Shown: positions 1-64,000 of the stretch, piece after piece
Layout: each line of letters opens with the position of its first letter
Position numbering within the stretch: position 1 is the first letter of the stretch
Assembly (NCBI RefSeq): GCF_000477435.1
Contig: NC_022576.1
Location: forward strand, 1,302,001-1,366,000
Direction of reading: 5' to 3'
Length of the DNA stretch: 64,000 nucleotides
Source of the DNA: Candidatus Symbiobacter mobilis CR
GTDB taxonomy: Bacteria > Pseudomonadota > Gammaproteobacteria > Burkholderiales > Burkholderiaceae_C
Program-made: the position numbers and the translations under genes
The notes under the pieces: generated by a model
Seen by the model: the letters and a program-made list of their open reading frames with translations, nothing else
Databases searched by the model: none
Told to the model about the DNA's origin: nothing

Positions 1-683
1 CCAGGTGCATCGAACCACGGCAAACACCCTGGCGGGGCACGGTTTGCAGACTCCGCAGACGAAAAATCCATCCGCCCCTGCGGAGTACAAAAGCGCAGTC
101 GCGTCAAGCCATTGACGATCGTTCGCAGACGATCCATGCCTTGCAACGCATCGTCCCAATGGTCAGGCTGATTGCCGTACAAGCCGTGCAAAAAGCCGTG
201 CAACGCATCACCTTCGCCCCTATCCCCCATGCCTCCACCCGGCCCGCGCAACACGGCGTGGACTTCGTCGGCCAACTCCAGGGTTTGTTCCACCGTCCAT
301 TGCGGCAACACCCCGGCATGAACCAGCAAGGCGGTTCCCGTTCCCCACGCCACCGTGCGCGCCAGGGGCTGTGCGCGCAGCCACGCCAGCAAAGCATCCC
401 GATCCGGCGCAGCAAGTATGGAATCCAGCGTATCGCTGCGGGCAGGCTTGCGTGCCCCACATGCCACGACGAGCAGATGCAGATCGTGGTTGCCCAGTAC
501 GCACTGCACGGCATGGCCATAGCCCATCAGCTTGCGCAACACCCCTGCGGAATCCGGCCCCCGGTTCACCAGATCGCCCAGCGGGTACAGCGTGTCCCGG
601 CTTGGGTCGAAATCCAACCGCTCCAACAATGCCGTCAGCGCCGCATCGCAGCCCTGGATGTCGCCCACCAAATACCTTGCCAT
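1..683 (-). CDS. apaH: Symmetrical bis(5'-nucleosyl)-tetraphosphatase (partial)
   Basis: Hydrolyses diadenosine tetraphosphate to two ADP in the cytoplasm. The gene starts at the ATG ending at 683 (MARYLVGDIQGC...), and 227 codons are visible before the left window edge cuts off the C-terminus. Metallophosphatase motifs are in place: GDIQGC (residues 7-12), GDLVNRGPD (36-44) and GNHD (64-67). Further on, VNGLTRLRFC and PWF are typical of the ApaH C-terminal half. The next gene is divergent, with a dispersed GC-rich repeat between them. The family call is firm. Confidence 0.93.
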   Translation of the reverse strand, partial: MARYLVGDIQGCDAALTALLERLDFDPSRDTLYPLGDLVNRGPDSAGVLRKLMGYGHAVQCVLGNHDLHLLVVACGARKPARSDTLDSILAAPDRDALLAWLRAQPLARTVAWGTGTALLVHAGVLPQWTVEQTLELADEVHAVLRGPGGGMGDRGEGDALHGFLHGLYGNQPDHWDDALQGMDRLRTIVNGLTRLRFCTPQGRMDFSSAESANRAPPGCLPWFDAP

Positions 684-696
684 CGCTGCTGTCCCG

Positions 697-764
697 TTTC
701 CCTCACCCCCAACCCCTCTCCCGCTGGGCGAGGGGAGCTTCAAGAAGCCGCTTCGCGACTTTTC
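697..764 (+). repeat. Dispersed intergenic repeat, copy A (3' half)
   Basis: A CCCTCTCCCGCTGGGCGAGG palindrome is followed by a segment reading roughly AGCTTCAAGAAGCCGCTTCG. The same arrangement recurs near 3043-3157 and, more diverged or partial, near 17957-17990, 24783-24900, 33281-33310 (inverted), 40580-40622 and 54430-54530. The palindrome could fold as a bidirectional terminator between the divergent apaH and CorC-like genes. Confidence 0.7.
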
Positions 765-804
765 CGTAAACCCATAGCCCGTTTTCGAGCATCGTAGCCG
801 TACC

Positions 805-2115
805 ATGGAAGTGCTCCTGATCCTTTTGCTCATCGTCCTCAACGGTCTCTTTGCGATGACCGAGCTTGCGCTGGCAGCCTGCCGCAGGGCGCGGCTGAGC
901 GCCCTGGCCGCAGAAGGGGATCGCGGCGCACGCGCTGCGCTGGAGCTGCTCGACCAGCCCGACCAGTTCCTATCGACGATCCAGATCGGCATCACCTCGA
1001 TCGGCGTGCTCAACGGCATCATTGGCGAGGCCGCTTTCAGCCCCCAATTCGCAGCGTGGATGTGCAGCCTGGGCACGCCGGATGCCATCGCGCATGTTGT
1101 TGCCACGGGGCTGGTCGTCACGATCGTTACGTTTTTGACGATCGTTTGCGGGGAACTCGTTCCCAAACGCATCGGCCAGCTCTATCCAGAGACCGTCTCC
1201 CGCTGGATGTCGCAGCCCATGCAATGGCTGGCGCGCATCGCACGGCCTTTCGTCAGCCTGCTTGCGCAGTCCACCGCCGCGATGCTGCGGCTGCTGCGTA
1301 TCGACACCCAAGCCACCCACAGCATGACTGAGGCGGAAATTTCCGCTAGCCTGGAAGAGGGCTTGGATGCCGGCGTGATCGAAGCGCAGGAACACCAGAT
1401 GATGCACAACGTGCTCGCGCTTGATGACCGTCCACTGACTTCGATGATGGTGCCACGCTCCGAAGTCGATTGGCTCGACGCAGATGCCACCGTGGAAGCA
1501 GCCCTGGCCCGGTTGCGCGACGATGCAGGGGGCAGCACCCATTCGTGGTACCCCGTATGCCGTGGTTCTCTGGACGAGGTGCTCGGCAAGATCAGCGTCG
1601 CACGGCTGCTGGAACTGGGCGCCGAAGCGCCGGGAACGCTGGCGAAATACGCTTCGGAAGTGGCCTTCGTCCCGGAAACCCTCAGCGGCATGGAATTGCT
1701 GGAACAACTGCGCCTGGAAGCGGGGCGCATGGTGCTCGTGGTCGATGAATACGGCGTGGTGCAAGGGCTGCTGACCCCGCATGACCTGCTCGAAGCGATC
1801 ACCGGCGAGCTACAACCCGCTTCCTGCGCGGATGCCTGGGCCGTGGAACGCGAGGACGGCAGTTGGCTGCTCGACGGCGTGATGCCCGTGGCCGAACTCA
1901 AATCCCGCCTGGGGATCGACGAACTCCCGCTGGAGCAACGCCATCGGTACCACACCCTGGCCGGCTTTCTGATGGCCACCAGCGGGCACCTGCTCGCCAC
2001 CGGCGAAACCGTGCGTTGTGGGGCCTGGCAATTTGAGGTCGTGGACCTTGACGGTCGGCGTGTGGACAAGGTGCTCGCCAGTCGACTGCCTACTGAAGAT
2101 GCCCCGCCAAGCTGA
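805..2115 (+). CDS. CorC/HlyC-type membrane protein with CBS pair
   Basis: A 436-residue inner-membrane protein of the CNNM/DUF21-CBS-CorC_HlyC family, linked in other bacteria to magnesium or cobalt efflux and often annotated as hemolysin. The N-terminal third (about 1-190) is the hydrophobic DUF21 domain, beginning with a strong membrane segment (MEVLLILLLIVLNGLFAMTE). A CBS pair follows at about 205-335 (DDRPLTSMMVPRSEV; VLVVDEYGVVQGLLTPHDLL). The C-terminal CorC_HlyC domain covers about 345-425. The length is normal for the family. The transported ion cannot be read from the sequence. Confidence 0.88.
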   Translation: MEVLLILLLIVLNGLFAMTELALAACRRARLSALAAEGDRGARAALELLDQPDQFLSTIQIGITSIGVLNGIIGEAAFSPQFAAWMCSLGTPDAIAHVVATGLVVTIVTFLTIVCGELVPKRIGQLYPETVSRWMSQPMQWLARIARPFVSLLAQSTAAMLRLLRIDTQATHSMTEAEISASLEEGLDAGVIEAQEHQMMHNVLALDDRPLTSMMVPRSEVDWLDADATVEAALARLRDDAGGSTHSWYPVCRGSLDEVLGKISVARLLELGAEAPGTLAKYASEVAFVPETLSGMELLEQLRLEAGRMVLVVDEYGVVQGLLTPHDLLEAITGELQPASCADAWAVEREDGSWLLDGVMPVAELKSRLGIDELPLEQRHRYHTLAGFLMATSGHLLATGETVRCGAWQFEVVDLDGRRVDKVLASRLPTEDAPPS

Positions 2116-2330
2116 CCTGTACCAGGCTCAGGCGGCCTCGTACTCGGCGCTGAACACGGCTTCCGTCGCGCCTACATGGCAATGGGTACCTTGCACTTTC
2201 GCATGGAAACCATGGCACCCCCAAAAAAGCCAAGGGATTTTTTGGAATCAACGCCAGCACCTGCCCCATCCGGCACCCCCGGAATTCCCTCCCCCAAGCC
2301 AGGCATTGCCTACTCACCAAGCATCCCACC

Positions 2331-2966
2331 ATGTTTACTGGAATCATCACCGCCATCGGCCATATCGTCCACGCTGCTCCCCCTGACCATCCCGAAGCGC
2401 AAGGGCTGCGACTGGTCTTGTCTTGCCCGCCAGGCTACCTGGAAGACGTAGTCCCCGGCGACAGCATCGCGCTGAATGGCGCATGCATGACAGTCTGCAA
2501 AGCCGACGCCACAGCCAGCCGTTTCACCGTCGATGTGTCTGCGGAGTCCCTGGACAAAACAACGGGCTTCGACAACGTGGGCACACCCGTCCACCTGGAA
2601 AAAGCGCTGCGTCTGCAAGACAGGCTGGGCGGGCATCTCGTCAGCGGGCATGTCGATGCCGTCGGGCGCGTGCTGCGCTGTGAACCTGTGGGCGAAGGCA
2701 GAGCGCTACACGTCTTGGCCCCGCCGCATTTGGGCAAGTTCCTCGCAGTGAAGGGTTCCGTATGCATCCACGGGGTCAGTCTGACGATCAACGGCGTAGC
2801 CGATCAACCCGAAGGTTGCGCCTTCCACGTTCACCTGATCCCCCACACGCTGCACGCCACCGCGCTGGACCGGTTACAGCCCGGTAGCACGGTGAACCTG
2901 GAAATCGACCTGATCGCCCGCTATGTCGAACGAATGCGATGGGAAGAAGCGCCCAGTCATGGATAG
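2331..2966 (+). CDS. ribE: Riboflavin synthase alpha subunit
   Basis: Dismutates two 6,7-dimethyl-8-ribityllumazines into riboflavin and a pyrimidinedione. The 211-residue protein has the two tandem lumazine-binding barrels: MFTGIITAIGHI at the N-terminus and GHLVSGHVDAVGRV near residue 105 starting the second. SVCIHGVSLTINGV is the second copy of the SIALNGACMTV segment. The ATG at 2331 gives the canonical start. The preceding 215 bp show no recognisable FMN riboswitch, and no other riboflavin gene is adjacent, so the gene appears to stand alone. Confidence 0.95.
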   Translation: MFTGIITAIGHIVHAAPPDHPEAQGLRLVLSCPPGYLEDVVPGDSIALNGACMTVCKADATASRFTVDVSAESLDKTTGFDNVGTPVHLEKALRLQDRLGGHLVSGHVDAVGRVLRCEPVGEGRALHVLAPPHLGKFLAVKGSVCIHGVSLTINGVADQPEGCAFHVHLIPHTLHATALDRLQPGSTVNLEIDLIARYVERMRWEEAPSHG

Positions 2967-3042
2967 TCAATCCGTTGTCCAACAACGATATCGGAAAAGG
3001 GCGCCATTACCGATATACCTCCCACTGTATGCATTGCAATAA

Positions 3043-3157
3043 CTGCCATGACTTTGCGCAGACGCCCAGAATCAGGAAAGTCATAGCAGTTTCCCTCCCC
3101 ACCCAGCCCCTCTCCCGCTGGACGAAGAGCGCTTCGAGAAGCCGCTACGCAACTTTC
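3043..3157 (+). repeat. Dispersed intergenic repeat, copy B (full length)
   Basis: The order is CCATGACTTTGCGCAGACGC, then AATCAGGAAAGTCATAGCAG, then a pyrimidine-rich CCCTCTCCCGCTGG-like core, then a segment like CTTCGAGAAGCCGCTACGCA. Copies C (24783-24900) and D (54430-54530) share the left half, and copy A (697-764) shares the right half. Confidence 0.7.
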
Positions 3158-3570
3158 ACATTAACCAGCAAGAATGCGCTCTGAGAGGGCACAACGCTAG
3201 GAATATGCACTGAAGGCGTAGCGAAATCATGGCGCCAGCACCAAACTTTGGTGCAGTACCCAAATTTTGCAGACAAAAATCAAGAAAATCAATAAGTTGC
3301 AATCGTGTAAAAGTTCCATTTCCGATTGCTACGCGCCGAAGTCTTATCATGCGTCGTAGGGTACGATGCGTAGCAGGAGTACAGTGCATCCATGAATTGA
3401 TCGACCGCGCACTACGATGTAAGTGGACAAATCATCCCCGTTGATGCCGCACTGGCAAAGGCTGGCATCCTCTTTCCCCCAGTCTATAAGGAACACCTTA
3501 CCTCCCTAGCCTCGATTCCATTCTCCATTCCAATCTTTTTGAGTAAGACAGCGTGCAATATCTACAGGAT

Positions 3571-3599
3571 TTGCATACGATACACATGCAATATATATG
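3571..3599 (+). promoter_or_regulatory. Candidate sigma-70-like promoter for the chemosensory locus
   Basis: TTGCAT (3571-3576) and TATATG (3594-3599) are separated by 17 bp in the AT-rich DNA about 100 bp upstream of the first receptor gene. The match to consensus is modest, and several other AT-rich hexamers lie nearby. Confidence 0.3.
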
Positions 3600-3701
3600 C
3601 GATATGAAATGATATAAATATAATCATTTTCATCGTGCAGAAAATTTTCACGTTGTTTTTTTCATAGTTAATTATAGTTTTTACTTGTCAAGGAGACAAA
3701 A

Positions 3702-5621
3702 ATGGCCCTGTTGAAGAAACCTGCATCCAAGTCCACCACCGCAACGCCTACGGAGGGGAAATCGTCCGCCATGGCTGCGAGAGAAGCCGAAGAACAGCGC
3801 AAACGCGCTCGAACCCTCGCCAAACAACAACAAGCGGCGGAACGGATTGCAGCAGCAACCGGCCAATTGTCTTCCGGCATCAATGAAGCAGCATCTGCCG
3901 CAGAAGAACTAAAACGCGCATCGGACCAAATTGCTACCGGGGCAGCAGAAGCATCCGGTGCAGCCCAGGAATCTCTGGCAGCATTCAAACAGGTGGTGGA
4001 TTCGATCGTCCGTCAACAGCAAAATGGGGACATAGGCCAAGCGAAGGGAGAAGCCGTTCAATCCCTGATTATCAAAACCAGCGCTGATGTCACCGGCATG
4101 GTCAGCAACGTTGGAGTTGCCGCACAACGCCAAAACGCATCTGTGGCCATGGTTGCAGAACTGGAAAAGCAGGCAGCCAACATCGGTGATATCGTCAAAG
4201 CTGTCGCACGCATTGCAGACCAAACCAATTTGTTAGCTCTAAATGCAGCCATTGAGGCTGCACGTGCAGGCAAACACGGTAAAGGCTTTGCAGTCGTAGC
4301 CGATGAAGTCAGAACGCTGGCAGAGACTTCGGAAAAGAGCGCCAAACAAATTCAAGACCTGGTCGGGCAAATTCAGCAAGAAGTCAAAATCATTGCAGAA
4401 GGCATTAGTGCTTCCGCCAAGTCTGTCGAAGGAGAAGTGGAAAACGGAAAAAACATCACCACACAATTGGAACAAATGCGCATCGATGTCACGGAAATTG
4501 TCAAAGGGGTGCGCGAGATTGCGGTAGGCGCGCAACAATCAAAAATTGCCGCGCAGCAAGCCCTAAAAGGTTCGGAAGACATTGCTGCTGCGGCAGAAGA
4601 ACAATCCGCCGCTTCCGAGCAATCTTCCAAAACCGTTGCGGAACAAGCGCAGGCTCTGGCCGAGTGCGAACAAGCCGCACAAAGTTTGTCCGAATTGGCA
4701 GAGGATTTGAAAACCTCCACCGATGTGGCCAAGAGTGCCGAAGAAGTCGCTTCTGCAGCGGAACAACTATCTTCCGCAGTGGCAGAAATCAACAGGTCCG
4801 GCGCGCAGATCATGGAAGCCATCGATCAAATTCGCAAAGGCGCCGAAGTGCAATCCGCCGGCACTGCGGAAGCTTCAGCAGCAATCACGCAAATCGAAAA
4901 GGGCCTGGAACTTGCCCTAAAACGCGCCTCAGTCAATTCCGAGAAAGTGGAATCCATCAAAAAACTTCTTACTGTCAACAAAGCCGCAGTCAATGCACTC
5001 ATCGCTGGAATCTTCGCCTCTGCAGAATCTTCCAAAGAGAGTATCAAACAAATTAAAGATCTTGCGTTGGTTTCCCGGCGCATCGACAAAATTGTCGATG
5101 CGATTACCACGGTATCAATTCAAACCAATATGCTTGCAGTGAATGGATCGATTGAAGCAGCGCGGGCTGGAGAATTCGGCAAGGGATTTGTGGTTGTCGC
5201 TACAGATATTCGAAATCTTGCTCATGATTCAGCAGAAAACGCCGACCGAATCAAGGATATGGTGAAAGCCGTGCAAGATCAAATTAGTGTAGTAGGCCGA
5301 GACTTGGAAGAAATTGTCGTGACGGCACAGGGGGAAGTGGAAAAAGCCAAACTCACTACAACGAATCTTATCACCATCGATACCGACATTAATGACGTCG
5401 AAAGCAGTACGCAAGAAATTTTGTCTGCAGCTAATGAAATTGCCGCAGCCACTGCGCAAGTCAAAAAGGGGGTAGAACAAATTGCCGCCGCAGCGCAAGA
5501 AGCCGACAAGGCCGCTACGGAGTCCGCGTCCGCTGCCAAACAGCAGGCGCAAGGTGCAGAAGAATTGGCTGCTGCTATTGAAGAAATCGCATCCCTGGCC
5601 GATGAGCTGCAAAGCAATTAA
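3702..5621 (+). CDS. Soluble methyl-accepting chemotaxis receptor with two signalling tips
   Basis: A 639-residue receptor with no transmembrane segment and no recognisable ligand domain; almost all of it is Ala/Glu/Gln-rich helix. It carries two chemoreceptor hairpin tips: [18 protein letters not shown] (about residues 172-190) and [18 protein letters not shown] (about 473-490). Each is followed by the GKGFxVVAxxxRxLA stretch, so the cytoplasmic signalling module appears duplicated in tandem. AGGAGA sits just before the ATG. It would have to form cytoplasmic arrays with the CheW and CheA encoded downstream. The adjacent gene encodes a triple CheW, which may match the doubled tip. The signal sensed is unknown; an internal metabolic signal or the stressosome encoded downstream are possibilities. 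Confidence 0.88.
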
Positions 5622-5636
5622 TCCAGGGGCAGAACC

Positions 5637-7229
5637 ATGACTATGGAAACTAGGGAATTGCCAGACGACCCGTCGCAAGTCGCGTCGGTCGACGCTGGTG
5701 ATGACGAAGACAACATGAATAATCAAATGGCCGATATACGGCAATTTGTGACATTCATTGCTGGTGATGAGGTGTTCGCGGTCGATATGGCGCCGGTACA
5801 GGAAATCATTCGGGTTCCCGACGTGGTGCGTGTACCCATGTCTCCTCACACGCTGGACGGCCTATCGAATCTGCGCGGCAAGGTCTTGCCAATCATCAGT
5901 TTGCGTCGCATCTTCGGTTTTGATGAGCGCACACACGACGACGCCACCCGTGCTTTGGTCATCGACATTGGCCAGCCATTGGGCTTTGTGGTAGACAAAG
6001 TGGCGAGCGTCGTTGGCGTAGAGTCCAGCAAAATCGAAGGCGTTGGAACCATTCACGGCACAGTCAACACGGAACTGCTTTCAGGGATCATCAAAGACGT
6101 GGGCGGGCACGCGATGATCATGATCTTGGATTTCGCAAAGCTGATTGCACAAGAATTTTCCGAAATTGCAGCGATAAGCAAGACCAGTGTCATGACAGGT
6201 GGATTGTCTGCCAACACTGATAACCAAGGAAGTAGCGACGATACCTTGAGTGACGAGCTGCAATTGGTGAGCTTTGAAGTGGCTGGCCAAGAATACGCAA
6301 TCACCATCGATGATGTGCAAGAAATCGTCCAGGTACCCGAGAACATAGTGCATATTCCGCGTTCGGAGTCTCACGTCCTCGGTGTGATGACGCTGCGTAA
6401 CCGCTTATTGCCCCTGGTCAATCTGCGGCGTATGTTTGCGCTGCCTGCGCAAGATGCCGACGAACACAGCCGCATCGTGGTGGTGTCCTTGGGAACCTCT
6501 TCCGTGGGCATTGTCATGGACTGTGTCAATGAAGTGCTGCGCGTAGCAAAAAGCGATGTCGATGCTATGCCTGGACTCTTGGCGCGAGACGGCGATTTGA
6601 AAGATATTTCTGGCATTTGTCGCCTCAATAACGGTAAACGCCTTGTATCGATCATTTCCGCAAGCAATCTGTTCCGCCATTCCGCCATCAAGGAGGCACT
6701 GCATACTGTGGATAGCTTAGACGAGGACAAAACCAATCAGAGTATTGATGATGACGAAAAGTCGAATGACGACGATGAACAAGTCGTGGTATTCCGTCTC
6801 GACAAGGAAGAGTTTGGCGTTCCCATAGAGAGCGTGCAAGAAATTGTCCGCGTACCGGAAGTGCTCACGCATATACCCAAGGCCCCTTCTTTCGTCGAAG
6901 GAGTCATCAATCTGCGCGGTGCTGTGCTGCCTGTCATCGACCTGCGAAGGCGTTTGGGATTGCCGAATGTAGAGCGTTGTGACCGACAACGCGTCATGGT
7001 GTTTCTGATCGAAGGCTTGCGCACCGGTTTCATTGTCGATTCGGTTGCTGAAGTTCTGAAAATTCACAAGTCAGCCATTGAAGCAGCGCCACGTCTTTCA
7101 AGTACACAAAGCAAGCTGCTGGCACGGATGGCAAATTTGGAAAAACAAAACCGCATGGTGCAATTGATTGCCCCAGCGCATTTGATCGAAAGCCGAGAGC
7201 TTGCAGATCTTGCAGAAATAGCAACGTGA
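5637..7229 (+). CDS. Triple CheW coupling protein
   Basis: A 530-residue protein made of three CheW domains at about residues 33-180, 208-350 and 380-520. Each begins with the V(S/T)F-x-V/I-x-G-E/Q beta strand and contains a VQEIxxVPE-type segment plus an NLR-(G/N)-xxLPxxxLR segment. Acidic linkers (for example DDDEKSNDDDEQ) separate them. CheW normally links receptors to CheA; a triple version could bridge several units in a cytoplasmic array. The gene starts 15 bp after the receptor. The ATG at 5643 is an alternative start. It is clearly intact. Confidence 0.92.
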   Translation: MTMETRELPDDPSQVASVDAGDDEDNMNNQMADIRQFVTFIAGDEVFAVDMAPVQEIIRVPDVVRVPMSPHTLDGLSNLRGKVLPIISLRRIFGFDERTHDDATRALVIDIGQPLGFVVDKVASVVGVESSKIEGVGTIHGTVNTELLSGIIKDVGGHAMIMILDFAKLIAQEFSEIAAISKTSVMTGGLSANTDNQGSSDDTLSDELQLVSFEVAGQEYAITIDDVQEIVQVPENIVHIPRSESHVLGVMTLRNRLLPLVNLRRMFALPAQDADEHSRIVVVSLGTSSVGIVMDCVNEVLRVAKSDVDAMPGLLARDGDLKDISGICRLNNGKRLVSIISASNLFRHSAIKEALHTVDSLDEDKTNQSIDDDEKSNDDDEQVVVFRLDKEEFGVPIESVQEIVRVPEVLTHIPKAPSFVEGVINLRGAVLPVIDLRRRLGLPNVERCDRQRVMVFLIEGLRTGFIVDSVAEVLKIHKSAIEAAPRLSSTQSKLLARMANLEKQNRMVQLIAPAHLIESRELADLAEIAT

Positions 7230-7256
7230 CGCAATGCCGGCTTCGTGCTGCGCGAG

Positions 7257-7309
7257 CGGGCCATGGCATGTGCATTACTACAGAGTATTGCAGCAAGCGC
7301 CATGGCCCG
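7257..7309. repeat. 11-bp perfect inverted repeat between cheW and cheB
   Basis: CGGGCCATGGC (7257-7267) pairs with GCCATGGCCCG (7299-7309) across a loop of about 31 bp. It starts 28 bp after the triple-CheW stop and could be a terminator-like or regulatory hairpin. The remaining 257 bp before cheB hold no gene; a TATAAT at about 7490-7495 lies 72 bp before cheB without a good -35, so cheB may have its own promoter. Confidence 0.45.
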
Positions 7310-7566
7310 TGCGTAAGCATGTTAGGAACGGATCCAGGCTGCAAGACTGCACCAGTGCATACCTTCGTCCCTCCAAAATGCCCTGCAGGGCTGTAGCGCG
7401 AAGTCGGATTCCGGTTTGGGCATTCCATCAAGCGTTGTACAACAGTCCATCTATTGCGGTATAGCAGATAGGCTTTGCTCTCAACTGTTTATAATTTATA
7501 TATTTGTGCAATGGCATTTTTGTAAATAAAACGCAATAGCCACGTACATCTATATATATCTAAATT

Positions 7567-8640
7567 ATGACAAAACTCCTCATCGTCGATGACTCTGCGC
7601 TAATGCGACGTCAGTTGGTCAGCTTGTTTGAAGAAGCAGGGGGCTTTCAAATTCATCAAGCAAGAAATGGACGTGAAGCAGTGGAAGAAAACCGCAGCTT
7701 CATGCCTGACGTCGTCACGCTGGACATCAATATGCCGGAAATGGACGGCATTACGGCACTGTCACTGATCATGGCAGAACGTCCAGTACCAGTAGTCATG
7801 CTTTCTTCCTTGACAGAAAAAGGAGCGCTGGCAACCTTTGAGGCATTGAATCTCGGTGCGGTTGATTACATCGCCAAACCTGGTGGAACCATTTCCTTGT
7901 CCCTTGGTGGAATCAAGGAAGAACTGGTCAACAAAGTACGGGCAGCAGCGCTCGCCAAGATCAAGGAGAAAAAAGTTTCCAGCGCCAGGGGGCTGGCGCA
8001 GCGTCTGCGCGATGAGCGGGAAAAGCCCGTTCCACGTCCGATGGCCGTTAGGCGCGGGGTAGCGGGTGAGGGACTGGTGATCATTGGCGTTTCCACTGGT
8101 GGGCCACGCACGTTGGAAGACATCTTGCCTCTATTTCCTGCCAACTTTCCGTGGCCAGTGCTAGTAGCCCAACACATGCCAAGCTCATTCACACGCCCGT
8201 TTGCGGAACGCCTCAACGCCATGTGCGAACTGACGGTGCAAGAAGCCGACCACCCGATGCCGATAGAAGCCGGAATCATCTACATTGGCAAAGGCGGTGC
8301 AGATATGCTGGTGGTGCAACGCGGCGGAAAGCTCACCGTAGTTCCCAAACCTGAAAACAAAGAATATCTATGGCATCCCTCTGTGGAATTGCTGGGGCGT
8401 TCTGTGTTGGAACATTGCGATCCCTCACGGGTTGTAGGGGTAATGCTGACAGGCATGGGATACGACGGTGCGGATGCTTTTGCTGAAATCAAAAAACGCG
8501 GCGGTCGAACCATTGCCGAATCCAGAGAATCAGCAGTCGTTTTTGGTATGCCAGCCGAACTGATAGAGCGGGGTGGCGCCAGCGTAGTGCTGGACAGCGA
8601 CAAAATTGCAGCCCAAATCAATGTCTGGGCAGGAAGGTAG
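7567..8640 (+). CDS. cheB: Chemotaxis protein-glutamate methylesterase/deamidase
   Basis: Removes receptor methyl groups after phosphorylation by CheA, providing adaptation. The N-terminal receiver (1-120) has D8/D9 and phospho-acceptor D53 (TLDINMPEMDG). A linker leads to the methylesterase domain from about residue 165, with the nucleophile in GVSTGGPRT (Ser about 176), the QHMP histidine and the GMGYDGAD aspartate. At 357 residues it is full length. HEAT-repeat and CheR genes follow on the same strand. Confidence 0.95.
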   Translation: MTKLLIVDDSALMRRQLVSLFEEAGGFQIHQARNGREAVEENRSFMPDVVTLDINMPEMDGITALSLIMAERPVPVVMLSSLTEKGALATFEALNLGAVDYIAKPGGTISLSLGGIKEELVNKVRAAALAKIKEKKVSSARGLAQRLRDEREKPVPRPMAVRRGVAGEGLVIIGVSTGGPRTLEDILPLFPANFPWPVLVAQHMPSSFTRPFAERLNAMCELTVQEADHPMPIEAGIIYIGKGGADMLVVQRGGKLTVVPKPENKEYLWHPSVELLGRSVLEHCDPSRVVGVMLTGMGYDGADAFAEIKKRGGRTIAESRESAVVFGMPAELIERGGASVVLDSDKIAAQINVWAGR

Positions 8641-8648
8641 CAAATTCC

Positions 8649-9272
8649 ATGGCTTTTGTAAAAAACCAATCGACGCAGCCTGTATTGGACGAAGAACGGC
8701 AACAACCACGTGATTGCAAACACCTGGTAGCAGAACTGGAAAATCCCAATCCTGGTGCCCGGCGCTGGGCGGCGCGAGATCTGATGGATTGCCCAGATGC
8801 TTCAGCAGCATTGATACGTCACTTGGAGCATGAGAAAGATATTTCTGTTCGAGAAGTGATTCTTACGACCCTGACTACCTTGGGGGACGACGTTGCAGTC
8901 GCGGGATTGGTGGAATGTTTGCGTAGCGACAGTGCTTTGGTGCGCAATGAGGCTATCGAAGCCATGAAGCAATTGCCAGACGAGGTTGCGTTGATCATGC
9001 GTGGCTTGCTGAACGATTCTGATCCCGATGTACGTATTTTTGCGGTAAATATTCTCGAATCTTTACGTCATCCTGATGTCGAAATGTGGCTGATCACAGT
9101 AATCGAAAATGATCAGCAATTGAATGTATGCGCTACTGCGGTGGACCTGCTAGGCGAAGTAGGTACAGCAGCATCGCGTGAGCCACTCCAGCGGTTGCAA
9201 AAGCGTTTTTCCGATGTTCCCTATATTCAATTCGCTACAAAGCTTGCGCTTCAACGAATCAATGGCGAATAA
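8649..9272 (+). CDS. HEAT-repeat protein of the chemosensory locus
   Basis: A 207-residue soluble protein of four or five HEAT/PBS-lyase-like helical repeats, for example NPGARRWAARDLMDCPD, SALVRNEAIEAMKQLPDE and DPDVRIFAVNILESLRHPDV. Such repeats are protein-binding scaffolds. It lies 8 bp after cheB and 27 bp before cheR, so it probably helps the adaptation enzymes or the array. HEAT proteins occur in some other alternative chemosensory operons; no enzymatic residues are visible. Confidence 0.8.
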   Translation: MAFVKNQSTQPVLDEERQQPRDCKHLVAELENPNPGARRWAARDLMDCPDASAALIRHLEHEKDISVREVILTTLTTLGDDVAVAGLVECLRSDSALVRNEAIEAMKQLPDEVALIMRGLLNDSDPDVRIFAVNILESLRHPDVEMWLITVIENDQQLNVCATAVDLLGEVGTAASREPLQRLQKRFSDVPYIQFATKLALQRINGE

Positions 9273-9299
9273 CTTCCATTCCCCGAAGCAAAACACCAG

Positions 9300-10142
9300 A
9301 TGAGCGAATCTATCATCAACGAACAAGATTTTGAAAAGTTTCGCGAATATTTTTATCGCAAAACTGGAATCCAGTTCGAGCAGACAAAACGTTATTTCGT
9401 CGATAAACGATTGGAAGAACGCATAGAAGCCACCAATAGTGGGAGCTTCCGAAATTATTTCACAATGCTGCGGTTTGAGGCATCCGGTGAAGAACTTCAG
9501 CATCTGACCAACCTGATGACAGTCAATGAAACCTATTTCTTTCGCGAGGAATACCAGTTTCAATGTTTAGTCAAATCGATTCTTCCAGAATTGACAAAGA
9601 GTAAAAGAGATAGGAAGCCGATACGTGTCTGGGTCATTCCATCTTCTTCAGGCGAGGAATCCTATTCGATTGCGATATATCTTCTTGAATATTGGAACGA
9701 GATCGATATATGGGATATCGAGATCATCTCATCCGATATTGATACCAAGATTCTTCGCATGGCACGGGAAGGCGTGTATTCGCAGCGTTCTGTACAACAT
9801 TTGCCAACAAAAATTCTGAATAAGTATTTCACAGCAAAATCAAGCGAATATCAAATTTGTGAAAGTTTGCGCCAAGCTGTGGAATTCACCCGAGTCAATT
9901 TATCTGATCGCGCCGATACCAGAGCATACCGGGATTTTGACGTCATCTTTTGCAGAAATCTGTTAATATATTTTGATGATGTTTCACGCAAAGCAGCAGC
10001 AGAGACATTTTATGATGCCATAAAACCAGGTGGTTTTGTTTGTTTGGGACATTCCGAATCCATGAGTCGTGTTTCTTCTCTTTACAAAGTTCGGAAATTT
10101 CCCGAAGCTATCGTATATCAAAAACCTTTGGAGGCACGATGA
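9300..10142 (+). CDS. cheR: Chemotaxis protein methyltransferase
   Basis: Transfers methyl groups from S-adenosylmethionine to receptor glutamates. The 280-residue protein has the N-terminal helical CheR domain (FEKFREYFYRKTGIQF; TVNETYFFREE) and the SAM-binding domain (VWVIPSSSGEESYSIAI; DVIFCRNLLIYFD). The SAM motif reads PSSSGEE where many CheRs have A-S-T/C-G-E-E. Local GC is very low: the 60 bases from 9661 count to about 37%. Its stop overlaps the next ATG (ATGA). Confidence 0.93.
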   Translation: MSESIINEQDFEKFREYFYRKTGIQFEQTKRYFVDKRLEERIEATNSGSFRNYFTMLRFEASGEELQHLTNLMTVNETYFFREEYQFQCLVKSILPELTKSKRDRKPIRVWVIPSSSGEESYSIAIYLLEYWNEIDIWDIEIISSDIDTKILRMAREGVYSQRSVQHLPTKILNKYFTAKSSEYQICESLRQAVEFTRVNLSDRADTRAYRDFDVIFCRNLLIYFDDVSRKAAAETFYDAIKPGGFVCLGHSESMSRVSSLYKVRKFPEAIVYQKPLEAR

Positions 10143-10507
10143 AACGCATCTTGATCATCGACGATGCGGCAACGGTACGCATGTATCACCGTAACATTCT
10201 AGAGGCAGCAGGCTACATTGTCGAGGAAGCAATGAATGGCATTGAAGCTTTGGAGAAAGCACTACAGAATCCATTTCAATTGTACATAGTCGACATCAAT
10301 ATGCCGAAGTTGGATGGTTACGGATTTTTGCGTGAATTACGTTCACAAGATATCGATCAGGCGCCAGCGATTATGATTTCAACGGAAGCGGAAGCCCGTG
10401 ATCGTACAGTTGCTTTTGCCTCGGGCGCCAATGCGTTTTTGGTCAAACCTGTCAAACCAGATCAATTACTGGTCAACGTCAAGCTGCTGATTGAAGGGGT
10501 GGCATGA
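10139..10507 (+). CDS. CheY-like single-domain response regulator (first)
   Basis: A 122-residue receiver with acidic pocket D8/D9, phospho-acceptor D52 (YIVDINMPKLDGYG), and the switch threonine replaced by serine in MISTEAEARD. The lysine in LVKPVKPDQ completes the active site. The start is fixed by the ATGA overlap with cheR, and it overlaps cheA by ATGA as well, so all three are translationally coupled. Whether it acts on the flagellar motor or as a phosphate sink cannot be told. Confidence 0.9.
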   Translation: MKRILIIDDAATVRMYHRNILEAAGYIVEEAMNGIEALEKALQNPFQLYIVDINMPKLDGYGFLRELRSQDIDQAPAIMISTEAEARDRTVAFASGANAFLVKPVKPDQLLVNVKLLIEGVA

Positions 10508-13236
10508 ATCCACTGATTGAACAATTTCTCTCAGAATCGCGAGAATGCTTGCAGGGCATTGGCGCACGCCTGATGCAACTGGAAAATGCGCCGGAAGACT
10601 CCACCTTGATGGTGTCATTATTCCGATTGGTGCATACCCTCAAGGGCAACTGCGGATTATTCGAGTACCCGGAAATGACGCGGGTACTCCATGCAGGCGA
10701 AGACCTCATGGATCAGGTTCGGCGGGGCCAGGTGGCGTATACCAAAGATCTGGCTGATCGATTACTGGATGCCATGGATTTCGTCGGGATGCTGTGCGAT
10801 GAGATCGAGTCTTCTGGAAGTGTTGGTGCAGGTCATGCAGCAGATTCGGTTCGCTTGGCGGAATCATTGCGGGAATTGCTCTGTAATGCAGAAGTCACTT
10901 CTCCAGAATCACCCGTTGCCACAGCGCCCAACAATCCTGCAACACGGAACGGTTCTGCGAAGAGTCACAAAAAACTATTGCATCTCGATCAAATACCCGA
11001 AGCGGTACGAATGCAAGCCTATCGTAGTGCGCAAGCAGGCGCCAATGTGCATTGGATTGATTACTCGCCTGCAGAAGATTGTTTTTTTCATGGCGACGAT
11101 CCTTTTCACCAAGCACGCAATACGCCTGGTACGCTATGGGGATGTATTTCTGCACAAAAGGAATGGCCCAAACTGGCCGAGATGGATCCATACCAATGCT
11201 TGCTAAATTTTCATCTGCTGACCATTGCCTCGCGTGAAGAATTGGATGAATACTACCGCTATGTTGCAGATCAAATCCACTTGACGCCTGTGACACCGTT
11301 GTTGCTGGTGATACCACAAGGTGATCCGAATGGTGGGCCGGTGTACGACGATTTTGTATTTGATGCGCTTCGTCTTCTGGACGAAGGAAAAATGGAAGGG
11401 TTGGCACGCGCAGTTCGCACCCTGTTGGAAATTTCTGGGCCAGATTTGTGGCTTTCTTCTGCCTTGCGATGGCTGCTGCTCGTCATGGAATTCGAGCCGA
11501 CGAATACCCAGGCTTTACGGACCATTATCCAATCGATTCATACCTTGAACCCTCCGCAGTGGAATGACATTCCCCCTGCTCCACAACAAAATCATGCCGA
11601 TGCCCATGCCGATAGTCCCCAGCCCGCAGGTCTATTGACTGCAGAAGAAGCCGTTGCGATGGCGGAATTGGTTGAGGTACAGCGAAAAATACTATCTCTT
11701 CCCATAGAAGAAAATTGGCAACTGGGTCGAATCAAGTCGGTAGGTACAACCATTGCAGGTTTTCTGCGAACGCTGCATTTGTTGGAAGTACTGCCCAGCT
11801 TGGAAGTGGCTGTGGCCACGGCCATCAATGAAGCTTCTTCTGCGCCTTTGTTGACTTGGTTGGATAGCAGTGATTGGGTTTCCAAGCTATCCAGCCTTGT
11901 CCAAGAGCCAAATACTGAGAATAAAGCGGATCCGGTTATTCCGGCTATGGATTCGATAGAAACATTGGCTTTCTCGGATAGTACTGCTCCGGCTTCTACC
12001 TCCACAGCAGCATTGGGAACCAAATCCAAATTCGGTCGCCGCGCCGAAGACGCATGGAGTGATCCAAAAAGTTTGCGGGTAGATCAAATCAAAATTGACC
12101 GCCTGATGAATTTGATTGGTGAAATGGTAGTTTCAAAGAATGCTTTGCCGTACTTGGCAAGTCGAGCCGAAACTGTATTTGGCGTTCGTGATCTGGCGCG
12201 TGAAATCAAAGCTCAATATGCTGTGATCAACCGGATAGCCGAAGAGATGCAAGACGCCATTATGCAAGTCCGCATGATGCCCGTGTCATTTGTATTTCAA
12301 CGTTTTCCGCGCCTCGTTCGCGACATTTCCAGAAAACTGAATAAAGAAGTCAATCTTGTTGTGGAAGGCGAAACAACGGAGGCAGACAAAAACATTATTG
12401 AGTCGCTGAGTGATCCACTTATACATATTATCCGAAATAGTCTCGACCATGGCTTCGAGCAACCGGACGTTCGACGCGCCGCAGGCAAGCCTGCGGCTGG
12501 GACGTTGACTATCCGTGCAAGTCAGGATTCGGATCATGTGGTCATTGAAATACAAGACGATGGCAACGGGATCGATCCGCAGATCATCAAGCGCAAAGCT
12601 TATGAAAAAGGCATTATTGATGAAGAAGCGTTGGATCGTCTTAGCGACCAAGATGCTATCAATCTTGTTTTTGCATCGGGTTTTTCGACGGCAACAGTCG
12701 TTTCAGACTTGTCCGGCCGAGGCGTTGGAATGGATGTTGTAAAGTCTGCCATCGAGAAAGTGAACGGCACAGTAATTCTGGAAAGTGAAAAAGGCCAAGG
12801 CACTCGCCTTCGCTTGTCTCTTCCTCTTTCCATGGCTGTGACCAATGTAATGATTATTGAATCCGATAGACAAGTTTTCGGTATCCCCATGGATACCGTG
12901 GTGGAAACAGTTCGCGTGCCACGCAGTGCGATATATACAATCAAAAATAATCTGGCGACAGTATTGAGGGGAAGAATCGTACCTTTGAAGTCGCTCAACA
13001 CTTTATTAGGATTGACGGCAGCACCAATCACCAATGCAGACGACGAGTTGGCTGTGCTGGTAATCCGGCACAATAAAGAGTCAGTGGGGCTTCTCGTTGA
13101 TGATTTCCGCGAAACGGTAGACATCATCCTCAAGCCTATGACTGGTGTGTTGTCTGGACTATCAGCATACTCTGGATCGGCATTGATGGGTGATGGGTCA
13201 GTTTTGATGGTATTGAACGTCAAGGAGATTTTTTGA
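10504..13236 (+). CDS. cheA: Chemotaxis histidine kinase CheA with large unusual middle region
   Basis: A 910-residue kinase. The N-terminal HPt domain carries the phospho-histidine at H44 (LVHTLKGNCG). Dimerisation (DQIKIDRLMNLIGEMVVSKN, about 528-550), the GHKL ATPase (NSLDHGFE, DDGNGID, GRGVGMDVV) and a C-terminal CheW-like domain follow. Residues about 150-500 hold a large segment unlike the usual small P2 domain (for example WIDYSPAEDCFFHGDDPF), probably the docking site for the locus's own CheY/CheB. It phosphorylates CheY and CheB and is coupled by ATGA to the upstream cheY. Confidence 0.93.
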   Translation: MNPLIEQFLSESRECLQGIGARLMQLENAPEDSTLMVSLFRLVHTLKGNCGLFEYPEMTRVLHAGEDLMDQVRRGQVAYTKDLADRLLDAMDFVGMLCDEIESSGSVGAGHAADSVRLAESLRELLCNAEVTSPESPVATAPNNPATRNGSAKSHKKLLHLDQIPEAVRMQAYRSAQAGANVHWIDYSPAEDCFFHGDDPFHQARNTPGTLWGCISAQKEWPKLAEMDPYQCLLNFHLLTIASREELDEYYRYVADQIHLTPVTPLLLVIPQGDPNGGPVYDDFVFDALRLLDEGKMEGLARAVRTLLEISGPDLWLSSALRWLLLVMEFEPTNTQALRTIIQSIHTLNPPQWNDIPPAPQQNHADAHADSPQPAGLLTAEEAVAMAELVEVQRKILSLPIEENWQLGRIKSVGTTIAGFLRTLHLLEVLPSLEVAVATAINEASSAPLLTWLDSSDWVSKLSSLVQEPNTENKADPVIPAMDSIETLAFSDSTAPASTSTAALGTKSKFGRRAEDAWSDPKSLRVDQIKIDRLMNLIGEMVVSKNALPYLASRAETVFGVRDLAREIKAQYAVINRIAEEMQDAIMQVRMMPVSFVFQRFPRLVRDISRKLNKEVNLVVEGETTEADKNIIESLSDPLIHIIRNSLDHGFEQPDVRRAAGKPAAGTLTIRASQDSDHVVIEIQDDGNGIDPQIIKRKAYEKGIIDEEALDRLSDQDAINLVFASGFSTATVVSDLSGRGVGMDVVKSAIEKVNGTVILESEKGQGTRLRLSLPLSMAVTNVMIIESDRQVFGIPMDTVVETVRVPRSAIYTIKNNLATVLRGRIVPLKSLNTLLGLTAAPITNADDELAVLVIRHNKESVGLLVDDFRETVDIILKPMTGVLSGLSAYSGSALMGDGSVLMVLNVKEIF

Positions 13237-13478
13237 TGGCCATCGAGTACAAAAAAAACCAGGCACTGTTCCAAGACTTTGTCAGCGTCGAAGATGCTGA
13301 AACCTTGCTGGAATGGCTACTCAAAAAGTCCACAGCGCGTGTGGATATGTCAGCATGCACCCATCTTCATCCGGCGAATCTGCAAGTGTTGATGGTCGCA
13401 AAACCTGTCATCAGCGCGTGGCCCACAGATCAAGTATTGGCAACGTGGATCAAGTCCGTACTTCCAGCAAAGTCTTGA
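13236..13478 (+). CDS. 80-residue STAS-like protein after CheA
   Basis: A small protein whose stretch RVDMSACTHLHPANLQVLMV resembles the core strand-helix of STAS domains, although the domain is shorter than usual. Its ATG overlaps the cheA stop (TGATG) with AAGGAG just upstream, so it is translationally coupled to CheA. An upstream TTG at 13233 is less likely as start. A role linking CheA to STAS-type stressosome partners is only an inference from location. Confidence 0.65.
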   Translation: MAIEYKKNQALFQDFVSVEDAETLLEWLLKKSTARVDMSACTHLHPANLQVLMVAKPVISAWPTDQVLATWIKSVLPAKS

Positions 13479-13530
13479 CAATATTTTTGATCGAACCTAT
13501 AGCATATAAATTTATTTTTGGAGAAGCAAC

Positions 13531-13905
13531 GTGGCGAAAACAATCATGATTGTCGATGACTCTGCAACCATGTCCATGAGCGTCAAGGTCAATCTGGAAA
13601 TTGCCGGTTTCAAGGTGGAAACGGCACCGGATGGCGTCAAAGCACTGGCCAAACTCAAAGCCGGCCTAAAACCCGACTTGATCATTACAGACATTAATAT
13701 GCCGAACATGGACGGATTAGAACTGATCAAAAATATCCGTAGTCTGCCTGGCTTTCGGTTTACACCGATTCTTACCCTCACCACGGAGAGCTTGTCGTCC
13801 AAGCGCGATGAAGGGAAAAAATTGGGCGCCACCGGTTGGCTGGTCAAGCCTGTAGGCGGCGCCGACTTATTGAAAGTCATCAAACAAGTACTCCCTGGAT
13901 CCTAA
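13531..13905 (+). CDS. CheY-like single-domain response regulator (second)
   Basis: A 124-residue receiver with D9/D10, phospho-acceptor D54 (IITDINMPNMDG), switch Thr in LTLTTES and Lys in LVKPVGG. It starts at GTG 13531 behind GGAG. It is closer to canonical CheY than the receiver at 10139, so it may be the one that acts on the flagellar motor. It sits between the STAS-like gene and a membrane receptor. Confidence 0.9.
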   Translation: MAKTIMIVDDSATMSMSVKVNLEIAGFKVETAPDGVKALAKLKAGLKPDLIITDINMPNMDGLELIKNIRSLPGFRFTPILTLTTESLSSKRDEGKKLGATGWLVKPVGGADLLKVIKQVLPGS

Positions 13906-13927
13906 ATGAATGAAAGATAGGTAATTC

Positions 13928-15157
13928 GTGGACTCTCAGAATCTTCCCTTTCCTCGTGTTGGGTTTAAATACAAGTTGATAGGAGCTGCGCTGGGGGCGG
14001 TTGGCATTACCTGCTTGATCAGCACATTTTGTTCTACCTGGCTACACGTCAACATACTCCAACCAGCAAATTTGACTTATGCGCATGAAATCACGATCAC
14101 TGTCGTGCTCTCCATGCTGACATTTATCCCATTGACGGCACTGATTGCATGGCCATTTGCCAGCAAGGAGCTGGCTGTGCTATGGCAATTCATGAATGGT
14201 GTCGCCAAAGACACCAAGCAGGTTATCGACACGCACATACGTGTTGATGAGGCTATCGATGAGCAACTCAAGGTGGTCGTTGCAGACACTGACTCCGCAG
14301 CCATGACATTGATTCATCACGTAAAAAAACTCAATCATACTGCAACCCAATTGGTCAAGTACCTAGGAAGCTCTAATCTTTCAGCTCAGAACATGGATGA
14401 TGAAATCGATGCCAGCGTTGCATCGATTCATAAAATTAGCGATTTCGTCAACCAACTTCCAAAAATGATTCGGGAAGATGTTATTGGCATCCAAAAAACA
14501 GCCATCAAAGAGATTGGTTCCCTGGGATCTTTTATCAAGATTATTAAAGAAATCAGTTTGCAAACCAATCTATTAGCGCTCAATGCTGCCATCGAAGCCG
14601 CACATGCTGGAGAATCAGGGCGTGGTTTTGCAGTAGTTGCCGGGGAGGTTCGCAAGCTGTCTATCCGTGCGGCCGAGGCCGCTTCCATGATAGAAAATGG
14701 TCTGAATGGAGCAAAGCGCTCCCTACAGGAAGGTTTGGGGGAAAGCCCTATAGAGCAACAAATTCTTGATGCTAGTACAGTTGTTTCGTCGATTCGTCGA
14801 TTGCAGGAAGTCTATGAAGATATTCGACAATATTATAAAACGCTATTTATGGTTGTGACGGACCACAACAACAATTTGTCCAAGGAAATTGCCGAGATGC
14901 TTGGGCAAATTCAATTTCAGGACATTATGCGTCAGCGCATCGAGCGTGCAACCGAAGCGATTAACAAACGCAATCAAGTACTTGTTGAATTGTCACAGAA
15001 CCTGGTGCATTCCCCTTCCGATCTGGGTGAGTTACCGTCGAAGATGCAGGAAGTTCTCGAAGAATATCTTGCACAGGAAAGATGTCATGCACCGGTTGAT
15101 GAGTCAGGGGCAGGCGATGGCGATGGCGATGGCTTACCCAAGATTCAATTATTTTAA
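13928..15157 (+). CDS. Membrane-anchored methyl-accepting chemotaxis receptor
   Basis: A 409-residue receptor with two hydrophobic segments near the N-terminus (about 16-38 and 54-75) separated by only about 15 residues, so it has almost no periplasmic sensing domain. The cytoplasmic part has a signalling tip [18 protein letters not shown] (about 210-228) followed by [15 protein letters not shown]. The C-terminal part ([18 protein letters not shown]) is longer than a minimal receptor. GTG start at 13928. It may tether the array to the membrane or sense membrane state. Confidence 0.85.
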
Positions 15158-15178
15158 AACCTGTTATCTGGAGGGATG

Positions 15179-16054
15179 ATGGCAACGAAACTATTAGAAC
15201 CTATAGATCGGATGTTGACAAAACACCGTTCTGCTGTTCATGATGTATGGATAAACGAGCTGCTAACGATATGGAGCCAACATTACCAAAATGACCTGGA
15301 GGAAAGTGATTTGCGTATGCATGCAAATCGTTTGCTCAGTGAGTTGACTACGCTGTTTGGTGAACACTCCGGGGATGGTTCTCCACGGGTTGGCTCAGGT
15401 AGCGCTGTGGCTACCACTGTTCGGGAAATGAGTGTGCATCGCACTAAGACTGGTTTCAAGCCTACCGACACTGCGAAATTTGTGTTGATCTTGAAACGTG
15501 TGATGATGAATCATTTGGTACAAGATTCAGGGCAGACACCGACGCAGCTTGCTGCTTGTCTGACGGCGCTCAATGATGTTCTCGATCATCTTTCGTTGTT
15601 AATACTAGATTCTTATGTCGATACCCGAGAAAAAATCATCACGCAACAAAGCGCCTCCCTCTTGGAGTTATCCACCCCCATTATTAGATTATGGGATCAG
15701 ATTTTGATGCTTCCACTGGTTGGCGTCATTGACACATTGCGTGCGAGACAATTTACAGAACGACTTCTTGAAGCTATCGCGCATTATGAAGCCACTGTAA
15801 CGATCATTGACATTACAGGTGTGCCAGTTGTCGATACCAGCGTCGCTCGCCACATCATGAAAACGGTCGATGCAGCGCAACTACTGGGTAGCCGCATCAT
15901 TATGACCGGTATTAGCCCGGCTAGTGCATTGACGCTGATCAAACTTGGTATCAGTTTCGAGGGAATGATTACCCGAGCAACATTGCGTGCTGGAGTTGCC
16001 GAAGCATTGCATTTGATCGGCAGGAGAATCGTCTCCCATACTGGAGCAAGATGA
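15179..16054 (+). CDS. rsbR: RsbR-type stressosome sensor-scaffold protein
   Basis: About 291 residues. An N-terminal helical domain (HRSAVHDVWINELLTIW...) resembles the RsbRD N-terminal domain, and a C-terminal STAS domain (about 160-285) has the RsbR signature: LELSTPIIRLWDQILMLPLV, IDTLRARQ, VVDTSVARH, LLGSRIIMTGISP. The VDT threonine aligns with the phosphorylated T171 of Bacillus RsbRA, from family knowledge. With RsbS it would form the stressosome core that sequesters RsbT. The N-terminus should set the signal; no heme or flavin motif is evident. GGAGG lies 4 bp before the ATG at 15179; an ATG at 15176 also exists. It overlaps rsbS. Confidence 0.9.
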   Translation: MATKLLEPIDRMLTKHRSAVHDVWINELLTIWSQHYQNDLEESDLRMHANRLLSELTTLFGEHSGDGSPRVGSGSAVATTVREMSVHRTKTGFKPTDTAKFVLILKRVMMNHLVQDSGQTPTQLAACLTALNDVLDHLSLLILDSYVDTREKIITQQSASLLELSTPIIRLWDQILMLPLVGVIDTLRARQFTERLLEAIAHYEATVTIIDITGVPVVDTSVARHIMKTVDAAQLLGSRIIMTGISPASALTLIKLGISFEGMITRATLRAGVAEALHLIGRRIVSHTGAR

Positions 16055-16464
16055 TGATCATCCCGATTCTTCGACTCGATAATGTGCTGCTGGCATCGAT
16101 TCAGATTGACCTATCCGATACGGAAGTTTTGCAGTTTCAAACCGATGTCGTGAACAAGATTTCAGAATCTGATACTTTAGGAATTGCTATTGATATTACT
16201 GCTTTAGAAGTTGTAGATTCATTTATGGCGCGCGTCATCAATGAAACTGCGAGTATGTCACGCCTTCTGGGTGCCGAGGTTGTGATTTGTGGAATCAGGC
16301 CCTATGTAGCGATGACTCTCGTCGAAATGGGTCGCGACCTGATTGCTGCGGATTGTGCATTCAACCTAAGTCAGGGCTTGGAAATGCTGAAAAATAAAAT
16401 TCAAGCCCGAGGTGACAAATATCTGGCTTCAGGAGACGATTATGCACAGCCAGATTCCGTCTGA
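16051..16464 (+). CDS. rsbS: RsbS-type stressosome STAS scaffold protein
   Basis: A 137-residue single STAS protein closely matching RsbS: IPILRLDNVLLASIQIDLSD, IDITALEVVDSFMAR and LLGAEVVICGIRPYVAMTLV. Ser57 in VVDSF corresponds to the RsbS serine phosphorylated by RsbT (S59 in Bacillus). It is the binding platform for RsbT in the stressosome. The C-terminal tail (ARGDKYLASGDDYAQPDSV) is somewhat longer than usual. Its start overlaps the rsbR stop and its end overlaps rsbT. Confidence 0.95.
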   Translation: MMIIPILRLDNVLLASIQIDLSDTEVLQFQTDVVNKISESDTLGIAIDITALEVVDSFMARVINETASMSRLLGAEVVICGIRPYVAMTLVEMGRDLIAADCAFNLSQGLEMLKNKIQARGDKYLASGDDYAQPDSV

Positions 16465-16870
16465 GTCCGTGCGAATTTTGTCTCCCCCTGATATCGTCCA
16501 GGCACGCACTACAGCCCGACGTATGGCGGCGGGGATTGGTTTTGGTATTGCAGACCAAATTCGCCTTGCCACAGCGGTATCCGAGTTGACACGCAATGTT
16601 CTCCAGTACGCAGGAATAGGTGTTTGTAGCTTTGAAGATGCGTCGGATGGTACTCAGATCCGCTTGCGCGCCACCGTGGAAGATAATGGGCCGGGTATTC
16701 TGGACATTGGCATGGCAATGAAAGATGGCTTCAGCACCAGCCATGGTCTGGGCGCTGGATTGCCTGGAACCAGGCGGCTCATGGACGTCTTTTACATTGA
16801 GTCAGTGCCTGGACTGACGCGAATCATCATCACGTTGGAGCGCGAACGACTGCTGGAATCGTCAAAGTGA
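16442..16870 (+). CDS. rsbT: RsbT serine/threonine kinase (stressosome switch)
   Basis: A 142-residue GHKL kinase that phosphorylates RsbR and RsbS and, once released, binds an RsbU-like partner. It shows the RsbT signature SPPDIVQARTTARRMAAGIG, the N-box SELTRNVLQYAG, DNGPGI and the G2 box GLGAGLPGTRRLMD. The ATG at 16442 has AGGAG upstream and overlaps the rsbS end by 23 bp. All nucleotide-binding motifs are intact. Confidence 0.94.
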   Translation: MHSQIPSESVRILSPPDIVQARTTARRMAAGIGFGIADQIRLATAVSELTRNVLQYAGIGVCSFEDASDGTQIRLRATVEDNGPGILDIGMAMKDGFSTSHGLGAGLPGTRRLMDVFYIESVPGLTRIIITLERERLLESSK

Positions 16871-17259
16871 GCGATATTCTTTTGCTCATTGAATCCGAAA
16901 GTGATATCGCCCAAGCTGCACGATGCAGCAGGATGTTGGCGGAATCGATCGGTTTCAATCAAGTTGAAAGCTGCTATGTGGCTACTGCTGCGTCGGAGTT
17001 GGCTGCCAATACCTTGTTCCATGGTGGTGGGGGAATGTTTGAGGCCCATGTTCTGATCCCGAAGCCAGGCATCGAGTTGATTAGCTCAGATAATGGCCCT
17101 GGTATTAAAGATTTGAATTTGGCAATGCGTGAAGGATATAGCACTACCGGCAGTCTTGGATGTGGTTTACCGGGTGCTTTGCGCTTGATGGACGAAATGT
17201 TTATTTTGACCCAACTCGGTGAAGGTACATCGGTTTGCGTACGAAAGTGGTGCAAATAA
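16867..17259 (+). CDS. Second RsbT-like GHKL ATPase
   Basis: A 130-residue HATPase of the anti-sigma/RsbT type: N-box ASELAANTLFHGGGG, SDNGPGI, and the G2 box GCGLPGALRLMDE followed by GEGTSV. GTG start at 16867 overlaps the rsbT stop. It is a diverged paralogue of the preceding gene, lacking the N-terminal SPPDIVxAR signature. It could act as a second kinase in the stressosome cascade; comparable extra RsbT-like genes occur in some proteobacterial stressosome modules. Function inferred from position. Confidence 0.82.
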   Translation: MSDILLLIESESDIAQAARCSRMLAESIGFNQVESCYVATAASELAANTLFHGGGGMFEAHVLIPKPGIELISSDNGPGIKDLNLAMREGYSTTGSLGCGLPGALRLMDEMFILTQLGEGTSVCVRKWCK

Positions 17260-17311
17260 AACCGCCAATTACAGCACGGAACAGGGGTTCTTTAGGGGAT
17301 TTTTCTTGGCG

Positions 17312-17932
17312 ATGATCGCTTACGCAACTCTACCCAAAGATGGTGAAACCGATTGTGGTGATCGTTGTGGTTGGTGGACCTCACAACCAGGATACATGCT
17401 TATGGCGGTTGCTGACGGGTTGGGGCATGGTCTAGAAGCTGCCCAGGCTGCTGACTTGGCGATGCGGTGTGTGGGGGCATTGTCGAACGCATCCATGGAA
17501 CATATTTTTTCTGAATGTGATGCCCACTTGCGATCCACACGAGGAGTAGCCATGGCTATTGCCGTGGTTCATCTGGAAAGTGGACTGGCAACGTTGGCTT
17601 CGGTGGGAAATATTCGCATGGTATTGTCTGCTGCATCCAAAGATTATCGATTTGGAGCGGCCCGTGGCATTGTTGGTGGGGGGTATGCACGTTTGTCTAC
17701 AGAGCATATCTCTCTCGTACCTGGTGATGTATTGGCCATTTTTTCAGATGGCCTGAGTGAATTTACCGACTTGCGAACAGCCCTTGCAGCATCGCCTGAC
17801 ATTTCGGACTTGCATACTGCGAATCTATTACGTCTATGGGCTAACCGTAAGGATGACGCCGCTTTGCTGCTGTATCGTCATGCATCGTTGTCCACAGAAA
17901 AACCAACACCGGTTTGCAACCCCACTCTTTAG
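17312..17932 (+). CDS. rsbX: RsbX-type PP2C phosphatase
   Basis: About 206 residues; a PP2C/SpoIIE-type serine phosphatase that resets the stressosome by dephosphorylating RsbR and RsbS. Metal-binding motifs: CGDRCGWW, VADGLGHG, GNIRMVL, FSDGLSEF and RKDDAALLLYR. The start is uncertain: ATG 17312, TTG 17306 (better spaced from AGGGG at 17294), or a longer in-frame start back to 17219. The last codons lie in a short repeat (ACACCGGTTTGCAACCCC) also found at 45239, so the C-terminus may have been replaced by repeat DNA. Confidence 0.88.
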   Translation: MIAYATLPKDGETDCGDRCGWWTSQPGYMLMAVADGLGHGLEAAQAADLAMRCVGALSNASMEHIFSECDAHLRSTRGVAMAIAVVHLESGLATLASVGNIRMVLSAASKDYRFGAARGIVGGGYARLSTEHISLVPGDVLAIFSDGLSEFTDLRTALAASPDISDLHTANLLRLWANRKDDAALLLYRHASLSTEKPTPVCNPTL

Positions 17933-17998
17933 TGGTAGTACGCTATGAAACCAGGAATGCAAAGCGATTTTCGAAAAGCCGCTTCACGACTTTTACAC
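17908..17998 (+). repeat. Two repeat fragments between rsbX and the histidine kinase
   Basis: AACACCGGTTTGCAACCCC (about 17905-17924) recurs at about 45239-45258, where a similar CTT-x-AGTGG/AGCGG tail follows. Directly downstream, TTCGAAAAGCCGCTTCACGA (about 17968-17990) matches the right end of the dispersed intergenic repeat (copies A and B). Confidence 0.55.
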
Positions 17999-18011
17999 TA
18001 ATAAAACTCCC

Positions 18012-19124
18012 ATGCCGCAACGCATAGGTCGCTCCAATCTCCAGCCCTCTGCGGCTCCCTGCAACCCGCAGAAGGATACGCAGCACGATACCCGGCCCTA
18101 TGCCAAGCAGTATGCCCACCTGCTTACACGTTTTGCTTTGTCCGATGGTGAAGAAGAAGGCGAGGTATTCTTGGCAGAGGCATTCGAGCTTGGCCGCGCC
18201 ATGATGGATCAACAATTGCCGCCCGATGCAGTCACGATGATCCATCATGAGGCTTTGCTCAACTTTGCAGATACGCATCCAGCGCTCGTATCACCAGTGG
18301 TCGCCCATCGCTTGACGCACCCTTTGATAGAAATGACCATGGCGTATGGCATGGCTTTTCGTGAGCAAATGGAAAAGCAATATCAAAATATACTCAATAC
18401 CCGCCTGGAAGAATCTCGCAAGTTGGAGGCTGTAGGGACACTGGCTGCAGGCATTGCGCATGACTTCAACAATTTGCTAGGAAGTATCATTGGTTTTGCC
18501 GAGATGGCGGGGGATTACTTGGGGGAAGACACGCCGGGAAAGAGAGATATTCAGCAAGTCCTCAAAGCGAGTTTTCGAGCACGTGATTTGGTGGCAAGGC
18601 TATTGGCATTTGCCAGACAATCTCCGCTCCATCCCACCCCCATGGACTTACTGACCGAAGTCAAGGAAACGTTGGACTTGTTGCGTGCCACTTTGCCACC
18701 TGGCGTGCAGACGTCTTTGGAGTCCGACATGGAGCAGGCTACCATCCTCGCCGATCCTTCGCAGATTCAACAAATCGTCATGAATTTGTGCATCAATGCT
18801 GCAGATGCGCTGAACGATAACGGATGCGTAGATATTCGAATCTTTGCCGTTCCAGAAAACGATGTATTGGATGCCATCCCCGTTCGCAAAGTGTGTTTGA
18901 TGGTGGCTGATCATGGAACGGGAATGTCGCATGCAACGCTGGAAAGTGTCTTCAATCCATTCTTTACGACCAAGGCCCCTGGCAAAGGCAGTGGACTGGG
19001 ATTATCGGTGGTCTATGGAATCGTGCAAAGCCTGGGAGGAGCAATCCAGGTAGAAAGTCGTACGCGGGGCGACAATCGGGGAACCGTCTTCAAGGTATAT
19101 TTACCGCGTATAAATAATCCTTAA
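18012..19124 (+). CDS. Histidine kinase with RsbU-like N-terminal domain
   Basis: A 370-residue soluble kinase. Residues about 30-100 (FLAEAFELGRAMMDQQLP; MIHHEALL) resemble the RsbU N-terminal domain, which binds RsbT in Bacillus. A HisKA helix with phospho-histidine H150 (GIAHDFNNLLGSIIGF) and a HATPase (NLCINAADAL, DHGTGM, GKGSGLGLSVVYGI) follow. There is no membrane segment. Directly after the stressosome genes, it is the expected output partner of RsbT, replacing the RsbU phosphatase. The next gene is a lone receiver, presumably its substrate. The family assignment of the N-terminus is by pattern and needs a profile search. Confidence 0.85.
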   Translation: MPQRIGRSNLQPSAAPCNPQKDTQHDTRPYAKQYAHLLTRFALSDGEEEGEVFLAEAFELGRAMMDQQLPPDAVTMIHHEALLNFADTHPALVSPVVAHRLTHPLIEMTMAYGMAFREQMEKQYQNILNTRLEESRKLEAVGTLAAGIAHDFNNLLGSIIGFAEMAGDYLGEDTPGKRDIQQVLKASFRARDLVARLLAFARQSPLHPTPMDLLTEVKETLDLLRATLPPGVQTSLESDMEQATILADPSQIQQIVMNLCINAADALNDNGCVDIRIFAVPENDVLDAIPVRKVCLMVADHGTGMSHATLESVFNPFFTTKAPGKGSGLGLSVVYGIVQSLGGAIQVESRTRGDNRGTVFKVYLPRINNP

Positions 19125-19143
19125 TCTTCGTGAGAGAAATGAT

Positions 19144-19524
19144 ATGGCGAATATTCTTGTGATTGACGATGATGAACAATTCCGCGCGATGCTGACACAA
19201 ATGCTAACGCAGGAAAGACATCGTGTGACTGCCGCAACGGATGGGAAGATGGGTTTGGAACTGCTTTCGCATTTTACCCCAGATTTGATCATTACAGATA
19301 TTCTCATGCCCAACAAGGATGGGATTGAATTGATACTGGAATTGGTTCACAAGGGCTGTACGATCCCTATGATTGCTATTTCCGGTGGCCGCCGTTCCAT
19401 TCATGCACAATTTAATCTTGATTCGGCTACCTTGATGGGTGTCAATGCAACCCTCACCAAACCTTTCACACGCGAAGACTTGCGAAATGCCATTCGTCAG
19501 GTTCTTGCTGGAAGTGGCTCTTGA
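19144..19524 (+). CDS. Single-domain response regulator
   Basis: A 126-residue receiver with D8-D10, phospho-acceptor D52 (IITDILMPNKDG), AISGG in place of the usual Thr segment, and Lys in LTKPFTRED. No output domain. It is 19 bp after the histidine kinase and probably receives phosphate from it. Having no DNA-binding or GGDEF domain, it must act through protein contact, for example on the chemosensory array or the motor. Confidence 0.9.
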   Translation: MANILVIDDDEQFRAMLTQMLTQERHRVTAATDGKMGLELLSHFTPDLIITDILMPNKDGIELILELVHKGCTIPMIAISGGRRSIHAQFNLDSATLMGVNATLTKPFTREDLRNAIRQVLAGSGS

Positions 19525-19570
19525 GAGCATTGTGCTTTTTTGGTAAACATCCCTTCTGTGGTGACCAGGT

Positions 19571-20350
19571 ATGACTGCGCTTCAAGTGATAGCAATTTCC
19601 AATCGCAAGGGTGGTACCGGGAAATCTACGGTATCGGTCAATCTTTCCGCAGAATTGGCGCGACTGGGTCGACGAGTACTCCTGATCGATCTCGATTCCC
19701 AAGGGCACTGTGCGGTGGGTTTGGGCGTCAAGGTGCATCGTGACGACACGGTAGTTCACAGCCTATTCACCGACCCCCATGCCAAGCTCTCCATGCTCGT
19801 TCGGCCCACTGCTTTTCCCAATCTTTCCCTGGCGCCGGCAGATCAGCGGTTTGAACACGGCAGTGGTGAGCGCGACGAGCTTCGGCTTGCGCGTGCGTTG
19901 GCGGAAGAGGACATTGCCCAGCGCTTCGACGTGGTGATTGTGGACACCCCGCCTTCTTTGGATTATTTGCTGCTGAATGCGCTGACCGCAGCAAACTGGC
20001 TCATGATCCCTTTTGTTCCGCATCACTTGGGATTCGAGGGGGTATTGCAGTTGATGCGGGTGCTTTTCAAGGTGATTTCTGGCCCCAATCCGCAATTGAA
20101 AATACTGGGGTTTCTCCCCACCATTGCTGCGGACCATATTCGTCAGCACCGTACCATTAGCGCCGAAGTCTCCCGGCAATTCGGCGCGAATCGCTTGCTT
20201 CCGGGTATTCGCAATGACATCCGTTTGGCCGAGGCGTTCGCTGCAGGGCAACCCATTTGCCAATATGCCCCCAAGTCCAGAGGGGCGGAAGATTTCGTCA
20301 AATTGGCGGCACATATCGTGCCCGCATTGGCCCCACAACGCATGGAATGA
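19571..20350 (+). CDS. ParA/MinD-family ATPase
   Basis: A 259-residue deviant-Walker ATPase: KGGTGKST (about 13-20), DLDSQGHC and VIVDTPPSLDYLLLNAL. No ParB and no parS site are next to it. Placed at the end of the chemosensory-stressosome locus, it may position or partition a cytoplasmic cluster, as the ParA-like PpfA does for soluble arrays in Rhodobacter sphaeroides. This is inference from context; it could also belong to the following genes. GC rises towards normal from here. Confidence 0.82.
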   Translation: MTALQVIAISNRKGGTGKSTVSVNLSAELARLGRRVLLIDLDSQGHCAVGLGVKVHRDDTVVHSLFTDPHAKLSMLVRPTAFPNLSLAPADQRFEHGSGERDELRLARALAEEDIAQRFDVVIVDTPPSLDYLLLNALTAANWLMIPFVPHHLGFEGVLQLMRVLFKVISGPNPQLKILGFLPTIAADHIRQHRTISAEVSRQFGANRLLPGIRNDIRLAEAFAAGQPICQYAPKSRGAEDFVKLAAHIVPALAPQRME

Positions 20351-20425
20351 CTGCCTTGCCACCATCGCAATCACCATCGCACTCGCACTCACGCGCTGTT
20401 TTGCCCCAGCCTGGTTCCCCACCCC

Positions 20426-21307
20426 ATGTTTGACCTCACCAGCCTCCCGCGTGAACGCATCGCCCACCACTGCGTCTGCTGTGGCAGCAGTGCTTTGCTC
20501 TCTGCCCCGGCCATCCTGATGCCTTTCGTGGCCCACCGTGTCTTCGGATGGGAGCCTGTGCTGATCGACGAAAGCTGGGGATTGCAGACGATTCGGCAAG
20601 GCAATGCCTATGCCGTGTGCAAGTCCTTGCACTGCACGGTGTGCGGGCTGTTGTTTCTCGATATCCGATTCAGCGACCAAGAAATGTCCCGGCTGTACCA
20701 CGACTACCGTGGCGAGGAATACACCAGTCTGCGCGAACGGTACGAGCCTGGCTACACCCAGCGTAACGACAACCTCAATGCGGGAATCACGTACCGGGAA
20801 GACATTGAGCAATTCCTTGCACCGTTCTTGCACGAACCCCTGCACGTGCTGGACTGGGGCGGCGATACAGGGCGGAACACGCCTTTTCAGCATCGCGCCG
20901 AAGTCTGGGACATTTACGACATCAGCGATAAGGCCGTGCTGCCCGGGGCGCGGCGTGTAGACCCCGCACAGCTTGGGGATCGCAAATACTCGCTCATCGT
21001 TTGTAGCAATGTGCTCGAACACATCCCCTACCCTGCCGATGTACTGGGGGATATTCGCCGCCACATGGACAGCCAGTCTGTGCTGTACATCGAAGTGCCG
21101 CTGGAAGACGTGGTGCGTTGCAATGCCGACAACCTGCATCGGCACAAAAAGCATTGGCACGAACACATCAATTTCTACACCGCACCGTCCCTGACCAAGC
21201 TGGTCGAAAACCTCGGGCTGCGGGTGCTGTCGTTGCGCCCCTTGCAAGCAGCCAATGCCGGGCGCACCGGGCATTGGTGGCAAATGGCTTGCGCCCTCGA
21301 TTCCTGA
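20426..21307 (+). CDS. Class I SAM-dependent methyltransferase with zinc-binding N-terminus
   Basis: A 293-residue protein with an N-terminal cysteine cluster ([19 protein letters not shown]) and a Rossmann methyltransferase fold: [11 protein letters not shown] as motif I and [13 protein letters not shown] as the acidic post-II region. [14 protein letters not shown] is shared with sugar C-methyltransferase-like families. The substrate is unknown. It is 75 bp after parA and upstream of coaX, so it may not be functionally linked to either. Confidence 0.75.
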
Positions 21308-21341
21308 ACAGTGCAGCCTACCCCATGCCGATAATCGAGCA

Positions 21342-22112
21342 ATGGCCTTTTTGCTCGTAGACGTAGGAAATACCCGCCTGAAATGGGCGTTGTACGCCGC
21401 TCCCCGCCGTGGGGCTTCGGTGTTGGCGCAAGGGGTGGCATTTCTGGACAACATCGAACAACTCCCGCACGGGGACTGGTTGGGGCTGCCAGCGCCAACT
21501 GGGATGCTCGGCTGCTGCGTGGCCAGCGATGCCGCGCGGCGTAGGGTCGCGGAACAGATGGAGCTGTGGGAAGTCTCTGCCCAATGGGTTCATGCCAGCA
21601 CTGCGGAATGCGGCGTAACCAACGGCTACGACACCCCCAACCGCCTGGGTGCTGATCGCTGGGTGGCGATGATCGGCGCCTGGCACCGTTGCCAAGCCGA
21701 TTACCGGCCCATCGTCGTAGCCATGGTCGGCACGGCAGTGACCGTGGATGCCATCGACCCGCAAGGGCGCTTTCTGGGGGGGTGGATCCTGCCCGGGCAC
21801 GGGATCATGTTGCGCGCGCTGCAATCCGGCACTGCGGGGCTGCACGTCCCCACGGGCACGGTCTGCGACTTTCCCACCAATACCAGCGACGCGCTCACTA
21901 CCGGCGGCACCTACGCCATCGCCGCATCCATCGGGCGCATGGTGTCCCAACTGGCGCAACGCTTTGGAACGCAACCGGCCTGCATCGTGGGCGGTGGCGC
22001 GGCGTGGAAGGTAGCGCCCAGCATCACGGTGCCCCATACCCTAGTGGAAAACCTCGTTTTCGAGGGGCTGCTCGACATCGCCGAAAAGCGCTGTGCCCAT
22101 GCCCGCCCCTGA
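21342..22112 (+). CDS. coaX: Type III pantothenate kinase
   Basis: Catalyses the first step of coenzyme A synthesis, pantothenate to 4'-phosphopantothenate. The 256-residue protein starts [18 protein letters not shown] and carries the acetate-kinase-fold motifs [33 protein letters not shown] and [15 protein letters not shown]. The start at 21342 is chosen because the phosphate-binding strand begins immediately. Housekeeping gene of normal length. Confidence 0.92.
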
Positions 22113-22163
22113 GAACACACGGCAGCCTGCCCCTGCGGGCAACCCCTTTCGGAGCCATGCATC

Positions 22164-23066
22164 ATGACCCTGGCATTCCACCGCGTGGGGCTGGTCGGCA
22201 AGTACCACGACGCCAACCTGGCAGCGCGCGGAGGCAAGGCGGTGGAAGACTTGCTCTCCGTGGCACGGTTTTTGGAGCAGCGTGGCTGCGCCGTCGACAT
22301 CGAAGAGGAATGGGCGCGGTATGAGGGCGTCACGGACTGCACCTCGCGCAGTCTCGAAGACATGGGCCGGGAATGCGATCTCGTCGTCGTCGTCGGCGGT
22401 GACGGCACGATGCTTGGGGTGGCCCGGCAGCTCGCGCCTTTTTCGGTTCCGCTCATTGGCATCAACCAGGGGCGGCTGGGGTTTATCACTGACATCTCGT
22501 ACCGCGACTTCGCCTCCAGCCTGGCGCTCGTCCTCGAAGGCGAGTACATCGAAGACCACCGCTGCCTGATCGACGCACAGGTGCTGCGTGCGGGGAGCGT
22601 CGTCTTTGCGGCCCTTGCGCTGAACGATGTCGTCGTCAACCGGGGTGCGACGGCGGGGATGGTCGAGCTGCAAGTGCGCGTCGACGGCCATTTCGTCGCC
22701 AGCCAACGCGCAGACGGGCTGATCGTGGCCTCCGCCACCGGCTCGACCGCGTACAACCTATCCGCAGGCGGGCCGCTACTGCACCCTGCCGTGGCGGGCT
22801 GGGTGCTCGCACCCATCGCCCCCCACACCTTGTCCAACCGACCCATCGTCCTGCCCAATTCGAGCACGATCACCCTCGAAATCGTCGCCGGGCGCGATGC
22901 CAGCGCCAGCTTCGACACCCAATCGCTGGCCAGCCTGGCTGTGGGGGATTGCATTGCCGTGCGCCTCTCCGAACACCGTGCGCGCTTTTTGCATCCCCAT
23001 GGGTGGTCGTACTTCGATACCTTGCGGCGGAAACTACTCTGGAATGAAAGGGGATTGCTGCCGTGA
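22164..23066 (+). CDS. nadK: NAD kinase
   Basis: Phosphorylates NAD to NADP. The 300-residue protein has the [15 protein letters not shown] motif, [21 protein letters not shown] and [15 protein letters not shown]. It overlaps recN by the GTGA at 23063, the nadK-recN pairing seen in many betaproteobacteria. Confidence 0.95.
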
Positions 23067-24715
23067 GCCTGAAGCGACTGGTATTGCGCAATTTCGTTCT
23101 CGTCGATGCGCTCGAACTGGACCTGGCGCAGGGGTTTTCGGTCTTGACTGGCGAGACGGGCGCAGGCAAATCGATCTTGGTCGATGCCTTGCAGTGGGCG
23201 ACCGGTGGGCGCGCCGACGCGAGCCTGATCCGCGAAGGCGCAGACCGTGCCGAAGTCGCTGCGGAGTTCGATGCTGACGCAGCCCTCGAAACCTGGCTCA
23301 GCGATGCTGGGTTCCACGCCGAAGAATCGCTGCTGCTGCGCAGAACGATTGACCGCCAAGGCAAAAGCCGGGCATGGATCAACGGCAGCCCCGCGACCGC
23401 TTCCCAATTGCGCATGGTGGGGGAGCGGCTGCTGGACATCCACGGGCAGCACGCCTGGCAAAGCCTGATCCGCCCCGACGCTATGGCCGGGCTGCTTGAT
23501 GCCTACGCGCAGACTTCCAACGCAGACGTAGCCGCGTGCTGGAGCCAGTGGAAACAGGCCGTGGAGCAGCGGGAAGCAGCGCGATCCCGGCAAGATGCGA
23601 TCCAGCGCGAACGCCAGCAGCTTGCGTGGCAGGTCGAAGAACTGGAACGACTCTCCCCCGGCGCAAACGAGTGGCCCGAACTTAACGCCGAGCACCACCG
23701 CCTGGCGCACGCTCAAAGCCTGATCGACGCTGCCTCCGAAGCCGTGCGCCTGCTGGACGAGAACGAGGCCAACGCGGTATCGATGCTCGTTCGCGCAGCA
23801 GACCTATTGCAACAACAAGGGCAGATCGAACCCGTGTTTGCCGAAGTGGGGCAAACCCTGCACGAGAACGTGGCGCAGGTGCAGGACGGGCTACGCACCC
23901 TGCGCGCCTACTTGGCCAAAGCCGAACTCGACCCCGAACGGCTGGCCGTCGTTGACGAACGCATTGCAAACTGGATGTCCCTGGCGCGGCGCTACCAGCA
24001 CCACCCCGAAGAACTGCCCGCATTGCTGGAGCGATGGAAGCAGGAACTGGCCGGGCTGGAGCAGGCGTGCGACCTGCGCGCGCTCGACGCTGCTGTCGCA
24101 GACACCCTGGCGCGGTACCACGAGGCTGCACGCACGCTCAGCGCCGAACGTGCCCACGCCGCGCCCAAGCTGGCTACGGCGATCACGGCCCTGCTGCAAG
24201 AACTGGGCATGCCTGGGGGATGCTTCGACGTCGCGCTACAGCCTATCGAGACGCCCGCACGCAATGGGATGGAGGAAGTGGGCTTTCTCGTAGCCGGGCA
24301 CGTGGGCAGCACGCCCCGGCCCATCCAAAAGGTGGCCTCCGGCGGAGAACTCTCGCGCATCGCGCTGGCGATTGCCGTCACCACCAGCCAATTGGGCGGC
24401 GCGCAGACGCTGATCTTCGACGAGGTGGACACCGGCGTGGGCGGCGCCGTCGCGCAAACCATTGGCCGCCTGCTGGGCAAGCTCGGCGCCGAACGGCAAG
24501 TCTTCGCCGTCACCCACCTGCACCAGGTAGCCGCATGCGCGGATCACCACTGGGTCGTATCCAAAAGCCTGCACGGCGAGAAAACACGCAGTACCGTGGA
24601 ACCCGTGGAAGGCGAAGCCCGCGTGGTGGAACTAGCCCGGATGCTGGGCGGCGCAAGGCAAACGGAAAGCACCCTGGCGCATGCGCGGGATTTGTTGGGG
24701 GAGAGGGGGGAGTGA
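23063..24715 (+). CDS. recN: DNA repair ATPase RecN
   Basis: SMC-like protein acting in double-strand-break repair. The 550-residue protein has an intact Walker A ([17 protein letters not shown]), central coiled-coil regions, the signature [13 protein letters not shown] and Walker [20 protein letters not shown] start overlaps nadK. High GC (the 60 bases from 23161 count to about 68%) contrasts with the chemosensory locus. Confidence 0.95.
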
Positions 24716-24782
24716 TGTTGTTGATGCAAAACGGCAATACGAAATGATTGTTGGTGTAAGTTTCTTTGCGACAGCGCGGCAT

Positions 24783-24900
24783 CCCTGCCATGACTGTGCG
24801 CAGACACCCTGAATCAGGAAAGTTATTGCAGTGCATCGCAGCCCCAACCCTTTTTCCACTGGGTACGGGGCGTTTGGAGAAGCCTCTTCGCGACTTGCAC
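24783..24900 (+). repeat. Dispersed intergenic repeat, copy C
   Basis: CCTGCCATGACTGTGCGCAG, then CCTGAATCAGGAAAGTTATT, then a core CCCCAACCCTTTTTCCACTG and finally GAGAAGCCTCTTCGCGACTT just before the next gene's start. It fills the recN-saccharopine dehydrogenase gap. Compare copies B (3043-3157) and D (54430-54530). Confidence 0.65.
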
Positions 24901-24910
24901 AGGGCACAAC

Positions 24911-26017
24911 ATGGCAAACATCCTGATCCTTGGCGGCACGGGCCATACCGGCAAATGGATAGCAAGACATTTGCTCGAACAGTCTGACGTGACCGTAACC
25001 ATCGCCGGACGACATCCAGAGCAAGCACATGCCGTTGCCGAGGAGTGGAATCGGCAATACCCTGGTCAACGTGTGGCTGGGGTGTATGCGAACACCGCCG
25101 ATGCGCCCTCTTTGCGAGCGGCATTCGCAGGGCATACCCTCGTCGTCGTGGCCGCACCGACCACGAATCATGCGGAAACCGTGGTTCGTACTGCATTGGA
25201 AACAGGTGTCGACTATCTCGATATTCAGCTCGGGGCCAAAAAGTTTGCGTTGTTGCAATCCCTGGCCACAGAGATCCAACGCCAAGGCAGGTGTTGTATT
25301 ACGGAAGCCGGATTCCATCCGGGGCTTCCTTCCGCATTGGTGCGTTACGCTGCCACCCAGTTGGATACGCTCGATAGCGCAAACGTCTGCGGCTATCTGC
25401 AAATAGGCAAAGATCTGCCTTATACGGAATCCGTAGAAGAATTGATCGAATGTTTCAAGGACTACCAGGGCCAGGTGTACCGAAACGGCCATTGGACAAA
25501 GACCGACGAATTCATCACACGCAAAACCGATTTTGGAAGCGATATTGGTTGGAAAAACTGCTATGCCATGTTTTTCGAGGAATTGCGCCCTCTGCCAGAC
25601 CTTTATCCCTCACTCCAAGAGACGGGCTTCTATATCTCCGAATCGCATTGGGTGATGGATTGGATCCTCATTCCCATGATCATGGCATTACTGAAAATCA
25701 TGCCCCATGCCGTGCGCCCAATCGGGAAATTGCTGTGGTGGGGCATGCGCACTTTTCACCAACCGCCTTATCGGGTCGAATTGCAATGGCAGGCATCCGG
25801 CCTCAAGGATGGGCAGAGGGCGACAGTCCACGGAACCCTTTCGCACCCCGATGGGTACGTGTTCACAGCCATTGCCGTGGTAGCCGCGTTGCTGCAATAT
25901 GTGGACGGTTCTGCCAGAAAACCCGGACTGTGGATGATGGGGCACCTTGTGGAGCCGATCCGTCTCATGCAGGACATGGAAAGAATGGGGATTCAATGCA
26001 GAACCGGTACGCAATAA
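24911..26017 (+). CDS. Saccharopine dehydrogenase-like oxidoreductase
   Basis: A 368-residue protein with an N-terminal NAD(P) Rossmann motif ([18 protein letters not shown]), AGRHPEQA, and the [20 protein letters not shown] strand typical of the saccharopine dehydrogenase family. The rest ([18 protein letters not shown]) fits too. Members act on diverse substrates, often lipids or amino acids; no substrate can be assigned. It stands alone between recN and rapZ. Confidence 0.75.
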
Positions 26018-26102
26018 CCACAGAACCAATGCGGACCATCCCGGAAACACAGCCCATACCCCACGTCACCCGCACCAAATGTGCCACGGAAGGGAGAACG
26101 AT

Positions 26103-27029
26103 ATGACGAAGCAGACCCCAGGCGATGCGCGCAGTACAGACGACGTGCTGGAGCTGGTGTTGATTACCGGAATGTCCGGTTCCGGCAAGTCCGTGGCACT
26201 CAATGCGCTGGAGGACGTGGGCTACTACTGTGTCGACAACCTACCCCCTGGGCTGATGACGGCCCTGGTCGAATGGCAACGTGCCGGCGCAGGGAGGTTG
26301 CTGGCCATTGCCATCGACGCCCGCAGCGCAGCGGCGTTGCCGGAAGTGCCTGCCCAACTGGATCGGCTGCGCACGCAAGGGGTGCGGGTGTCGTGCCTGT
26401 TTCTGGACGCATCCACCCCCACGCTGGTGCGGCGTTTTTCGGAGACACGGCGGCGGCATCCTTTGTCCGAAACCTCCCACGTCGGGCTGGACGGGCACCC
26501 GCAGCGTGCGTTGAATGAGGCGCTCGAACTGGAGCGCGGGCTGCTGGCCGCATTGCGCGACCAAGCTCATGTGGTCGATACGAGCGTGCTGCGCCCCACG
26601 CAACTGCAAAGCTACGTCAAGGCGCTATTCCCGGTGCAATCCCCTCGGATGACGCTGGTGTTCGAATCTTTTGCCTTCAAGCGCGGCCTTCCCAATGATG
26701 CGGATTTCGTCTTCGACGTGCGCATGCTCCCCAATCCGCATTACGAACCCGACCTACGCGAACTGACCGGACGTGACGAACCCGTGGCTGCCTTTTTGCG
26801 CCAGCAACCCGACGTCGGCAAGATGCTCGGGCAGGTGCGCGGATTTCTGGAAGACTGGCTTGGCGCGATGGAAGGCAACCACCGCAGCTACGTCACCGTC
26901 GCCATAGGCTGTACCGGCGGCCAGCACCGATCGGTCTATCTGGTCGAGCAACTGGCCCTGCACTTCGCCCCCCACTGGGCTACCTTGCGCCGACACCGGG
27001 AGCTCGACGCACAGCCCACGGGCGGGTAA
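26103..27029 (+). CDS. rapZ: RNase adapter / nucleotide-binding protein RapZ
   Basis: A 308-residue protein with Walker [19 protein letters not shown] and the RapZ C-terminal domain ([36 protein letters not shown]). In enterobacteria it adapts RNase E to small RNAs that regulate amino-sugar synthesis. The ATG at 26103 has GGAAGGGAG upstream. The usual ptsN/hprK neighbours are absent here. Confidence 0.93.
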
Positions 27030-27089
27030 GGATGCCAAGGGTGCCTTGCTACACTCATTTTTTCCCTGCCCACACCCTACTTTGCTGCC

Positions 27090-29168
27090 ATGACTGACCC
27101 CCAGCACCCGCAGGAAACTGACGTTCCGCTCTTTGACGTGTTCGTGGAAGTGCCCCCCAACACGTCGCTGGAATCGATTCGCAAAGAGCCTTTGTTGCAG
27201 GCCGGGTTGCAGTTACAGCAGGTCGAAGCCCTGTTCAACACCTTGCGATCCACCCACCGGGCCAAGGTCGGCGCAGCCGTCACCCGCGAACGCAGCCATG
27301 CTGCCAGCAAAAAATTCGCGGGCACGGGGCTGAAAGTGTCCATCTCGCCTGTGCTGGCGCTCGAATCGCTCAACACGGGCGCCATCGACACGCGCTTTTT
27401 GTGCCCTGCTTGCGAAAAACGGGTGGTGTTGCCGGACAACCGCCAGTGCCCGGAATGCGGCGTGTTCGTCGACAAGGTCGATGAGGAATTCCTGCTCAAA
27501 CGCAAGATCCTGCAACAAGAACGCGCCAAGCTGGAAATGCAGGCCGCGCGCGAAACCCAGGAAGCGGCAGAAACAACCCGCAAGGCGCTGGAAGACGCAA
27601 TGCGTGCGCGCATCCGCGAAGAACTGGAAGCCGAATACGGCATCCGCCGCGAGCGCGAGGGGATATTCCACGGCAAAGCCGGTTTGCTGCGCGTTGCCGG
27701 GCTGGTCACGCTGATGGCGGCATCCTTCGTCGGCGGCCAAACCTTCACCAGCGGCAAACTGCCGTGGGAATCCGGCGATGCAGTCTCCAGCAGCGCTGCC
27801 AATGTCGACAAGATGCTCGACAAAGGCTTGGGGGCTGCGCCTTCCGGCGGCAGCATGGGCGACTCTGCGGCCACGATGGCCGCCGGGGGTGCTTCGTCGA
27901 CTACGGGCGATCCCGACATCGACAACGACCCAATGATGCAAGCCATCGGCGGGAACCGCGTCGGCGCCAAGGGTCTGAGCCTGGAACAAGCACTCGGCGC
28001 TGCTACGGTCCTAGCCAAGGCTGTAGGCAACACCACGGCGGAACGAGCCTGGGGAGGCGGAGCGCCTGGCGCAGGGGTAGGCGCAATCCCTGGGGCGACT
28101 CCCGGCATCGGCGGGGAAGGGGCTGGTGGCGCAGAGCTGCCCACCGTTCCCGTGTCGGCCCGCATCAAGCTCGTGATGCAGTCCGAATTCGCGCAGACGC
28201 TGGCGGAACTGGGGCACCGCGCCCGCGCCCTCGCTGTGATCCGGTCGATCCGGGCCAACCCGGCATTGGCCAACGAGCCGCGATTTGTCGAGGAACTCGC
28301 CGTCATCGACATCGACATCCAGGCTCGGTCTTTGCAAGCGCAGTCCAACCCAGGGCGCAAAGCTATCGACGACCTGCGCGCCCGCATCGAAGCACTACCC
28401 TACTTGCCCCAGCGCGTGCGTTCTCTGGGGCGCGTGGCCGTGATCCTGGCACAGCATCCGGGGATGTCGCAGGAGGTGCCCCATGCTTTCCTGTCGATGG
28501 CTGGGGCCTCGCTCAAAACCGTGAACGACGATACCGAACGATCCACGCTGATGGGTGAATGGATGACAGCGATGGCACAGGTATTGCAGACGGAAGCGCA
28601 AACCCATGCGCGTTCCGGGCACTGGAACAAGGTACAAGCCCATGCCAACACCTTGCAGACGATGCAGAACGATGCCCCCGACCGCCCCACGGCCCGCATG
28701 GCTGTGCTGGCCGTGCGCTCCAGCTTGGCGCAGTGGATGGGACAAGACGCACCCGCCCGCGAACACCTGCAAGCCGCCATCGATTTGGCTGCAACACTGC
28801 CCAGCTTTGCGGAACGGGCCGCTGCATTGCGTACCGTCGCACGCCTCGCCGGCCCACATGCCTGGCCGGACATTCAGGCTGCAATCCAATCCTTGCTCCC
28901 GCAAATCGACCCCGCAGTAGGCCCGGACAAAGCCGCAGCGCTCACGCAGCTTGCCTTGCTGCACGCAGAACAAGGCGCGCAAGAGCCTTCCCTCCAAATG
29001 GCCCAGCGCGCCGAGGCCGCCACCGGGATGACCCCCCCGGAAATGCGCGAAATCAAGACAGACCTCAGCGTCCGGCGCACCCTGGCGCTGGCCCGGGCAC
29101 AGCACCAGGCCAAGGCGTACGCGCAGTCCGAATCCTTGCTCCAACAAGTCAGTGACTATTTGTATTGA
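27090..29168 (+). CDS. Zinc-ribbon, membrane-anchored protein with helical repeat C-terminus
   Basis: A 692-residue protein I do not recognise as a named family. A four-cysteine ribbon lies at C105, C108, C120 and C123 (CPACEK..CPECG), followed by a charged coiled-coil (about 135-190) and a membrane segment (about 199-217). A Gly/Ala-rich stretch (about 300-360) and a long Ala-rich alpha-helical region resembling TPR-like repeats fill the rest (for example LAQTLAELGHRARALAVIRS). It lies 60 bp after rapZ and 33 bp before feoA, so cotranscription is possible. Function unknown. Confidence 0.7.
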   Translation: MTDPQHPQETDVPLFDVFVEVPPNTSLESIRKEPLLQAGLQLQQVEALFNTLRSTHRAKVGAAVTRERSHAASKKFAGTGLKVSISPVLALESLNTGAIDTRFLCPACEKRVVLPDNRQCPECGVFVDKVDEEFLLKRKILQQERAKLEMQAARETQEAAETTRKALEDAMRARIREELEAEYGIRREREGIFHGKAGLLRVAGLVTLMAASFVGGQTFTSGKLPWESGDAVSSSAANVDKMLDKGLGAAPSGGSMGDSAATMAAGGASSTTGDPDIDNDPMMQAIGGNRVGAKGLSLEQALGAATVLAKAVGNTTAERAWGGGAPGAGVGAIPGATPGIGGEGAGGAELPTVPVSARIKLVMQSEFAQTLAELGHRARALAVIRSIRANPALANEPRFVEELAVIDIDIQARSLQAQSNPGRKAIDDLRARIEALPYLPQRVRSLGRVAVILAQHPGMSQEVPHAFLSMAGASLKTVNDDTERSTLMGEWMTAMAQVLQTEAQTHARSGHWNKVQAHANTLQTMQNDAPDRPTARMAVLAVRSSLAQWMGQDAPAREHLQAAIDLAATLPSFAERAAALRTVARLAGPHAWPDIQAAIQSLLPQIDPAVGPDKAAALTQLALLHAEQGAQEPSLQMAQRAEAATGMTPPEMREIKTDLSVRRTLALARAQHQAKAYAQSESLLQQVSDYLY

Positions 29169-29201
29169 TGCGTCGTTCCGTTCCCGCCCACCGTCGCATC
29201 C

Positions 29202-29468
29202 ATGCCCCTCTCCCTCGCTGACTTGCCGGATCGATCCCGCGCCACGGTGCGGGCCGTCGTTGCCAACGACCCCTCCCTCGACGCCGGACATCTGCGCAGA
29301 CTCGAAGAGCTGGGCTTTCTGCCGGGGGAACCTGTCTGCGTACTGCGCCGAGGCCCCGGAGGCCAGGAACCACTAGCCGTGGCCGTGGGTGGAACCCTAT
29401 TTGCCCTGCGCCTGCGCGAATCGCGATGCATTGAGGTGGATCTCCTGCCGACCCGGAACGCGCCATGA
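29202..29468 (+). CDS. feoA: Ferrous iron transport protein FeoA
   Basis: An 88-residue SH3-like protein (LRRLEELGFLPGEPVCVLRR, ALRLRESRCIEVDLL) that assists FeoB-dependent ferrous iron uptake. It overlaps feoB by ATGA at 29465. Alternative starts exist upstream, but ATG 29202 is well placed. Confidence 0.92.
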   Translation: MPLSLADLPDRSRATVRAVVANDPSLDAGHLRRLEELGFLPGEPVCVLRRGPGGQEPLAVAVGGTLFALRLRESRCIEVDLLPTRNAP

Positions 29469-31351
29469 GCGCAGCGGAAGGCCCCGCCCTGCACAGCACC
29501 ACCCTGCGCAGTATTGCCCTGGTCGGCAACCCGAATTGCGGCAAAACCGCCCTATTCAACCTGCTGACCGGAGCGCGGCAAAAGGTCGCCAACTACGCCG
29601 GGGTCACAGTCGAACGCCGTACTGGCATGGCGCACCTCCCCAACGGCCATACGCTCTCGGTCATCGACCTGCCCGGCGCCTACAGCCTGCACCCAGCCAC
29701 CCCGGACGAGCAGGTGATGCTCGAAGTGATCGAGGGGCGCCGTGCCGGGGAAGATGTGCCCGATGCGCTCGTCGTCGTCGTCGACGCGACCAACCTGCGC
29801 ATGAACCTGCGCCTCGTCCTCGAACTACGCCGACTGGGCAGGCCGATGCTCGTCGCGCTCAACATGATGGATGCTGCCCAAAAGCGCGGGTTGCACATCG
29901 ACGTCGAGGCCCTGTCGCGTGAGCTGGACTGCCCCGTCATCCCCACGGTGGCCGTGCAACCCCATGGACATGCCGCGCTGCTCGACGTGCTGATGCATTG
30001 GGCCTTGCCGGAAAGCCGTCACGATGTCACGCTCCCCACCGAGCCGATGGCCACCCCCGAGGAACTGCAAGTCGATGTCCGCCGCATCCTCACGCTGGCT
30101 TCCTGCAACGAATGCGGCCTGCAACGCTCGCAGATGCTGCTCGACGGCTGGGCTTTGCATCCCTTGTGGGGAATGCTCATCCTGCTGGGAATCCTCTTCC
30201 TGATGTTCCAAGCCGTGTTTGCATGGGCGGCGTGGCCGATGGATGCGATCCGCTCCGGCATGTCCTGGGCCGGGGATGCACTCCAGACATCGATGTCGCC
30301 GGGGCCACTGCGCAGCCTGCTTGTCGATGGTGTCATCGCCGGTGTAGGCAGCGTACTGGTCTTCCTGCCGCAAATCCTGGTGCTCTTTCTGTTCATCCTT
30401 GTTCTCGAAGAGTCGGGATACCTGCCCCGCGCAGCCTTCCTGCTCGACAGGGCAATGGGCAAGGTTGGCTTGTCCGGGCGCGCTTTCATCCCCCTGCTAT
30501 CGAGCTTTGCGTGCGCCGTGCCGGGCATCATGGCTGCAAGGACGATTCCCCATTGGCGTGACCGCATCACCACGATCATGATTGCCCCGCTGATGACATG
30601 CTCTGCGCGGCTACCGGTCTATACGCTGCTGATCGGCACCTTCGTTCCGGATCGGGCATTGGGGCCGTTTAACCTGCGCGGTATGGTGCTGTTCATCCTC
30701 TACGCCGTCGGGGTAGCCGCAGCGATGGGGGTGGCCTGGCTGTTCCATCGCTTCCGGCGGGATCGGCGCTACCACCCCCTGATGCTGGAACTCCCCCCCT
30801 ACCGCCTGCCCACGCTACGCACGCTGGGGCTGGGGCTGTGGGAACGCACGCGAATCTTTTTGGTGCAAGTGGGGACGATCATCTTCGTGCTCGTGGTCAT
30901 CCTGTGGTTTCTATCAAGCTACCCCACCCCGCCGGAGGGCGCGACGGAACCGGCCATCGAGTACAGCCTGGTCGGGCAAGTGGGCATGGCCATGGCGCCG
31001 ATCTTCGAACCGATCGGCTTCAACTGGCAAATTTCCGTAGCCATGCTGCCAGGGATGGTCGCCCGCGAGGTAATCGTCGGCGTATTGGGCATCGTCTACG
31101 CACTATCCGTGCCGAATGCAGACATCTCCGAATACCTGGGGCCCATCATTGCGCAAAGCTGGTCCTTGCCCACGGCATGGTCGCTACTGGCATGGTTCGT
31201 CTTCGCCCCGCAATGCATTTCGACCCTCGCAGTGGTGCGCCGGGAAACCGATTCCTGGCGCTACCCGCTCCTCATGGCCGCATACCAGTTCGCACTGGCT
31301 TACGGCGCGGCGTTCCTGACCTACCGCTGCTCGCTGTGGTGGATATCCTGA
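29465..31351 (+). CDS. feoB: Ferrous iron transporter FeoB
   Basis: A 628-residue inner-membrane Fe(II) permease with an N-terminal GTPase domain (G1 GNPNCGKTALFN, G3 DLPGAYSL, G4 LNMMD), a helical spacer and about 8 membrane segments including the FeoB gate motifs (SFACAVPGIMAART; LPGMVAREVIVG). Coupled to feoA by overlap and followed by a Cys-rich accessory ORF. The length is at the short end for FeoB, as is usual for this class in betaproteobacteria. Confidence 0.95.
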   Translation: MSAAEGPALHSTTLRSIALVGNPNCGKTALFNLLTGARQKVANYAGVTVERRTGMAHLPNGHTLSVIDLPGAYSLHPATPDEQVMLEVIEGRRAGEDVPDALVVVVDATNLRMNLRLVLELRRLGRPMLVALNMMDAAQKRGLHIDVEALSRELDCPVIPTVAVQPHGHAALLDVLMHWALPESRHDVTLPTEPMATPEELQVDVRRILTLASCNECGLQRSQMLLDGWALHPLWGMLILLGILFLMFQAVFAWAAWPMDAIRSGMSWAGDALQTSMSPGPLRSLLVDGVIAGVGSVLVFLPQILVLFLFILVLEESGYLPRAAFLLDRAMGKVGLSGRAFIPLLSSFACAVPGIMAARTIPHWRDRITTIMIAPLMTCSARLPVYTLLIGTFVPDRALGPFNLRGMVLFILYAVGVAAAMGVAWLFHRFRRDRRYHPLMLELPPYRLPTLRTLGLGLWERTRIFLVQVGTIIFVLVVILWFLSSYPTPPEGATEPAIEYSLVGQVGMAMAPIFEPIGFNWQISVAMLPGMVAREVIVGVLGIVYALSVPNADISEYLGPIIAQSWSLPTAWSLLAWFVFAPQCISTLAVVRRETDSWRYPLLMAAYQFALAYGAAFLTYRCSLWWIS

Positions 31352-31596
31352 ACACACTGCGCGGGCATTGGCAAGAAGCCACCGTTGCGCTCGTTGTCGT
31401 ATTCGCCTTCGCCGGGGCACTATGGTGGTTGCTGCCACGGTCCTGGCGGCACAAGCTGCTGCGCAAACCTGGCCCAGCGCCAACGACGACATCGGCGTGC
31501 GAAGGATGCCCTATGCGGCGCAGTGGCGGCTGCGGCAAGGGGTACGGCAAAGGGTACGGAAATACAGCGCCGGGCGATCCGCCCAATCTGCAATGA
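31339..31596 (+). CDS. FeoB-associated Cys-rich membrane protein
   Basis: About 85 residues overlapping the feoB 3' end by 13 bp (GTG starts at 31336 or 31339). One membrane helix (ATVALVVVFAFAGALWWLL) is followed by a basic stretch and a cysteine cluster CEGCPMRRSGGCG with a Gly/Lys tail. Small Cys-rich membrane proteins next to feoB are a recognised family; they are thought to aid iron uptake or handling. The start is uncertain. Confidence 0.7.
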   Translation: MDILNTLRGHWQEATVALVVVFAFAGALWWLLPRSWRHKLLRKPGPAPTTTSACEGCPMRRSGGCGKGYGKGYGNTAPGDPPNLQ

Positions 31597-31734
31597 CTTC
31601 GACCCGCGCCGTTATTTCGGTCTAGCCCACCACAGCCGGAAAGCAGTGGACGACTATTGGGACTCTGCTTTTCTTTGGCCGTCTTGGTGCGCAATCTGCA
31701 TCAACCAAGCCATATCCAACGGGTAGTTACAGGA

Positions 31735-31904
31735 GCCAGGCTTGCTGGGTGTGAAAGACCTGTGGTGCAAGGCACGGGGATACACGGGTAGGAAACGCAA
31801 GACTTCGTCGAGCGAACCGACTTGTTGAACCGCCCACTGCGGACCCGCACGGTGGGTGGTGTGAGAGCCGGGAGGTAGAAACTCCAAACTCTTGGCTACC
31901 CGAT
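31735..31904 (+). mobile_element. Orphan group II intron 3' end (domains V-VI)
   Basis: 31827-31863 folds like domain V: ACCGCCCAC pairs with GTGGGTGGT (9 bp with one G-U), then a CG bulge on one side, TGCG/CGCA, and a GACC tetraloop. Immediately after, 31866-31896 forms a domain VI-like stem (AGCC..GGCT, GGAG..CTCC) and the sequence ends CTACCCGAT, like many intron 3' ends. No reverse transcriptase gene is present, so this is a truncated remnant. Its 5' extent (31735) is a guess. The rest of the 315-bp gap between the feo genes and DUF3800 shows nothing else. Confidence 0.65.
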
Positions 31905-31910
31905 TGGGCC

Positions 31911-32756
31911 TCACGGCGTGCGAGAGAAGAGAATTGTTGCGTGCTGTTGCGAGACTTTGTCTGTGAGCGAGATGCCACCGTGCCAGTAGCTATTGCCATC
32001 ACGATAGCGGTACTGGAGCGCCTGTAGGCGCTCGCCAAACTTGTCAGGCAGGCGTTCGTAGTGGGGGGAACAATGCGTGTGGTCGGTGAGTACATGCGAC
32101 GCACAGCGCTGAACCGCGATCGGAAACAGTAATGTTGAACAGATGAGGTCGGCAAGTTGCAACCCGGCATGGTTATCGCTGTGCCCAAACGTGGGTATTT
32201 CGATAATGCGGCTGTAGGGATCACCTGCAGCCGCATATCGCTGCGTGAAGACAGAATGTGCGACGTTGGTGTTCTTTCCCTTGTTCCGACTATCTGCTAT
32301 TACTATGCCGATGTCGTCATTCTGTTCAAGAAAGGTCTGGAAGCTGCGGCACACGGACTGGACAGAGGAGGTGTAGACGGCAGTACCGTCAAAGGCCCCG
32401 GGGATGGGCTTCACGAAGACACGACCAACGATATGCGTCCCGTGACGTTCCAAGAGGTCAAGCGCACTGCCTACGACTTGGTGCGCAAACCTGCGTTCGT
32501 TCCGAGCGTCTGCCCTTGCCATGCGCCTGATGTCTGAGCCTTTGATCTCAGCAACCATCCAGTCATGGATGTTGGATTCCTGTGGCAGGCGCTTGGGGAA
32601 ATAGGTCTGCTTGAGCTGGATCCATGCGCGGGTCAGGCTCTCAATGCGGCCTGCTGGGACGATGAGCCCGTTGAGTACGAACGCTGGCTGGACGGCCGAG
32701 CCGGGCCCTGTCAGCTCGCCGGTACACCCGGCTTCATCGATGTAGCACACGTACAT
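31911..32756 (-). CDS. DUF3800 family protein (first copy)
   Basis: About 281 residues with the N-terminal YVCYIDEAGCTG and internal HDWMVAEIKGSD, IADSRNKGKN and HAGLQLADLICSTLL of the DUF3800 family, which resembles a metal-dependent RNase H-like nuclease fold and is common in phage defence or mobile regions. GAGGAGG is best spaced from the ATG at 32756; another ATG is at 32762. A group II intron remnant lies 7 bp beyond its stop. The family call is by pattern; its biochemical role is unknown. Confidence 0.8.
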   Translation of the reverse strand: MYVCYIDEAGCTGELTGPGSAVQPAFVLNGLIVPAGRIESLTRAWIQLKQTYFPKRLPQESNIHDWMVAEIKGSDIRRMARADARNERRFAHQVVGSALDLLERHGTHIVGRVFVKPIPGAFDGTAVYTSSVQSVCRSFQTFLEQNDDIGIVIADSRNKGKNTNVAHSVFTQRYAAAGDPYSRIIEIPTFGHSDNHAGLQLADLICSTLLFPIAVQRCASHVLTDHTHCSPHYERLPDKFGERLQALQYRYRDGNSYWHGGISLTDKVSQQHATILFSRTP

Positions 32757-32780
32757 GCGCATTCCTCCTCGCAGAAACAG

Positions 32781-32804
32781 CTAAGGCCACTTGCGTGGCC
32801 TTAG
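32781..32804 (-). repeat. 10-bp perfect hairpin upstream of DUF3800
   Basis: CTAAGGCCAC and GTGGCCTTAG pair perfectly around a TTGC loop, 25 bp upstream of the DUF3800 start. It would lie in the leader RNA of that gene or be a terminator for transcription reaching it. Confidence 0.55.
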
Positions 32805-32805
32805 G

Positions 32806-33328
32806 ATTTGCCGCCAGTGGGCATTGCTGCCCGTTGTTCGGCGGAAACAGTGTACCCCAGGCGGCGGAAAGTGGCCCCCAATGTCAAGACAATTTTTCAG
32901 TCGATTTCAGTCAGTCGATATAAGCTGGACCTGTTTTTACACACCACTGCACGGCGTTGCCCCGGTTTTTGTCTTGGTATTCGGTCTCCCTTTCTTCCAT
33001 CTCCAATGGCTGTTGGTAAGCGAAGCGCGCCAGGCCGAAGGCAAACCCTTATGGGTAAGCACAGGTAGGAACTGTGGAGCTGTGAGCAAGTAAGCGCCAT
33101 GGCACAGGCTTTCGTACTCGTCATGATTCTGGATTACCTGGATTGAAAGACAGCTTCAATTTTTGTCTTGAATTCGGGGTCTACTTTATTATTCTGAGCG
33201 CTAGATGGATTCATATTTTTAAGCCCAAGGCAAATGATCTCATCGAGTAGCCAGGAGTTCTTACCTCCGGTGTTTGTCAAGCAGCTCCCCTCGCCCAGCG
33301 GGAAAGAGGCTGTGCAAATACCCGACGC
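32806..33328. other. Gene-free region between DUF3800 and the amtB terminator
   Basis: No convincing gene. At about 32840-32880 two tandem imperfect units (GCGGAAACAGTGTACCCCAG, then GCGGAAAGTGGCCCCCAA) resemble terminal repeats of IS21-like elements. The rest is AT-richer than the neighbours. An inverted fragment of the dispersed repeat lies at 33281-33310. Confidence 0.4.
33281..33310 (-). repeat. Dispersed repeat fragment F (inverted)
   Basis: GCAGCTCCCCTCGCCCAGCG followed by GGAAAGAGGC is the reverse complement of the palindromic core of copy A (697-764). Confidence 0.5.
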
Positions 33329-33361
33329 AAAAAAACCGCATGCAAGTTGCCCTGCATGCGG
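33329..33361 (-). terminator. Rho-independent terminator of amtB
   Basis: Read on the minus strand, CCGCATGCA and TGCATGCGG form a perfect 9-bp stem with an 8-base loop followed by seven T. It lies 70 bp beyond the amtB stop; a second hairpin (GGGGAACC..GGTTCCCC) lies between. Confidence 0.85.
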
Positions 33362-33431
33362 CCCAAAAGGGGAACCGGGGTGGTTCCCCTCCGCCTTCCC
33401 ACCCCATGCGGGGTAGGAAGGGGTACCGTTT

Positions 33432-35042
33432 TCAGTGCCCGTAGGCGGATTCGCCGTGGAAGCTGATGTCGAGGCCTTCGCGCTCGGACTCTTCCGGGGC
33501 GCGCAGCCCGATGGTCAGGTCGATGACCTTGTATGCAGCGTAAGACACGACGCCAGACCACAGGATGGTGATCAGCACGGCCTTGGTTTGCACCCAGACT
33601 TGGGAGACGATGGAATAGTCCGCAGCGCTGATGACGCTGGCGCTGACCCAGTCGGCCACGTAGCCAGGGCCACCCAGCGCAGGGCTGTTGAAGACCCCAG
33701 TCAGCACCGCGCCAAGAATGCCGCAGACACCATGCACGCCGAACACGTCGAGCGAATCGTCCGCGCCAATCATTCTCTTGAGGCCATTGACACCCCACAG
33801 CCCGGCCAGCCCGGCGAGGAAGCCGATCACAAGCGCGCCGCCCACGCCGACATTGCCCGCAGCCGGGGTGATGGCGACCAGCCCCGCCACGCAACCCGAC
33901 GCCGCACCCAGCATCGAGGCCTTGCCGCGCATCAGCGCTTCGCCCAAGGACCAAGACAGCACCGCAGCAGCCGTGGCGCCGAAGGTGTTGATGAAGGCCA
34001 GCGCAGCAAAACCGTTGGCTTCCAGCGCAGAACCGGCGTTGAACCCGAACCAGCCTACCCACAGCAGCGAAGCGCCAACCATCGTCATCGTCAGGCTATG
34101 AGGAGCCATCGACTCCTTGCCGTAGCCGATGCGCTTGCCGACCATGAGCGCGCCGATCAACCCGGCAACGGCGGCATTGATATGCACCACGGTGCCACCG
34201 GCAAAGTCCAGCGCGCCGGATTGCCAGATGTACCCGGCCTTGGCATTCATCGCGTCGACGACTTCCGCTGCGGAATATGCATCCGGGCCCATCCAGAACC
34301 ACACCATGTGCGCAATCGGCGCGTAGGCAAAGGTGAACCACAGCGCCATGAAGGCCAGCACCGCAGCAAATTTCATGCGCTCTGCAAAAGCCCCGACGAT
34401 CAACGCGCCGGTGATCCCTGCAAAGGTGGCTTGGAATGCCGCGAAGATGATTTCAGGAATGACGACCCCCTTGCTGAAGGTAGCTCCATTGACGAAGGCA
34501 CCCGCGACGTTGTCCCAAATGCCGGACATCAGCACCCGGTCAAATCCGCCAAAAAATGCGTTGCCCTCGGTAAATGCCAAGCTATAGCCATACACGAACC
34601 ACAGCACGACGATCAGCGAGAACGTCATCATCACCTGCATCAGCACGGAGAGCATGTTTTTGGATCGCACCAACCCCCCGTAAAACAATGCCAGCCCTGG
34701 GATAGTCATCAGAATGACCAGCAGGGTAGACACCATCATCCAGGCGTTGTCCCCTTTGTCTGGCGTGGGAGCAGGGGGGGCCGCTGCCGGGGCTTCGACC
34801 TGTGTTGCCGTAGGGGCTGTAGTAGGGGCTGCCGTAGGGGCTGGCGCCACCACGGGTGCAGGAGGCGCCGTGGACTGCACTGCCGAGGCGGGCATAGCGG
34901 CAGTGGAGGCCGCTGCGGATACCGCTGGGGCAGCCTCGGATACTGCCGCAGAGGCTGCCTCGGAGGCAAGAGTTTGGGCGTGGGCGGTACTTCCCCAGAC
35001 ACAAAGGAAAGTCAGGCCCAGGGACACAAGAAGTTTTTTCAT
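33432..35042 (-). CDS. amtB: Ammonium transporter with Ala/Pro-rich N-terminal extension
   Basis: A 536-residue inner-membrane ammonium channel: LFYGGLVRSKNMLSVLMQ, FAGGTVVHINAAVAGLIGAL and GFNAGSALEANGFAALAFI are Amt signatures, with 11 expected membrane helices. It is preceded by a cleavable signal peptide (about 1-22) and an unusually long Ala/Pro/Thr-rich linker (about 23-95) that would be periplasmic. It forms an operon with glnK, 152 bp upstream, under a sigma-54 promoter, so it is expected to be nitrogen-regulated and gated by the PII protein. Confidence 0.95.
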   Translation of the reverse strand: MKKLLVSLGLTFLCVWGSTAHAQTLASEAASAAVSEAAPAVSAAASTAAMPASAVQSTAPPAPVVAPAPTAAPTTAPTATQVEAPAAAPPAPTPDKGDNAWMMVSTLLVILMTIPGLALFYGGLVRSKNMLSVLMQVMMTFSLIVVLWFVYGYSLAFTEGNAFFGGFDRVLMSGIWDNVAGAFVNGATFSKGVVIPEIIFAAFQATFAGITGALIVGAFAERMKFAAVLAFMALWFTFAYAPIAHMVWFWMGPDAYSAAEVVDAMNAKAGYIWQSGALDFAGGTVVHINAAVAGLIGALMVGKRIGYGKESMAPHSLTMTMVGASLLWVGWFGFNAGSALEANGFAALAFINTFGATAAAVLSWSLGEALMRGKASMLGAASGCVAGLVAITPAAGNVGVGGALVIGFLAGLAGLWGVNGLKRMIGADDSLDVFGVHGVCGILGAVLTGVFNSPALGGPGYVADWVSASVISAADYSIVSQVWVQTKAVLITILWSGVVSYAAYKVIDLTIGLRAPEESEREGLDISFHGESAYGH

Positions 35043-35194
35043 TGCTGGTCTCGATGTGGAAAACGGAAGGAAGAACGAAAAACCCGGGGGCGGTACGTCG
35101 AAGGTTTCAGGTCAAAAACCAAGTCAACAGGCATAGGCCGCGACGCAACCCGGGAAATCCATCGCAAGGCACGGAGGAATGCGTATAGGAAGGC

Positions 35195-35551
<357 letters not shown>

Positions 35552-35627
35552 TCAATGGGATAAAAGACCCGTGCGGAACCGCAGCCTTCGCGATTCCGAC
35601 AACCTTCGAGGGGTTGACCCCGTTACT

Positions 35628-35645
35628 TAAGCAAGGTTCGTACCA
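35628..35645 (-). promoter_or_regulatory. Sigma-54 promoter of glnK-amtB
   Basis: On the minus strand, TGGTACGAACCTTGCTTA has GG and GC separated by exactly 10 bases, the -24/-12 spacing, about 95 bp upstream of glnK. It matches the TGGCACG-N4-TTGC consensus with one difference in the -24 box. NtrC-type control is expected from known PII operons. Confidence 0.75.
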
Positions 35646-35741
35646 GCCTATGCCCCCTACATTGTCCCCCCGATTGCACCAATGCGGTGCATGGCTATGT
35701 TCCTCACGTTGGGGGGTTCTCCCTCGAATGGGACAGCCCGG

Positions 35742-37277
35742 GTGAGCCTCGCGTTCGTACAAAGCCGGGCGCTGGTGGGGATGGCAGCGCCAGCGGTCAC
35801 GGTAGAAGTCCACCTGTCCAACGGCCTGCCCAGCTTCACCCTGGTGGGGCTGGCGGATGTCGAAGTGCGGGAAGCGCGCGAGCGGGTTCGCTCGGCCATC
35901 CTGAACGCGAACCTGGAATTCCCGCACAACCGGCGCATCATCGTCAACCTGGCCCCGGCCGATCTGCCGAAAGATTCGGGCCGCTTCGACTTGCCCATCG
36001 CCGTCGGCATCCTCGCAGCGAGCGGGCAAATCGACGCTGCTCGCATCGCCGGCCACGAATTTGCCGGGGAGCTTTCGCTATCGGCAGAGCTGCGCCCGAT
36101 TCGCGGCGCGCTCGCCATGGCGCTGGCGTCGTGCTCCGCGCAACCGCCCACGCGCCTGGTATTGCCAACGGCCAGCGCGCAGGAAGCCGCCCTCGTGCCC
36201 ACGGCCTCGGTCTACGGCGCTGCGCACCTGCTCGACGTGGTGCAGCACTTTGCGGCGCAAGAAGGAAGGATCGCAACGGATGCTCCCATCGGGTGCGAAC
36301 GTGTGTATCCCCTCCCCACGGCGACTGCGGCTACCTACCCCGATCTCGCTGACGTCAAAGGCCAGGCTGCCGCACGCAGGGCGCTCGAAATCGCCGCAGC
36401 AGGGGAACACAGCGTGGTGCTCGTCGGCCCGCCGGGGTCAGGCAAGTCGATGCTGGCCGAACGTTTTGCCGGGCTGTTGCCGCCGATGGACTTGGAGGAA
36501 TCCTTGCAGTGCGCGGCCATTGCCAGCGTGGGGGGGCAGTTCTCGCTAGAGCACTGGGGTCGACGACCCACGCGCCGCCCGCACCACACGGCCAGCGCCG
36601 TGGCCCTGGTCGGCGGAGGTTCCCCACCGCGCCCCGGCGAGATTTCGCTGGCGCACCACGGCGTGCTGTTCCTCGACGAGTTCCCCGAATTCCCCAAAAC
36701 CGCGCTCGAAGCGCTGCGCGAACCGCTGGAGACGGGGACGATCTCGATTTCCCGCGCTGCGCAACGCTGCGAATTCCCCGCGCGCTTTCAGCTCATCGCT
36801 GCGATGAACCCCTGCCCGTGCGGGTACCTGGGTTCGGCGCAAGCGCCGTGCCGATGCACCCCAGACCAGGTGGCGCGCTACCAGGGCAAACTCAGCGGCC
36901 CGCTGATGGACCGCATCGACCTGCACGTCGAAGTACCCGCCGTCGATGTGCAAGACCTGCTGCACGCACCCCGCTCCGAATCCAGCGCCAGCGTTCGCGC
37001 TCGGTGCCTCGCAGCCCGGGAACGCGCGCTGGCGCGGCAAGGCAAGCCCAACCGTTCTTTGCAGGGCGAGGAACTCGACCAGTCCCTGCAACTTGATGCC
37101 GCAGCGACCAAACTGCTGCACGCCGCTGCCCAACGCCTGCGCTGGTCCGCCCGCAGTACCCACCGTGCCCTGAAAGTGGCGCGCACTATCGCCGACCTGG
37201 CAGACAGCGCCACAACCCAGGCCGCCCACGTGGCCGAGGCCATTCAGTACCGCCGCGTGCTGCGCTCTGCGCCGTGA
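35742..37277 (+). CDS. YifB/ComM-family Mg-chelatase-like ATPase
   Basis: About 511 residues from GTG 35742 (VSLAFVQSRALVGMAAP, the canonical family start); an in-frame ATG 60 bp upstream would add 20 atypical residues. An N-terminal domain (VTVEVHLSNGLPSFTLVGLA) leads to an AAA+ module with Walker A GPPGSGKSMLAERF, Walker B GVLFLDEFPEF and NPCPCGYLG. In ComM the protein is a branch-migration helicase for natural transformation. It lies divergent from glnK. Confidence 0.9.
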   Translation: MSLAFVQSRALVGMAAPAVTVEVHLSNGLPSFTLVGLADVEVREARERVRSAILNANLEFPHNRRIIVNLAPADLPKDSGRFDLPIAVGILAASGQIDAARIAGHEFAGELSLSAELRPIRGALAMALASCSAQPPTRLVLPTASAQEAALVPTASVYGAAHLLDVVQHFAAQEGRIATDAPIGCERVYPLPTATAATYPDLADVKGQAAARRALEIAAAGEHSVVLVGPPGSGKSMLAERFAGLLPPMDLEESLQCAAIASVGGQFSLEHWGRRPTRRPHHTASAVALVGGGSPPRPGEISLAHHGVLFLDEFPEFPKTALEALREPLETGTISISRAAQRCEFPARFQLIAAMNPCPCGYLGSAQAPCRCTPDQVARYQGKLSGPLMDRIDLHVEVPAVDVQDLLHAPRSESSASVRARCLAARERALARQGKPNRSLQGEELDQSLQLDAAATKLLHAAAQRLRWSARSTHRALKVARTIADLADSATTQAAHVAEAIQYRRVLRSAP

Positions 37278-37309
37278 ATGCCCCCTGCGGTGCCAAGATT
37301 TGCATCCAT

Positions 37310-37331
37310 GTAGGAGCGACGGAAGTCGCGA
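37310..37331 (+). repeat. REP-like palindrome
   Basis: GTAGGAGCGACGGAAGTCGC followed by GA has complementary GCGAC/GTCGC arms. A close relative with the loop inverted is at 50140-50161, and a fragment near 43436-43450. It lies between yifB and priA. Confidence 0.65.
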
Positions 37332-37352
37332 TAGTGTCTGACGGCTGCACCG

Positions 37353-39536
37353 ATGTGTGAAAACCCTAGCCCGACCGGGGTCGTGGATGTCCACGTCCGC
37401 GTGCTGTTGCACCTGCCTGCCTACGGGGAACTGCCCGATGTGCTGACCTACCTGTACGACCGGCCCCTCCCCCCCGGAACCCTGGTGCGGGTTCCGCTGG
37501 GCACGCGCAACGTGCTGGGCATCGCGTGGGACGACGACCCCACGCAAGCGCCGCCCGACCGATCCCGGCTGCGCCCCATCGCCCATGTCTTCGACGCGAT
37601 TCCGCCCCTGGCGGATGCCTGGCGCAAGCTCGTGCGTTTCAGCGCGGCGTACTACCAGCGCTCGATCGGCGAAGTGGCGCTGGGCGCACTGCCCCCGAAG
37701 CTGCGGGAACTCGACGCCTCCCCCAACGCACGCAAGCGCCGCAGCCTCGCCCTGTCTGCCGCAGCGCCAGCCCCTGCGGCTAAGTCCGCCGCAGAACTGG
37801 CAGACAACCTTGCCGAAGGACTCGCCCCAGAATTCGACGTGGCGCTCACCGACGAACAACGACACGCCATCGCGCAATACCACGCGCACTCCGGGCCGTT
37901 TCTGCTGTTTGGCGTGACGGGTAGCGGCAAGACCGAAGTCTTTCTACGCTGCACTCTCGACACCCTCTGCGCAGACCCTACGGCACAGGTGCTTGTGATG
38001 GTTCCGGAAATCAACCTGACCCCGCAGCTCGAAGAGCGGTTCCGCGCACGCTTTTGCCCACGCTTTGGCGATGGCGCCGTCGTCTCGCTGCACAGCGGGC
38101 TATCCCCCGTGCGGAGGCTGCAAAACTGGCTGGCCGCACACCATGGCGCGGCACGCATCGTCCTGGGAACGCGCATGGCCGTGTTCGCGTCGATCCCACA
38201 GTTGCGGCTGATCGTCGTCGACGAGGAACACGACCCCAGCTACAAAAGCCAGGACGGCGCCCGGCACTCCGCGCGCGATCTGGCCGTGTACAGGGGAGCT
38301 ATCGAACCCGCCAAGGTGCTGCTGGGTTCGGCCACCCCCTCGCTGGAAAGCTGGCACCAATGCCGCCCGCCCGAACAAGGCGGGCGCTACCTGCGCATCG
38401 ATATGCCCAATAGGGTTGGAGCCTTGCGCAACCCCGGCGCCGGGCTGCCCGTGGTGCGAACAATCGACATGGGCCAGCAACCACGAGGCTGCGTCATCGC
38501 CCTGCCCTTGCTGCAAGCCATCGAAGAACGCATCGCACGCGGGGAACAAAGCCTGCTGCTGCTCAATCGCCGTGGCTACGCCCCCGTGCTGCAATGCACG
38601 AATTGCGACTGGAAAAGCCAGTGCCCGCATTGCAGTGTGTTCCGCGTTTTCCACAAGAGCGACCGAACGCTGCGATGCCACCACTGCGGGTGTACCGAGC
38701 GCGTACCACGCACCTGCCCGCAATGCGGCCATCTGGACATCACCCCCGTGGGGCGCGGCACCGAAAGGCTGGAAGAACAGGTGCAAGAGCTGTTGGCCGG
38801 GCTGACCCGCCCCGACGGGAGCACCGTCTGCATCGAACGCATCGACGCGGACACGACGAGACGCAAAGGCGCCCTGGAAGAACGGCTACTGCGGGTGCAT
38901 TCCGGCGCTGTCGACGTGCTGGTGGGGACGCAGATGATCGCCAAGGGGCACGACTTTCGGCACATTACCCTCGTCGCCGCGCTCCATGGCGATACCGCTT
39001 TGTATTCGAGCGACTTCCGCGCCTCGGAACGCCTGTTTGCCCTGCTGATGCAGGCTGCAGGACGCGCAGGGCGGAACAGCGACGCCCCCCACCCCAGCGA
39101 GGTGTGGGTGCAAACGTTCTCCCCCGACCATCCGCTATTCGCCGCGCTACAACGGCACGACTATGCGGCGTTTGCCAACGCCCAGCTTGCAGAGCGCCGC
39201 CGTGCGGGCCTGCCCCCCTTTGCGCACCAGGCGCTGGTACGCGCCGAAGCCCGCACGCAGGAAGCCGCGCAAGCCTTTCTGCGCACAGCCCGCGATGCCT
39301 GCAACGACCTGCCTCCGGCACTGCTGCACGCCGTCACGCTCTACCCGGCAGTGCCGATGAGCGTGGCACGCATCGCCAACGTCGAACGTGCGCAGATGCT
39401 GATCGAAAGCCCGCGACGTTCCGCGCTCCAACGCTTCCTTACCGCATGGCACCCACTCGCCCACGCGGCGCACCGCCATCCCGGATGCAAAGGGCTACTG
39501 CGCTGGGCAGTGGATGTGGACCCGGTGCAGATTTGA
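37353..39536 (+). CDS. priA: Primosomal replication restart helicase PriA
   Basis: A 727-residue DEAH-type helicase that reloads the replisome on stalled forks. Walker A GVTGSGKTEVFL, VVDEEHDPSYKS and the eight-cysteine zinc module (CTNCDWKSQCPHC, CHHCGC, CPQCG) are present. C-terminal helicase motifs GTQMIAKGHDF and QAAGRAGR complete it. ATG 37353 is the first start with an intact N-terminal 3'BD domain (VRVLLHLP). Confidence 0.95.
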   Translation: MCENPSPTGVVDVHVRVLLHLPAYGELPDVLTYLYDRPLPPGTLVRVPLGTRNVLGIAWDDDPTQAPPDRSRLRPIAHVFDAIPPLADAWRKLVRFSAAYYQRSIGEVALGALPPKLRELDASPNARKRRSLALSAAAPAPAAKSAAELADNLAEGLAPEFDVALTDEQRHAIAQYHAHSGPFLLFGVTGSGKTEVFLRCTLDTLCADPTAQVLVMVPEINLTPQLEERFRARFCPRFGDGAVVSLHSGLSPVRRLQNWLAAHHGAARIVLGTRMAVFASIPQLRLIVVDEEHDPSYKSQDGARHSARDLAVYRGAIEPAKVLLGSATPSLESWHQCRPPEQGGRYLRIDMPNRVGALRNPGAGLPVVRTIDMGQQPRGCVIALPLLQAIEERIARGEQSLLLLNRRGYAPVLQCTNCDWKSQCPHCSVFRVFHKSDRTLRCHHCGCTERVPRTCPQCGHLDITPVGRGTERLEEQVQELLAGLTRPDGSTVCIERIDADTTRRKGALEERLLRVHSGAVDVLVGTQMIAKGHDFRHITLVAALHGDTALYSSDFRASERLFALLMQAAGRAGRNSDAPHPSEVWVQTFSPDHPLFAALQRHDYAAFANAQLAERRRAGLPPFAHQALVRAEARTQEAAQAFLRTARDACNDLPPALLHAVTLYPAVPMSVARIANVERAQMLIESPRRSALQRFLTAWHPLAHAAHRHPGCKGLLRWAVDVDPVQI

Positions 39537-39676
39537 CATCGTGCGCTTTGTTCACGCATTTCACGCATATTCCCCCGACGAACACGAATGCACCAATGCA
39601 AGCGCGACGTATACATAGAATGCCCTGCGTGGAGCATGTACTCCACGCCTTTTCCATTTACCTTTTGAGACAAACC

Positions 39677-39934
39677 ATGAAGCTGTTTCCGTTCGCCCTT
39701 CTTCTTGCCTTCGCTACCACTGCAGCCTTTGCAGGCCCTGCCTGCCACGTTCCCAAAGACAAATGGATGAAAGAGGCCGACTTCAAGGCCATGATCGAAG
39801 CCCAAGGCTACAAGATCAAGACCTTTAAGGTCAGCAAGGGTGAGTGCTACGAAATCTACGGTACCGACAAAGAAGGCAAGAAGGTCGAGATTTACTTCGA
39901 CCCGGCCACGGGTGCTCCGATTCAGCAACACTGA
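39677..39934 (+). CDS. Secreted PepSY-like small protein
   Basis: An 85-residue exported protein: signal peptide MKLFPFALLLAFATTAAFAG, then a PepSY-like fold (WMKEADFKAMIEAQGYKI; GECYEIYGTDKEGKKVEIYF; DPATGAPIQQ). Only one cysteine remains apart from C23, so it is not heme-binding by a CxxCH motif. It is directly upstream of a b-type cytochrome gene, a pairing common in heterotrophic betaproteobacteria, and probably acts with it in the periplasm. Confidence 0.8.
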   Translation: MKLFPFALLLAFATTAAFAGPACHVPKDKWMKEADFKAMIEAQGYKIKTFKVSKGECYEIYGTDKEGKKVEIYFDPATGAPIQQH

Positions 39935-39947
39935 GCCTGGACCCAGC

Positions 39948-40538
39948 ATGGATGAAACAAAGCGTCCCTCGCTGGGTGTCCCCGCTGCCGAAGCGGGGAC
40001 ACCCATCCCACCGATCCCAGAAAACGGGGTGTACGTGTGGGATCTTTTCGTGCGTGTATTCCACTGGAGCTTGGTCTCCTGCATTGCGCTCAACGAATTC
40101 GTGCTGGACGCAGGCGGCTTGGCGCACCGCTGGGCCGGGTACGCTGCCTGCGCCCTAGTACTGGCACGCATCGTGTGGGGGTTCGTCGGTACCTCCCATG
40201 CACGCTTCAACGACTTCTTCCCCACTCCTTCGCGATTGCTCTTCCACATCCAATCCCTGCTGCGTGGACAGCCCCCCCACTATGTGGGCCACAACCCCAT
40301 CGGTGCGCTCGTGATGCTGGCCATGATGGGAATCGTCCTCTGCATGGCCGTCACCGGCTGGATGCAAGGGCTGGATGCCTTTTGGGGCGAAGAGTGGCTG
40401 ATGGAAGCCCATGAAACACTGGCGCACCTATTGCTGCTCTGTGTAGGGTTGCACGCCACCGCAGCCATCGTCATGGGCCGCATCGAGCGAACCGCGCTGA
40501 TTACGGCAATGGTTACCGGGGTCAAGCGCCGCTACTGA
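39948..40538 (+). CDS. Cytochrome b561-like membrane protein
   Basis: A 196-residue four-helix protein with candidate heme-ligating histidines in VFHWSL, LAHRWAGY, YVGHNPIG and EAHETLAHLLLLCVGLHA, resembling the cytochrome b subunit of Ni,Fe-hydrogenase or b561. The electron donor is unknown; the PepSY-like gene 13 bp upstream is the natural partner. The start at 39948 is after the previous stop; an in-frame upstream start is less likely. Confidence 0.82.
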   Translation: MDETKRPSLGVPAAEAGTPIPPIPENGVYVWDLFVRVFHWSLVSCIALNEFVLDAGGLAHRWAGYAACALVLARIVWGFVGTSHARFNDFFPTPSRLLFHIQSLLRGQPPHYVGHNPIGALVMLAMMGIVLCMAVTGWMQGLDAFWGEEWLMEAHETLAHLLLLCVGLHATAAIVMGRIERTALITAMVTGVKRRY

Positions 40539-40579
40539 GGCTGGGGTTGCTGCGGGCGTTGTCCCCCACACACTACAGG

Positions 40580-40622
40580 CGTTTCACCCCACCCTCCCCC
40601 GCTGGAGGAGGGAAGGAGAAAT
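40580..40622 (+). repeat. Dispersed repeat fragment G
   Basis: TTTCACCCCACCCTCCCCCG then CTGGAGGAGGGAAGGAGAAA is a diverged copy of the palindromic core. Between the convergent cytochrome b and receptor genes it probably serves as a bidirectional terminator. Confidence 0.45.
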
Positions 40623-43373
40623 TCAACCGCCGTGATACCCCAAAGCCGGTTTGCCGCGCTTTATCCCTGCCTCCGGCACCACGAAAAACGCCACGCTACC
40701 CTGTAGCCGTTTTGCCCGGTCGGTAAGCTCCTCGCTCGTGGCGGCCAGTTCTTCCGAGGCAGAGGCGTTTTGTTGCGTTGCATGGCGCAGTTGCGCCATG
40801 GCGATGCCAATCTGCTGCACGGATTCCTTTTGATCCTTGCTCGCCACGGCAATGTCTTGGATCAGCGCGCTGGTTCGCTGGATTCTGGGGACGATGGCGG
40901 TCAACAAAGTGCCTGCGCGTTCGGATTTCTGCACGCTCTCGCTGGCCAGTTCGCCGATTTCCTTGGCCGCAGCCTGGCTGTTTTCCGCAAGCTTGCGCAC
41001 TTCCGCAGCCACCACCGCAAAGCCTTTGCCATGCTCGCCGGCGCGGGCGGCTTCGATGGCGGCATTCAGGGCGAGCAAATTGGTCTGGTAGGCGATGTCG
41101 TCGACCACGCCGATCTTGGCTGCGATCTGTTTCATCGCTGCCACCGTTTGATGCACTGCCTGGCCGCCCTCGATAGCTTCCGTGCTGGCCGTTACCGCCA
41201 CGCCGTCAGTGGTATGCGCGTTGTCGCTGTTCTGGCTGATGCTGGCCGAGACCACCTCGATCTGCGAAGTAGTCTGCTCGACGCTGGCAGCCTGTTCGCT
41301 GGCAGCCTGGGACAGAGACTGCGCGGTGGTGCTGACCTGATGCGCCACGCCCAACAAGGCGTTCGTGGCCTCGCACACCTCGCCGATCATGGTGGTCAAG
41401 TGCTCTGCTGTCGCATTGACGCTGTCCTTTACTTTGGCAAACAGCCCGCTGTACTCTCGTTCCACACGACTGCCCAATTGACCGCCTGCGATGGCTGCCA
41501 TGACCTCAGCGACGTCAGTCAAGCCCCGTTCGCTGGTTTCCATGAGCTGGTTCATCCCCAGCGCCATCTTGCGGAAGAACCCGGTTTTGCCCTCCAGGCA
41601 CAGCCTACGGGCAAATTCTCCCCGGTTGGCGTCGGCAACCAAGTCGTCGAGTTCCTGCTCTCCAGCCAGCTCGTCGGTGCGATCAATCCACTGCGTGATG
41701 CGCCCAATGGCTTTCCCCTGCGCATCCTGCACGGGGCCGGACACCAATCGCAGCTTGCGCCCCCCTAGCTCCGCATCGATGGTCACTGGGGCATGCAACG
41801 CTTTTCCAAGGCGCTCGGCACACTCCCGATCCTGTATCAGCGCAGAAAGCTTGCTGCCATACAGCTCGTCAAACTTCGCAGGGTCTTTCGCAGCCACGCC
41901 GATCACCCGGAGCAACTCCTTGGCCCGAGGCGTGGCATGCACCATCTCCCCTGCCGCATTCGCCACGGTCACGCACACCGGCAAGCTATCGAGGGAAAGA
42001 CGGATTCGCTCGTTGATGCCCGCAGCTTCCCGCGCTTCCTGCATGATGCGCCGCACCTTGTCCATGGCGGCACTGATGCGGGCCTTTTGGCCCGGCAGCC
42101 GATCCATCGCCTGCTGGAAATCCCCTTCGGAATACGCGGAAACGAGGCCGATCACCTTGGCGTTGAGCGCCACGTGCGCCCGAACCAGCTCGTTGGTCGA
42201 ACGCACCATCTCCGCATAGCCGCCAGGAAAGTCTTGCTCCGCCATCTCGAAGTCCATCATGCCCACCTGGTGCTGCGCGAACATCCCGGCCTGTGCTTCC
42301 TGGAAGCGGGTCAACACCCCCTGCATCCTCGAAAACGCCAGCAACATGGCATCGATTTCATCGCCACCGGATGCACCGTCTTGCCCTGCGTCGCTGTGCT
42401 GGCCCGTCGCCACCGCAAACGAAAAATCGCCCAGGGCAATCGCCTCGGCAGCCTCCTGGGCATGACGCACCTGCAGGGAGATGCGGAGAGACGCCCGCCC
42501 GATCAGCGGTAACGCAATAGCCAGTACCCCCAACAACAACAACCCGCCCTGGATCAGCAAATCCCGCTCGACATCATCCCCCACTGCGCGGGAGACGATC
42601 GACACGACGACGGCATCGGTGCTCTCGCTCCGGCCCGGCACGGCCACTGCGGCAAACATGTATGACGTGCCGCCAAGCTCGAAAGATCCGGTGTGCGGAA
42701 CATTCTTGGCCGCCTGTTCCACGATGGCGGCCGCAGCCCCCAGGTCGATCGTCGAAGCATGCAACTTGCCCTGGACGACGAATGCCACGTCATGCGCCGT
42801 GTTCTTTTTGAGATGGGCTGCGGTTTCTTTCCGCAGATAGCTGCCGACCTTGACCGTGCCAACAAGACTTCCCTGTGTCACAAGTGGCACCACGGCATCC
42901 TGCGCCAGCTCGTGCGACGTGGGGGACACTGCCAATCCACTGACGAGGTTGCGCTGCAACGCCTTTTTCACCAGTTCCTGCTCGGCCTTGTTGTCGCCTT
43001 TCAGCTCGGGTTTGTGCCCGCGCATCAGAACGATGCCTTGGGAATCCGTCACCTCCAGCGTCTGGATCGTTGGATCTTCGGAGTGGATGTCGGCGTATTC
43101 CTCGGTCAGCAACAGTTCGAGCCGTTCCGCATCTTGGTCTGCAACCACCGTGGCAATGTCACGCCGTCGGCCCAGCATATCTGCCAATAGCGTGACCTTG
43201 CCCTGTTGCGCCGCCATCATTTGCGACGCGGCACTGACCGAGGATTCGACCATCTCGCGAGATTCGGTGTCTCCCAACCTCGTTACGCCCCGATACCCAA
43301 TGCCCAGGCTGATCGCCAACGTCACGACCAGTGGAACCAACGCCAACGCCAGCAATTTCGTTTGGATACGCAT
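40623..43373 (-). CDS. Large transmembrane methyl-accepting chemotaxis receptor
   Basis: A 916-residue receptor. The ATG at 43373 has a strong GGAGGAGGGGG just upstream. TM1 (about 8-28) and TM2 (about 290-310) flank a Cache-like periplasmic domain. HAMP follows, then a cytoplasmic segment with a PAS-like domain (about 460-560; [20 protein letters not shown]) and a further HAMP-like unit, then the signalling tip [19 protein letters not shown] with [16 protein letters not shown]. The extra PAS suggests two sensing inputs. It is not near the che genes and has GC typical of the neighbourhood, so it may serve a different chemosensory system. Confidence 0.88.
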
Positions 43374-43422
43374 CGCCCCCTCCTCCACAAACAAAAGCAC
43401 GACGTTACCCCAGAATCCGCAC

Positions 43423-43870
43423 TCAAACGCAAGCGGTAGGAGCGACGGAAAACACGGCCACGCCAATGCTGGCCGAGCAATGGTGCTGAATGCACTGCGG
43501 GGCGCGCATATCCGGGGTCAGCATGTAGGGGCGCGAGAGCGCATCAAGGATTTTGTCCGCGATGGTGCGTGCCTGGCCCACCGAGGTAGCCGCATCCTCA
43601 TGCAGACTGGCCAGCGTCACGACAAATTCGTCCCCACCCAAACGGGCGACGGTATCGACTTCCCGCACGCTGGCACGCAGGCGATCTGCCACTTCGATAA
43701 GCAACAAGTCACCCACGGCGTGCCCATACTGGTCGTTGAGCGGCTTGAAGTGATCGAGATCAAGCAACATCAGCGCACCGTACATCCCCGTGCGACGGCT
43801 GCCGGCAATGGCCTGTACCAGACGATCGTGCAGCAATCGACGGTTGGGAAGCTGCGTCAGGCTGTCGTAC
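43423..43870 (-). pseudogene. GGDEF domain fragment, truncated at both ends
   Basis: Begins YDSLTQLPNRRLLHDRL, has GALMLLDLDHFKPLNDQYGH, ARLGGDEFVV and ends [15 protein letters not shown]. The residues that normally precede YDSLTQ and follow the SIGVA strand are missing. The 5' break coincides with the edge of a 149-bp MITE-like element, and the 3' end reads into a REP fragment. The GGDEF site is intact, but no promoter or sensor is left, so it is probably inactive. Confidence 0.75.
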
Positions 43871-44019
43871 TAAGAACCTATTTCAGTAGGGGCTGCGCCA
43901 TCGCATTGCACGCGGCGGCGGTGCTCGGAATCCTCATGTACCGTAAGTACATTCCGGTTCCTGCGCTCCGGCGCCACGCACACTGCTTTGGCTCGCCTGC
44001 CTACCGAAGTAGGTTCTTA
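43871..44019. mobile_element. 149-bp MITE-like element with 20-bp inverted ends
   Basis: Left end 43871-43890 and the reverse complement of 44000-44019 read TAAGAACCTAYTTCRGTAGG, 18 of 20 identical. Terminal TA on both sides fits a TA target duplication (IS630/mariner type). No open reading frame of note. It separates the truncated GGDEF fragment from DUF2145 and supplies the DUF2145 stop codon. Confidence 0.7.
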
Positions 44020-44826
44020 GTCAGAGAGCACAGTAAACAGGCTAGAACCTGCGTCGTACCGTAGCAGATACTTGCCCAAGGTTTCGAAGGTCGCCGTGAC
44101 GGGGGAGCCTGGGTGATCCGCCAAAAACACGTCCGCACTCATCGCAGCGCCGAACAGTAGTTTGACAGGATTGACCCGCACGGGCTGGGCCTCGAAATAC
44201 GCTTTCTCGTTCGCTTTGAGGACGTCGATGTCGGCAGTCTGGTAGATGGCGCTGTGCAACACGTCCAGCACGAACTCGGTGCAGTTTTGTCTCCCCAAAG
44301 TAAAGGGGTTGGCGATCACCGAGTAGTGTGGTTCGTGGAGTCCAGCATACGCAGGCGTTCCGATAAGCCGCAGCAGACGATCTTGCAACGTTGGCGAAGG
44401 AACGAGCACCCCCGCTTCCAGCACAGCAACCCCCGAGAAGAAATCAAAGGGAAAGTCTTGCACCAGTGCGCTGCGATCGGGACGGTCGTCGAGCTGATAC
44501 AGGTTGTGGATCGCGTACCCAGGCAGCTTGCGTCCATCCACCGTCGTGATTTCCGAATAGACGGCGAAGGCCACGTGCGTGAAGTGCATCCCCTGCGGCA
44601 ATTCGGAAGACGGCCTGCCCATGCGCGCCAGGATGGCGACGCGGGCACCGCGCTCCGCCATCGCCTTCTCGACCTTTTTGGCAAAGGCCCGCACCTGTTC
44701 CTGCGTGAAGTGGGGCACTTCCCCCCGTGCGCTACCGGAACCTGACTCCCCCGCTGCCACCGCGACGCGCAACGCCCACAGCAGCGCCAAGCCACACCAC
44801 AAAGCCCTACCCATACGCTTTTTCAT
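44017..44826 (-). CDS. DUF2145 family exported protein
   Basis: A 269-residue protein with a signal peptide (MKKRMGRALWCGLALLWALR...AVAAG), matching the DUF2145 family: GARVAILARMGRPSSELP, FTHVAFAVYSEI, VLVPSPTLQDRLLRLI and QNCTEFVLDVLHSAIYQT. It would be periplasmic. The TAA stop comes from the MITE end, so a residue or two of the C-terminus may be altered. A small secreted gene lies 13 bp upstream, on the same strand. Confidence 0.8.
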   Translation of the reverse strand: MKKRMGRALWCGLALLWALRVAVAAGESGSGSARGEVPHFTQEQVRAFAKKVEKAMAERGARVAILARMGRPSSELPQGMHFTHVAFAVYSEITTVDGRKLPGYAIHNLYQLDDRPDRSALVQDFPFDFFSGVAVLEAGVLVPSPTLQDRLLRLIGTPAYAGLHEPHYSVIANPFTLGRQNCTEFVLDVLHSAIYQTADIDVLKANEKAYFEAQPVRVNPVKLLFGAAMSADVFLADHPGSPVTATFETLGKYLLRYDAGSSLFTVLSD

Positions 44827-44839
44827 CGGGGCTTCTCCC

Positions 44840-45229
44840 TCAAGGTGCGGTGGGATCGACGGACTTGTCCGCCGAGACCGGAACATGCAAGGCACGATTC
44901 GGCGGAACGACCGCCGTGGCCGTGAAAGTGTCCCCGGCGACAGCCAAGGGGCCGGGAGCTGCGGAACCCCGCACACCAGACACCACTGCTGCCCCCGCGC
45001 TGACCATCGCCGCTTCGTGCGCAGACGATGGCACTGCGGAAACAGCCATGGTCAGCTTTCCCGACGCAGCCACGCCATGGGCGGCGCTCGCGCTGCCGTC
45101 GGCGCTGGCCCCCCCCGCCAACACCGCCCCCACTGCCGAAGCACCCTGTGCGCCCACGGCGGCGGATGCCACCGCAAACATCGCAGCGCAAATCATTTTT
45201 TGCCCACTACACATCTCAGTTCCTTTCAT
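44840..45229 (-). CDS. Small exported Ala/Ser-rich protein
   Basis: A 129-residue protein with a signal-like N-terminus (MKGTEMCSGQKMICAAMFAV) and an Ala/Val/Ser-rich remainder ending RALHVPVSADKSVDPTAP. No family recognised. It is 13 bp upstream of DUF2145 on the same strand, and the pair may act together. The composition is low-complexity, so its status as a functional protein is moderate. Confidence 0.55.
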   Translation of the reverse strand: MKGTEMCSGQKMICAAMFAVASAAVGAQGASAVGAVLAGGASADGSASAAHGVAASGKLTMAVSAVPSSAHEAAMVSAGAAVVSGVRGSAAPGPLAVAGDTFTATAVVPPNRALHVPVSADKSVDPTAP

Positions 45230-45238
45230 TGAAAAACT

Positions 45239-45302
45239 AACACCGGTTTGCAACCCCGCCCTTCATAGCGGTAAGCCGTGCCCCCGGCCTGAAGGCCGGT
45301 TC
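45239..45302. repeat. Repeat AACACCGGTTTGCAACCCC plus hairpin
   Basis: The first 20 bp recur at the end of rsbX (about 17905-17924). Downstream, CCGGCCTGAAGGCCGG (about 45286-45301) is a perfect hairpin. Both lie in the intergenic space between the small exported gene and the 3' end of the kinase gene. Confidence 0.5.
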
Positions 45303-45398
45303 AGGATCGTTGCTCGCTTTGCTGAACTTTGCTGAAAACTGCCATCCCGTCGGCGGGCAATGCCAAATCTTTCACGCCACTTCTGTCACGCAGGCTTT

Positions 45399-47867
45399 TC
45401 ACGACAGTTGCTTGAACGCCATGATGGCCTGGTTGCGCAAGGTGCGCAGTAGCGCCAGCTCTTTTTCATCGACCGTCAGGCTCCCCTGCTTGGCCTTGTC
45501 GGCGTAAATCAACCCAAAGGGCTTGCCTTTGGTGAGCAGCGGAAGCACCATGAAAGTGGGCGCGTTGAAATGCTGGCGGTACCACGCAGGCAGACTGGAA
45601 GCGATGCGTGGATCGCTGGCATCGTTGATGAGCGTGTCGGCACCCTTCAGGCACACCGCAGAGAACAAATCCAGCTTGGCGCCTTGACGCAGGGGAACGG
45701 CAAAGTGCTTGACCACGCCCTCCACCCCCGCCCCAAGCCCAAAACGGCCTGTGAGCGTATCCAGCCGCGCATCGCGCATACAAAAAAGGATGCGGCGAAA
45801 TTCCAATGCCCGGTACATGGCTTCGAGGATCATGCGCAGCACATCGACCAGTTTGAATTCCTCGACCATGACGTTGGTGATGTCCTGAATCCCGGCAGCG
45901 AGCAAGTCGGTGCGTTCTTCGGATTGGCGGAAGGCCGCTGCGGCCGCAGGGTCGATGTTCACGTGCGTGGCATGCAACTCATTGGCCTGGAATGCGTTGC
46001 CTCCCGCGACCTTGGCATCGGCCTTGGCTGGTTCGACGGTGAAATCCTGGAGCAAATGCGCCACCGGCGAGCTTTGCGGCACCACGATGTCCATCGCCCT
46101 CGCCAGATCAACCAGCTTGCCACGCGCCTGCTTCGTCATCGACCGCAACGCGTTGCTGGGTAGCCCCAGCACCCTGGTGTAGCGCTTGAAGGTGTGATCC
46201 AGGTTTTCCCGCACCGTTTCGGGGTCGGTGTCGAGCATGTCCTGCATCATCTCGTTCGAGGCAGCGGCCATCCAACGCAGTTGCTCGGAAAGATCCGGCA
46301 TCGGCTGGGATGGAGGATCCCCCTCGGGCTTGAGGATGCAGCGCTGAATCACCTCCGGCAACCCCCATGCCTGTGCCACGCCGGATCCCAGCTCTTCGTA
46401 ATCCAGCCCGAGCACGCGCTCCGAAGCCGCCGACTCGCTCATCGGATTCTTCTTGTCGTTCATCAACTCCCGAATCGCAGCCGCTTCTTCGGGAAAGTAG
46501 AACTGGGTCAGCATCCGCCCCAGGTTGTGGAACATCGCGCCGATAAAGGCTTCTTCGCCATGGCCCGAAGCCTGCCCCATCTCGGAAGCGATCGACGCGG
46601 CCATCAACGCACGGATGAATTCTTCCTTGAGGAACTGCGCGTTGTGGCGATCCTGCATGTGATCCAGCAAGACCAGGCTCAGCGCCATATTGCGGATGCC
46701 ATTGAACCCGACGAGCGTGACCGCGCGCGAGACCGTGCCGACCTTGTACCCCCGCGAATAGTGGGCACTGTTGACCAAGCGCAGGAGCTTATTGGTCAAG
46801 GCAACGTTTTTGAGAATTTCGTTGGTGACGCTGCTGATGCTCTCCTTGTCCGAAGCCGCCATGTTCTGGATGCGGATGATCGAATCGGAGAGCGCGGGAA
46901 AGTCCGTCTTGTGGCGCATCTTGCGCAACAGAAATTCCAGCGTCCCGCTTGCTGCGCCAACGTTCGCGACCTCGGCCGCGCCCGGCGCAAGCTGGCTGTT
47001 GAGCCATTGCTCCAGCGCGTCGTGCATGATTTGCGCGCTGGGGTAGCGCCGCCCAGGCTCGAAGGCAATCGACTGCAACAGGATCGACCGCAACGTATCG
47101 TCCAGGCTTGCCAGCAACGGTGGGGGCAGCCGCAAAGGCTCGTGCGCCACCTTATAAATCACGCGGTACGGGTCGTCGTTGGGCACCAAAGGCCGGTCGG
47201 ACAACGACTGTGCCAGCAGCAGCCCAGCGCCATACACATCCATCAGCGGGGTGACGGGTTCGCCACGCGCTGCTTCCGGCGACATGAAATTGGGTGTCCC
47301 CGCTGCGTCTTTGCCTTGGGCAGAGCCCGCTTCTTTGTTGACACGCGCCGCGATGCCAAAGTCCATCACCCTTGCACGCCCGGAGTCGTCGACGATGACG
47401 TTGGAAGGCTTGAGGTCGCGATGCACCACACCCAGCGCATGGGCGGCAATCAATGCGGAAAGCACGTCCAGGACGATACGCACCGCACGCTGCACCGGCA
47501 AGGAGCTTTTTTTGGTGAGCGCCTCCAGGGTTTTGCCCTGCGCGAACTCGAAGACGAGGTACGGCTGCTGATCCTGCACGTCGGCTTCGAACACGGGAAC
47601 GACGTTGGGGTGCGTCAGACGGCTGACGCTGCGCGCCTCCTGCAACCACTGCGCGATAACTTGGGCATCGGCACCCCGGCCCATCTTCAACAATTTGATG
47701 GCAACTTCGCGCTCCAGTCGGGAGTCGAAAGCCAGCCATACCTGCGACTGCGCGCCTTGCCCAAGCAGCTTCTTGAGTTCGAAACGGCCCAAAGTCGTCC
47801 CTGGCTGTGCGTACATCAGCCCCGTACTCATTCGTCTGAGGGTGGAGAGAGGGGAGAAATCAGCCAT
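45399..47867 (-). CDS. Ser/Thr protein kinase-HDOD-GAF signalling protein
   Basis: An 822-residue fusion. An N-terminal eukaryote-like kinase (about 20-280) has [32 protein letters not shown] and DFGIA and looks active. A central HDOD domain (about 305-500: [36 protein letters not shown]) is followed by a C-terminal GAF-like domain (about 660-820). HDOD proteins integrate signals without visible catalysis. The substrates are unknown. The start at 47867 is tentative; ATG 47831 is possible. It is divergent from an OmpR/EnvZ-type pair. Confidence 0.85.
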
Positions 47868-48042
47868 AGGGAATGCAGCCTGGGTGTGCGGCGCGGCGAG
47901 GGATTCTCGCATCCACATTCCACGCCATATCGCGTGAAAAACCCCCTGTGTTCCCGGCTTTCCCATCGCATAGGCTCATATACCGTGTGATACAAAGAAA
48001 AACCCATTCAGCACGCTTCTCCACGCTTCTTTACGCTGTGCC

Positions 48043-48783
48043 ATGTCTCCCGCCCACGCAGCCCATCCCCACACCGACCGCATCCTCCTCGTCGACGATG
48101 ACTCCCGAGGCCGTGAACTGCTACGGCGCTATCTCATCCAACAAGGTTTCGACGTGCTCCAAGCGGAAGACGGGGCAGCCATGGCCCGCTTGCGCTTGCG
48201 TGAGACTGTCGATCTCATCGTGCTCGACCTGATGCTCCCTGGAGAAGATGGCCTCAGCCTATGCAAACGCATGAGGGCCGACGGCGATACCACGCCAGTC
48301 ATCATGCTCACCGCCAAAGGCAACGATATAGATCGGATCCATGGCCTCGAAGAAGGCGCGGACGACTACCTTGGCAAGCCCTGTAACCCCATGGAGCTGG
48401 TGGCGCGCATCCACGCCGTGTTGCGCCGCCGCCCTTTGCAGGAAGACCCCGGCGCCCCAGCCACGCAGCAAGAAACCGTCTGCTTTGGCGCCTATGCCTT
48501 CGATGTAGGCGCACGGACCCTACACCGTGGGACAGAGGAACTATCGCTGACCAGTGGCGAATTCGCACTACTCAAGGTGCTGGTTCGCAATGCCCGCAAA
48601 CCCTTGTCGCGGGAAAAGCTGTCCCAGCTCGCCCGTGGACGCAGCTTTGAACCGCTGGATCGCAGCCTCGACGTGCAGATCTCCCGCCTGCGCAAGCTCA
48701 TTGAAGACGACCATACCCAGCCCCGCTATATCCAGACCGTCTGGGGCGTAGGCTACGTATTCATCCCCGATGACCTTGCCTGA
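48043..48783 (+). CDS. OmpR-family response regulator
   Basis: A 246-residue regulator with receiver motifs DDD, LDLMLPGEDG, MLTAK and KPCNPME, and a winged-helix DNA-binding domain (LTSGEFALLKVLVRN, LDVQISRLRKLIEDD, YIQTVWGVGYVF). It overlaps the following sensor kinase by 14 bp, so the two are coupled; this is the EnvZ/OmpR-type arrangement. Confidence 0.93.
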   Translation: MSPAHAAHPHTDRILLVDDDSRGRELLRRYLIQQGFDVLQAEDGAAMARLRLRETVDLIVLDLMLPGEDGLSLCKRMRADGDTTPVIMLTAKGNDIDRIHGLEEGADDYLGKPCNPMELVARIHAVLRRRPLQEDPGAPATQQETVCFGAYAFDVGARTLHRGTEELSLTSGEFALLKVLVRNARKPLSREKLSQLARGRSFEPLDRSLDVQISRLRKLIEDDHTQPRYIQTVWGVGYVFIPDDLA

Positions 48784-50143
48784 TTCGGCATTGCCCCCCA
48801 CGCCGGGACATGCCGTGCGGCGGCGGGGCGTGGGGCTGTTTTGGCGTACCTTCCTGCTACTGAGCGCGTGGATCGCCATCAGCACGTTGGCTTGGGTGCA
48901 AACCCTGCGCGAGGCCGACCAAGGCCCCCATGCAGTGCATACCGCAAGACATTTGGTCTCCCTGGTGCGCGTGGTGCGTGCTGCGCTGGAGCATTTGCCA
49001 GCGGATCGTGTAACGCCTTTTTTCCAAGGACTGCAAGGGGGGGAGCATTTGCGCGTGGTTCCACACCATGCCGATGATCGGCATCAACCCCTGGCAGACA
49101 ACGCCCTTGCGCAGCGCATTGCCGAGGCTGTCTCCCGATTGCTCGGCGCCCCAACACCACTCGCAACGTCGGTCAATGGTGCCCAGGGTCTCTGGATTCT
49201 GTTCGACACCCATGCAGGGTCCTACTGGCTGCGTGCCGACCCTGCACTGCTGCACCCCTTGGTTGACCCTGTGCGCTTGGCGTGGTTATGGACGGCGGTC
49301 GGGTTTTCGCTGGTCGGCGCGGTATGGCTGGCGCGGTGGGTGAATCTGCCTGTGGCGCGGCTGTCTTTTGCAACGAGCCGCATCCGCGAAGGCGACTTCG
49401 CCGCCAGCACGCTCGACGAATCCGTGCAAGCCCCGGAACTGCGCGACGTCCATGTCGGGTTCAACCGCATGGCGCAGCAGCTTGCGCGCATCGACCAAGA
49501 TCGTGCCGTGATGCTCGCGGGCATCTCGCACGATCTACGCACCCCGTTGGGGCACTTGCGGCTGGAAATCGAGCTGGCCGTTCCCGATCCGCAGTCCCGC
49601 GCCAACATGGTGCGTGATATCGCGCAACTCGATGCCATCGTCGACAAGTTTCTCGATTACGCGCGGCCCGGGCAGCCTCACGCGCAACCCGTAGCGCTGC
49701 GCGAGGTGCTCGCAACTTGCATGGATCCGCTGCGCAACAACAAAGACGTGGGCATGGTGCTGGATATGACCGAGGATTTGCACGTGCTCGGAGACCCCGT
49801 CGAGCTGGCGCGCATCATCGCCAACCTGCTGGAAAACGCTGCCCGCTATGGCAAATCCGTCGATACGGGCATCGCACGCATCGCGCTGCATGCCCATGGC
49901 GAGGGAGACGACGTCGTGCTGTGCGTGCGGGATCACGGCATCGGTATCGCCGATGCGCAGATCGACCAGATCACCACCCCTTTTTTCCGGGGGGAAGCCG
50001 CACGCACGGCCACGACTGGCGCTGGCCTGGGGCTGGCCATCGTCGAACGGCTCGTGCTGCGAATGGCCGGTACCCTGCAACTGCGCAATGCGGAAGAGGG
50101 AGGGTTGTTAGTGCGGATCGTCCTGCCCAGCGCCACAAGGTAG
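48770..50143 (+). CDS. EnvZ-type sensor histidine kinase
   Basis: A 457-residue membrane kinase: two membrane segments (about 24-42 and 170-188) flank a periplasmic loop, then HAMP, HisKA with LAGISHDLRTPLGHLRLE and HATPase (NLLENAARYG, DHGIGI, GAGLGLAIVERL). It pairs with the OmpR-type regulator just upstream. A REP palindrome begins within the last codons, at the stop. Confidence 0.93.
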   Translation: MTLPDSALPPTPGHAVRRRGVGLFWRTFLLLSAWIAISTLAWVQTLREADQGPHAVHTARHLVSLVRVVRAALEHLPADRVTPFFQGLQGGEHLRVVPHHADDRHQPLADNALAQRIAEAVSRLLGAPTPLATSVNGAQGLWILFDTHAGSYWLRADPALLHPLVDPVRLAWLWTAVGFSLVGAVWLARWVNLPVARLSFATSRIREGDFAASTLDESVQAPELRDVHVGFNRMAQQLARIDQDRAVMLAGISHDLRTPLGHLRLEIELAVPDPQSRANMVRDIAQLDAIVDKFLDYARPGQPHAQPVALREVLATCMDPLRNNKDVGMVLDMTEDLHVLGDPVELARIIANLLENAARYGKSVDTGIARIALHAHGEGDDVVLCVRDHGIGIADAQIDQITTPFFRGEAARTATTGAGLGLAIVERLVLRMAGTLQLRNAEEGGLLVRIVLPSATR

Positions 50144-50161
50144 GAGCGACTTCCGTCGCGA
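50140..50161 (+). repeat. REP-like palindrome (second orientation)
   Basis: GTAGGAGCGACTTCCGTCGC followed by GA; same arms as at 37310-37331 with the central GGAA/TTCC inverted. It sits between the convergent sensor kinase and TonB receptor genes. Confidence 0.65.
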
Positions 50162-50167
50162 TGCACC

Positions 50168-52567
50168 CTACCACCCCACCGTCAGCCGCAGATAGTAGTA
50201 CGCGCCGTTGTACCCAAAAGGGGCGTACTGGCTGTAGGGAACGATATCGCCGGAGCTGATCACGCTCTTCGCGCCAGTCTCTCCCCATGCTTGGGGGTAT
50301 GCATCAAAAAGGTTCGTGGCGCCGACGGCAAGGGTCACATCCTTGGCTAGGCGATAGGCCACTTCGGCGTCGAGCGTCCAGCGGGCGGCAAAAGTCACTT
50401 TGTCGTAGTTTGCGGTACTGGAATACTTGCCGAAGCGGTTCAGGTTGAGCACGACGTCGACGTCGCGCATCGAGTACTGCGTCCACAGCTTGAAGGCATC
50501 ACGGGGCTGTGCGCCTTCAATCAACACCCGCACGAAGGGTTCGAGAATCAAATCCATCATGTCCACGCCCAGCACGGACGGAGCGGGGTTGACCTGCGTG
50601 ATCGCCGTCTTGCTGTATTGGTACGCGCCCACCCATTTGAGCCGCGCACTGTTCTCTAGCGACTGCCGGTATTCCAGCCGCAAGTCGATGCCTCGCGTGC
50701 GCGTGGCGATGGCATTGGTGAAGTACACGGCACCCTCCACACCATGCTGTCGCAAGATCTCCACCGCCTGCGGACTGAGCGATTGCAAACTCCCCGCCGA
50801 GATGTACCCCGTCGGCAGGATACGGTCGGCGATGTCCGTCCAAAACACATCGGCGCTGGCCGTGAGCTGCGAGGAAGGCTGGAGCACTATTCCCACAGTC
50901 AGGTGTTGCGATTCCTCTGGCTTGAGCGCCGTGGCCCCCAGCGCCCGCGCAACGGGGTGATCGACCCCATAGTTGCCGAATGTCATGAGGGAATCCCCAT
51001 CGCGGTAGGAAGCGGTCGAAGAAAAGTGCGACTGCGATAGCGATGGTGCACGGAATCCTGTGCTGGCGCTGGCGCGTAGCAGGGTATCTTCGTTGGCGCG
51101 GTAACGCAGGGCAAGCTTGCCGTTGAGCGTGGAGCCAAAGTCACTGTAGCGCTCGGCACGCGCTGCGGTGTCGATGCTGAGCCGCTCGGACAGGCTGTAT
51201 TTCCAGTCTCCGTAGAGGGAATAGGCATCGCGGGTGGCAGACACTGCGTTCTCCGGGCTAAAGCCGCCAAAGCCTTGGGAACCGGCGTACCACGGCAAAT
51301 CCTGGCCCAGCCTGTACGAGGCAGGCTCCCCTGGGGTAATGCGGTAGTGTTCCCGACGGAGTTCGACGCCGCCTGCCCAATAGTGGCGCCCCACTCTCTT
51401 GCTGATGTCTCCATTTAGGGTCTGCTGCGTATACCGCGTTGCCCCGGAGTCGAAGGACGTGGGAGAGGATGCCCCCATTGACCGGTTCAGCGAATGGTTG
51501 ACGTAGAAGTGGTAGTCGTTTTGCCCATGCGTCAGACTCCAATCCCAGCGGGTGCCGTCTGCCCACAACCCCCGTACCCCACCTGTTGCGGTGGTATCGG
51601 TGATCTTGGGCTCGATCAACGGCAAAAAGCCGTCGGGATAGATCGCAGGGATATTGCGGTCGCTGTTCGCAGTGCGGTAAAAGGCCCCGGCGCTGCTGCG
51701 GCGGGTATCGTGGAGGACGTGGAAATAGGGGGTGACATCGCCGTGCGGCAGTTCGCCATGGATGGCCAACAAGGCATCCTGCGTGTCGGCATCGCCGAAG
51801 TGCGTGTTGATCCTGCCCCCGTCTGCGGGATCCGGGCCAGCGCGGTTCGTAGGCCCACGATCATGCAGCGCGGCTGTCAGGTTCAGAAAACCATCCCCAG
51901 CCAGCGGTTGGGAAAGGAACACATCTGCATGACGCTGGGTCCCATCCCCCTTGGTGGTGCGGCCAGCGCCGACCGTGGCGTGACTCCCGTACCCGTAGCC
52001 TTTGAGGACGATGTTGAGAATGCCGGCAATGGCCTCTGAACCATACTGGGCCGCAGCGCCGTCACGCAGCACTTCAACCCGCTCGACCGCGTACAGGGGG
52101 ATCGTGTCGAGATCGACACCGGAACTACCCCGGCCCACGGTACCGTTGTTGTGCAGCAGCGAACTCTGGTGCAGCCGCTTGCCGTTGACGAGCACAAGCA
52201 CTTGGTCGGGGTTGAGTCCGCGCAGCGTGAAAGGCGGTGCATGGTCTGTGCCGTCGGCAATCGACGGGCGGGGCGCGTTGAACCCCACCACCAGCATGGT
52301 CAGCGCACGTTGCAGAGAGCTTTGGCCCGTGGACTGAAGCTGTGCAGCAGTGATGACATCGATCGGCACCTCGGCGTCGAGCGCGTCGCGGCTGCCCCCG
52401 CGCGAACCAACCTCGGCCTTGGCCTGGGTTTCGATACGCAGCAGTTCTTCCAACGGACGGTCGTAATAGACCTTGCTGTCTTGCACCGCCCGGTCAACGG
52501 CCCACACGACATCCCCTGCTCCCATCCACATTACCGCGGACAGCAATACCAACGAAACCCTTTTCAT
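50168..52567 (-). CDS. TonB-dependent outer membrane receptor
   Basis: A 799-residue receptor with a signal peptide (MKRVSLVLLSAVMWMGAGDV...), a plug domain (PIDVITAAQLQSTGQSSLQR; VLVLVNGKRLHQ; VERVEVLRDGAAAQYGSEAI) and a beta-barrel ending AYYYLRLTVGW. It is the last gene of a three-gene operon behind a YfiR-like protein and a diguanylate cyclase; overlapping ends suggest translational coupling. In YfiBNR systems YfiR works with an OmpA-like partner; here a TonB receptor takes that place. The ligand is unknown. Confidence 0.92.
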   Translation of the reverse strand: MKRVSLVLLSAVMWMGAGDVVWAVDRAVQDSKVYYDRPLEELLRIETQAKAEVGSRGGSRDALDAEVPIDVITAAQLQSTGQSSLQRALTMLVVGFNAPRPSIADGTDHAPPFTLRGLNPDQVLVLVNGKRLHQSSLLHNNGTVGRGSSGVDLDTIPLYAVERVEVLRDGAAAQYGSEAIAGILNIVLKGYGYGSHATVGAGRTTKGDGTQRHADVFLSQPLAGDGFLNLTAALHDRGPTNRAGPDPADGGRINTHFGDADTQDALLAIHGELPHGDVTPYFHVLHDTRRSSAGAFYRTANSDRNIPAIYPDGFLPLIEPKITDTTATGGVRGLWADGTRWDWSLTHGQNDYHFYVNHSLNRSMGASSPTSFDSGATRYTQQTLNGDISKRVGRHYWAGGVELRREHYRITPGEPASYRLGQDLPWYAGSQGFGGFSPENAVSATRDAYSLYGDWKYSLSERLSIDTAARAERYSDFGSTLNGKLALRYRANEDTLLRASASTGFRAPSLSQSHFSSTASYRDGDSLMTFGNYGVDHPVARALGATALKPEESQHLTVGIVLQPSSQLTASADVFWTDIADRILPTGYISAGSLQSLSPQAVEILRQHGVEGAVYFTNAIATRTRGIDLRLEYRQSLENSARLKWVGAYQYSKTAITQVNPAPSVLGVDMMDLILEPFVRVLIEGAQPRDAFKLWTQYSMRDVDVVLNLNRFGKYSSTANYDKVTFAARWTLDAEVAYRLAKDVTLAVGATNLFDAYPQAWGETGAKSVISSGDIVPYSQYAPFGYNGAYYYLRLTVGW

Positions 52568-53091
52568 GGCCGTACCCCCCGCAGCACCGTGGCAATCGAC
52601 AACAACGGCGCGCCAATCCGCAACCCGGCATGCATTGCTGCATCGTGGTTGATCTTGATGCGGGCGCGCTGTTCCACGAAGTCGAGCTGGATGATCCCGC
52701 CGCTTTCGGCAAAACCCTTTGTACTGCCAACGGTCAAGATATGGTGCGCCTTGGCATACTCGATTGCCGCCTGGCGCTCGGCAGATCTGGCCAAGGTAAG
52801 GAACAGGATGTCGGTATCCGGCGGGACTTCCTCCAACCGATGCGCATAGCGCAGCACGATGGGCTTGCCGTGGATGCTCTTGTCCCGGTATAGATGATCA
52901 AGCAGGGAGCCGAAAGGGTTGTCGCCGAGCAGCGTGATGACGAAAGACTCGCGCTGTTGGACCGGCCATTCGATGTAGCTGGCCAGGCGGCCGATGAACA
53001 CGGCTTGCAACTTGCGTTCCTCATCGCTGGCCCACGCACAGGGTATGCGCAGCAGCGCAAGCAGCACCAACAAAAAACAAAGATTTTTCAC
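52564..53091 (-). CDS. YfiR-like periplasmic protein
   Basis: A 175-residue exported protein (signal VKNLCFLLVLLALLRIPCAWA) matching YfiR/DUF4154: KLQAVFIGRLASYIEWPVQQ, GDNPFGSLLD, ILTVGSTKGFAESGGIIQLD and LRIGAPLLSIATVLR. YfiR represses the partner diguanylate cyclase in the periplasm. The GTG at 53091 has GGAGGAG upstream. It overlaps the receptor gene downstream and follows the cyclase by 29 bp. Confidence 0.88.
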   Translation of the reverse strand: MKNLCFLLVLLALLRIPCAWASDEERKLQAVFIGRLASYIEWPVQQRESFVITLLGDNPFGSLLDHLYRDKSIHGKPIVLRYAHRLEEVPPDTDILFLTLARSAERQAAIEYAKAHHILTVGSTKGFAESGGIIQLDFVEQRARIKINHDAAMHAGLRIGAPLLSIATVLRGVRP

Positions 53092-53120
53092 CGTGATCTC
53101 CTCCTGGGCCACCCCCGCGA

Positions 53121-54392
53121 TCAACCCACGACGAACCGATTTCGGCCAGACTCCTTGGCGCGGTACATCGCCTCGTCCGCAGTCTTGATCATGCTCTCGA
53201 TCACCCCTTCGAGGGCATCGTCTGCGCTCGGAGTCCGCGCATGCACGCCAAGGCTGACTGTCACGTACAGGAACCCGTCGCCTTGCAGATTGATGCGGTA
53301 CTCCTGCACGCTGCTGCGAATGCGCTCGGCCACTGCCGCCGCCATCTCCACCGTGGCCCCTTCGCAGATCACCAGGAATTCCTCGCCTCCGAAGCGAGCG
53401 ACGAGGTCGTACTCGCGTGCGCTATCTTGCAACACCCTCGCCACCGTCTGGAGCACCAGGTCGCCCGCCGGGTGTCCATAGTGGTCGTTGACCTTCTTGA
53501 AAAAGTCGATGTCGAGCATGACGACGCCCAGCGGTTCCCCTTTGCGTTGGGAACGCGCCAGCATCGTCGCCAACACATCCATCGCGTGGCGACGATTCGC
53601 CAGCCCGGTAAGCGCATCGGTCGTGGCCAGTTTGCTCAGACGCTCGTCACGTTCACGCACCTCGGCCAGCATCGCGTCGAACCCTTCGTATAGCTCGCCA
53701 AACTCGTCGCTGCGCTGCACGCTCAAAGCGTGGCGATAGTCTTTCGTCGCAGCCACCGAATGCATGGCCGCGACCAAATCCAGGATGGGGCGCGTGAATA
53801 GCGCTTGCAGCCGCACGGATAGGAACACCAGGACGACGAGGGTCAGTAGGGAAATGGACAACTGCACGAGGATGAAGTCCCGAATCTTGGTCCGCAGCCT
53901 CTGCGTATCGGAAATCACTGCAAGGACGCCAATCGGCTTGCCATCGAACCACACCGTCTGGAGCACCCCCATGCAGTCGTCGTGCAAGTGTTCGACGGTT
54001 GCTTCCTGGTCAAACAGCTTCTGCGATTCGGCAGTGATCGTGTCCCGCACATGCTGCAGCATGGCATCCCCTTGCGCTTTCGACAACGTGGGATGGCGGT
54101 ACTGGCTCCATACCTTGCCAACATCGTCGGTGACCACGGCCAGCAGAATGTGCGAATCCACCCGGAGCGGCGCAAGGATGTTGCCCGCGCTGTGTACGTC
54201 ATGAAACGCCAGCGCGGCGCGCATGTTTTCGCTGATGACGCTCGTGAGCTGTTGCAACACCCGCAGCGAGGCGCGCGATTCGGTCACGTAGGTCGTATAC
54301 GACGTGATGAGGGAAGACACCAGCAACGCCAGCGCTGCACTACCAGCAAGCAACACGACCAATTTGAACCGGATCGACAACTTGTGGAACAT
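53121..54392 (-). CDS. CHASE8-like membrane diguanylate cyclase
   Basis: About 423 residues. Two membrane segments (about 13-33 and 150-170) flank a periplasmic region like the CHASE8 domain of DgcN/YfiN (SVISENMRAALAFHDVHSAGNILAPLR). HAMP follows, then GGDEF with ATTDALTGLANRRHA, IDFFKKVNDHYGH and the active GGEEF in FGGEEFLV. It makes c-di-GMP under YfiR control. An upstream in-frame start at 54434 is possible. Confidence 0.88.
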   Translation of the reverse strand: MFHKLSIRFKLVVLLAGSAALALLVSSLITSYTTYVTESRASLRVLQQLTSVISENMRAALAFHDVHSAGNILAPLRVDSHILLAVVTDDVGKVWSQYRHPTLSKAQGDAMLQHVRDTITAESQKLFDQEATVEHLHDDCMGVLQTVWFDGKPIGVLAVISDTQRLRTKIRDFILVQLSISLLTLVVLVFLSVRLQALFTRPILDLVAAMHSVAATKDYRHALSVQRSDEFGELYEGFDAMLAEVRERDERLSKLATTDALTGLANRRHAMDVLATMLARSQRKGEPLGVVMLDIDFFKKVNDHYGHPAGDLVLQTVARVLQDSAREYDLVARFGGEEFLVICEGATVEMAAAVAERIRSSVQEYRINLQGDGFLYVTVSLGVHARTPSADDALEGVIESMIKTADEAMYRAKESGRNRFVVG

Positions 54393-54429
54393 AGTCAGAA
54401 TGACCCAAAGGCTGCGATTCTCACTGACT

Positions 54430-54530
54430 GCCATGGCCTTTCGTAGGCACCCTGCATCAGGAAAAGCAGGAAAGGAAAGTCATGGGAGTTTTCCTCACCC
54501 CCAACCCTGCTCCCGCTGTGCCCCTACCGT
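54430..54530 (+). repeat. Dispersed intergenic repeat, copy D
   Basis: CCATGGCCTTTCGTAGGCAC, CCTGCATCAGGAAAAGCAGG, GGAAAGTCATGGGAGTTTTC and CTCACCCCCAACCCTGCTCC reproduce the left half of copies B and C; the tail runs into the 3' end of the HNH gene. Confidence 0.6.
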
Positions 54531-55187
54531 ATGCACACATGTAAGCGGCCACGATGCATTGCCAGATACGGCTGATGCAGTGCATTCACCCAACGTAGTT
54601 TCATGCCGGATGAAATACCCAGCGGCTGCACGTCGATCCCTGCCAGCGCAGGTGCGATGACCAGCACACCTTGGTCATCAAAGCTGATGAGGAAGCGGTC
54701 AAACAGCGCGTCCAGGTTTGCACTGAGCAGAAAGCCGTTGAACACATCCATCCGCTCTGCATCCGTCGCGCATTCGGCCCATGGCTTGGCGTGGCTTGCA
54801 CGCAGCACCTCCGGTATGGCCATACCAGTTACGGCGCACGCACCTCCCCAGTAGTCCAACATTGCGTCACGAAACTTGTTTTGCCCAACGCGCTGACGAA
54901 CCATGCGTTCGACCTCAGTACCTGCAATGCCTGCTGGAAGCTCTGCCAGTTCTGCAGCCACTGCCTGCTGGTAATCATTCGCGGCCTGACTAGGCAGTGC
55001 ACGGGAAAGACTGGCCGCACGGCGCAGCAATGCTGCCAAATCCGACTCGGTGGCTACCCGGAACGCATCAGCGATTGGCATGACGCGCCGAGGCCAGGGT
55101 GACACCACGCACATCGGAGGCCACGACATGCTCGAAGCCATTGTCGTTGCCGGTTTTCTCGATGAGTATGCGTTGTAGAGGGTTCAT
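54524..55187 (-). pseudogene. HNH endonuclease gene, frameshifted
   Basis: A 5' piece (MNPLQRILIEKTGNDNGFEH...SARHA, ATG at 55187) stops early in its frame near 55075, and the rest continues in another frame: MPIADAFRVATESDLAALLR (start ATG 55081) through NKFRDAMLDYWGGACAVTG, SHAKPWAE and LSANLDALFDRFLISFDDQG. The latter is an HNH-type nuclease core (PF13391-like) with intact His/Asn positions. A single-base indel near 55080 would restore the full protein. It begins in an ATGA overlap with the upstream remnant. Confidence 0.72.
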
Positions 55188-55381
55188 TCCAGAGTCCCAG
55201 GTGTATCGACAATGGCATTCCACTCAGGCGATTCGCGGCGAATCACCGCCCCATCCTCTAGGCATTGATTGCCACCTTGATTTGTCATCGCGATACTCTC
55301 TAGAATGCAAAGACTCATCAGCCCAAGGCTGAAGGAGTTGGGCCAGCGCCATGTGCGCTGGCCTTTCTGTTTCTGGCTCAT
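55184..55381 (-). pseudogene. RNA-ligase remnant fused to unrelated N-terminus
   Basis: A 65-codon frame beginning MSQKQKGQRTWRWPNSFSLG and ending EDGAVIRRESPEWNAIVDTP. The end matches motif IV onward of the ligase gene at 56700-57398 (LEGVVIRRESPEW), with the rest of the ligase deleted. Both ends overlap neighbours by ATGA, so it is still coupled in the operon. Confidence 0.6.
55341..55363. repeat. GGCCAGCGC hairpin
   Basis: GGCCAGCGC and GCGCTGGCC form a 9-bp stem round CATGT, followed by TTTCTGTTTCTGG. It lies inside the ligase remnant. On the plus strand it resembles a terminator. Confidence 0.45.
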
Positions 55382-55842
55382 GGCAACCGCTTGCTGTACT
55401 TCTTGAGCAACGCCCTGCGCTTGCTCTCGTAGTCCACCCAATACGCTGTGATCAGGCGGCGACATCCATCGCGGTAGCGTTTCATCACGATCACGTAATC
55501 GAAATGCTCTAGCCACACGTAGGTGTGCATATCACCATCGCCCTCTTCGTAATCCCATGCCTTGATCTCGGGCTGCACACAGTTGTCCAGCATGGGGCGC
55601 GCCCATGGCAAGCGCTCTGAGCGCCGGAAATCTGGCAGGCGGTTGCCAGAGCGCGGAGGGTCTTCTCGCTCAACCAGATGCCAAAAAATCAACTCTTTAC
55701 CCCGATCCTTTTCGGGGAAGAACCAAACCTCATGTCCGGCGTAGCACGCAGGCTGGCTCACAAAGTCGCGATGGAAATCGTGTACAAGGCTTCCATCACC
55801 TGTTCGCTCCACGGTGACATCGGGAACATGGCAGGCAACCAT
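55378..55842 (-). CDS. Unknown 154-residue protein of the accessory operon
   Basis: From ATG 55842 it gives about 154 residues; nothing upstream in frame is plausible because the DUF3800 gene ends at 55871. Features: HEVWFFPEKDRGKELIFWHL, RSERLPWARPMLDNC, WLEHFDYVIVMKRYRDGCRR and YWVDYESKRRALLKKYSKRL. The pattern (aromatic-rich core, W-L-E-x-F-D-Y, basic tail) resembles small phage- and island-associated proteins of unknown function, possibly toxin-like. No catalytic motif is recognised. It is coupled by ATGA to the next remnant. Confidence 0.6.
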   Translation of the reverse strand: MVACHVPDVTVERTGDGSLVHDFHRDFVSQPACYAGHEVWFFPEKDRGKELIFWHLVEREDPPRSGNRLPDFRRSERLPWARPMLDNCVQPEIKAWDYEEGDGDMHTYVWLEHFDYVIVMKRYRDGCRRLITAYWVDYESKRRALLKKYSKRLP

Positions 55843-55870
55843 GCAGGCGGCTTCATCACGGTCATGACGG

Positions 55871-56584
55871 CTACACCTGCCTTGGGCTAAACAAGAAGAT
55901 GTTGATCTTCTGCTCCCGCAACGGTGTGGAAAACGACAAACTACACCCCCATTTGCGCTCCAGATGCTCAAGCACCGCCACTTTGGCCGGGTTGCCCTGC
56001 AAATTGCGGTGACGGTAGGCCAGCGCCCCCGTCAAGTAATCCGCCACCTGCATCAACTCTGCTTCGTGAGAATGGATATTCTGGATATGCCCAATCATGT
56101 CGCTGGTAAAGTCATACACGTTATTACACAAAACCTCGCGCAATCGTTTCAGTTTCAGGCGGCTGCGCGTGTCTTTGATATCCAGATAAATCGCATACTG
56201 ACTGTCGGGCGACAAAATTTTGTTAAGCAGGGAAAACTGCATCTTGTAATAAAAAAGATCATGATCGCCCTGATTGAATGCCGCATGGTTCAATGCTTGC
56301 TTGTTCAATACCACCAAGCCCCGAAAATGCAGCGGTGATTCAGCCAAGAACCAATCAATGATTTCCAGGTAAAACGGCAATCGGGATTCGGAAGTTTTTG
56401 ACCATTTCAACTCCCCCCGCGCCCGATGCCGGGCTTTGATATCGCGTAGTTCTGCCCCCAAGCGGCGGGCATCGTCCTTCGGGCACCAGATCGCCCCCAG
56501 CACCATGATCGGTTGGCCGTCGTTTTCCAGATGGCAAGATTCATCGCAATACACGTTGTAGAGCGTTATCTTATCGATGGGCAT
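55871..56584 (-). CDS. DUF3800 family protein (second copy)
   Basis: A 237-residue protein starting MPIDKITLYNVYCDESCHLE, with LKWSKTSESRLPFYLEIIDW, YAIYLDIKDTRSRLKLKRLR and AELMQVADYLTGALAYRHRN of DUF3800. Acidic residues at the N-terminal DES and later IKDTRS/QVADY fit a two-metal nuclease site, from family fold prediction. TGATG overlap with a 39-codon mini-ORF and AGGAGAA supply its start. It is part of the AAA-PIN-ligase operon. Confidence 0.82.
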   Translation of the reverse strand: MPIDKITLYNVYCDESCHLENDGQPIMVLGAIWCPKDDARRLGAELRDIKARHRARGELKWSKTSESRLPFYLEIIDWFLAESPLHFRGLVVLNKQALNHAAFNQGDHDLFYYKMQFSLLNKILSPDSQYAIYLDIKDTRSRLKLKRLREVLCNNVYDFTSDMIGHIQNIHSHEAELMQVADYLTGALAYRHRNLQGNPAKVAVLEHLERKWGCSLSFSTPLREQKINIFLFSPRQV

Positions 56585-56703
56585 CAGCGCAATTCTCCTG
56601 TTTCCAATCGACCCCACGCCGCCGCCAGCATCTGCCATCCCAAACAGAATTCGTGCAGCTCTTTATTTTTGAGGCCGATGGTGATTCGTTGCACAGGGGT
56701 CAT
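56584..56703 (-). CDS. 39-codon coupled mini-ORF
   Basis: MTPVQRITIGLKNKELHEFC..LAAAWGRLETGELR. The start overlaps the ligase stop (ATGA at 56703) and its stop overlaps the DUF3800 ATG (TGATG). Its end (AWGRLETGEL) matches a segment upstream of the AAA gene (AWDRLEKGEF, about 59228-59260), so a duplicated cassette is present. Function unknown; it may be a translational coupler. Confidence 0.5.
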   Translation of the reverse strand: MTPVQRITIGLKNKELHEFCLGWQMLAAAWGRLETGELR

Positions 56704-57398
56704 TTCATCATCCCTGATGTATTGACAATGCGATTCCACTCCAGCGCCCGCTTACGCCAGTGGGTGTCGATGGCTTGCGTGAAATCGGGGCGAACCAGCT
56801 TGGCGCGGGCTTCACACCACTCGGGCGATTCCCGGCGAATCACCACACCCTCCAGGGAACCTTTGCGGTAATGACTCGCTTTCGTAACAACAAGCTGCTT
56901 GAGCGCGGTCACCGTGGTCTTGCCATGCAGCACTGGCGGCACAGTCACCAAACATGCGCTACTTGCCAGTGCATTGCGGCGCAGACTGCTCCAGAAACGG
57001 TCTGCAGAGCGGTCATACACATCAAAGAGCAGAAACCAGTCTGGCAGTGCCGCGTAATCCAGCGAATGGCGTGCGGCACACCATTCGCCGAACAGAATGA
57101 GGTTGGGTGCCAGTGCAGAACGCAGTGCTTCATCATGCTGCGCCAGCCATGCAGGCAAGCGGGCGAACTGCCCGGCGTGGGGCGCTGAAAGATACTGCCC
57201 TCGGTTCTGTGCTCGCAAACGGCCATCCGGGGAAAGAGACAGGCCGACGTTGGCCCCATCCAGCTTTTCCTCCACCGCCACATCACCAGCCAGAAGCGCC
57301 GTCACCTCATTGGGCAACAAGACCTTGTCGTCGCGTGGGGTGCCTTCGCCCAGCCAAGCAAGGTGCGGTGTGTGGGGGAAGCGGAAGAAGTCGGTCAT
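56700..57398 (-). CDS. RNA ligase-like nucleotidyltransferase
   Basis: A 232-residue ATP-dependent ligase of the Rnl2-like family: motif I VEEKLDGANVG with the adenylated Lys45, motif III ILFGEWCA, WFLLFDVYDR, motif IV LEGVVIRRES and motif V EARAKLVRPDF. All nucleotidyl motifs are present; only a short C-terminal tail follows. It could seal nicked or cleaved RNA. It lies 14 bp after the PIN gene in the operon. Confidence 0.87.
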   Translation of the reverse strand: MTDFFRFPHTPHLAWLGEGTPRDDKVLLPNEVTALLAGDVAVEEKLDGANVGLSLSPDGRLRAQNRGQYLSAPHAGQFARLPAWLAQHDEALRSALAPNLILFGEWCAARHSLDYAALPDWFLLFDVYDRSADRFWSSLRRNALASSACLVTVPPVLHGKTTVTALKQLVVTKASHYRKGSLEGVVIRRESPEWCEARAKLVRPDFTQAIDTHWRKRALEWNRIVNTSGMMK

Positions 57399-57412
57399 GT
57401 TGTGCCTCCCGT

Positions 57413-57940
57413 TCAGCGAGCCTTCTTGTCTGCATGTTTTTGCCGTGACCAGTCTTCAATGATCGGCTCTAATAAAACGCTGTTTGCCAGAAGATCACCT
57501 TCCCAATCATGCCAATCAGTGTCCCCGGCAAAAGCAACACATCCCTCGCCGTACTGCCTATGTGAATCTAGCGCAGCGGCCACCATTTTCTTGTCTGCGT
57601 CGTCATGAATCACTGCCAACAACGGCGGCTGCAAGATTCCATGACCATGCTCGTCATAAGCAACATTGACGTTATCAACGGCTGCGGTACTCCACTTGTG
57701 CATGACCACCTGAATCCCGAAATCATTAAAACCGAGTTTATTGTTGTACTCTTCATAAATGCCACCAGCCAAATCCAGCACCATCCGCGATGGACTAGAC
57801 TGAAATGCGTCGAGCCATTGCCATACCCGCATTCGCAGCTTCGGATCAGTGGGTGTTGCATCAATATCCTTGGGGTGAGTTGGGTCGGCCGCGCTGGCGG
57901 CAATCAGCACATTGGTATCCACCACATAACGTGCTCTCAT
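57413..57940 (-). CDS. PIN-domain nuclease-like protein
   Basis: A 175-residue protein starting MRARYVVDTNVLIAASAADP (Asp8), with IYEEYNNKLG, DDADKKMVAAALD and FAGDTDWHDWEGDL giving the acidic residues of a PIN ribonuclease. Its start overlaps the AAA gene stop (ATGA), so ATPase and nuclease are coupled. In other islands, AAA plus nuclease pairs are anti-phage systems; the target here, RNA or DNA, is unknown. Confidence 0.85.
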   Translation of the reverse strand: MRARYVVDTNVLIAASAADPTHPKDIDATPTDPKLRMRVWQWLDAFQSSPSRMVLDLAGGIYEEYNNKLGFNDFGIQVVMHKWSTAAVDNVNVAYDEHGHGILQPPLLAVIHDDADKKMVAAALDSHRQYGEGCVAFAGDTDWHDWEGDLLANSVLLEPIIEDWSRQKHADKKAR

Positions 57941-59223
57941 ACTTTGGCTTCCTGCTGACGGGTAAACATCAGGCGGGCTTGCTCACGGGTCTCGCCTAAC
58001 GCATCGCCAAAGAAACCTTCCGGCCAGTTTTTCACACGACCGAATTCGTCCAGTTCCAACTGACGCATGGAGGCAGTTTTATCCTTGCATTCCACAAAAT
58101 ACATAGCAGAATCGCTTGGTGTAATCTTCTGTTTGGCCATTAAAGTTTGCATGCGTCGGAACAGGTGTTCGGAATGCGTTTCGACAATAAACTGGACGTT
58201 TCTTTCTTGGCTTAATTCCACGAATAGCTCGGCCAATACAGACTGCGCCAATGGATGAAGATGAATTTCCGGCTCTTCAAGCATGATGGTGCTACCGCTC
58301 GGTGCAAGGTAGGCCAACGTCAGCACCGGCAATACTTGTGATATGCCAATACCCACATCACGCAAGTTTGCTTCGACTTCAGCGCGATGTATGACAACCT
58401 CATAGCGTGTGGAACGCCCCAATTGCTTCACTTCCAGTTTATCGGCGATCTTCATTCGCACCAACCATTTGGAAACCCCTTCGATGATGCGATTTTGATC
58501 TTCCCTCTTCATTAAGGCACTGGCCAAAAGTACATCAACGGCGCGATGACCATCGCTACCTATTCCGCCAGGATTGGCCTTATTCCAGACATAGTCCCGC
58601 TCAGGCTTTCTGCGCAACGGGCCAAGATAGACAATGTTTTCCAACTCGCGGCGAATGGATAAGCTCAAATCCTCCAACGTGGTTCCATCTTGTCCCAGCT
58701 TGGCAATTGCCTCTGCCGACAACGATACCGAACGTTCAGGGGCCAGATGACGCCCTTTATCTCGTGGTTGACTCTCATCATTTACTGTGACCGAGTAGGC
58801 GCCTTTTTCGCGGCGAACGGCCCGGAACTGGTGTACATTGGTTTTGAGAAGCCAATCCTGGATCACAACCCCCCCAGCCGAATTTTGGCCGTAACTACAG
58901 AATAAATCACCTTCTTTAACACGCAAGTCTGCGTGTGATTGAAAGCTAAAGCTCAATGAAAACTGACGAGGGTTCGACGTACCCTGGCGCAATACATTGT
59001 CAAAATCACCAAAATTAAAGATGTCGTTGGTTTCGTCGCCACCCAGATTCAAATGAATGCTGCGATCGGGTGACTGCACCGTCTGTTTGAGTAGCAACAG
59101 GCTTTGAATTAACGTTGATTTGCCGGATGAATTAGTGCCTAGTAACATGGTGACGGGCTTCAATACAACGTCACCTGTGTCTTGCCACGCCTTGAAATTA
59201 GTCAGTCTTAATCGGTTAAACAT
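57937..59223 (-). CDS. AAA/OLD-like ATPase with DUF3696-like C-terminus
   Basis: A 428-residue ABC-type ATPase: Walker A GTNSSGKSTLIQS (29-41), LSLSIRRELENIVYLGPLRR, signature-like DVGIGISQVLPVL, Walker B STIMLEEPEIHLHPLAQSV and H-loop IVETHSEHLFRRMQ. The C-terminus (WPEGFFGDALGETREQARLM) fits DUF3696. It is the first gene of the operon. AAGGAGAA precedes the ATG. Probably the sensor or motor of the cassette. Confidence 0.87.
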   Translation of the reverse strand: MFNRLRLTNFKAWQDTGDVVLKPVTMLLGTNSSGKSTLIQSLLLLKQTVQSPDRSIHLNLGGDETNDIFNFGDFDNVLRQGTSNPRQFSLSFSFQSHADLRVKEGDLFCSYGQNSAGGVVIQDWLLKTNVHQFRAVRREKGAYSVTVNDESQPRDKGRHLAPERSVSLSAEAIAKLGQDGTTLEDLSLSIRRELENIVYLGPLRRKPERDYVWNKANPGGIGSDGHRAVDVLLASALMKREDQNRIIEGVSKWLVRMKIADKLEVKQLGRSTRYEVVIHRAEVEANLRDVGIGISQVLPVLTLAYLAPSGSTIMLEEPEIHLHPLAQSVLAELFVELSQERNVQFIVETHSEHLFRRMQTLMAKQKITPSDSAMYFVECKDKTASMRQLELDEFGRVKNWPEGFFGDALGETREQARLMFTRQQEAKV

Positions 59224-59330
59224 AAGAGGAATTCTCCTTTTTCCAATCGATCCCACGCTTCCAGCACCAGCCTTTGCGTACGGTATTCGCCATATTCACG
59301 CTCTTCGTTTTTCTTCCACTCGTTCCCACG
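59205..59330 (-). other. Leader remnant upstream of the AAA gene
   Basis: A frame running EWKKNEEREYGEYRTQRLVL then EAWDRLEKGEFLL into the AAA start. Its end parallels the 39-codon mini-ORF (AWGRLETGEL) before DUF3800, and the nucleotide string GATTGGAAA-x-AGGAGAATT is shared by both. The 5' end is cut by a palindromic repeat. Confidence 0.45.
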
Positions 59331-59640
59331 CTCCAGCGTGGGAATGCAGCCCGCACCGCTCCAGCGGTGCAGCCTGTGCATCGTGGCAACGCAGGATGCA
59401 CAGGGCGATGGGGAATGCCATGTCTGGTATGGGTTGCCAAAGTTTTAAGGATGGGAGGATCGCCCAACCACCTTGCTGCGATGCCGAAGCTGTACCGGCG
59501 AACGCACACCCCGGATTCCGTTTCACTCCATCCGGGCTACGGGGTGGGCTGGGAGCGAGGGTGTATCGCCCTCGGGTATTTCGAGGGAAAGATGCCCTCG
59601 CTCCCAGGTTTTTGGCGCACATTCCACATCACTGTGCATT
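59316..59640. repeat. Cluster of nested palindromic repeats
   Basis: Successive hairpins: TTCCCACGCTCCAGCGTGGGAA (about 59323-59346), GCACCGCTCCAGCGGTGC (about 59358-59375), TGTGCATC..GATGCACA (about 59378-59406), and GGGAGCGAGGG..CCCTCGCTCCC (about 59549-59613). No gene in the 59224-59823 gap. These resemble the common dispersed palindromes found beside island genes in proteobacteria. Confidence 0.55.
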
Positions 59641-59823
59641 GCACCCGGGTTCGAGAACAAAAATTTGTAGCTGCTATCGTGTTCGGTTCCCATGGCCGAA
59701 TAGTAGGGCGTAACGGGCAAAACTGCCTACCATGTACCGTGCATTGATTGCGAGGGTTCGGCAAGGGATGCATCACTGCCCTTACCCCGCCAAATACCAA
59801 AAAATGTATGCATACGGTAGCCT

Positions 59824-60063
59824 TCAAGGGTGAGGGGGGGCAAAGAGGCATAGGTCAATCTGGTAAGGCAGCAGCAGATCGTCAAGCTGTGCTGCGGTAA
59901 GTTGGGGTGCCATCAGGGCGATGTCGATGTCCGAACCGGGACGGTAACGTGAACCGAACACCAAGGCACGCAAAATGGCCGGAGTGCGGGCAAATTCGGC
60001 ACAGAGTTGCTGACGTATGGCGGGACTCAGGCCGAATACGGAAGCGTCAGTCGGATTGAACAT
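59824..60063 (-). pseudogene. MNT-type nucleotidyltransferase, truncated
   Basis: A 79-residue remnant: LVFGSRYRPGSDIDIALMAP has lost residues between GSR and RPGSDID compared with the usual GSRARG-type motif, and the C-terminus is cut after LLPYQIDLCLF by a run of C's and a stop. It is paired (17-bp overlap) with a HEPN-like gene, so it represents a decayed HEPN-MNT toxin-antitoxin pair. Confidence 0.7.
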
Positions 60064-60490
60064 GGCGCAAGGCCTCCATGCGGTGCGCAAAGGCGACGAA
60101 GATCGACTCGTAGCAATGGTCAATCCATTCGACCAATTGGCGAGCAGTGACTTCATCATAGGTATAGGCCGATCGGTTGCGGCTTTTGATGGTGTCCATC
60201 CAGCCTTCGCCATCTTGTATCAATCCACGTTGGAAAGCTTCGCGGATGGCATCACGGGAACCTGTCAAGGTGACATTGCCCTGGTATTCAAAATAATCCT
60301 TCATCACCTTCCACCCGAGTTCCTGGGTGAATTCGAAGGCTTTGATCAAACCCAGTTGTTCCAGTTTGGAGAGAGATCGCTGGTGATGCAGGGCCACAGC
60401 GTCGTTCAGTTGCGCCAAGGCGCGGTTGTAGTTGGCCAGGCGTTGCTGCCAACGGATGTCTGGTACATCCATAGGTAGGGAATGTGTCAT
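60047..60490 (-). CDS. HEPN (HI0074-family) protein
   Basis: A 147-residue helical protein: LSKLEQLGLIKAFEFTQELG, KDYFEYQG, TGSRDAIREAFQRGLI and the catalytic-like RNRSAYTYDE. In active HEPN toxins the motif is R-x4-6-H (often RN..HTY); here the position after R104-x4 is Tyr109. It is followed by the truncated MNT gene. It may be inactive, consistent with the loss of its antitoxin. Confidence 0.75.
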   Translation of the reverse strand: MTHSLPMDVPDIRWQQRLANYNRALAQLNDAVALHHQRSLSKLEQLGLIKAFEFTQELGWKVMKDYFEYQGNVTLTGSRDAIREAFQRGLIQDGEGWMDTIKSRNRSAYTYDEVTARQLVEWIDHCYESIFVAFAHRMEALRHVQSD

Positions 60491-60505
60491 GACGTTCTTG
60501 CTATT

Positions 60506-60607
60506 AGGACTTACGCAAAACCACCCCAGCGTTGTTGTCCCGGCTTGCCGTACGTCTTGTACTGTCTGCGCCGGGACACCTAGCTGAACCGGCTTTGCGT
60601 AAGTCCT
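60506..60607. mobile_element. 102-bp MITE-like element
   Basis: Perfect 14-bp inverted ends AGGACTTACGCAAA (60506-60519) and TTTGCGTAAGTCCT (60594-60607). The interior holds a partial GTTGTCCCGGC / GCCGGGACACC palindrome. No reading frame. It lies directly before the HEPN start. Confidence 0.65.
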
Positions 60608-60722
60608 GAAACGAGCTGTACTCACTGACAAGTTGGTCACGGAAGCCAAATACGTTGTTCATCTTTACGTCCTTCCCTTGGGCGCACGGTAACCAAGCGC
60701 CGCCCCATCCGCTGCCCCCCTG

Positions 60723-61592
60723 CTACCGGTACACGTCCGGTTCCCCCACAGGGCGATTCTTGAAGCGCTTGTGTACCCAGTAGTACTGTTCCGGCATGGC
60801 ATCGATATAACCCTGCAAGCGCTCGTTCATCTGTACGGTATCGGCAATGGGATCGCCGCCGGGAAAGTCCGTCCATGCGGGCAGGATATGGATGTCGTAC
60901 CCGCGCCGCGTCATCTGGCTCACGACCGGGATGACCTGGGCCTTGGCCAATCGTGCGAAGCGGGACAAGCTGGGCACCGTCGCTGCGCTGACCCCGTAGA
61001 ACGGAACGAAGACGGACTCTTGCGGGCCGAAATTCATATCGGGTAGCAGATACAGCGGGTGCCCCTGGCGCAGCGAACCGACGATGGTGCGCACCCCATC
61101 GGCACGCCGAAACAACCGCACCGTGCCGAAACGTTGGCGGCCCTGCTGGATCCACCGATCCATTCCCGGGTTGGACTGCTGGGTGTAGATCGTCGTCCAG
61201 GAACGCGGCAATTGCTGGGTCATCGCCGTCCAGCCTGCATCGAGCCCGACGAAGTGCGGGGCGAACAGCACAGTGGGTTCATCCCCTTCTAGCGCAGCGA
61301 CTTCCCCACACAAGCGCAGCCGGTTGCGCACTACGCACGGCGAGCCGTGCCACAACCAGCTTCGATCCAGCCACGCCTGCGCAAAACGCACGAACACCCG
61401 CCGTGCCAACGAATGAATCTCGGCAGGGCTGCGCTGGGGAAAGCACAACCGCAGGTTCACGCAAACGATGTGCCGACGCTCACGCACTACCCCGTACAGC
61501 AGGTGGCCCAGCAGCCACCCCAGCGAACGGACCCAAGGCAAGGGGACATACGCCAACGCCCGCATCAGCGCAACCGTCAACCAGTTGCTCAT
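60723..61592 (-). CDS. lpxL: Lipid A biosynthesis acyltransferase (first)
   Basis: A 289-residue LpxL/LpxM-family enzyme that adds secondary acyl chains to lipid A. MSNWLTVALMRALAYVP start, NLRLCFPQRS, the catalytic H-x4-D in FAPHFVGLDAG, and the downstream PDMNFGPQESVFVPFYG. It overlaps the second acyltransferase by 4 bp. Paralogues of this kind lie beside metK in betaproteobacteria. Confidence 0.9.
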   Translation of the reverse strand: MSNWLTVALMRALAYVPLPWVRSLGWLLGHLLYGVVRERRHIVCVNLRLCFPQRSPAEIHSLARRVFVRFAQAWLDRSWLWHGSPCVVRNRLRLCGEVAALEGDEPTVLFAPHFVGLDAGWTAMTQQLPRSWTTIYTQQSNPGMDRWIQQGRQRFGTVRLFRRADGVRTIVGSLRQGHPLYLLPDMNFGPQESVFVPFYGVSAATVPSLSRFARLAKAQVIPVVSQMTRRGYDIHILPAWTDFPGGDPIADTVQMNERLQGYIDAMPEQYYWVHKRFKNRPVGEPDVYR

Positions 61593-62434
61593 GGCTTGGC
61601 GTCGGGGTGTGACACGTCTTCGGGCATTTTGTACCGTGCATATCCCCACAGGTATTGCCCAGGGCATTGCAGGATCAGGTGTTCCATCGCGACATTGATC
61701 TCGCGCACCGCATCTTCCAACGCTGCGGGCAGGCTGTGGAGTAGCGGGCACGCATGTACGCGGTACCCCCGCCCCCAGCCGAGCCGTTCCCCCCATACCA
61801 GTAAGACATGCGCGCCCGTATGCAGCGCCAGCCGCGCAGCCAGCGGGGACACATAGGCGTCACGCCCGAACACTGGTGCGATGATGCCCATGCCTGCCGG
61901 GGGCACCTGGTCGGGCAGCAGCCCCACGCACCCCCCACGGCGCAACGCCTGCACCAGTCTGCGCACCCCGGAAAGGTCGGTGGGCACTGCGCACATCCCC
62001 GGTCTGGTACGTGCCCCCTCGACGACTGCGCGCAGCCACGCCTTGCGCGGCGGGCGGAACAGTACTGTGATGGGGTGCTCTGCGCCAAAACGCGCCGCGA
62101 ATGCCTGCGCTGCCACCTCGAAACACCCCAGGTGCGGCGTCAACAACAGCAGCCCTTGGCCAGACTGCAAGGCGGACTCGATATGCGCTGCCCCCGTCCA
62201 TTCCACGGCAACGGGCTTGCCAAACCAGAGCCGAGGCAATTCCGCGACCATCTTGCCAGCTTCCCCCACCGCGCGCCAGCGTTCACGCCGCCCTACCCCA
62301 GCCTGCCCGGCATGAGAGAGATAGCGTTCGCGATAGGTGGCCGAACCCAGGTATGCAGCCCAACCCAACCCCCACCCCACGGCATGTAACAACCACAACG
62401 GGCAGTGGGACAGCAGTCGAAAAATGGCCTGCAT
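61589..62434 (-). CDS. Lipid A biosynthesis acyltransferase (second)
   Basis: A 281-residue acyltransferase with LLLLTPHLGCFEVAA holding the H-x4-E-type site, PITVLFRPPRKAWLRAV and LLPDQVPPAGMGIIAPVFGR. It is the upstream partner of the preceding gene in a two-gene unit, divergent from metK across 264 bp. Which acyl position each enzyme modifies is unknown. Confidence 0.88.
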   Translation of the reverse strand: MQAIFRLLSHCPLWLLHAVGWGLGWAAYLGSATYRERYLSHAGQAGVGRRERWRAVGEAGKMVAELPRLWFGKPVAVEWTGAAHIESALQSGQGLLLLTPHLGCFEVAAQAFAARFGAEHPITVLFRPPRKAWLRAVVEGARTRPGMCAVPTDLSGVRRLVQALRRGGCVGLLPDQVPPAGMGIIAPVFGRDAYVSPLAARLALHTGAHVLLVWGERLGWGRGYRVHACPLLHSLPAALEDAVREINVAMEHLILQCPGQYLWGYARYKMPEDVSHPDAKP

Positions 62435-62698
62435 CGCTGGACTACACTCGATTCGTCGCTGAGTTACGGAACTACTTGCAGGGCGACAACCCCACAAGGG
62501 CGGTGACTGGTGCCACTGCGCGGGCAGCCCCATCGGCTGCTTGGCAGGCTGTTTGGGCTAACCCCCTCAGGCAGCGCACCGGGGCCGCGATTGTGCCTTT
62601 CGGCCGGTTTTGCCGGCTTGCCTGCTAAAGCGTTCGCCAAAGCTCCCCGGGCCGTGGCAACGCCTGTTGCACCCCCCTCCATTCCAGGAGCTTTCATC

Positions 62699-63880
62699 AT
62701 GGCGAACGACTACCTCTTCACTTCCGAATCCGTCTCCGAAGGCCACCCCGACAAGGTGGCAGACCAAATTTCGGACGCAATCCTCGACGCGATCTTCGAG
62801 CAAGACCCCCGCAGCCGCGTCGCAGCGGAAACGCTGTGCAACACCGGGCTGGTCGTGCTGGCCGGGGAAATCACCACCAATGCGCACGTCGACTACATCG
62901 CGGTGGCGCGTGACACGATCCGGCGCATCGGCTACGACAACACGGAATACGGCATCGACTACAAGGGCTGCGCGGTACTCGTGGCCTACGACAGGCAGAG
63001 CAACGACATCGCCCAGGGGGTCGATCACGCAAGCGACGATCCCCTCGACGCCGGCGCCGGAGACCAGGGCCTGATGTTCGGCTACGCCTGCGACGAAACC
63101 CCGGAACTGATGCCTGCGCCGATCTACTACGCGCACCGCCTCGTCGAACGCCAGGCGCAATTGCGCAAGGACGGGCGCCTGCCCTTCCTGCGGCCCGATG
63201 CCAAAAGCCAGGTAACGATGCGTTATGTCGATGGCAAGCCGCATTCAATCGACACCATCGTCCTTTCTACGCAGCATGCCCCCGAAATGAGCCTGGGCAA
63301 CCGCATGACCGACGCCTTTTACGAAGCCGTGCGCGAGGAAATCATCCGGCCCGTGCTGCCCAAGGAATGGTTGACAGCCGACACCCGCTACCTGATCAAC
63401 CCCACGGGGCGTTTCGTCGTCGGCGGGCCGCAGGGCGACTGCGGGCTGACCGGGCGCAAGATCATCGTCGATACCTATGGTGGAGCCTGCCCCCATGGCG
63501 GCGGCGCGTTCAGTGGCAAAGACCCCTCCAAGGTCGATCGTTCCGCAGCCTACGCTGCGCGGTATGTGGCCAAAAACGTCGTTGCTGCAGGCTTGGCGCG
63601 CAAGTGCCAGGTGCAGGTGGCCTATGCCATCGGCGTGGCGCGTCCGATGAACATCACCGTATCCACGCAGGGGACGGGAGTGATTCCCGACGAAGCCATC
63701 GCCGAACTGGTTCACCAGCACTTCGACCTGCGCCCGCGCGGGATCATCGCGATGCTTGATCTGCTGCGCCCCATCTATACCAAGACCGCAGCCTACGGGC
63801 ACTTTGGCCGCGAGGAGCCGGAGTTCACATGGGAACGCACCGACCGCGCGGATGCCCTGCGCGCTGCGGCCGGGTTATGA
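62699..63880 (+). CDS. metK: S-adenosylmethionine synthase
   Basis: Makes S-adenosylmethionine from methionine and ATP. The 393-residue protein starts [20 protein letters not shown] and has [40 protein letters not shown] and [26 protein letters not shown] precedes the ATG. The 264 bp upstream carry no clear SAM or SAH riboswitch motif. Divergent from the acyltransferases. Confidence 0.97.
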
Positions 63881-63917
63881 CCCCCTGCACGACATCCTGC
63901 GCCCCACAAAGCCCGCC

Positions 63918-64000
63918 GTGACCGACGACTTTCCCCCGTTCCCCGAAGCTCCCGAGCAGGATCCCGAATACGCCCAGTTGCGCGTTCCGCCGCATTCGGT
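63918..64000 (+). CDS. dnaB: Replicative DNA helicase, N-terminus (partial)
   Basis: From GTG 63918 the frame reads MTDDFPPFPEAPEQDPEYAQ then LRVPPHS up to the right edge. LRVPPHS is the usual lead-in to the DnaB N-terminal domain (VPPHSxEAEQSVLGG). Only 27 residues are visible, so this call is tentative. Confidence 0.6.
   Translation, partial: MTDDFPPFPEAPEQDPEYAQLRVPPHS

Follow-up and report, generated by a model that had tools for sequence, protein, structure and literature searches.

An F9-type chemosensory cluster and a stressosome module form a conserved genetic unit in Candidatus Symbiobacter mobilis and other proteobacteria

Results

An F9-type chemosensory cluster opens the block

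The window analysed here is a 64,000-nucleotide stretch of the Candidatus Symbiobacter mobilis CR genome (NC_022576.1, positions 1,302,001 to 1,366,000). This organism is the motile member of a phototrophic bacterial consortium. A first-pass annotation had listed 18 genes in a same-strand run at positions 3702..20350 of the window, and Pfam searches together with open reading frames recovered 18 of 18, all on the plus strand and with domains that fit the annotation. Three probable starts were read differently from the longest open reading frames, those of CheY1 (10139), the STAS-like protein (13236) and RsbT (16442).

The run begins with a DosM-like soluble receptor of 639 aa (3702..5621) that contains two MCP signalling stretches (Pfam MCPsignal), followed by CheW3 (5637..7229), a 530-aa protein with three concatenated CheW domains that shares 73-82% identity with the 119 other best matches among those listed. 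After the largest gap of this half (337 bp, between the CheW3 end at 7229 and the CheB start at 7567) come CheB, with receiver and methylesterase domains (7567..8640), a HEAT-repeat protein (8649..9272) that occurs in F9 loci both with and without a stressosome, the methyltransferase CheR (9300..10142) and the receiver CheY1 (10139..10507; Pfam Response_reg), whose start, placed from its translation, would overlap CheR by 4 bp. CheA (10504..13236) carries Hpt, dimerisation, HATPase and CheW domains. Downstream of a small STAS-fold protein (13236..13478) lie the receiver CheY2 (13531..13905) and the short receptor MCP2 (13928..15157; Pfam MCPsignal), whose hydrophobic N-terminal segments, judged by eye, suggest a putative membrane location.

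A receptor with two signalling domains and a concatenated triple CheW are the signature proteins by which class F9 is defined (PMC9321776). Both are present here, and the cluster includes its own CheA, CheY, CheB and CheR, as expected of a full rather than a partial F9 system. The chemosensory half thus appears to belong to class F9, as named from the two signature proteins rather than from published CheA models. The full CheA system announced by the first-pass annotation is indeed there, but as an F9-type cluster and not as a generic chemotaxis operon. MCP2 is a type A receptor in a tree that splits types A and B with a support of 0.999. The receptor was of type A in all 34 stretches that hold both a receptor and an RsbR of at least 300 bits; L128 has a stressosome, yet its receptor is of type B. 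A basic tail on DosM was rejected as a ParA marker, as it occurs with and without ParA.

The label "STAS-like" given earlier to the product of 13236..13478 found no match in Pfam, but it is backed by an AlphaFold2 model (pLDDT 93) that predicts a STAS fold, with RsbV of Bacillus subtilis as the best Foldseek match. In an alignment from F9 loci, Pro occupies a position of the window copy at which its relatives show T, A, P or S. Because F9 loci carry the protein whether or not RsbRST is present, we assign it to the F9 core and ruled it out as a part of the stressosome.

A complete stressosome module and a kinase-receiver pair follow

Only 18 bp separate MCP2 from rsbR (15176..16054), the product of which combines an RsbRD_N domain with a C-terminal STAS domain and conserved threonines, as expected of a co-antagonist. 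Across the 30 rows of alignment A1, T186 never varies and T220 hardly does (P0001 numbering), and we take these residues to be phosphosites. The motif IDTxRA[RK] was present in 40 of 43 loci. RsbRD_N was the sole N-terminal domain detected by Pfam at E <= 0.001; no protoglobin domain was found there, which rules out a Vibrio-type globin stressosome for the window RsbR. RsbS (16051..16464) is a single STAS domain with the D-S/T site of an antagonist (41/42). Two HATPase proteins come next, RsbT (16442..16870, with a presumed ATG start) and RsbT2 (16867..17259, a match below the Pfam cut-off). Their N-box/G1 pattern is conserved in 35/40 and 37/37, respectively, and either may be the switch kinase. 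A sequence search of the PDB placed RsbT2 weakly near SpoIIAB and gave no placement for RsbT. Finally, RsbX (17312..17932) is a PP2C/SpoIIE phosphatase with DGxGHG in 36/36, in line with a feedback phosphatase. The claim of a complete stressosome module is borne out by the domains and motifs of RsbR, RsbS, the RsbT-type kinases and RsbX.

The genes downstream encode a histidine kinase, HK (18012..19124), with RsbU_N, HisKA and HATPase domains, a stand-alone receiver, RR, that has no output domain (19144..19524), and a ParA ATPase (19571..20350), which rules out a SigB-type stressosome operon. RsbU_N, the domain expected of an RsbT-regulated effector, was detected in the window kinase with an E-value of 4.7e-6 and a score of 27.1 bits, where the cut-off is 25.5. 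It was found in all 21 kinase orthologues scanned (E up to 0.1) out of 35 distinct ones, and in these 21 the phospho-His and the N-box Asn are invariant. The F9-only loci L121, L123 and L144 also have RR orthologues, as does L102, where HK-RR survives together with a truncated RsbX. RR groups with receivers of F9-only loci, with a support that is moderate (0.863) for this short protein.

Packing of the second half is tight, with overlaps of 4 bp (RsbR-RsbS), 23 bp (RsbS-RsbT) and 4 bp (RsbT-RsbT2), and distances of 79 bp (RsbX-HK), 19 bp (HK-RR) and 46 bp (RR-ParA). RsbT2 and RsbX lie 52 bp apart with the ATG at 17312, or overlap with the alternative GTG start at 17219. The absence of gaps over 80 bp noted earlier thus holds for this half, where the largest is 79 bp. 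The two halves had also been called fused, which is accurate for the adjacency of the modules but not for proteins. A copy of a dispersed repeat of the Ca. S. mobilis genome lies between RsbX and the kinase (17976..18001, + strand). Sixteen of the 18 genes have a GC content of 45-54% (CheR, 41%; ParA, 56%), compared to 59-65% in the flanks just outside, and the block is an AT-richer island in its surroundings. A scan of the block for promoters and terminators yielded no more sites than in shuffled sequence.

The union recurs across proteobacteria

Of 78 RsbR loci that were fetched, 29 have cheA next to rsbR. This share is biased towards the union because relatives of the window RsbR were used to build the query, A1; L038 is counted here as lacking CheA, although CheY2 and MCP2 adjoin its RsbR. 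By record title, the union loci belong to gamma-, beta- and deltaproteobacteria. Their gene order is the same except in L011, L012 and L013, where the same members are present with HK-RR(-ParA) before RsbRSTX. The recurrence of this order in many genomes rules out chance adjacency, and with it the outcome that no other genome would share the neighbourhood. In L038 and L099, CheY2-MCP2-RsbR remain together while the CheA core is elsewhere. The RsbR loci of the union type group in a single clade (support 0.998, 42 loci; 0.872 once L128, of another class, is added), nearest to which are proteobacterial stressosomes without che genes. Recurrence, order and clade together confirm that the two halves are a real conserved genetic unit. 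Furthermore, the divergence of one half parallels that of the other (Mantel r 0.87, 25 loci, 0/5000 permutations as high), which would also be seen in a linked block inherited without crosstalk.

In samples of the class, the methanotroph family and the Chromatiaceae, with relatedness ignored in the tests, all 8 genomes with an RsbR of at least 300 bits had an F9 CheW3 (5/5 once search centres were removed), compared to 4 of 32 with weaker RsbR matches. Among 6 genomes with an Rsb module and no che genes nearby, 3 have F9 elsewhere and 3 have none; in the L019, L021 and L025 genomes, all MAGs with an RsbR of the same clade, no F9 CheW3 was detected. Conversely, RsbRST was present in only 3 of 16 F9 loci inspected from class, phylum and methanotroph-family samples (excluding G193, G259, G355, G497 and G531, at contig ends, and G000, the search centre). 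A stressosome is therefore not a universal part of F9: most F9 clusters inspected are without one, and it is an add-on that F9 can do without. The association of the two looks old.

Origin of the block

The 2013 genome paper (PMC4053972) describes a 16-kb, 17-gene island labelled "Chemotaxis and regulation" (Cenrod_1189-1205; CB_GI-5 in its Table 1, CB_GI-4 in its text), whose gene order is said to match purple sulfur bacteria and which was proposed to serve sulfide chemotaxis. By size, gene number, label and purple-sulfur likeness, the block up to RR is very probably this island. Its layout, earlier believed undescribed, had thus very probably been reported before; the main text of PMC4053972 makes no mention of a stressosome or Rsb. 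Among the papers listed on stressosomes together with chemosensory systems or chemotaxis, no title or abstract opening describes an F9-stressosome union, and none was listed on DosM together with a stressosome.

Purple sulfur bacteria, which have been suggested in print, are not favoured by the trees as the nearest donor. Chromatiales loci form a clade that excludes the window (support 1.0 in both trees), and by distance the Rsb half is closest to those of a Desulfuromonadales MAG and of methanotrophs (0.63-0.65), with Chromatiales starting at 0.79. In the che half, the distance to Allochromatium warmingii (0.47) matches that to methanotrophs (0.46-0.48). In conflict with the species tree, both window halves are close to methanotrophs and to the Desulfuromonadales MAG, and closer relatives exist in metagenomes (RsbR 75% identical).

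Discussion

Compared by description, the chemosensory half resembles Vibrio cholerae cluster I, an F9 system (DosM/VC1403, triple CheW/VC1402, CheA/VC1397), in its receptor with two signalling domains, triple CheW, CheA, CheB, CheR, two CheYs and further membrane receptor; the window adds a stressosome, an RsbU_N kinase, a receiver and ParA. With B. subtilis rsbRSTUVW-sigB-rsbX, the window shares the RsbR/RsbS/RsbT/RsbX logic and an RsbU_N target domain, but the target is a histidine kinase instead of a phosphatase, and rsbV, rsbW and sigB are absent within the block. F9 proteins build a two-layered cytoplasmic array and the stressosome is an RsbR/RsbS particle sequestering RsbT; the window genes are predicted to encode both. 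Proteobacterial RSTX modules (PMC9237108) have the same RsbR, RsbS, RsbT, RsbX order and a downstream kinase or receiver, with RsbU_N in some downstream proteins, although none was detected downstream in Vibrio vulnificus. Unlike these modules, which were surveyed for globin RsbR, the window has an RsbRD_N-type RsbR, a second RsbT-like kinase and a full F9 cluster upstream.

The analysis documents which genes are present, how their linkage is conserved, how the halves diverge jointly, and that domains and active sites are conserved. We give an even chance to a reading in which two large sensory assemblies share an output branch, with the stressosome feeding the F9 pathway as an additional, slower input. 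One half would consist of the DosM-like scaffold, CheW3/CheA baseplates, CheB/CheR adaptation, the accessory HEAT and STAS proteins, CheY1/CheY2 and MCP2, and the other of an RsbR/RsbS core, RsbT-type kinases and RsbX as reset phosphatase. By analogy with known families, a signal sensed by RsbR would lead an RsbT kinase to phosphorylate RsbR/RsbS and be released, and the freed RsbT would bind RsbU_N of the histidine kinase and turn it on. The kinase may then phosphorylate RR. Because RR is kept in some F9 clusters without a stressosome, it probably acts in the F9 output beside CheY1/CheY2, perhaps on ParA. The cellular output could be motility, array positioning or another. In V. cholerae, F9 is not known to be linked to motility. 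A nearby CheY-like gene had led others to propose that Gram-negative stressosomes might steer aerotaxis (PMC4976288). We infer that the block could act as one coupled machine with output to motility. A stronger version, in which array and stressosome form one two-storey machine where MCP2, the F9 STAS protein and the kinase-receiver pair couple the chemoreceptor lattice to partner switching, and where the same receivers take a fast input from CheA and a slow one from RsbT, strikes us as rather unlikely.

The two halves could instead be independent modules that share transcription and horizontal transfer and stay together because both help the cell in one set of circumstances (low oxygen, starvation, sulfide gradients), without molecular contact. 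The AT-richer composition of the block, the placement of both halves against the species tree and the horizontal transfer that spreads F9 (PMC9321776) all fit, as do F9 arrays that form under starvation or low oxygen and a Vibrio stressosome that senses O2 (PMC4976288). We nonetheless consider this unlikely, as membership stays while order varies (L011-L013), F9 persists unlinked in 3 of the 6 genomes with a separate Rsb module, some F9 clusters keep RR after RsbRST is gone, and CheY2-MCP2-RsbR are kept together away from the CheA core (L038, L099).

ParA lies inside or beside F9 in 8 of 11 F9 loci without RsbRST, and likewise in L143 and L144, and RR adjoins ParA in the window, in further union loci such as L010, L014, L041 and L045 and in F9-only loci L121, L123 and L144. 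A cytoplasmic receptor cluster of Rhodobacter sphaeroides, of another chemosensory class and not known to include a stressosome, is linked with the ParA-type protein PpfA. The stressosome might accordingly control the building and place of the F9 array, with the kinase acting through RR on ParA to position and segregate it while CheA signalling is untouched. This appears improbable, since no ParA was detected in the stretches examined of the RR-bearing union loci L028, L029, L032, L033 and L035, and ParA occurs without RR in F9 loci L104, L105, L107, L120, L122, L131 and L143. In yet another role, which has been proposed for other proteobacterial RSTX modules, the kinase and receiver would relay the signal of the stressosome to unrelated targets such as gene expression or c-di-GMP, with no part for the F9 neighbours. 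Proteobacteria are known to have RSTX modules followed by HisKA/REC or c-di-GMP modules (PMC9237108), and in V. vulnificus fleQ transcription drops in both mutants of the stressosome locus, with reduced swimming in the downstream mutant (PMC10014275). However, RR is a lone receiver without an output domain and groups with receivers of F9-only loci, making this role distinctly improbable.

The presence of neighbouring F9 and stressosome genes in several bacterial groups suggests that both work together, and each half may answer part of the other half's open question. The union also occurs in organisms that have been cultured, Methylotuvimicrobium buryatense among them. For Ca. S. mobilis, the union is a concrete candidate for joining stress sensing with consortium behaviour.

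Organization and origin of the block

An 18-gene block occupies a single strand of the window between a lumazine-binding-domain gene (2331-2966) and a methyltransferase gene (20426-21307). The first-pass annotation had proposed that a chemosensory operon is joined here to a stressosome as one machine, and every gene that it named is present. The chemosensory half extends from a DosM-like receptor (3702-5621) through CheW3, CheB, HEAT, CheR, CheY1, CheA, a STAS-like protein and CheY2 to a second receptor, MCP2; RsbR, RsbS, RsbT, RsbT2, RsbX, a kinase, a lone receiver (RR) and ParA follow. The domain search revealed two MCP signalling stretches in the DosM-like receptor and three CheW domains in CheW3, and both signature proteins described for class F9, a receptor with two signalling regions and a triple CheW (PMC9321776), are thereby present. 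The 81-residue STAS-like protein is predicted to adopt a STAS fold (pLDDT 93.2), with RsbV in 6m36 as the top Foldseek match (E 7.1e-4, TM 0.61).

MCP2 and RsbR are separated by 18 bp, RsbR and RsbS overlap by 4 bp in the window and in most related loci, and the largest intergenic gap of the block, between CheW3 and CheB, is 337 bp. The GC content is 45-54% in 16 of the 18 genes (CheR, 41%; ParA, 56%) and 59-65% in the immediate flanks. We also observed a 25-base motif at 3140-3164, upstream of DosM, and at 17977-18001, between RsbX and the kinase. This motif is repeated at dispersed sites in the Ca. S. mobilis genome, with 27 copies at two mismatches or fewer (reversed-pattern control, 0). 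The genome, a single contig of 2,991,840 bases, encodes RsbRD_N only once, in the RsbR of the window. Since four of its five SpoIIE-type phosphatase domains are located outside the block, further partner-switching parts may exist elsewhere in the genome.

In the consortium 'Chlorochromatium aggregatum', the central cell, which is motile, is Ca. S. mobilis (CP004885; PMC4053972). A 16-kb island of 17 genes appears in Table 1 of the same paper as CB_GI-5, 'Chemotaxis and regulation', and in the island text as CB_GI-4 (Cenrod_1189-1205); its gene order and sequence were likened to those of purple sulfur bacterial clusters, e.g. in Allochromatium vinosum. As DosM to RR spans 15.8 kb and 17 genes in the window, this stretch is very probably the island published in 2013. 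The terms 'stressosome' and 'Rsb' are absent from the main text of PMC4053972, and a search of the open-access literature, mostly at the level of titles and abstracts, returned no paper uniting F9 and the stressosome.

Recurrence and joint divergence of the two halves

A scan of a genome collection using an alignment of 30 RsbR proteins as the query returned 78 loci, whose genes were called with HMMs built from some of the same loci. The neighbourhood highlighted by the first-pass annotation recurs in other genomes, as CheA lies in the same stretch as RsbR in 29 of the 78 loci, a count biased towards the union because the query was drawn from close relatives of the window RsbR. Two loci are cut at contig ends after CheY2-MCP2, 35 lack CheA although 4 kb or more of sequence precedes RsbR, and the remaining 12 are too short for a decision. 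All 29 fall among the 42 loci of the RsbR clade (L009-L050), where three loci have CheY2-MCP2 only (L017 and L049, contig-cut; L038, genuinely separate), eight have neither and two are too short. Among the 36 more distant loci (L051-L086), CheA is missing from 26 and 10 are too short.

The hosts include Methylobacter, Methylicorpusculum, Methylotuvimicrobium, Delftia, Zoogloea, Undibacterium, Oxalobacteraceae, Contendobacter, Allochromatium, Marichromatium, Thiorhodococcus, Imhoffiella, Halochromatium, Lamprobacter and Ectothiorhodospira, together with two MAGs, one of Desulfuromonadales and one of Ca. Anaeroferrophillacea (Deltaproteobacteria). Misbinned contigs may be among the MAG placements. 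The whole locus as far as RR is present in Methylotuvimicrobium buryatense 5G (L030), a non-pathogenic bacterium in culture that is amenable to genetic manipulation. A contig filed under a Synechococcaceae MAG, a cyanobacterium (L020), clusters with Contendobacter in both the che and Rsb trees and is probably misbinned. In G479 (locus L128), which belongs to a different class within the phylum, RsbR-S-T-T2-X also come after F9, together with a more distant kinase. The kinase and RR genes, with ParA in L011, are located upstream of RsbRSTX in L011, L012 and L013, and downstream elsewhere. Methylobacter tundripaludum SV96 (L050) carries an extra RsbT2-like gene and an additional piece of a kinase within the cluster.

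Pairwise distances of the che and Rsb halves were correlated across the 25 loci in which the seven che and five rsb genes of the comparison are all present (r 0.87; 0 of 5000 permutations as high). In the Rsb tree, the window and L009-L050 except L024 form one clade of 42 entries (support 0.998), with L128 basal to it (support 0.872), and the sister group consists of proteobacterial stressosomes with no che cluster within the fetched stretch. In the che tree, F9 loci with and without a stressosome are intermingled, indicating that stressosome losses or repeated gains occurred. Locus L102 appears to record a loss: RsbR, RsbS, RsbT and RsbT2 were not found, RsbX is reduced to approximately its last 100 residues, and the kinase and receiver are kept.

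F9 loci without a stressosome and co-occurrence without linkage

Drawing on the samples of the class, the phylum and the methanotrophs, we judged 16 F9 loci other than the window. RsbRST was found in three (G249, G373 and G479), a lone RsbR on another contig in one (G116), a kinase-RR relic only in one (G199), and none of these in 11. Two of these 11 (G761 and G558) have a divergent cluster in which CheY2/MCP2 or CheA was unrecognised; in two others (G444 and G449) the contig stops at ParA, and no union-type RsbR was found in either genome. ParA lies within or adjoining F9 in eight of the 11 stressosome-free loci (L104, L105, L107, L120-L123 and L131). ParA therefore accompanies F9, and the window's stressosome presumably sits within an extended F9 locus. 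Furthermore, the RR of the F9-only loci L121, L123 and L144 cluster with union receivers (support 0.863).

The second receptor comprises two deep types (47 sequences, split support 0.999). Type A occurs in all 34 stretches with an RsbR match of at least 300 bits (union-type) and in six F9 loci without such RsbR, four of which keep RR; type B occurs in six F9-only loci and in L128, where a stressosome is present. Regardless of the stressosome, all 47 end in [ILF][EQ][LF]F, mostly IELF (window 15137-15154), a conserved tail peptide that is perhaps a docking site. In L038 and L099, CheY2-MCP2-RsbR (plus RsbS-RsbT in L038) is separate from the F9 core, suggesting that the second receptor may have a closer tie with the stressosome than with CheA. 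At the other end of the block, the DosM-like N-terminus (3702-3850) carries a basic stretch around a 16-residue segment in 20 of the 22 N-termini that are complete (the exceptions are L132, which differs, and L128, whose compared sequence stops inside the stretch). The FrzCD receptor was reported to bind the nucleoid via a basic tail (PMC5716589).

The eight RsbR loci without che genes nearby represent six genomes. An F9 CheW3 with 68-76% identity is encoded elsewhere in three of them (Thiocystis violacea, Chromatium okenii and the betaproteobacterial MAG of L034), and no match was found at E 1e-40 in the other three, namely two MAGs of Geobacteraceae and that of L019, where the contig offers only 4.1 kb upstream. 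The unlinked F9 clusters of Thiocystis and the L034 MAG (L143 and L144) both contain ParA, and the latter also RR.

We searched whole genomes of the class (369), the methanotroph family (91) and the Chromatiaceae (57) for RsbR and CheW3 (CheW3 cut-off, E 1e-40 for the class and 1e-60 for both families). CheW3 is uncommon (11/369 in the class, 8/398 in the phylum, 6/91 in the methanotroph family, 10/57 in Chromatiaceae). Across the three searched samples, it was found in all eight genomes with an RsbR match of at least 300 bits, within 10 kb in six, compared to 4 of 32 genomes with weaker RsbR matches only (Fisher P 6e-6, or 3e-4 minus the three search-centre genomes, both uncorrected for kinship and from a sample sharing G249 and G373 with the 78 RsbR loci).

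Stressosome proteins and proposed mechanism

The 30-protein alignment shows one invariant and one nearly invariant threonine in RsbR. The D-S/T site of RsbS is present in 41 of 42 proteins, the nucleotide motifs of the RsbT-like proteins in 35 of 40 and 37 of 37, and DGxGHG of RsbX in 36 of 36. The lone RsbT of most distant stressosomes better matches the second of the two RsbT-like kinases (16442-17259), which suggests that RsbT and RsbT2 may be labelled in reverse. The phospho-His of the kinase is invariant, and its RsbU_N domain was found in all 21 orthologues scanned out of 35 distinct ones.

In the mechanism that we propose, the stressosome would act on the RsbU_N kinase. This step is well founded by homology given the RsbU_N domain of the kinases, the reported binding of B. 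subtilis RsbT to RsbU at its N-terminal domain and linker (PMC12143880), and the RsbU_N kinases already noted in proteobacterial stressosome operons (PMC9237108). The kinase would then signal to RR, as gene adjacency suggests, and RR to F9, consistent with its retention beside some F9 clusters where RsbRST is absent. In V. cholerae, F6 was described as the only system with demonstrated control of flagellar motility (PMC7534058). The F9 array and the stressosome are each of known kinds, and their union is a variant with a testable mechanism.
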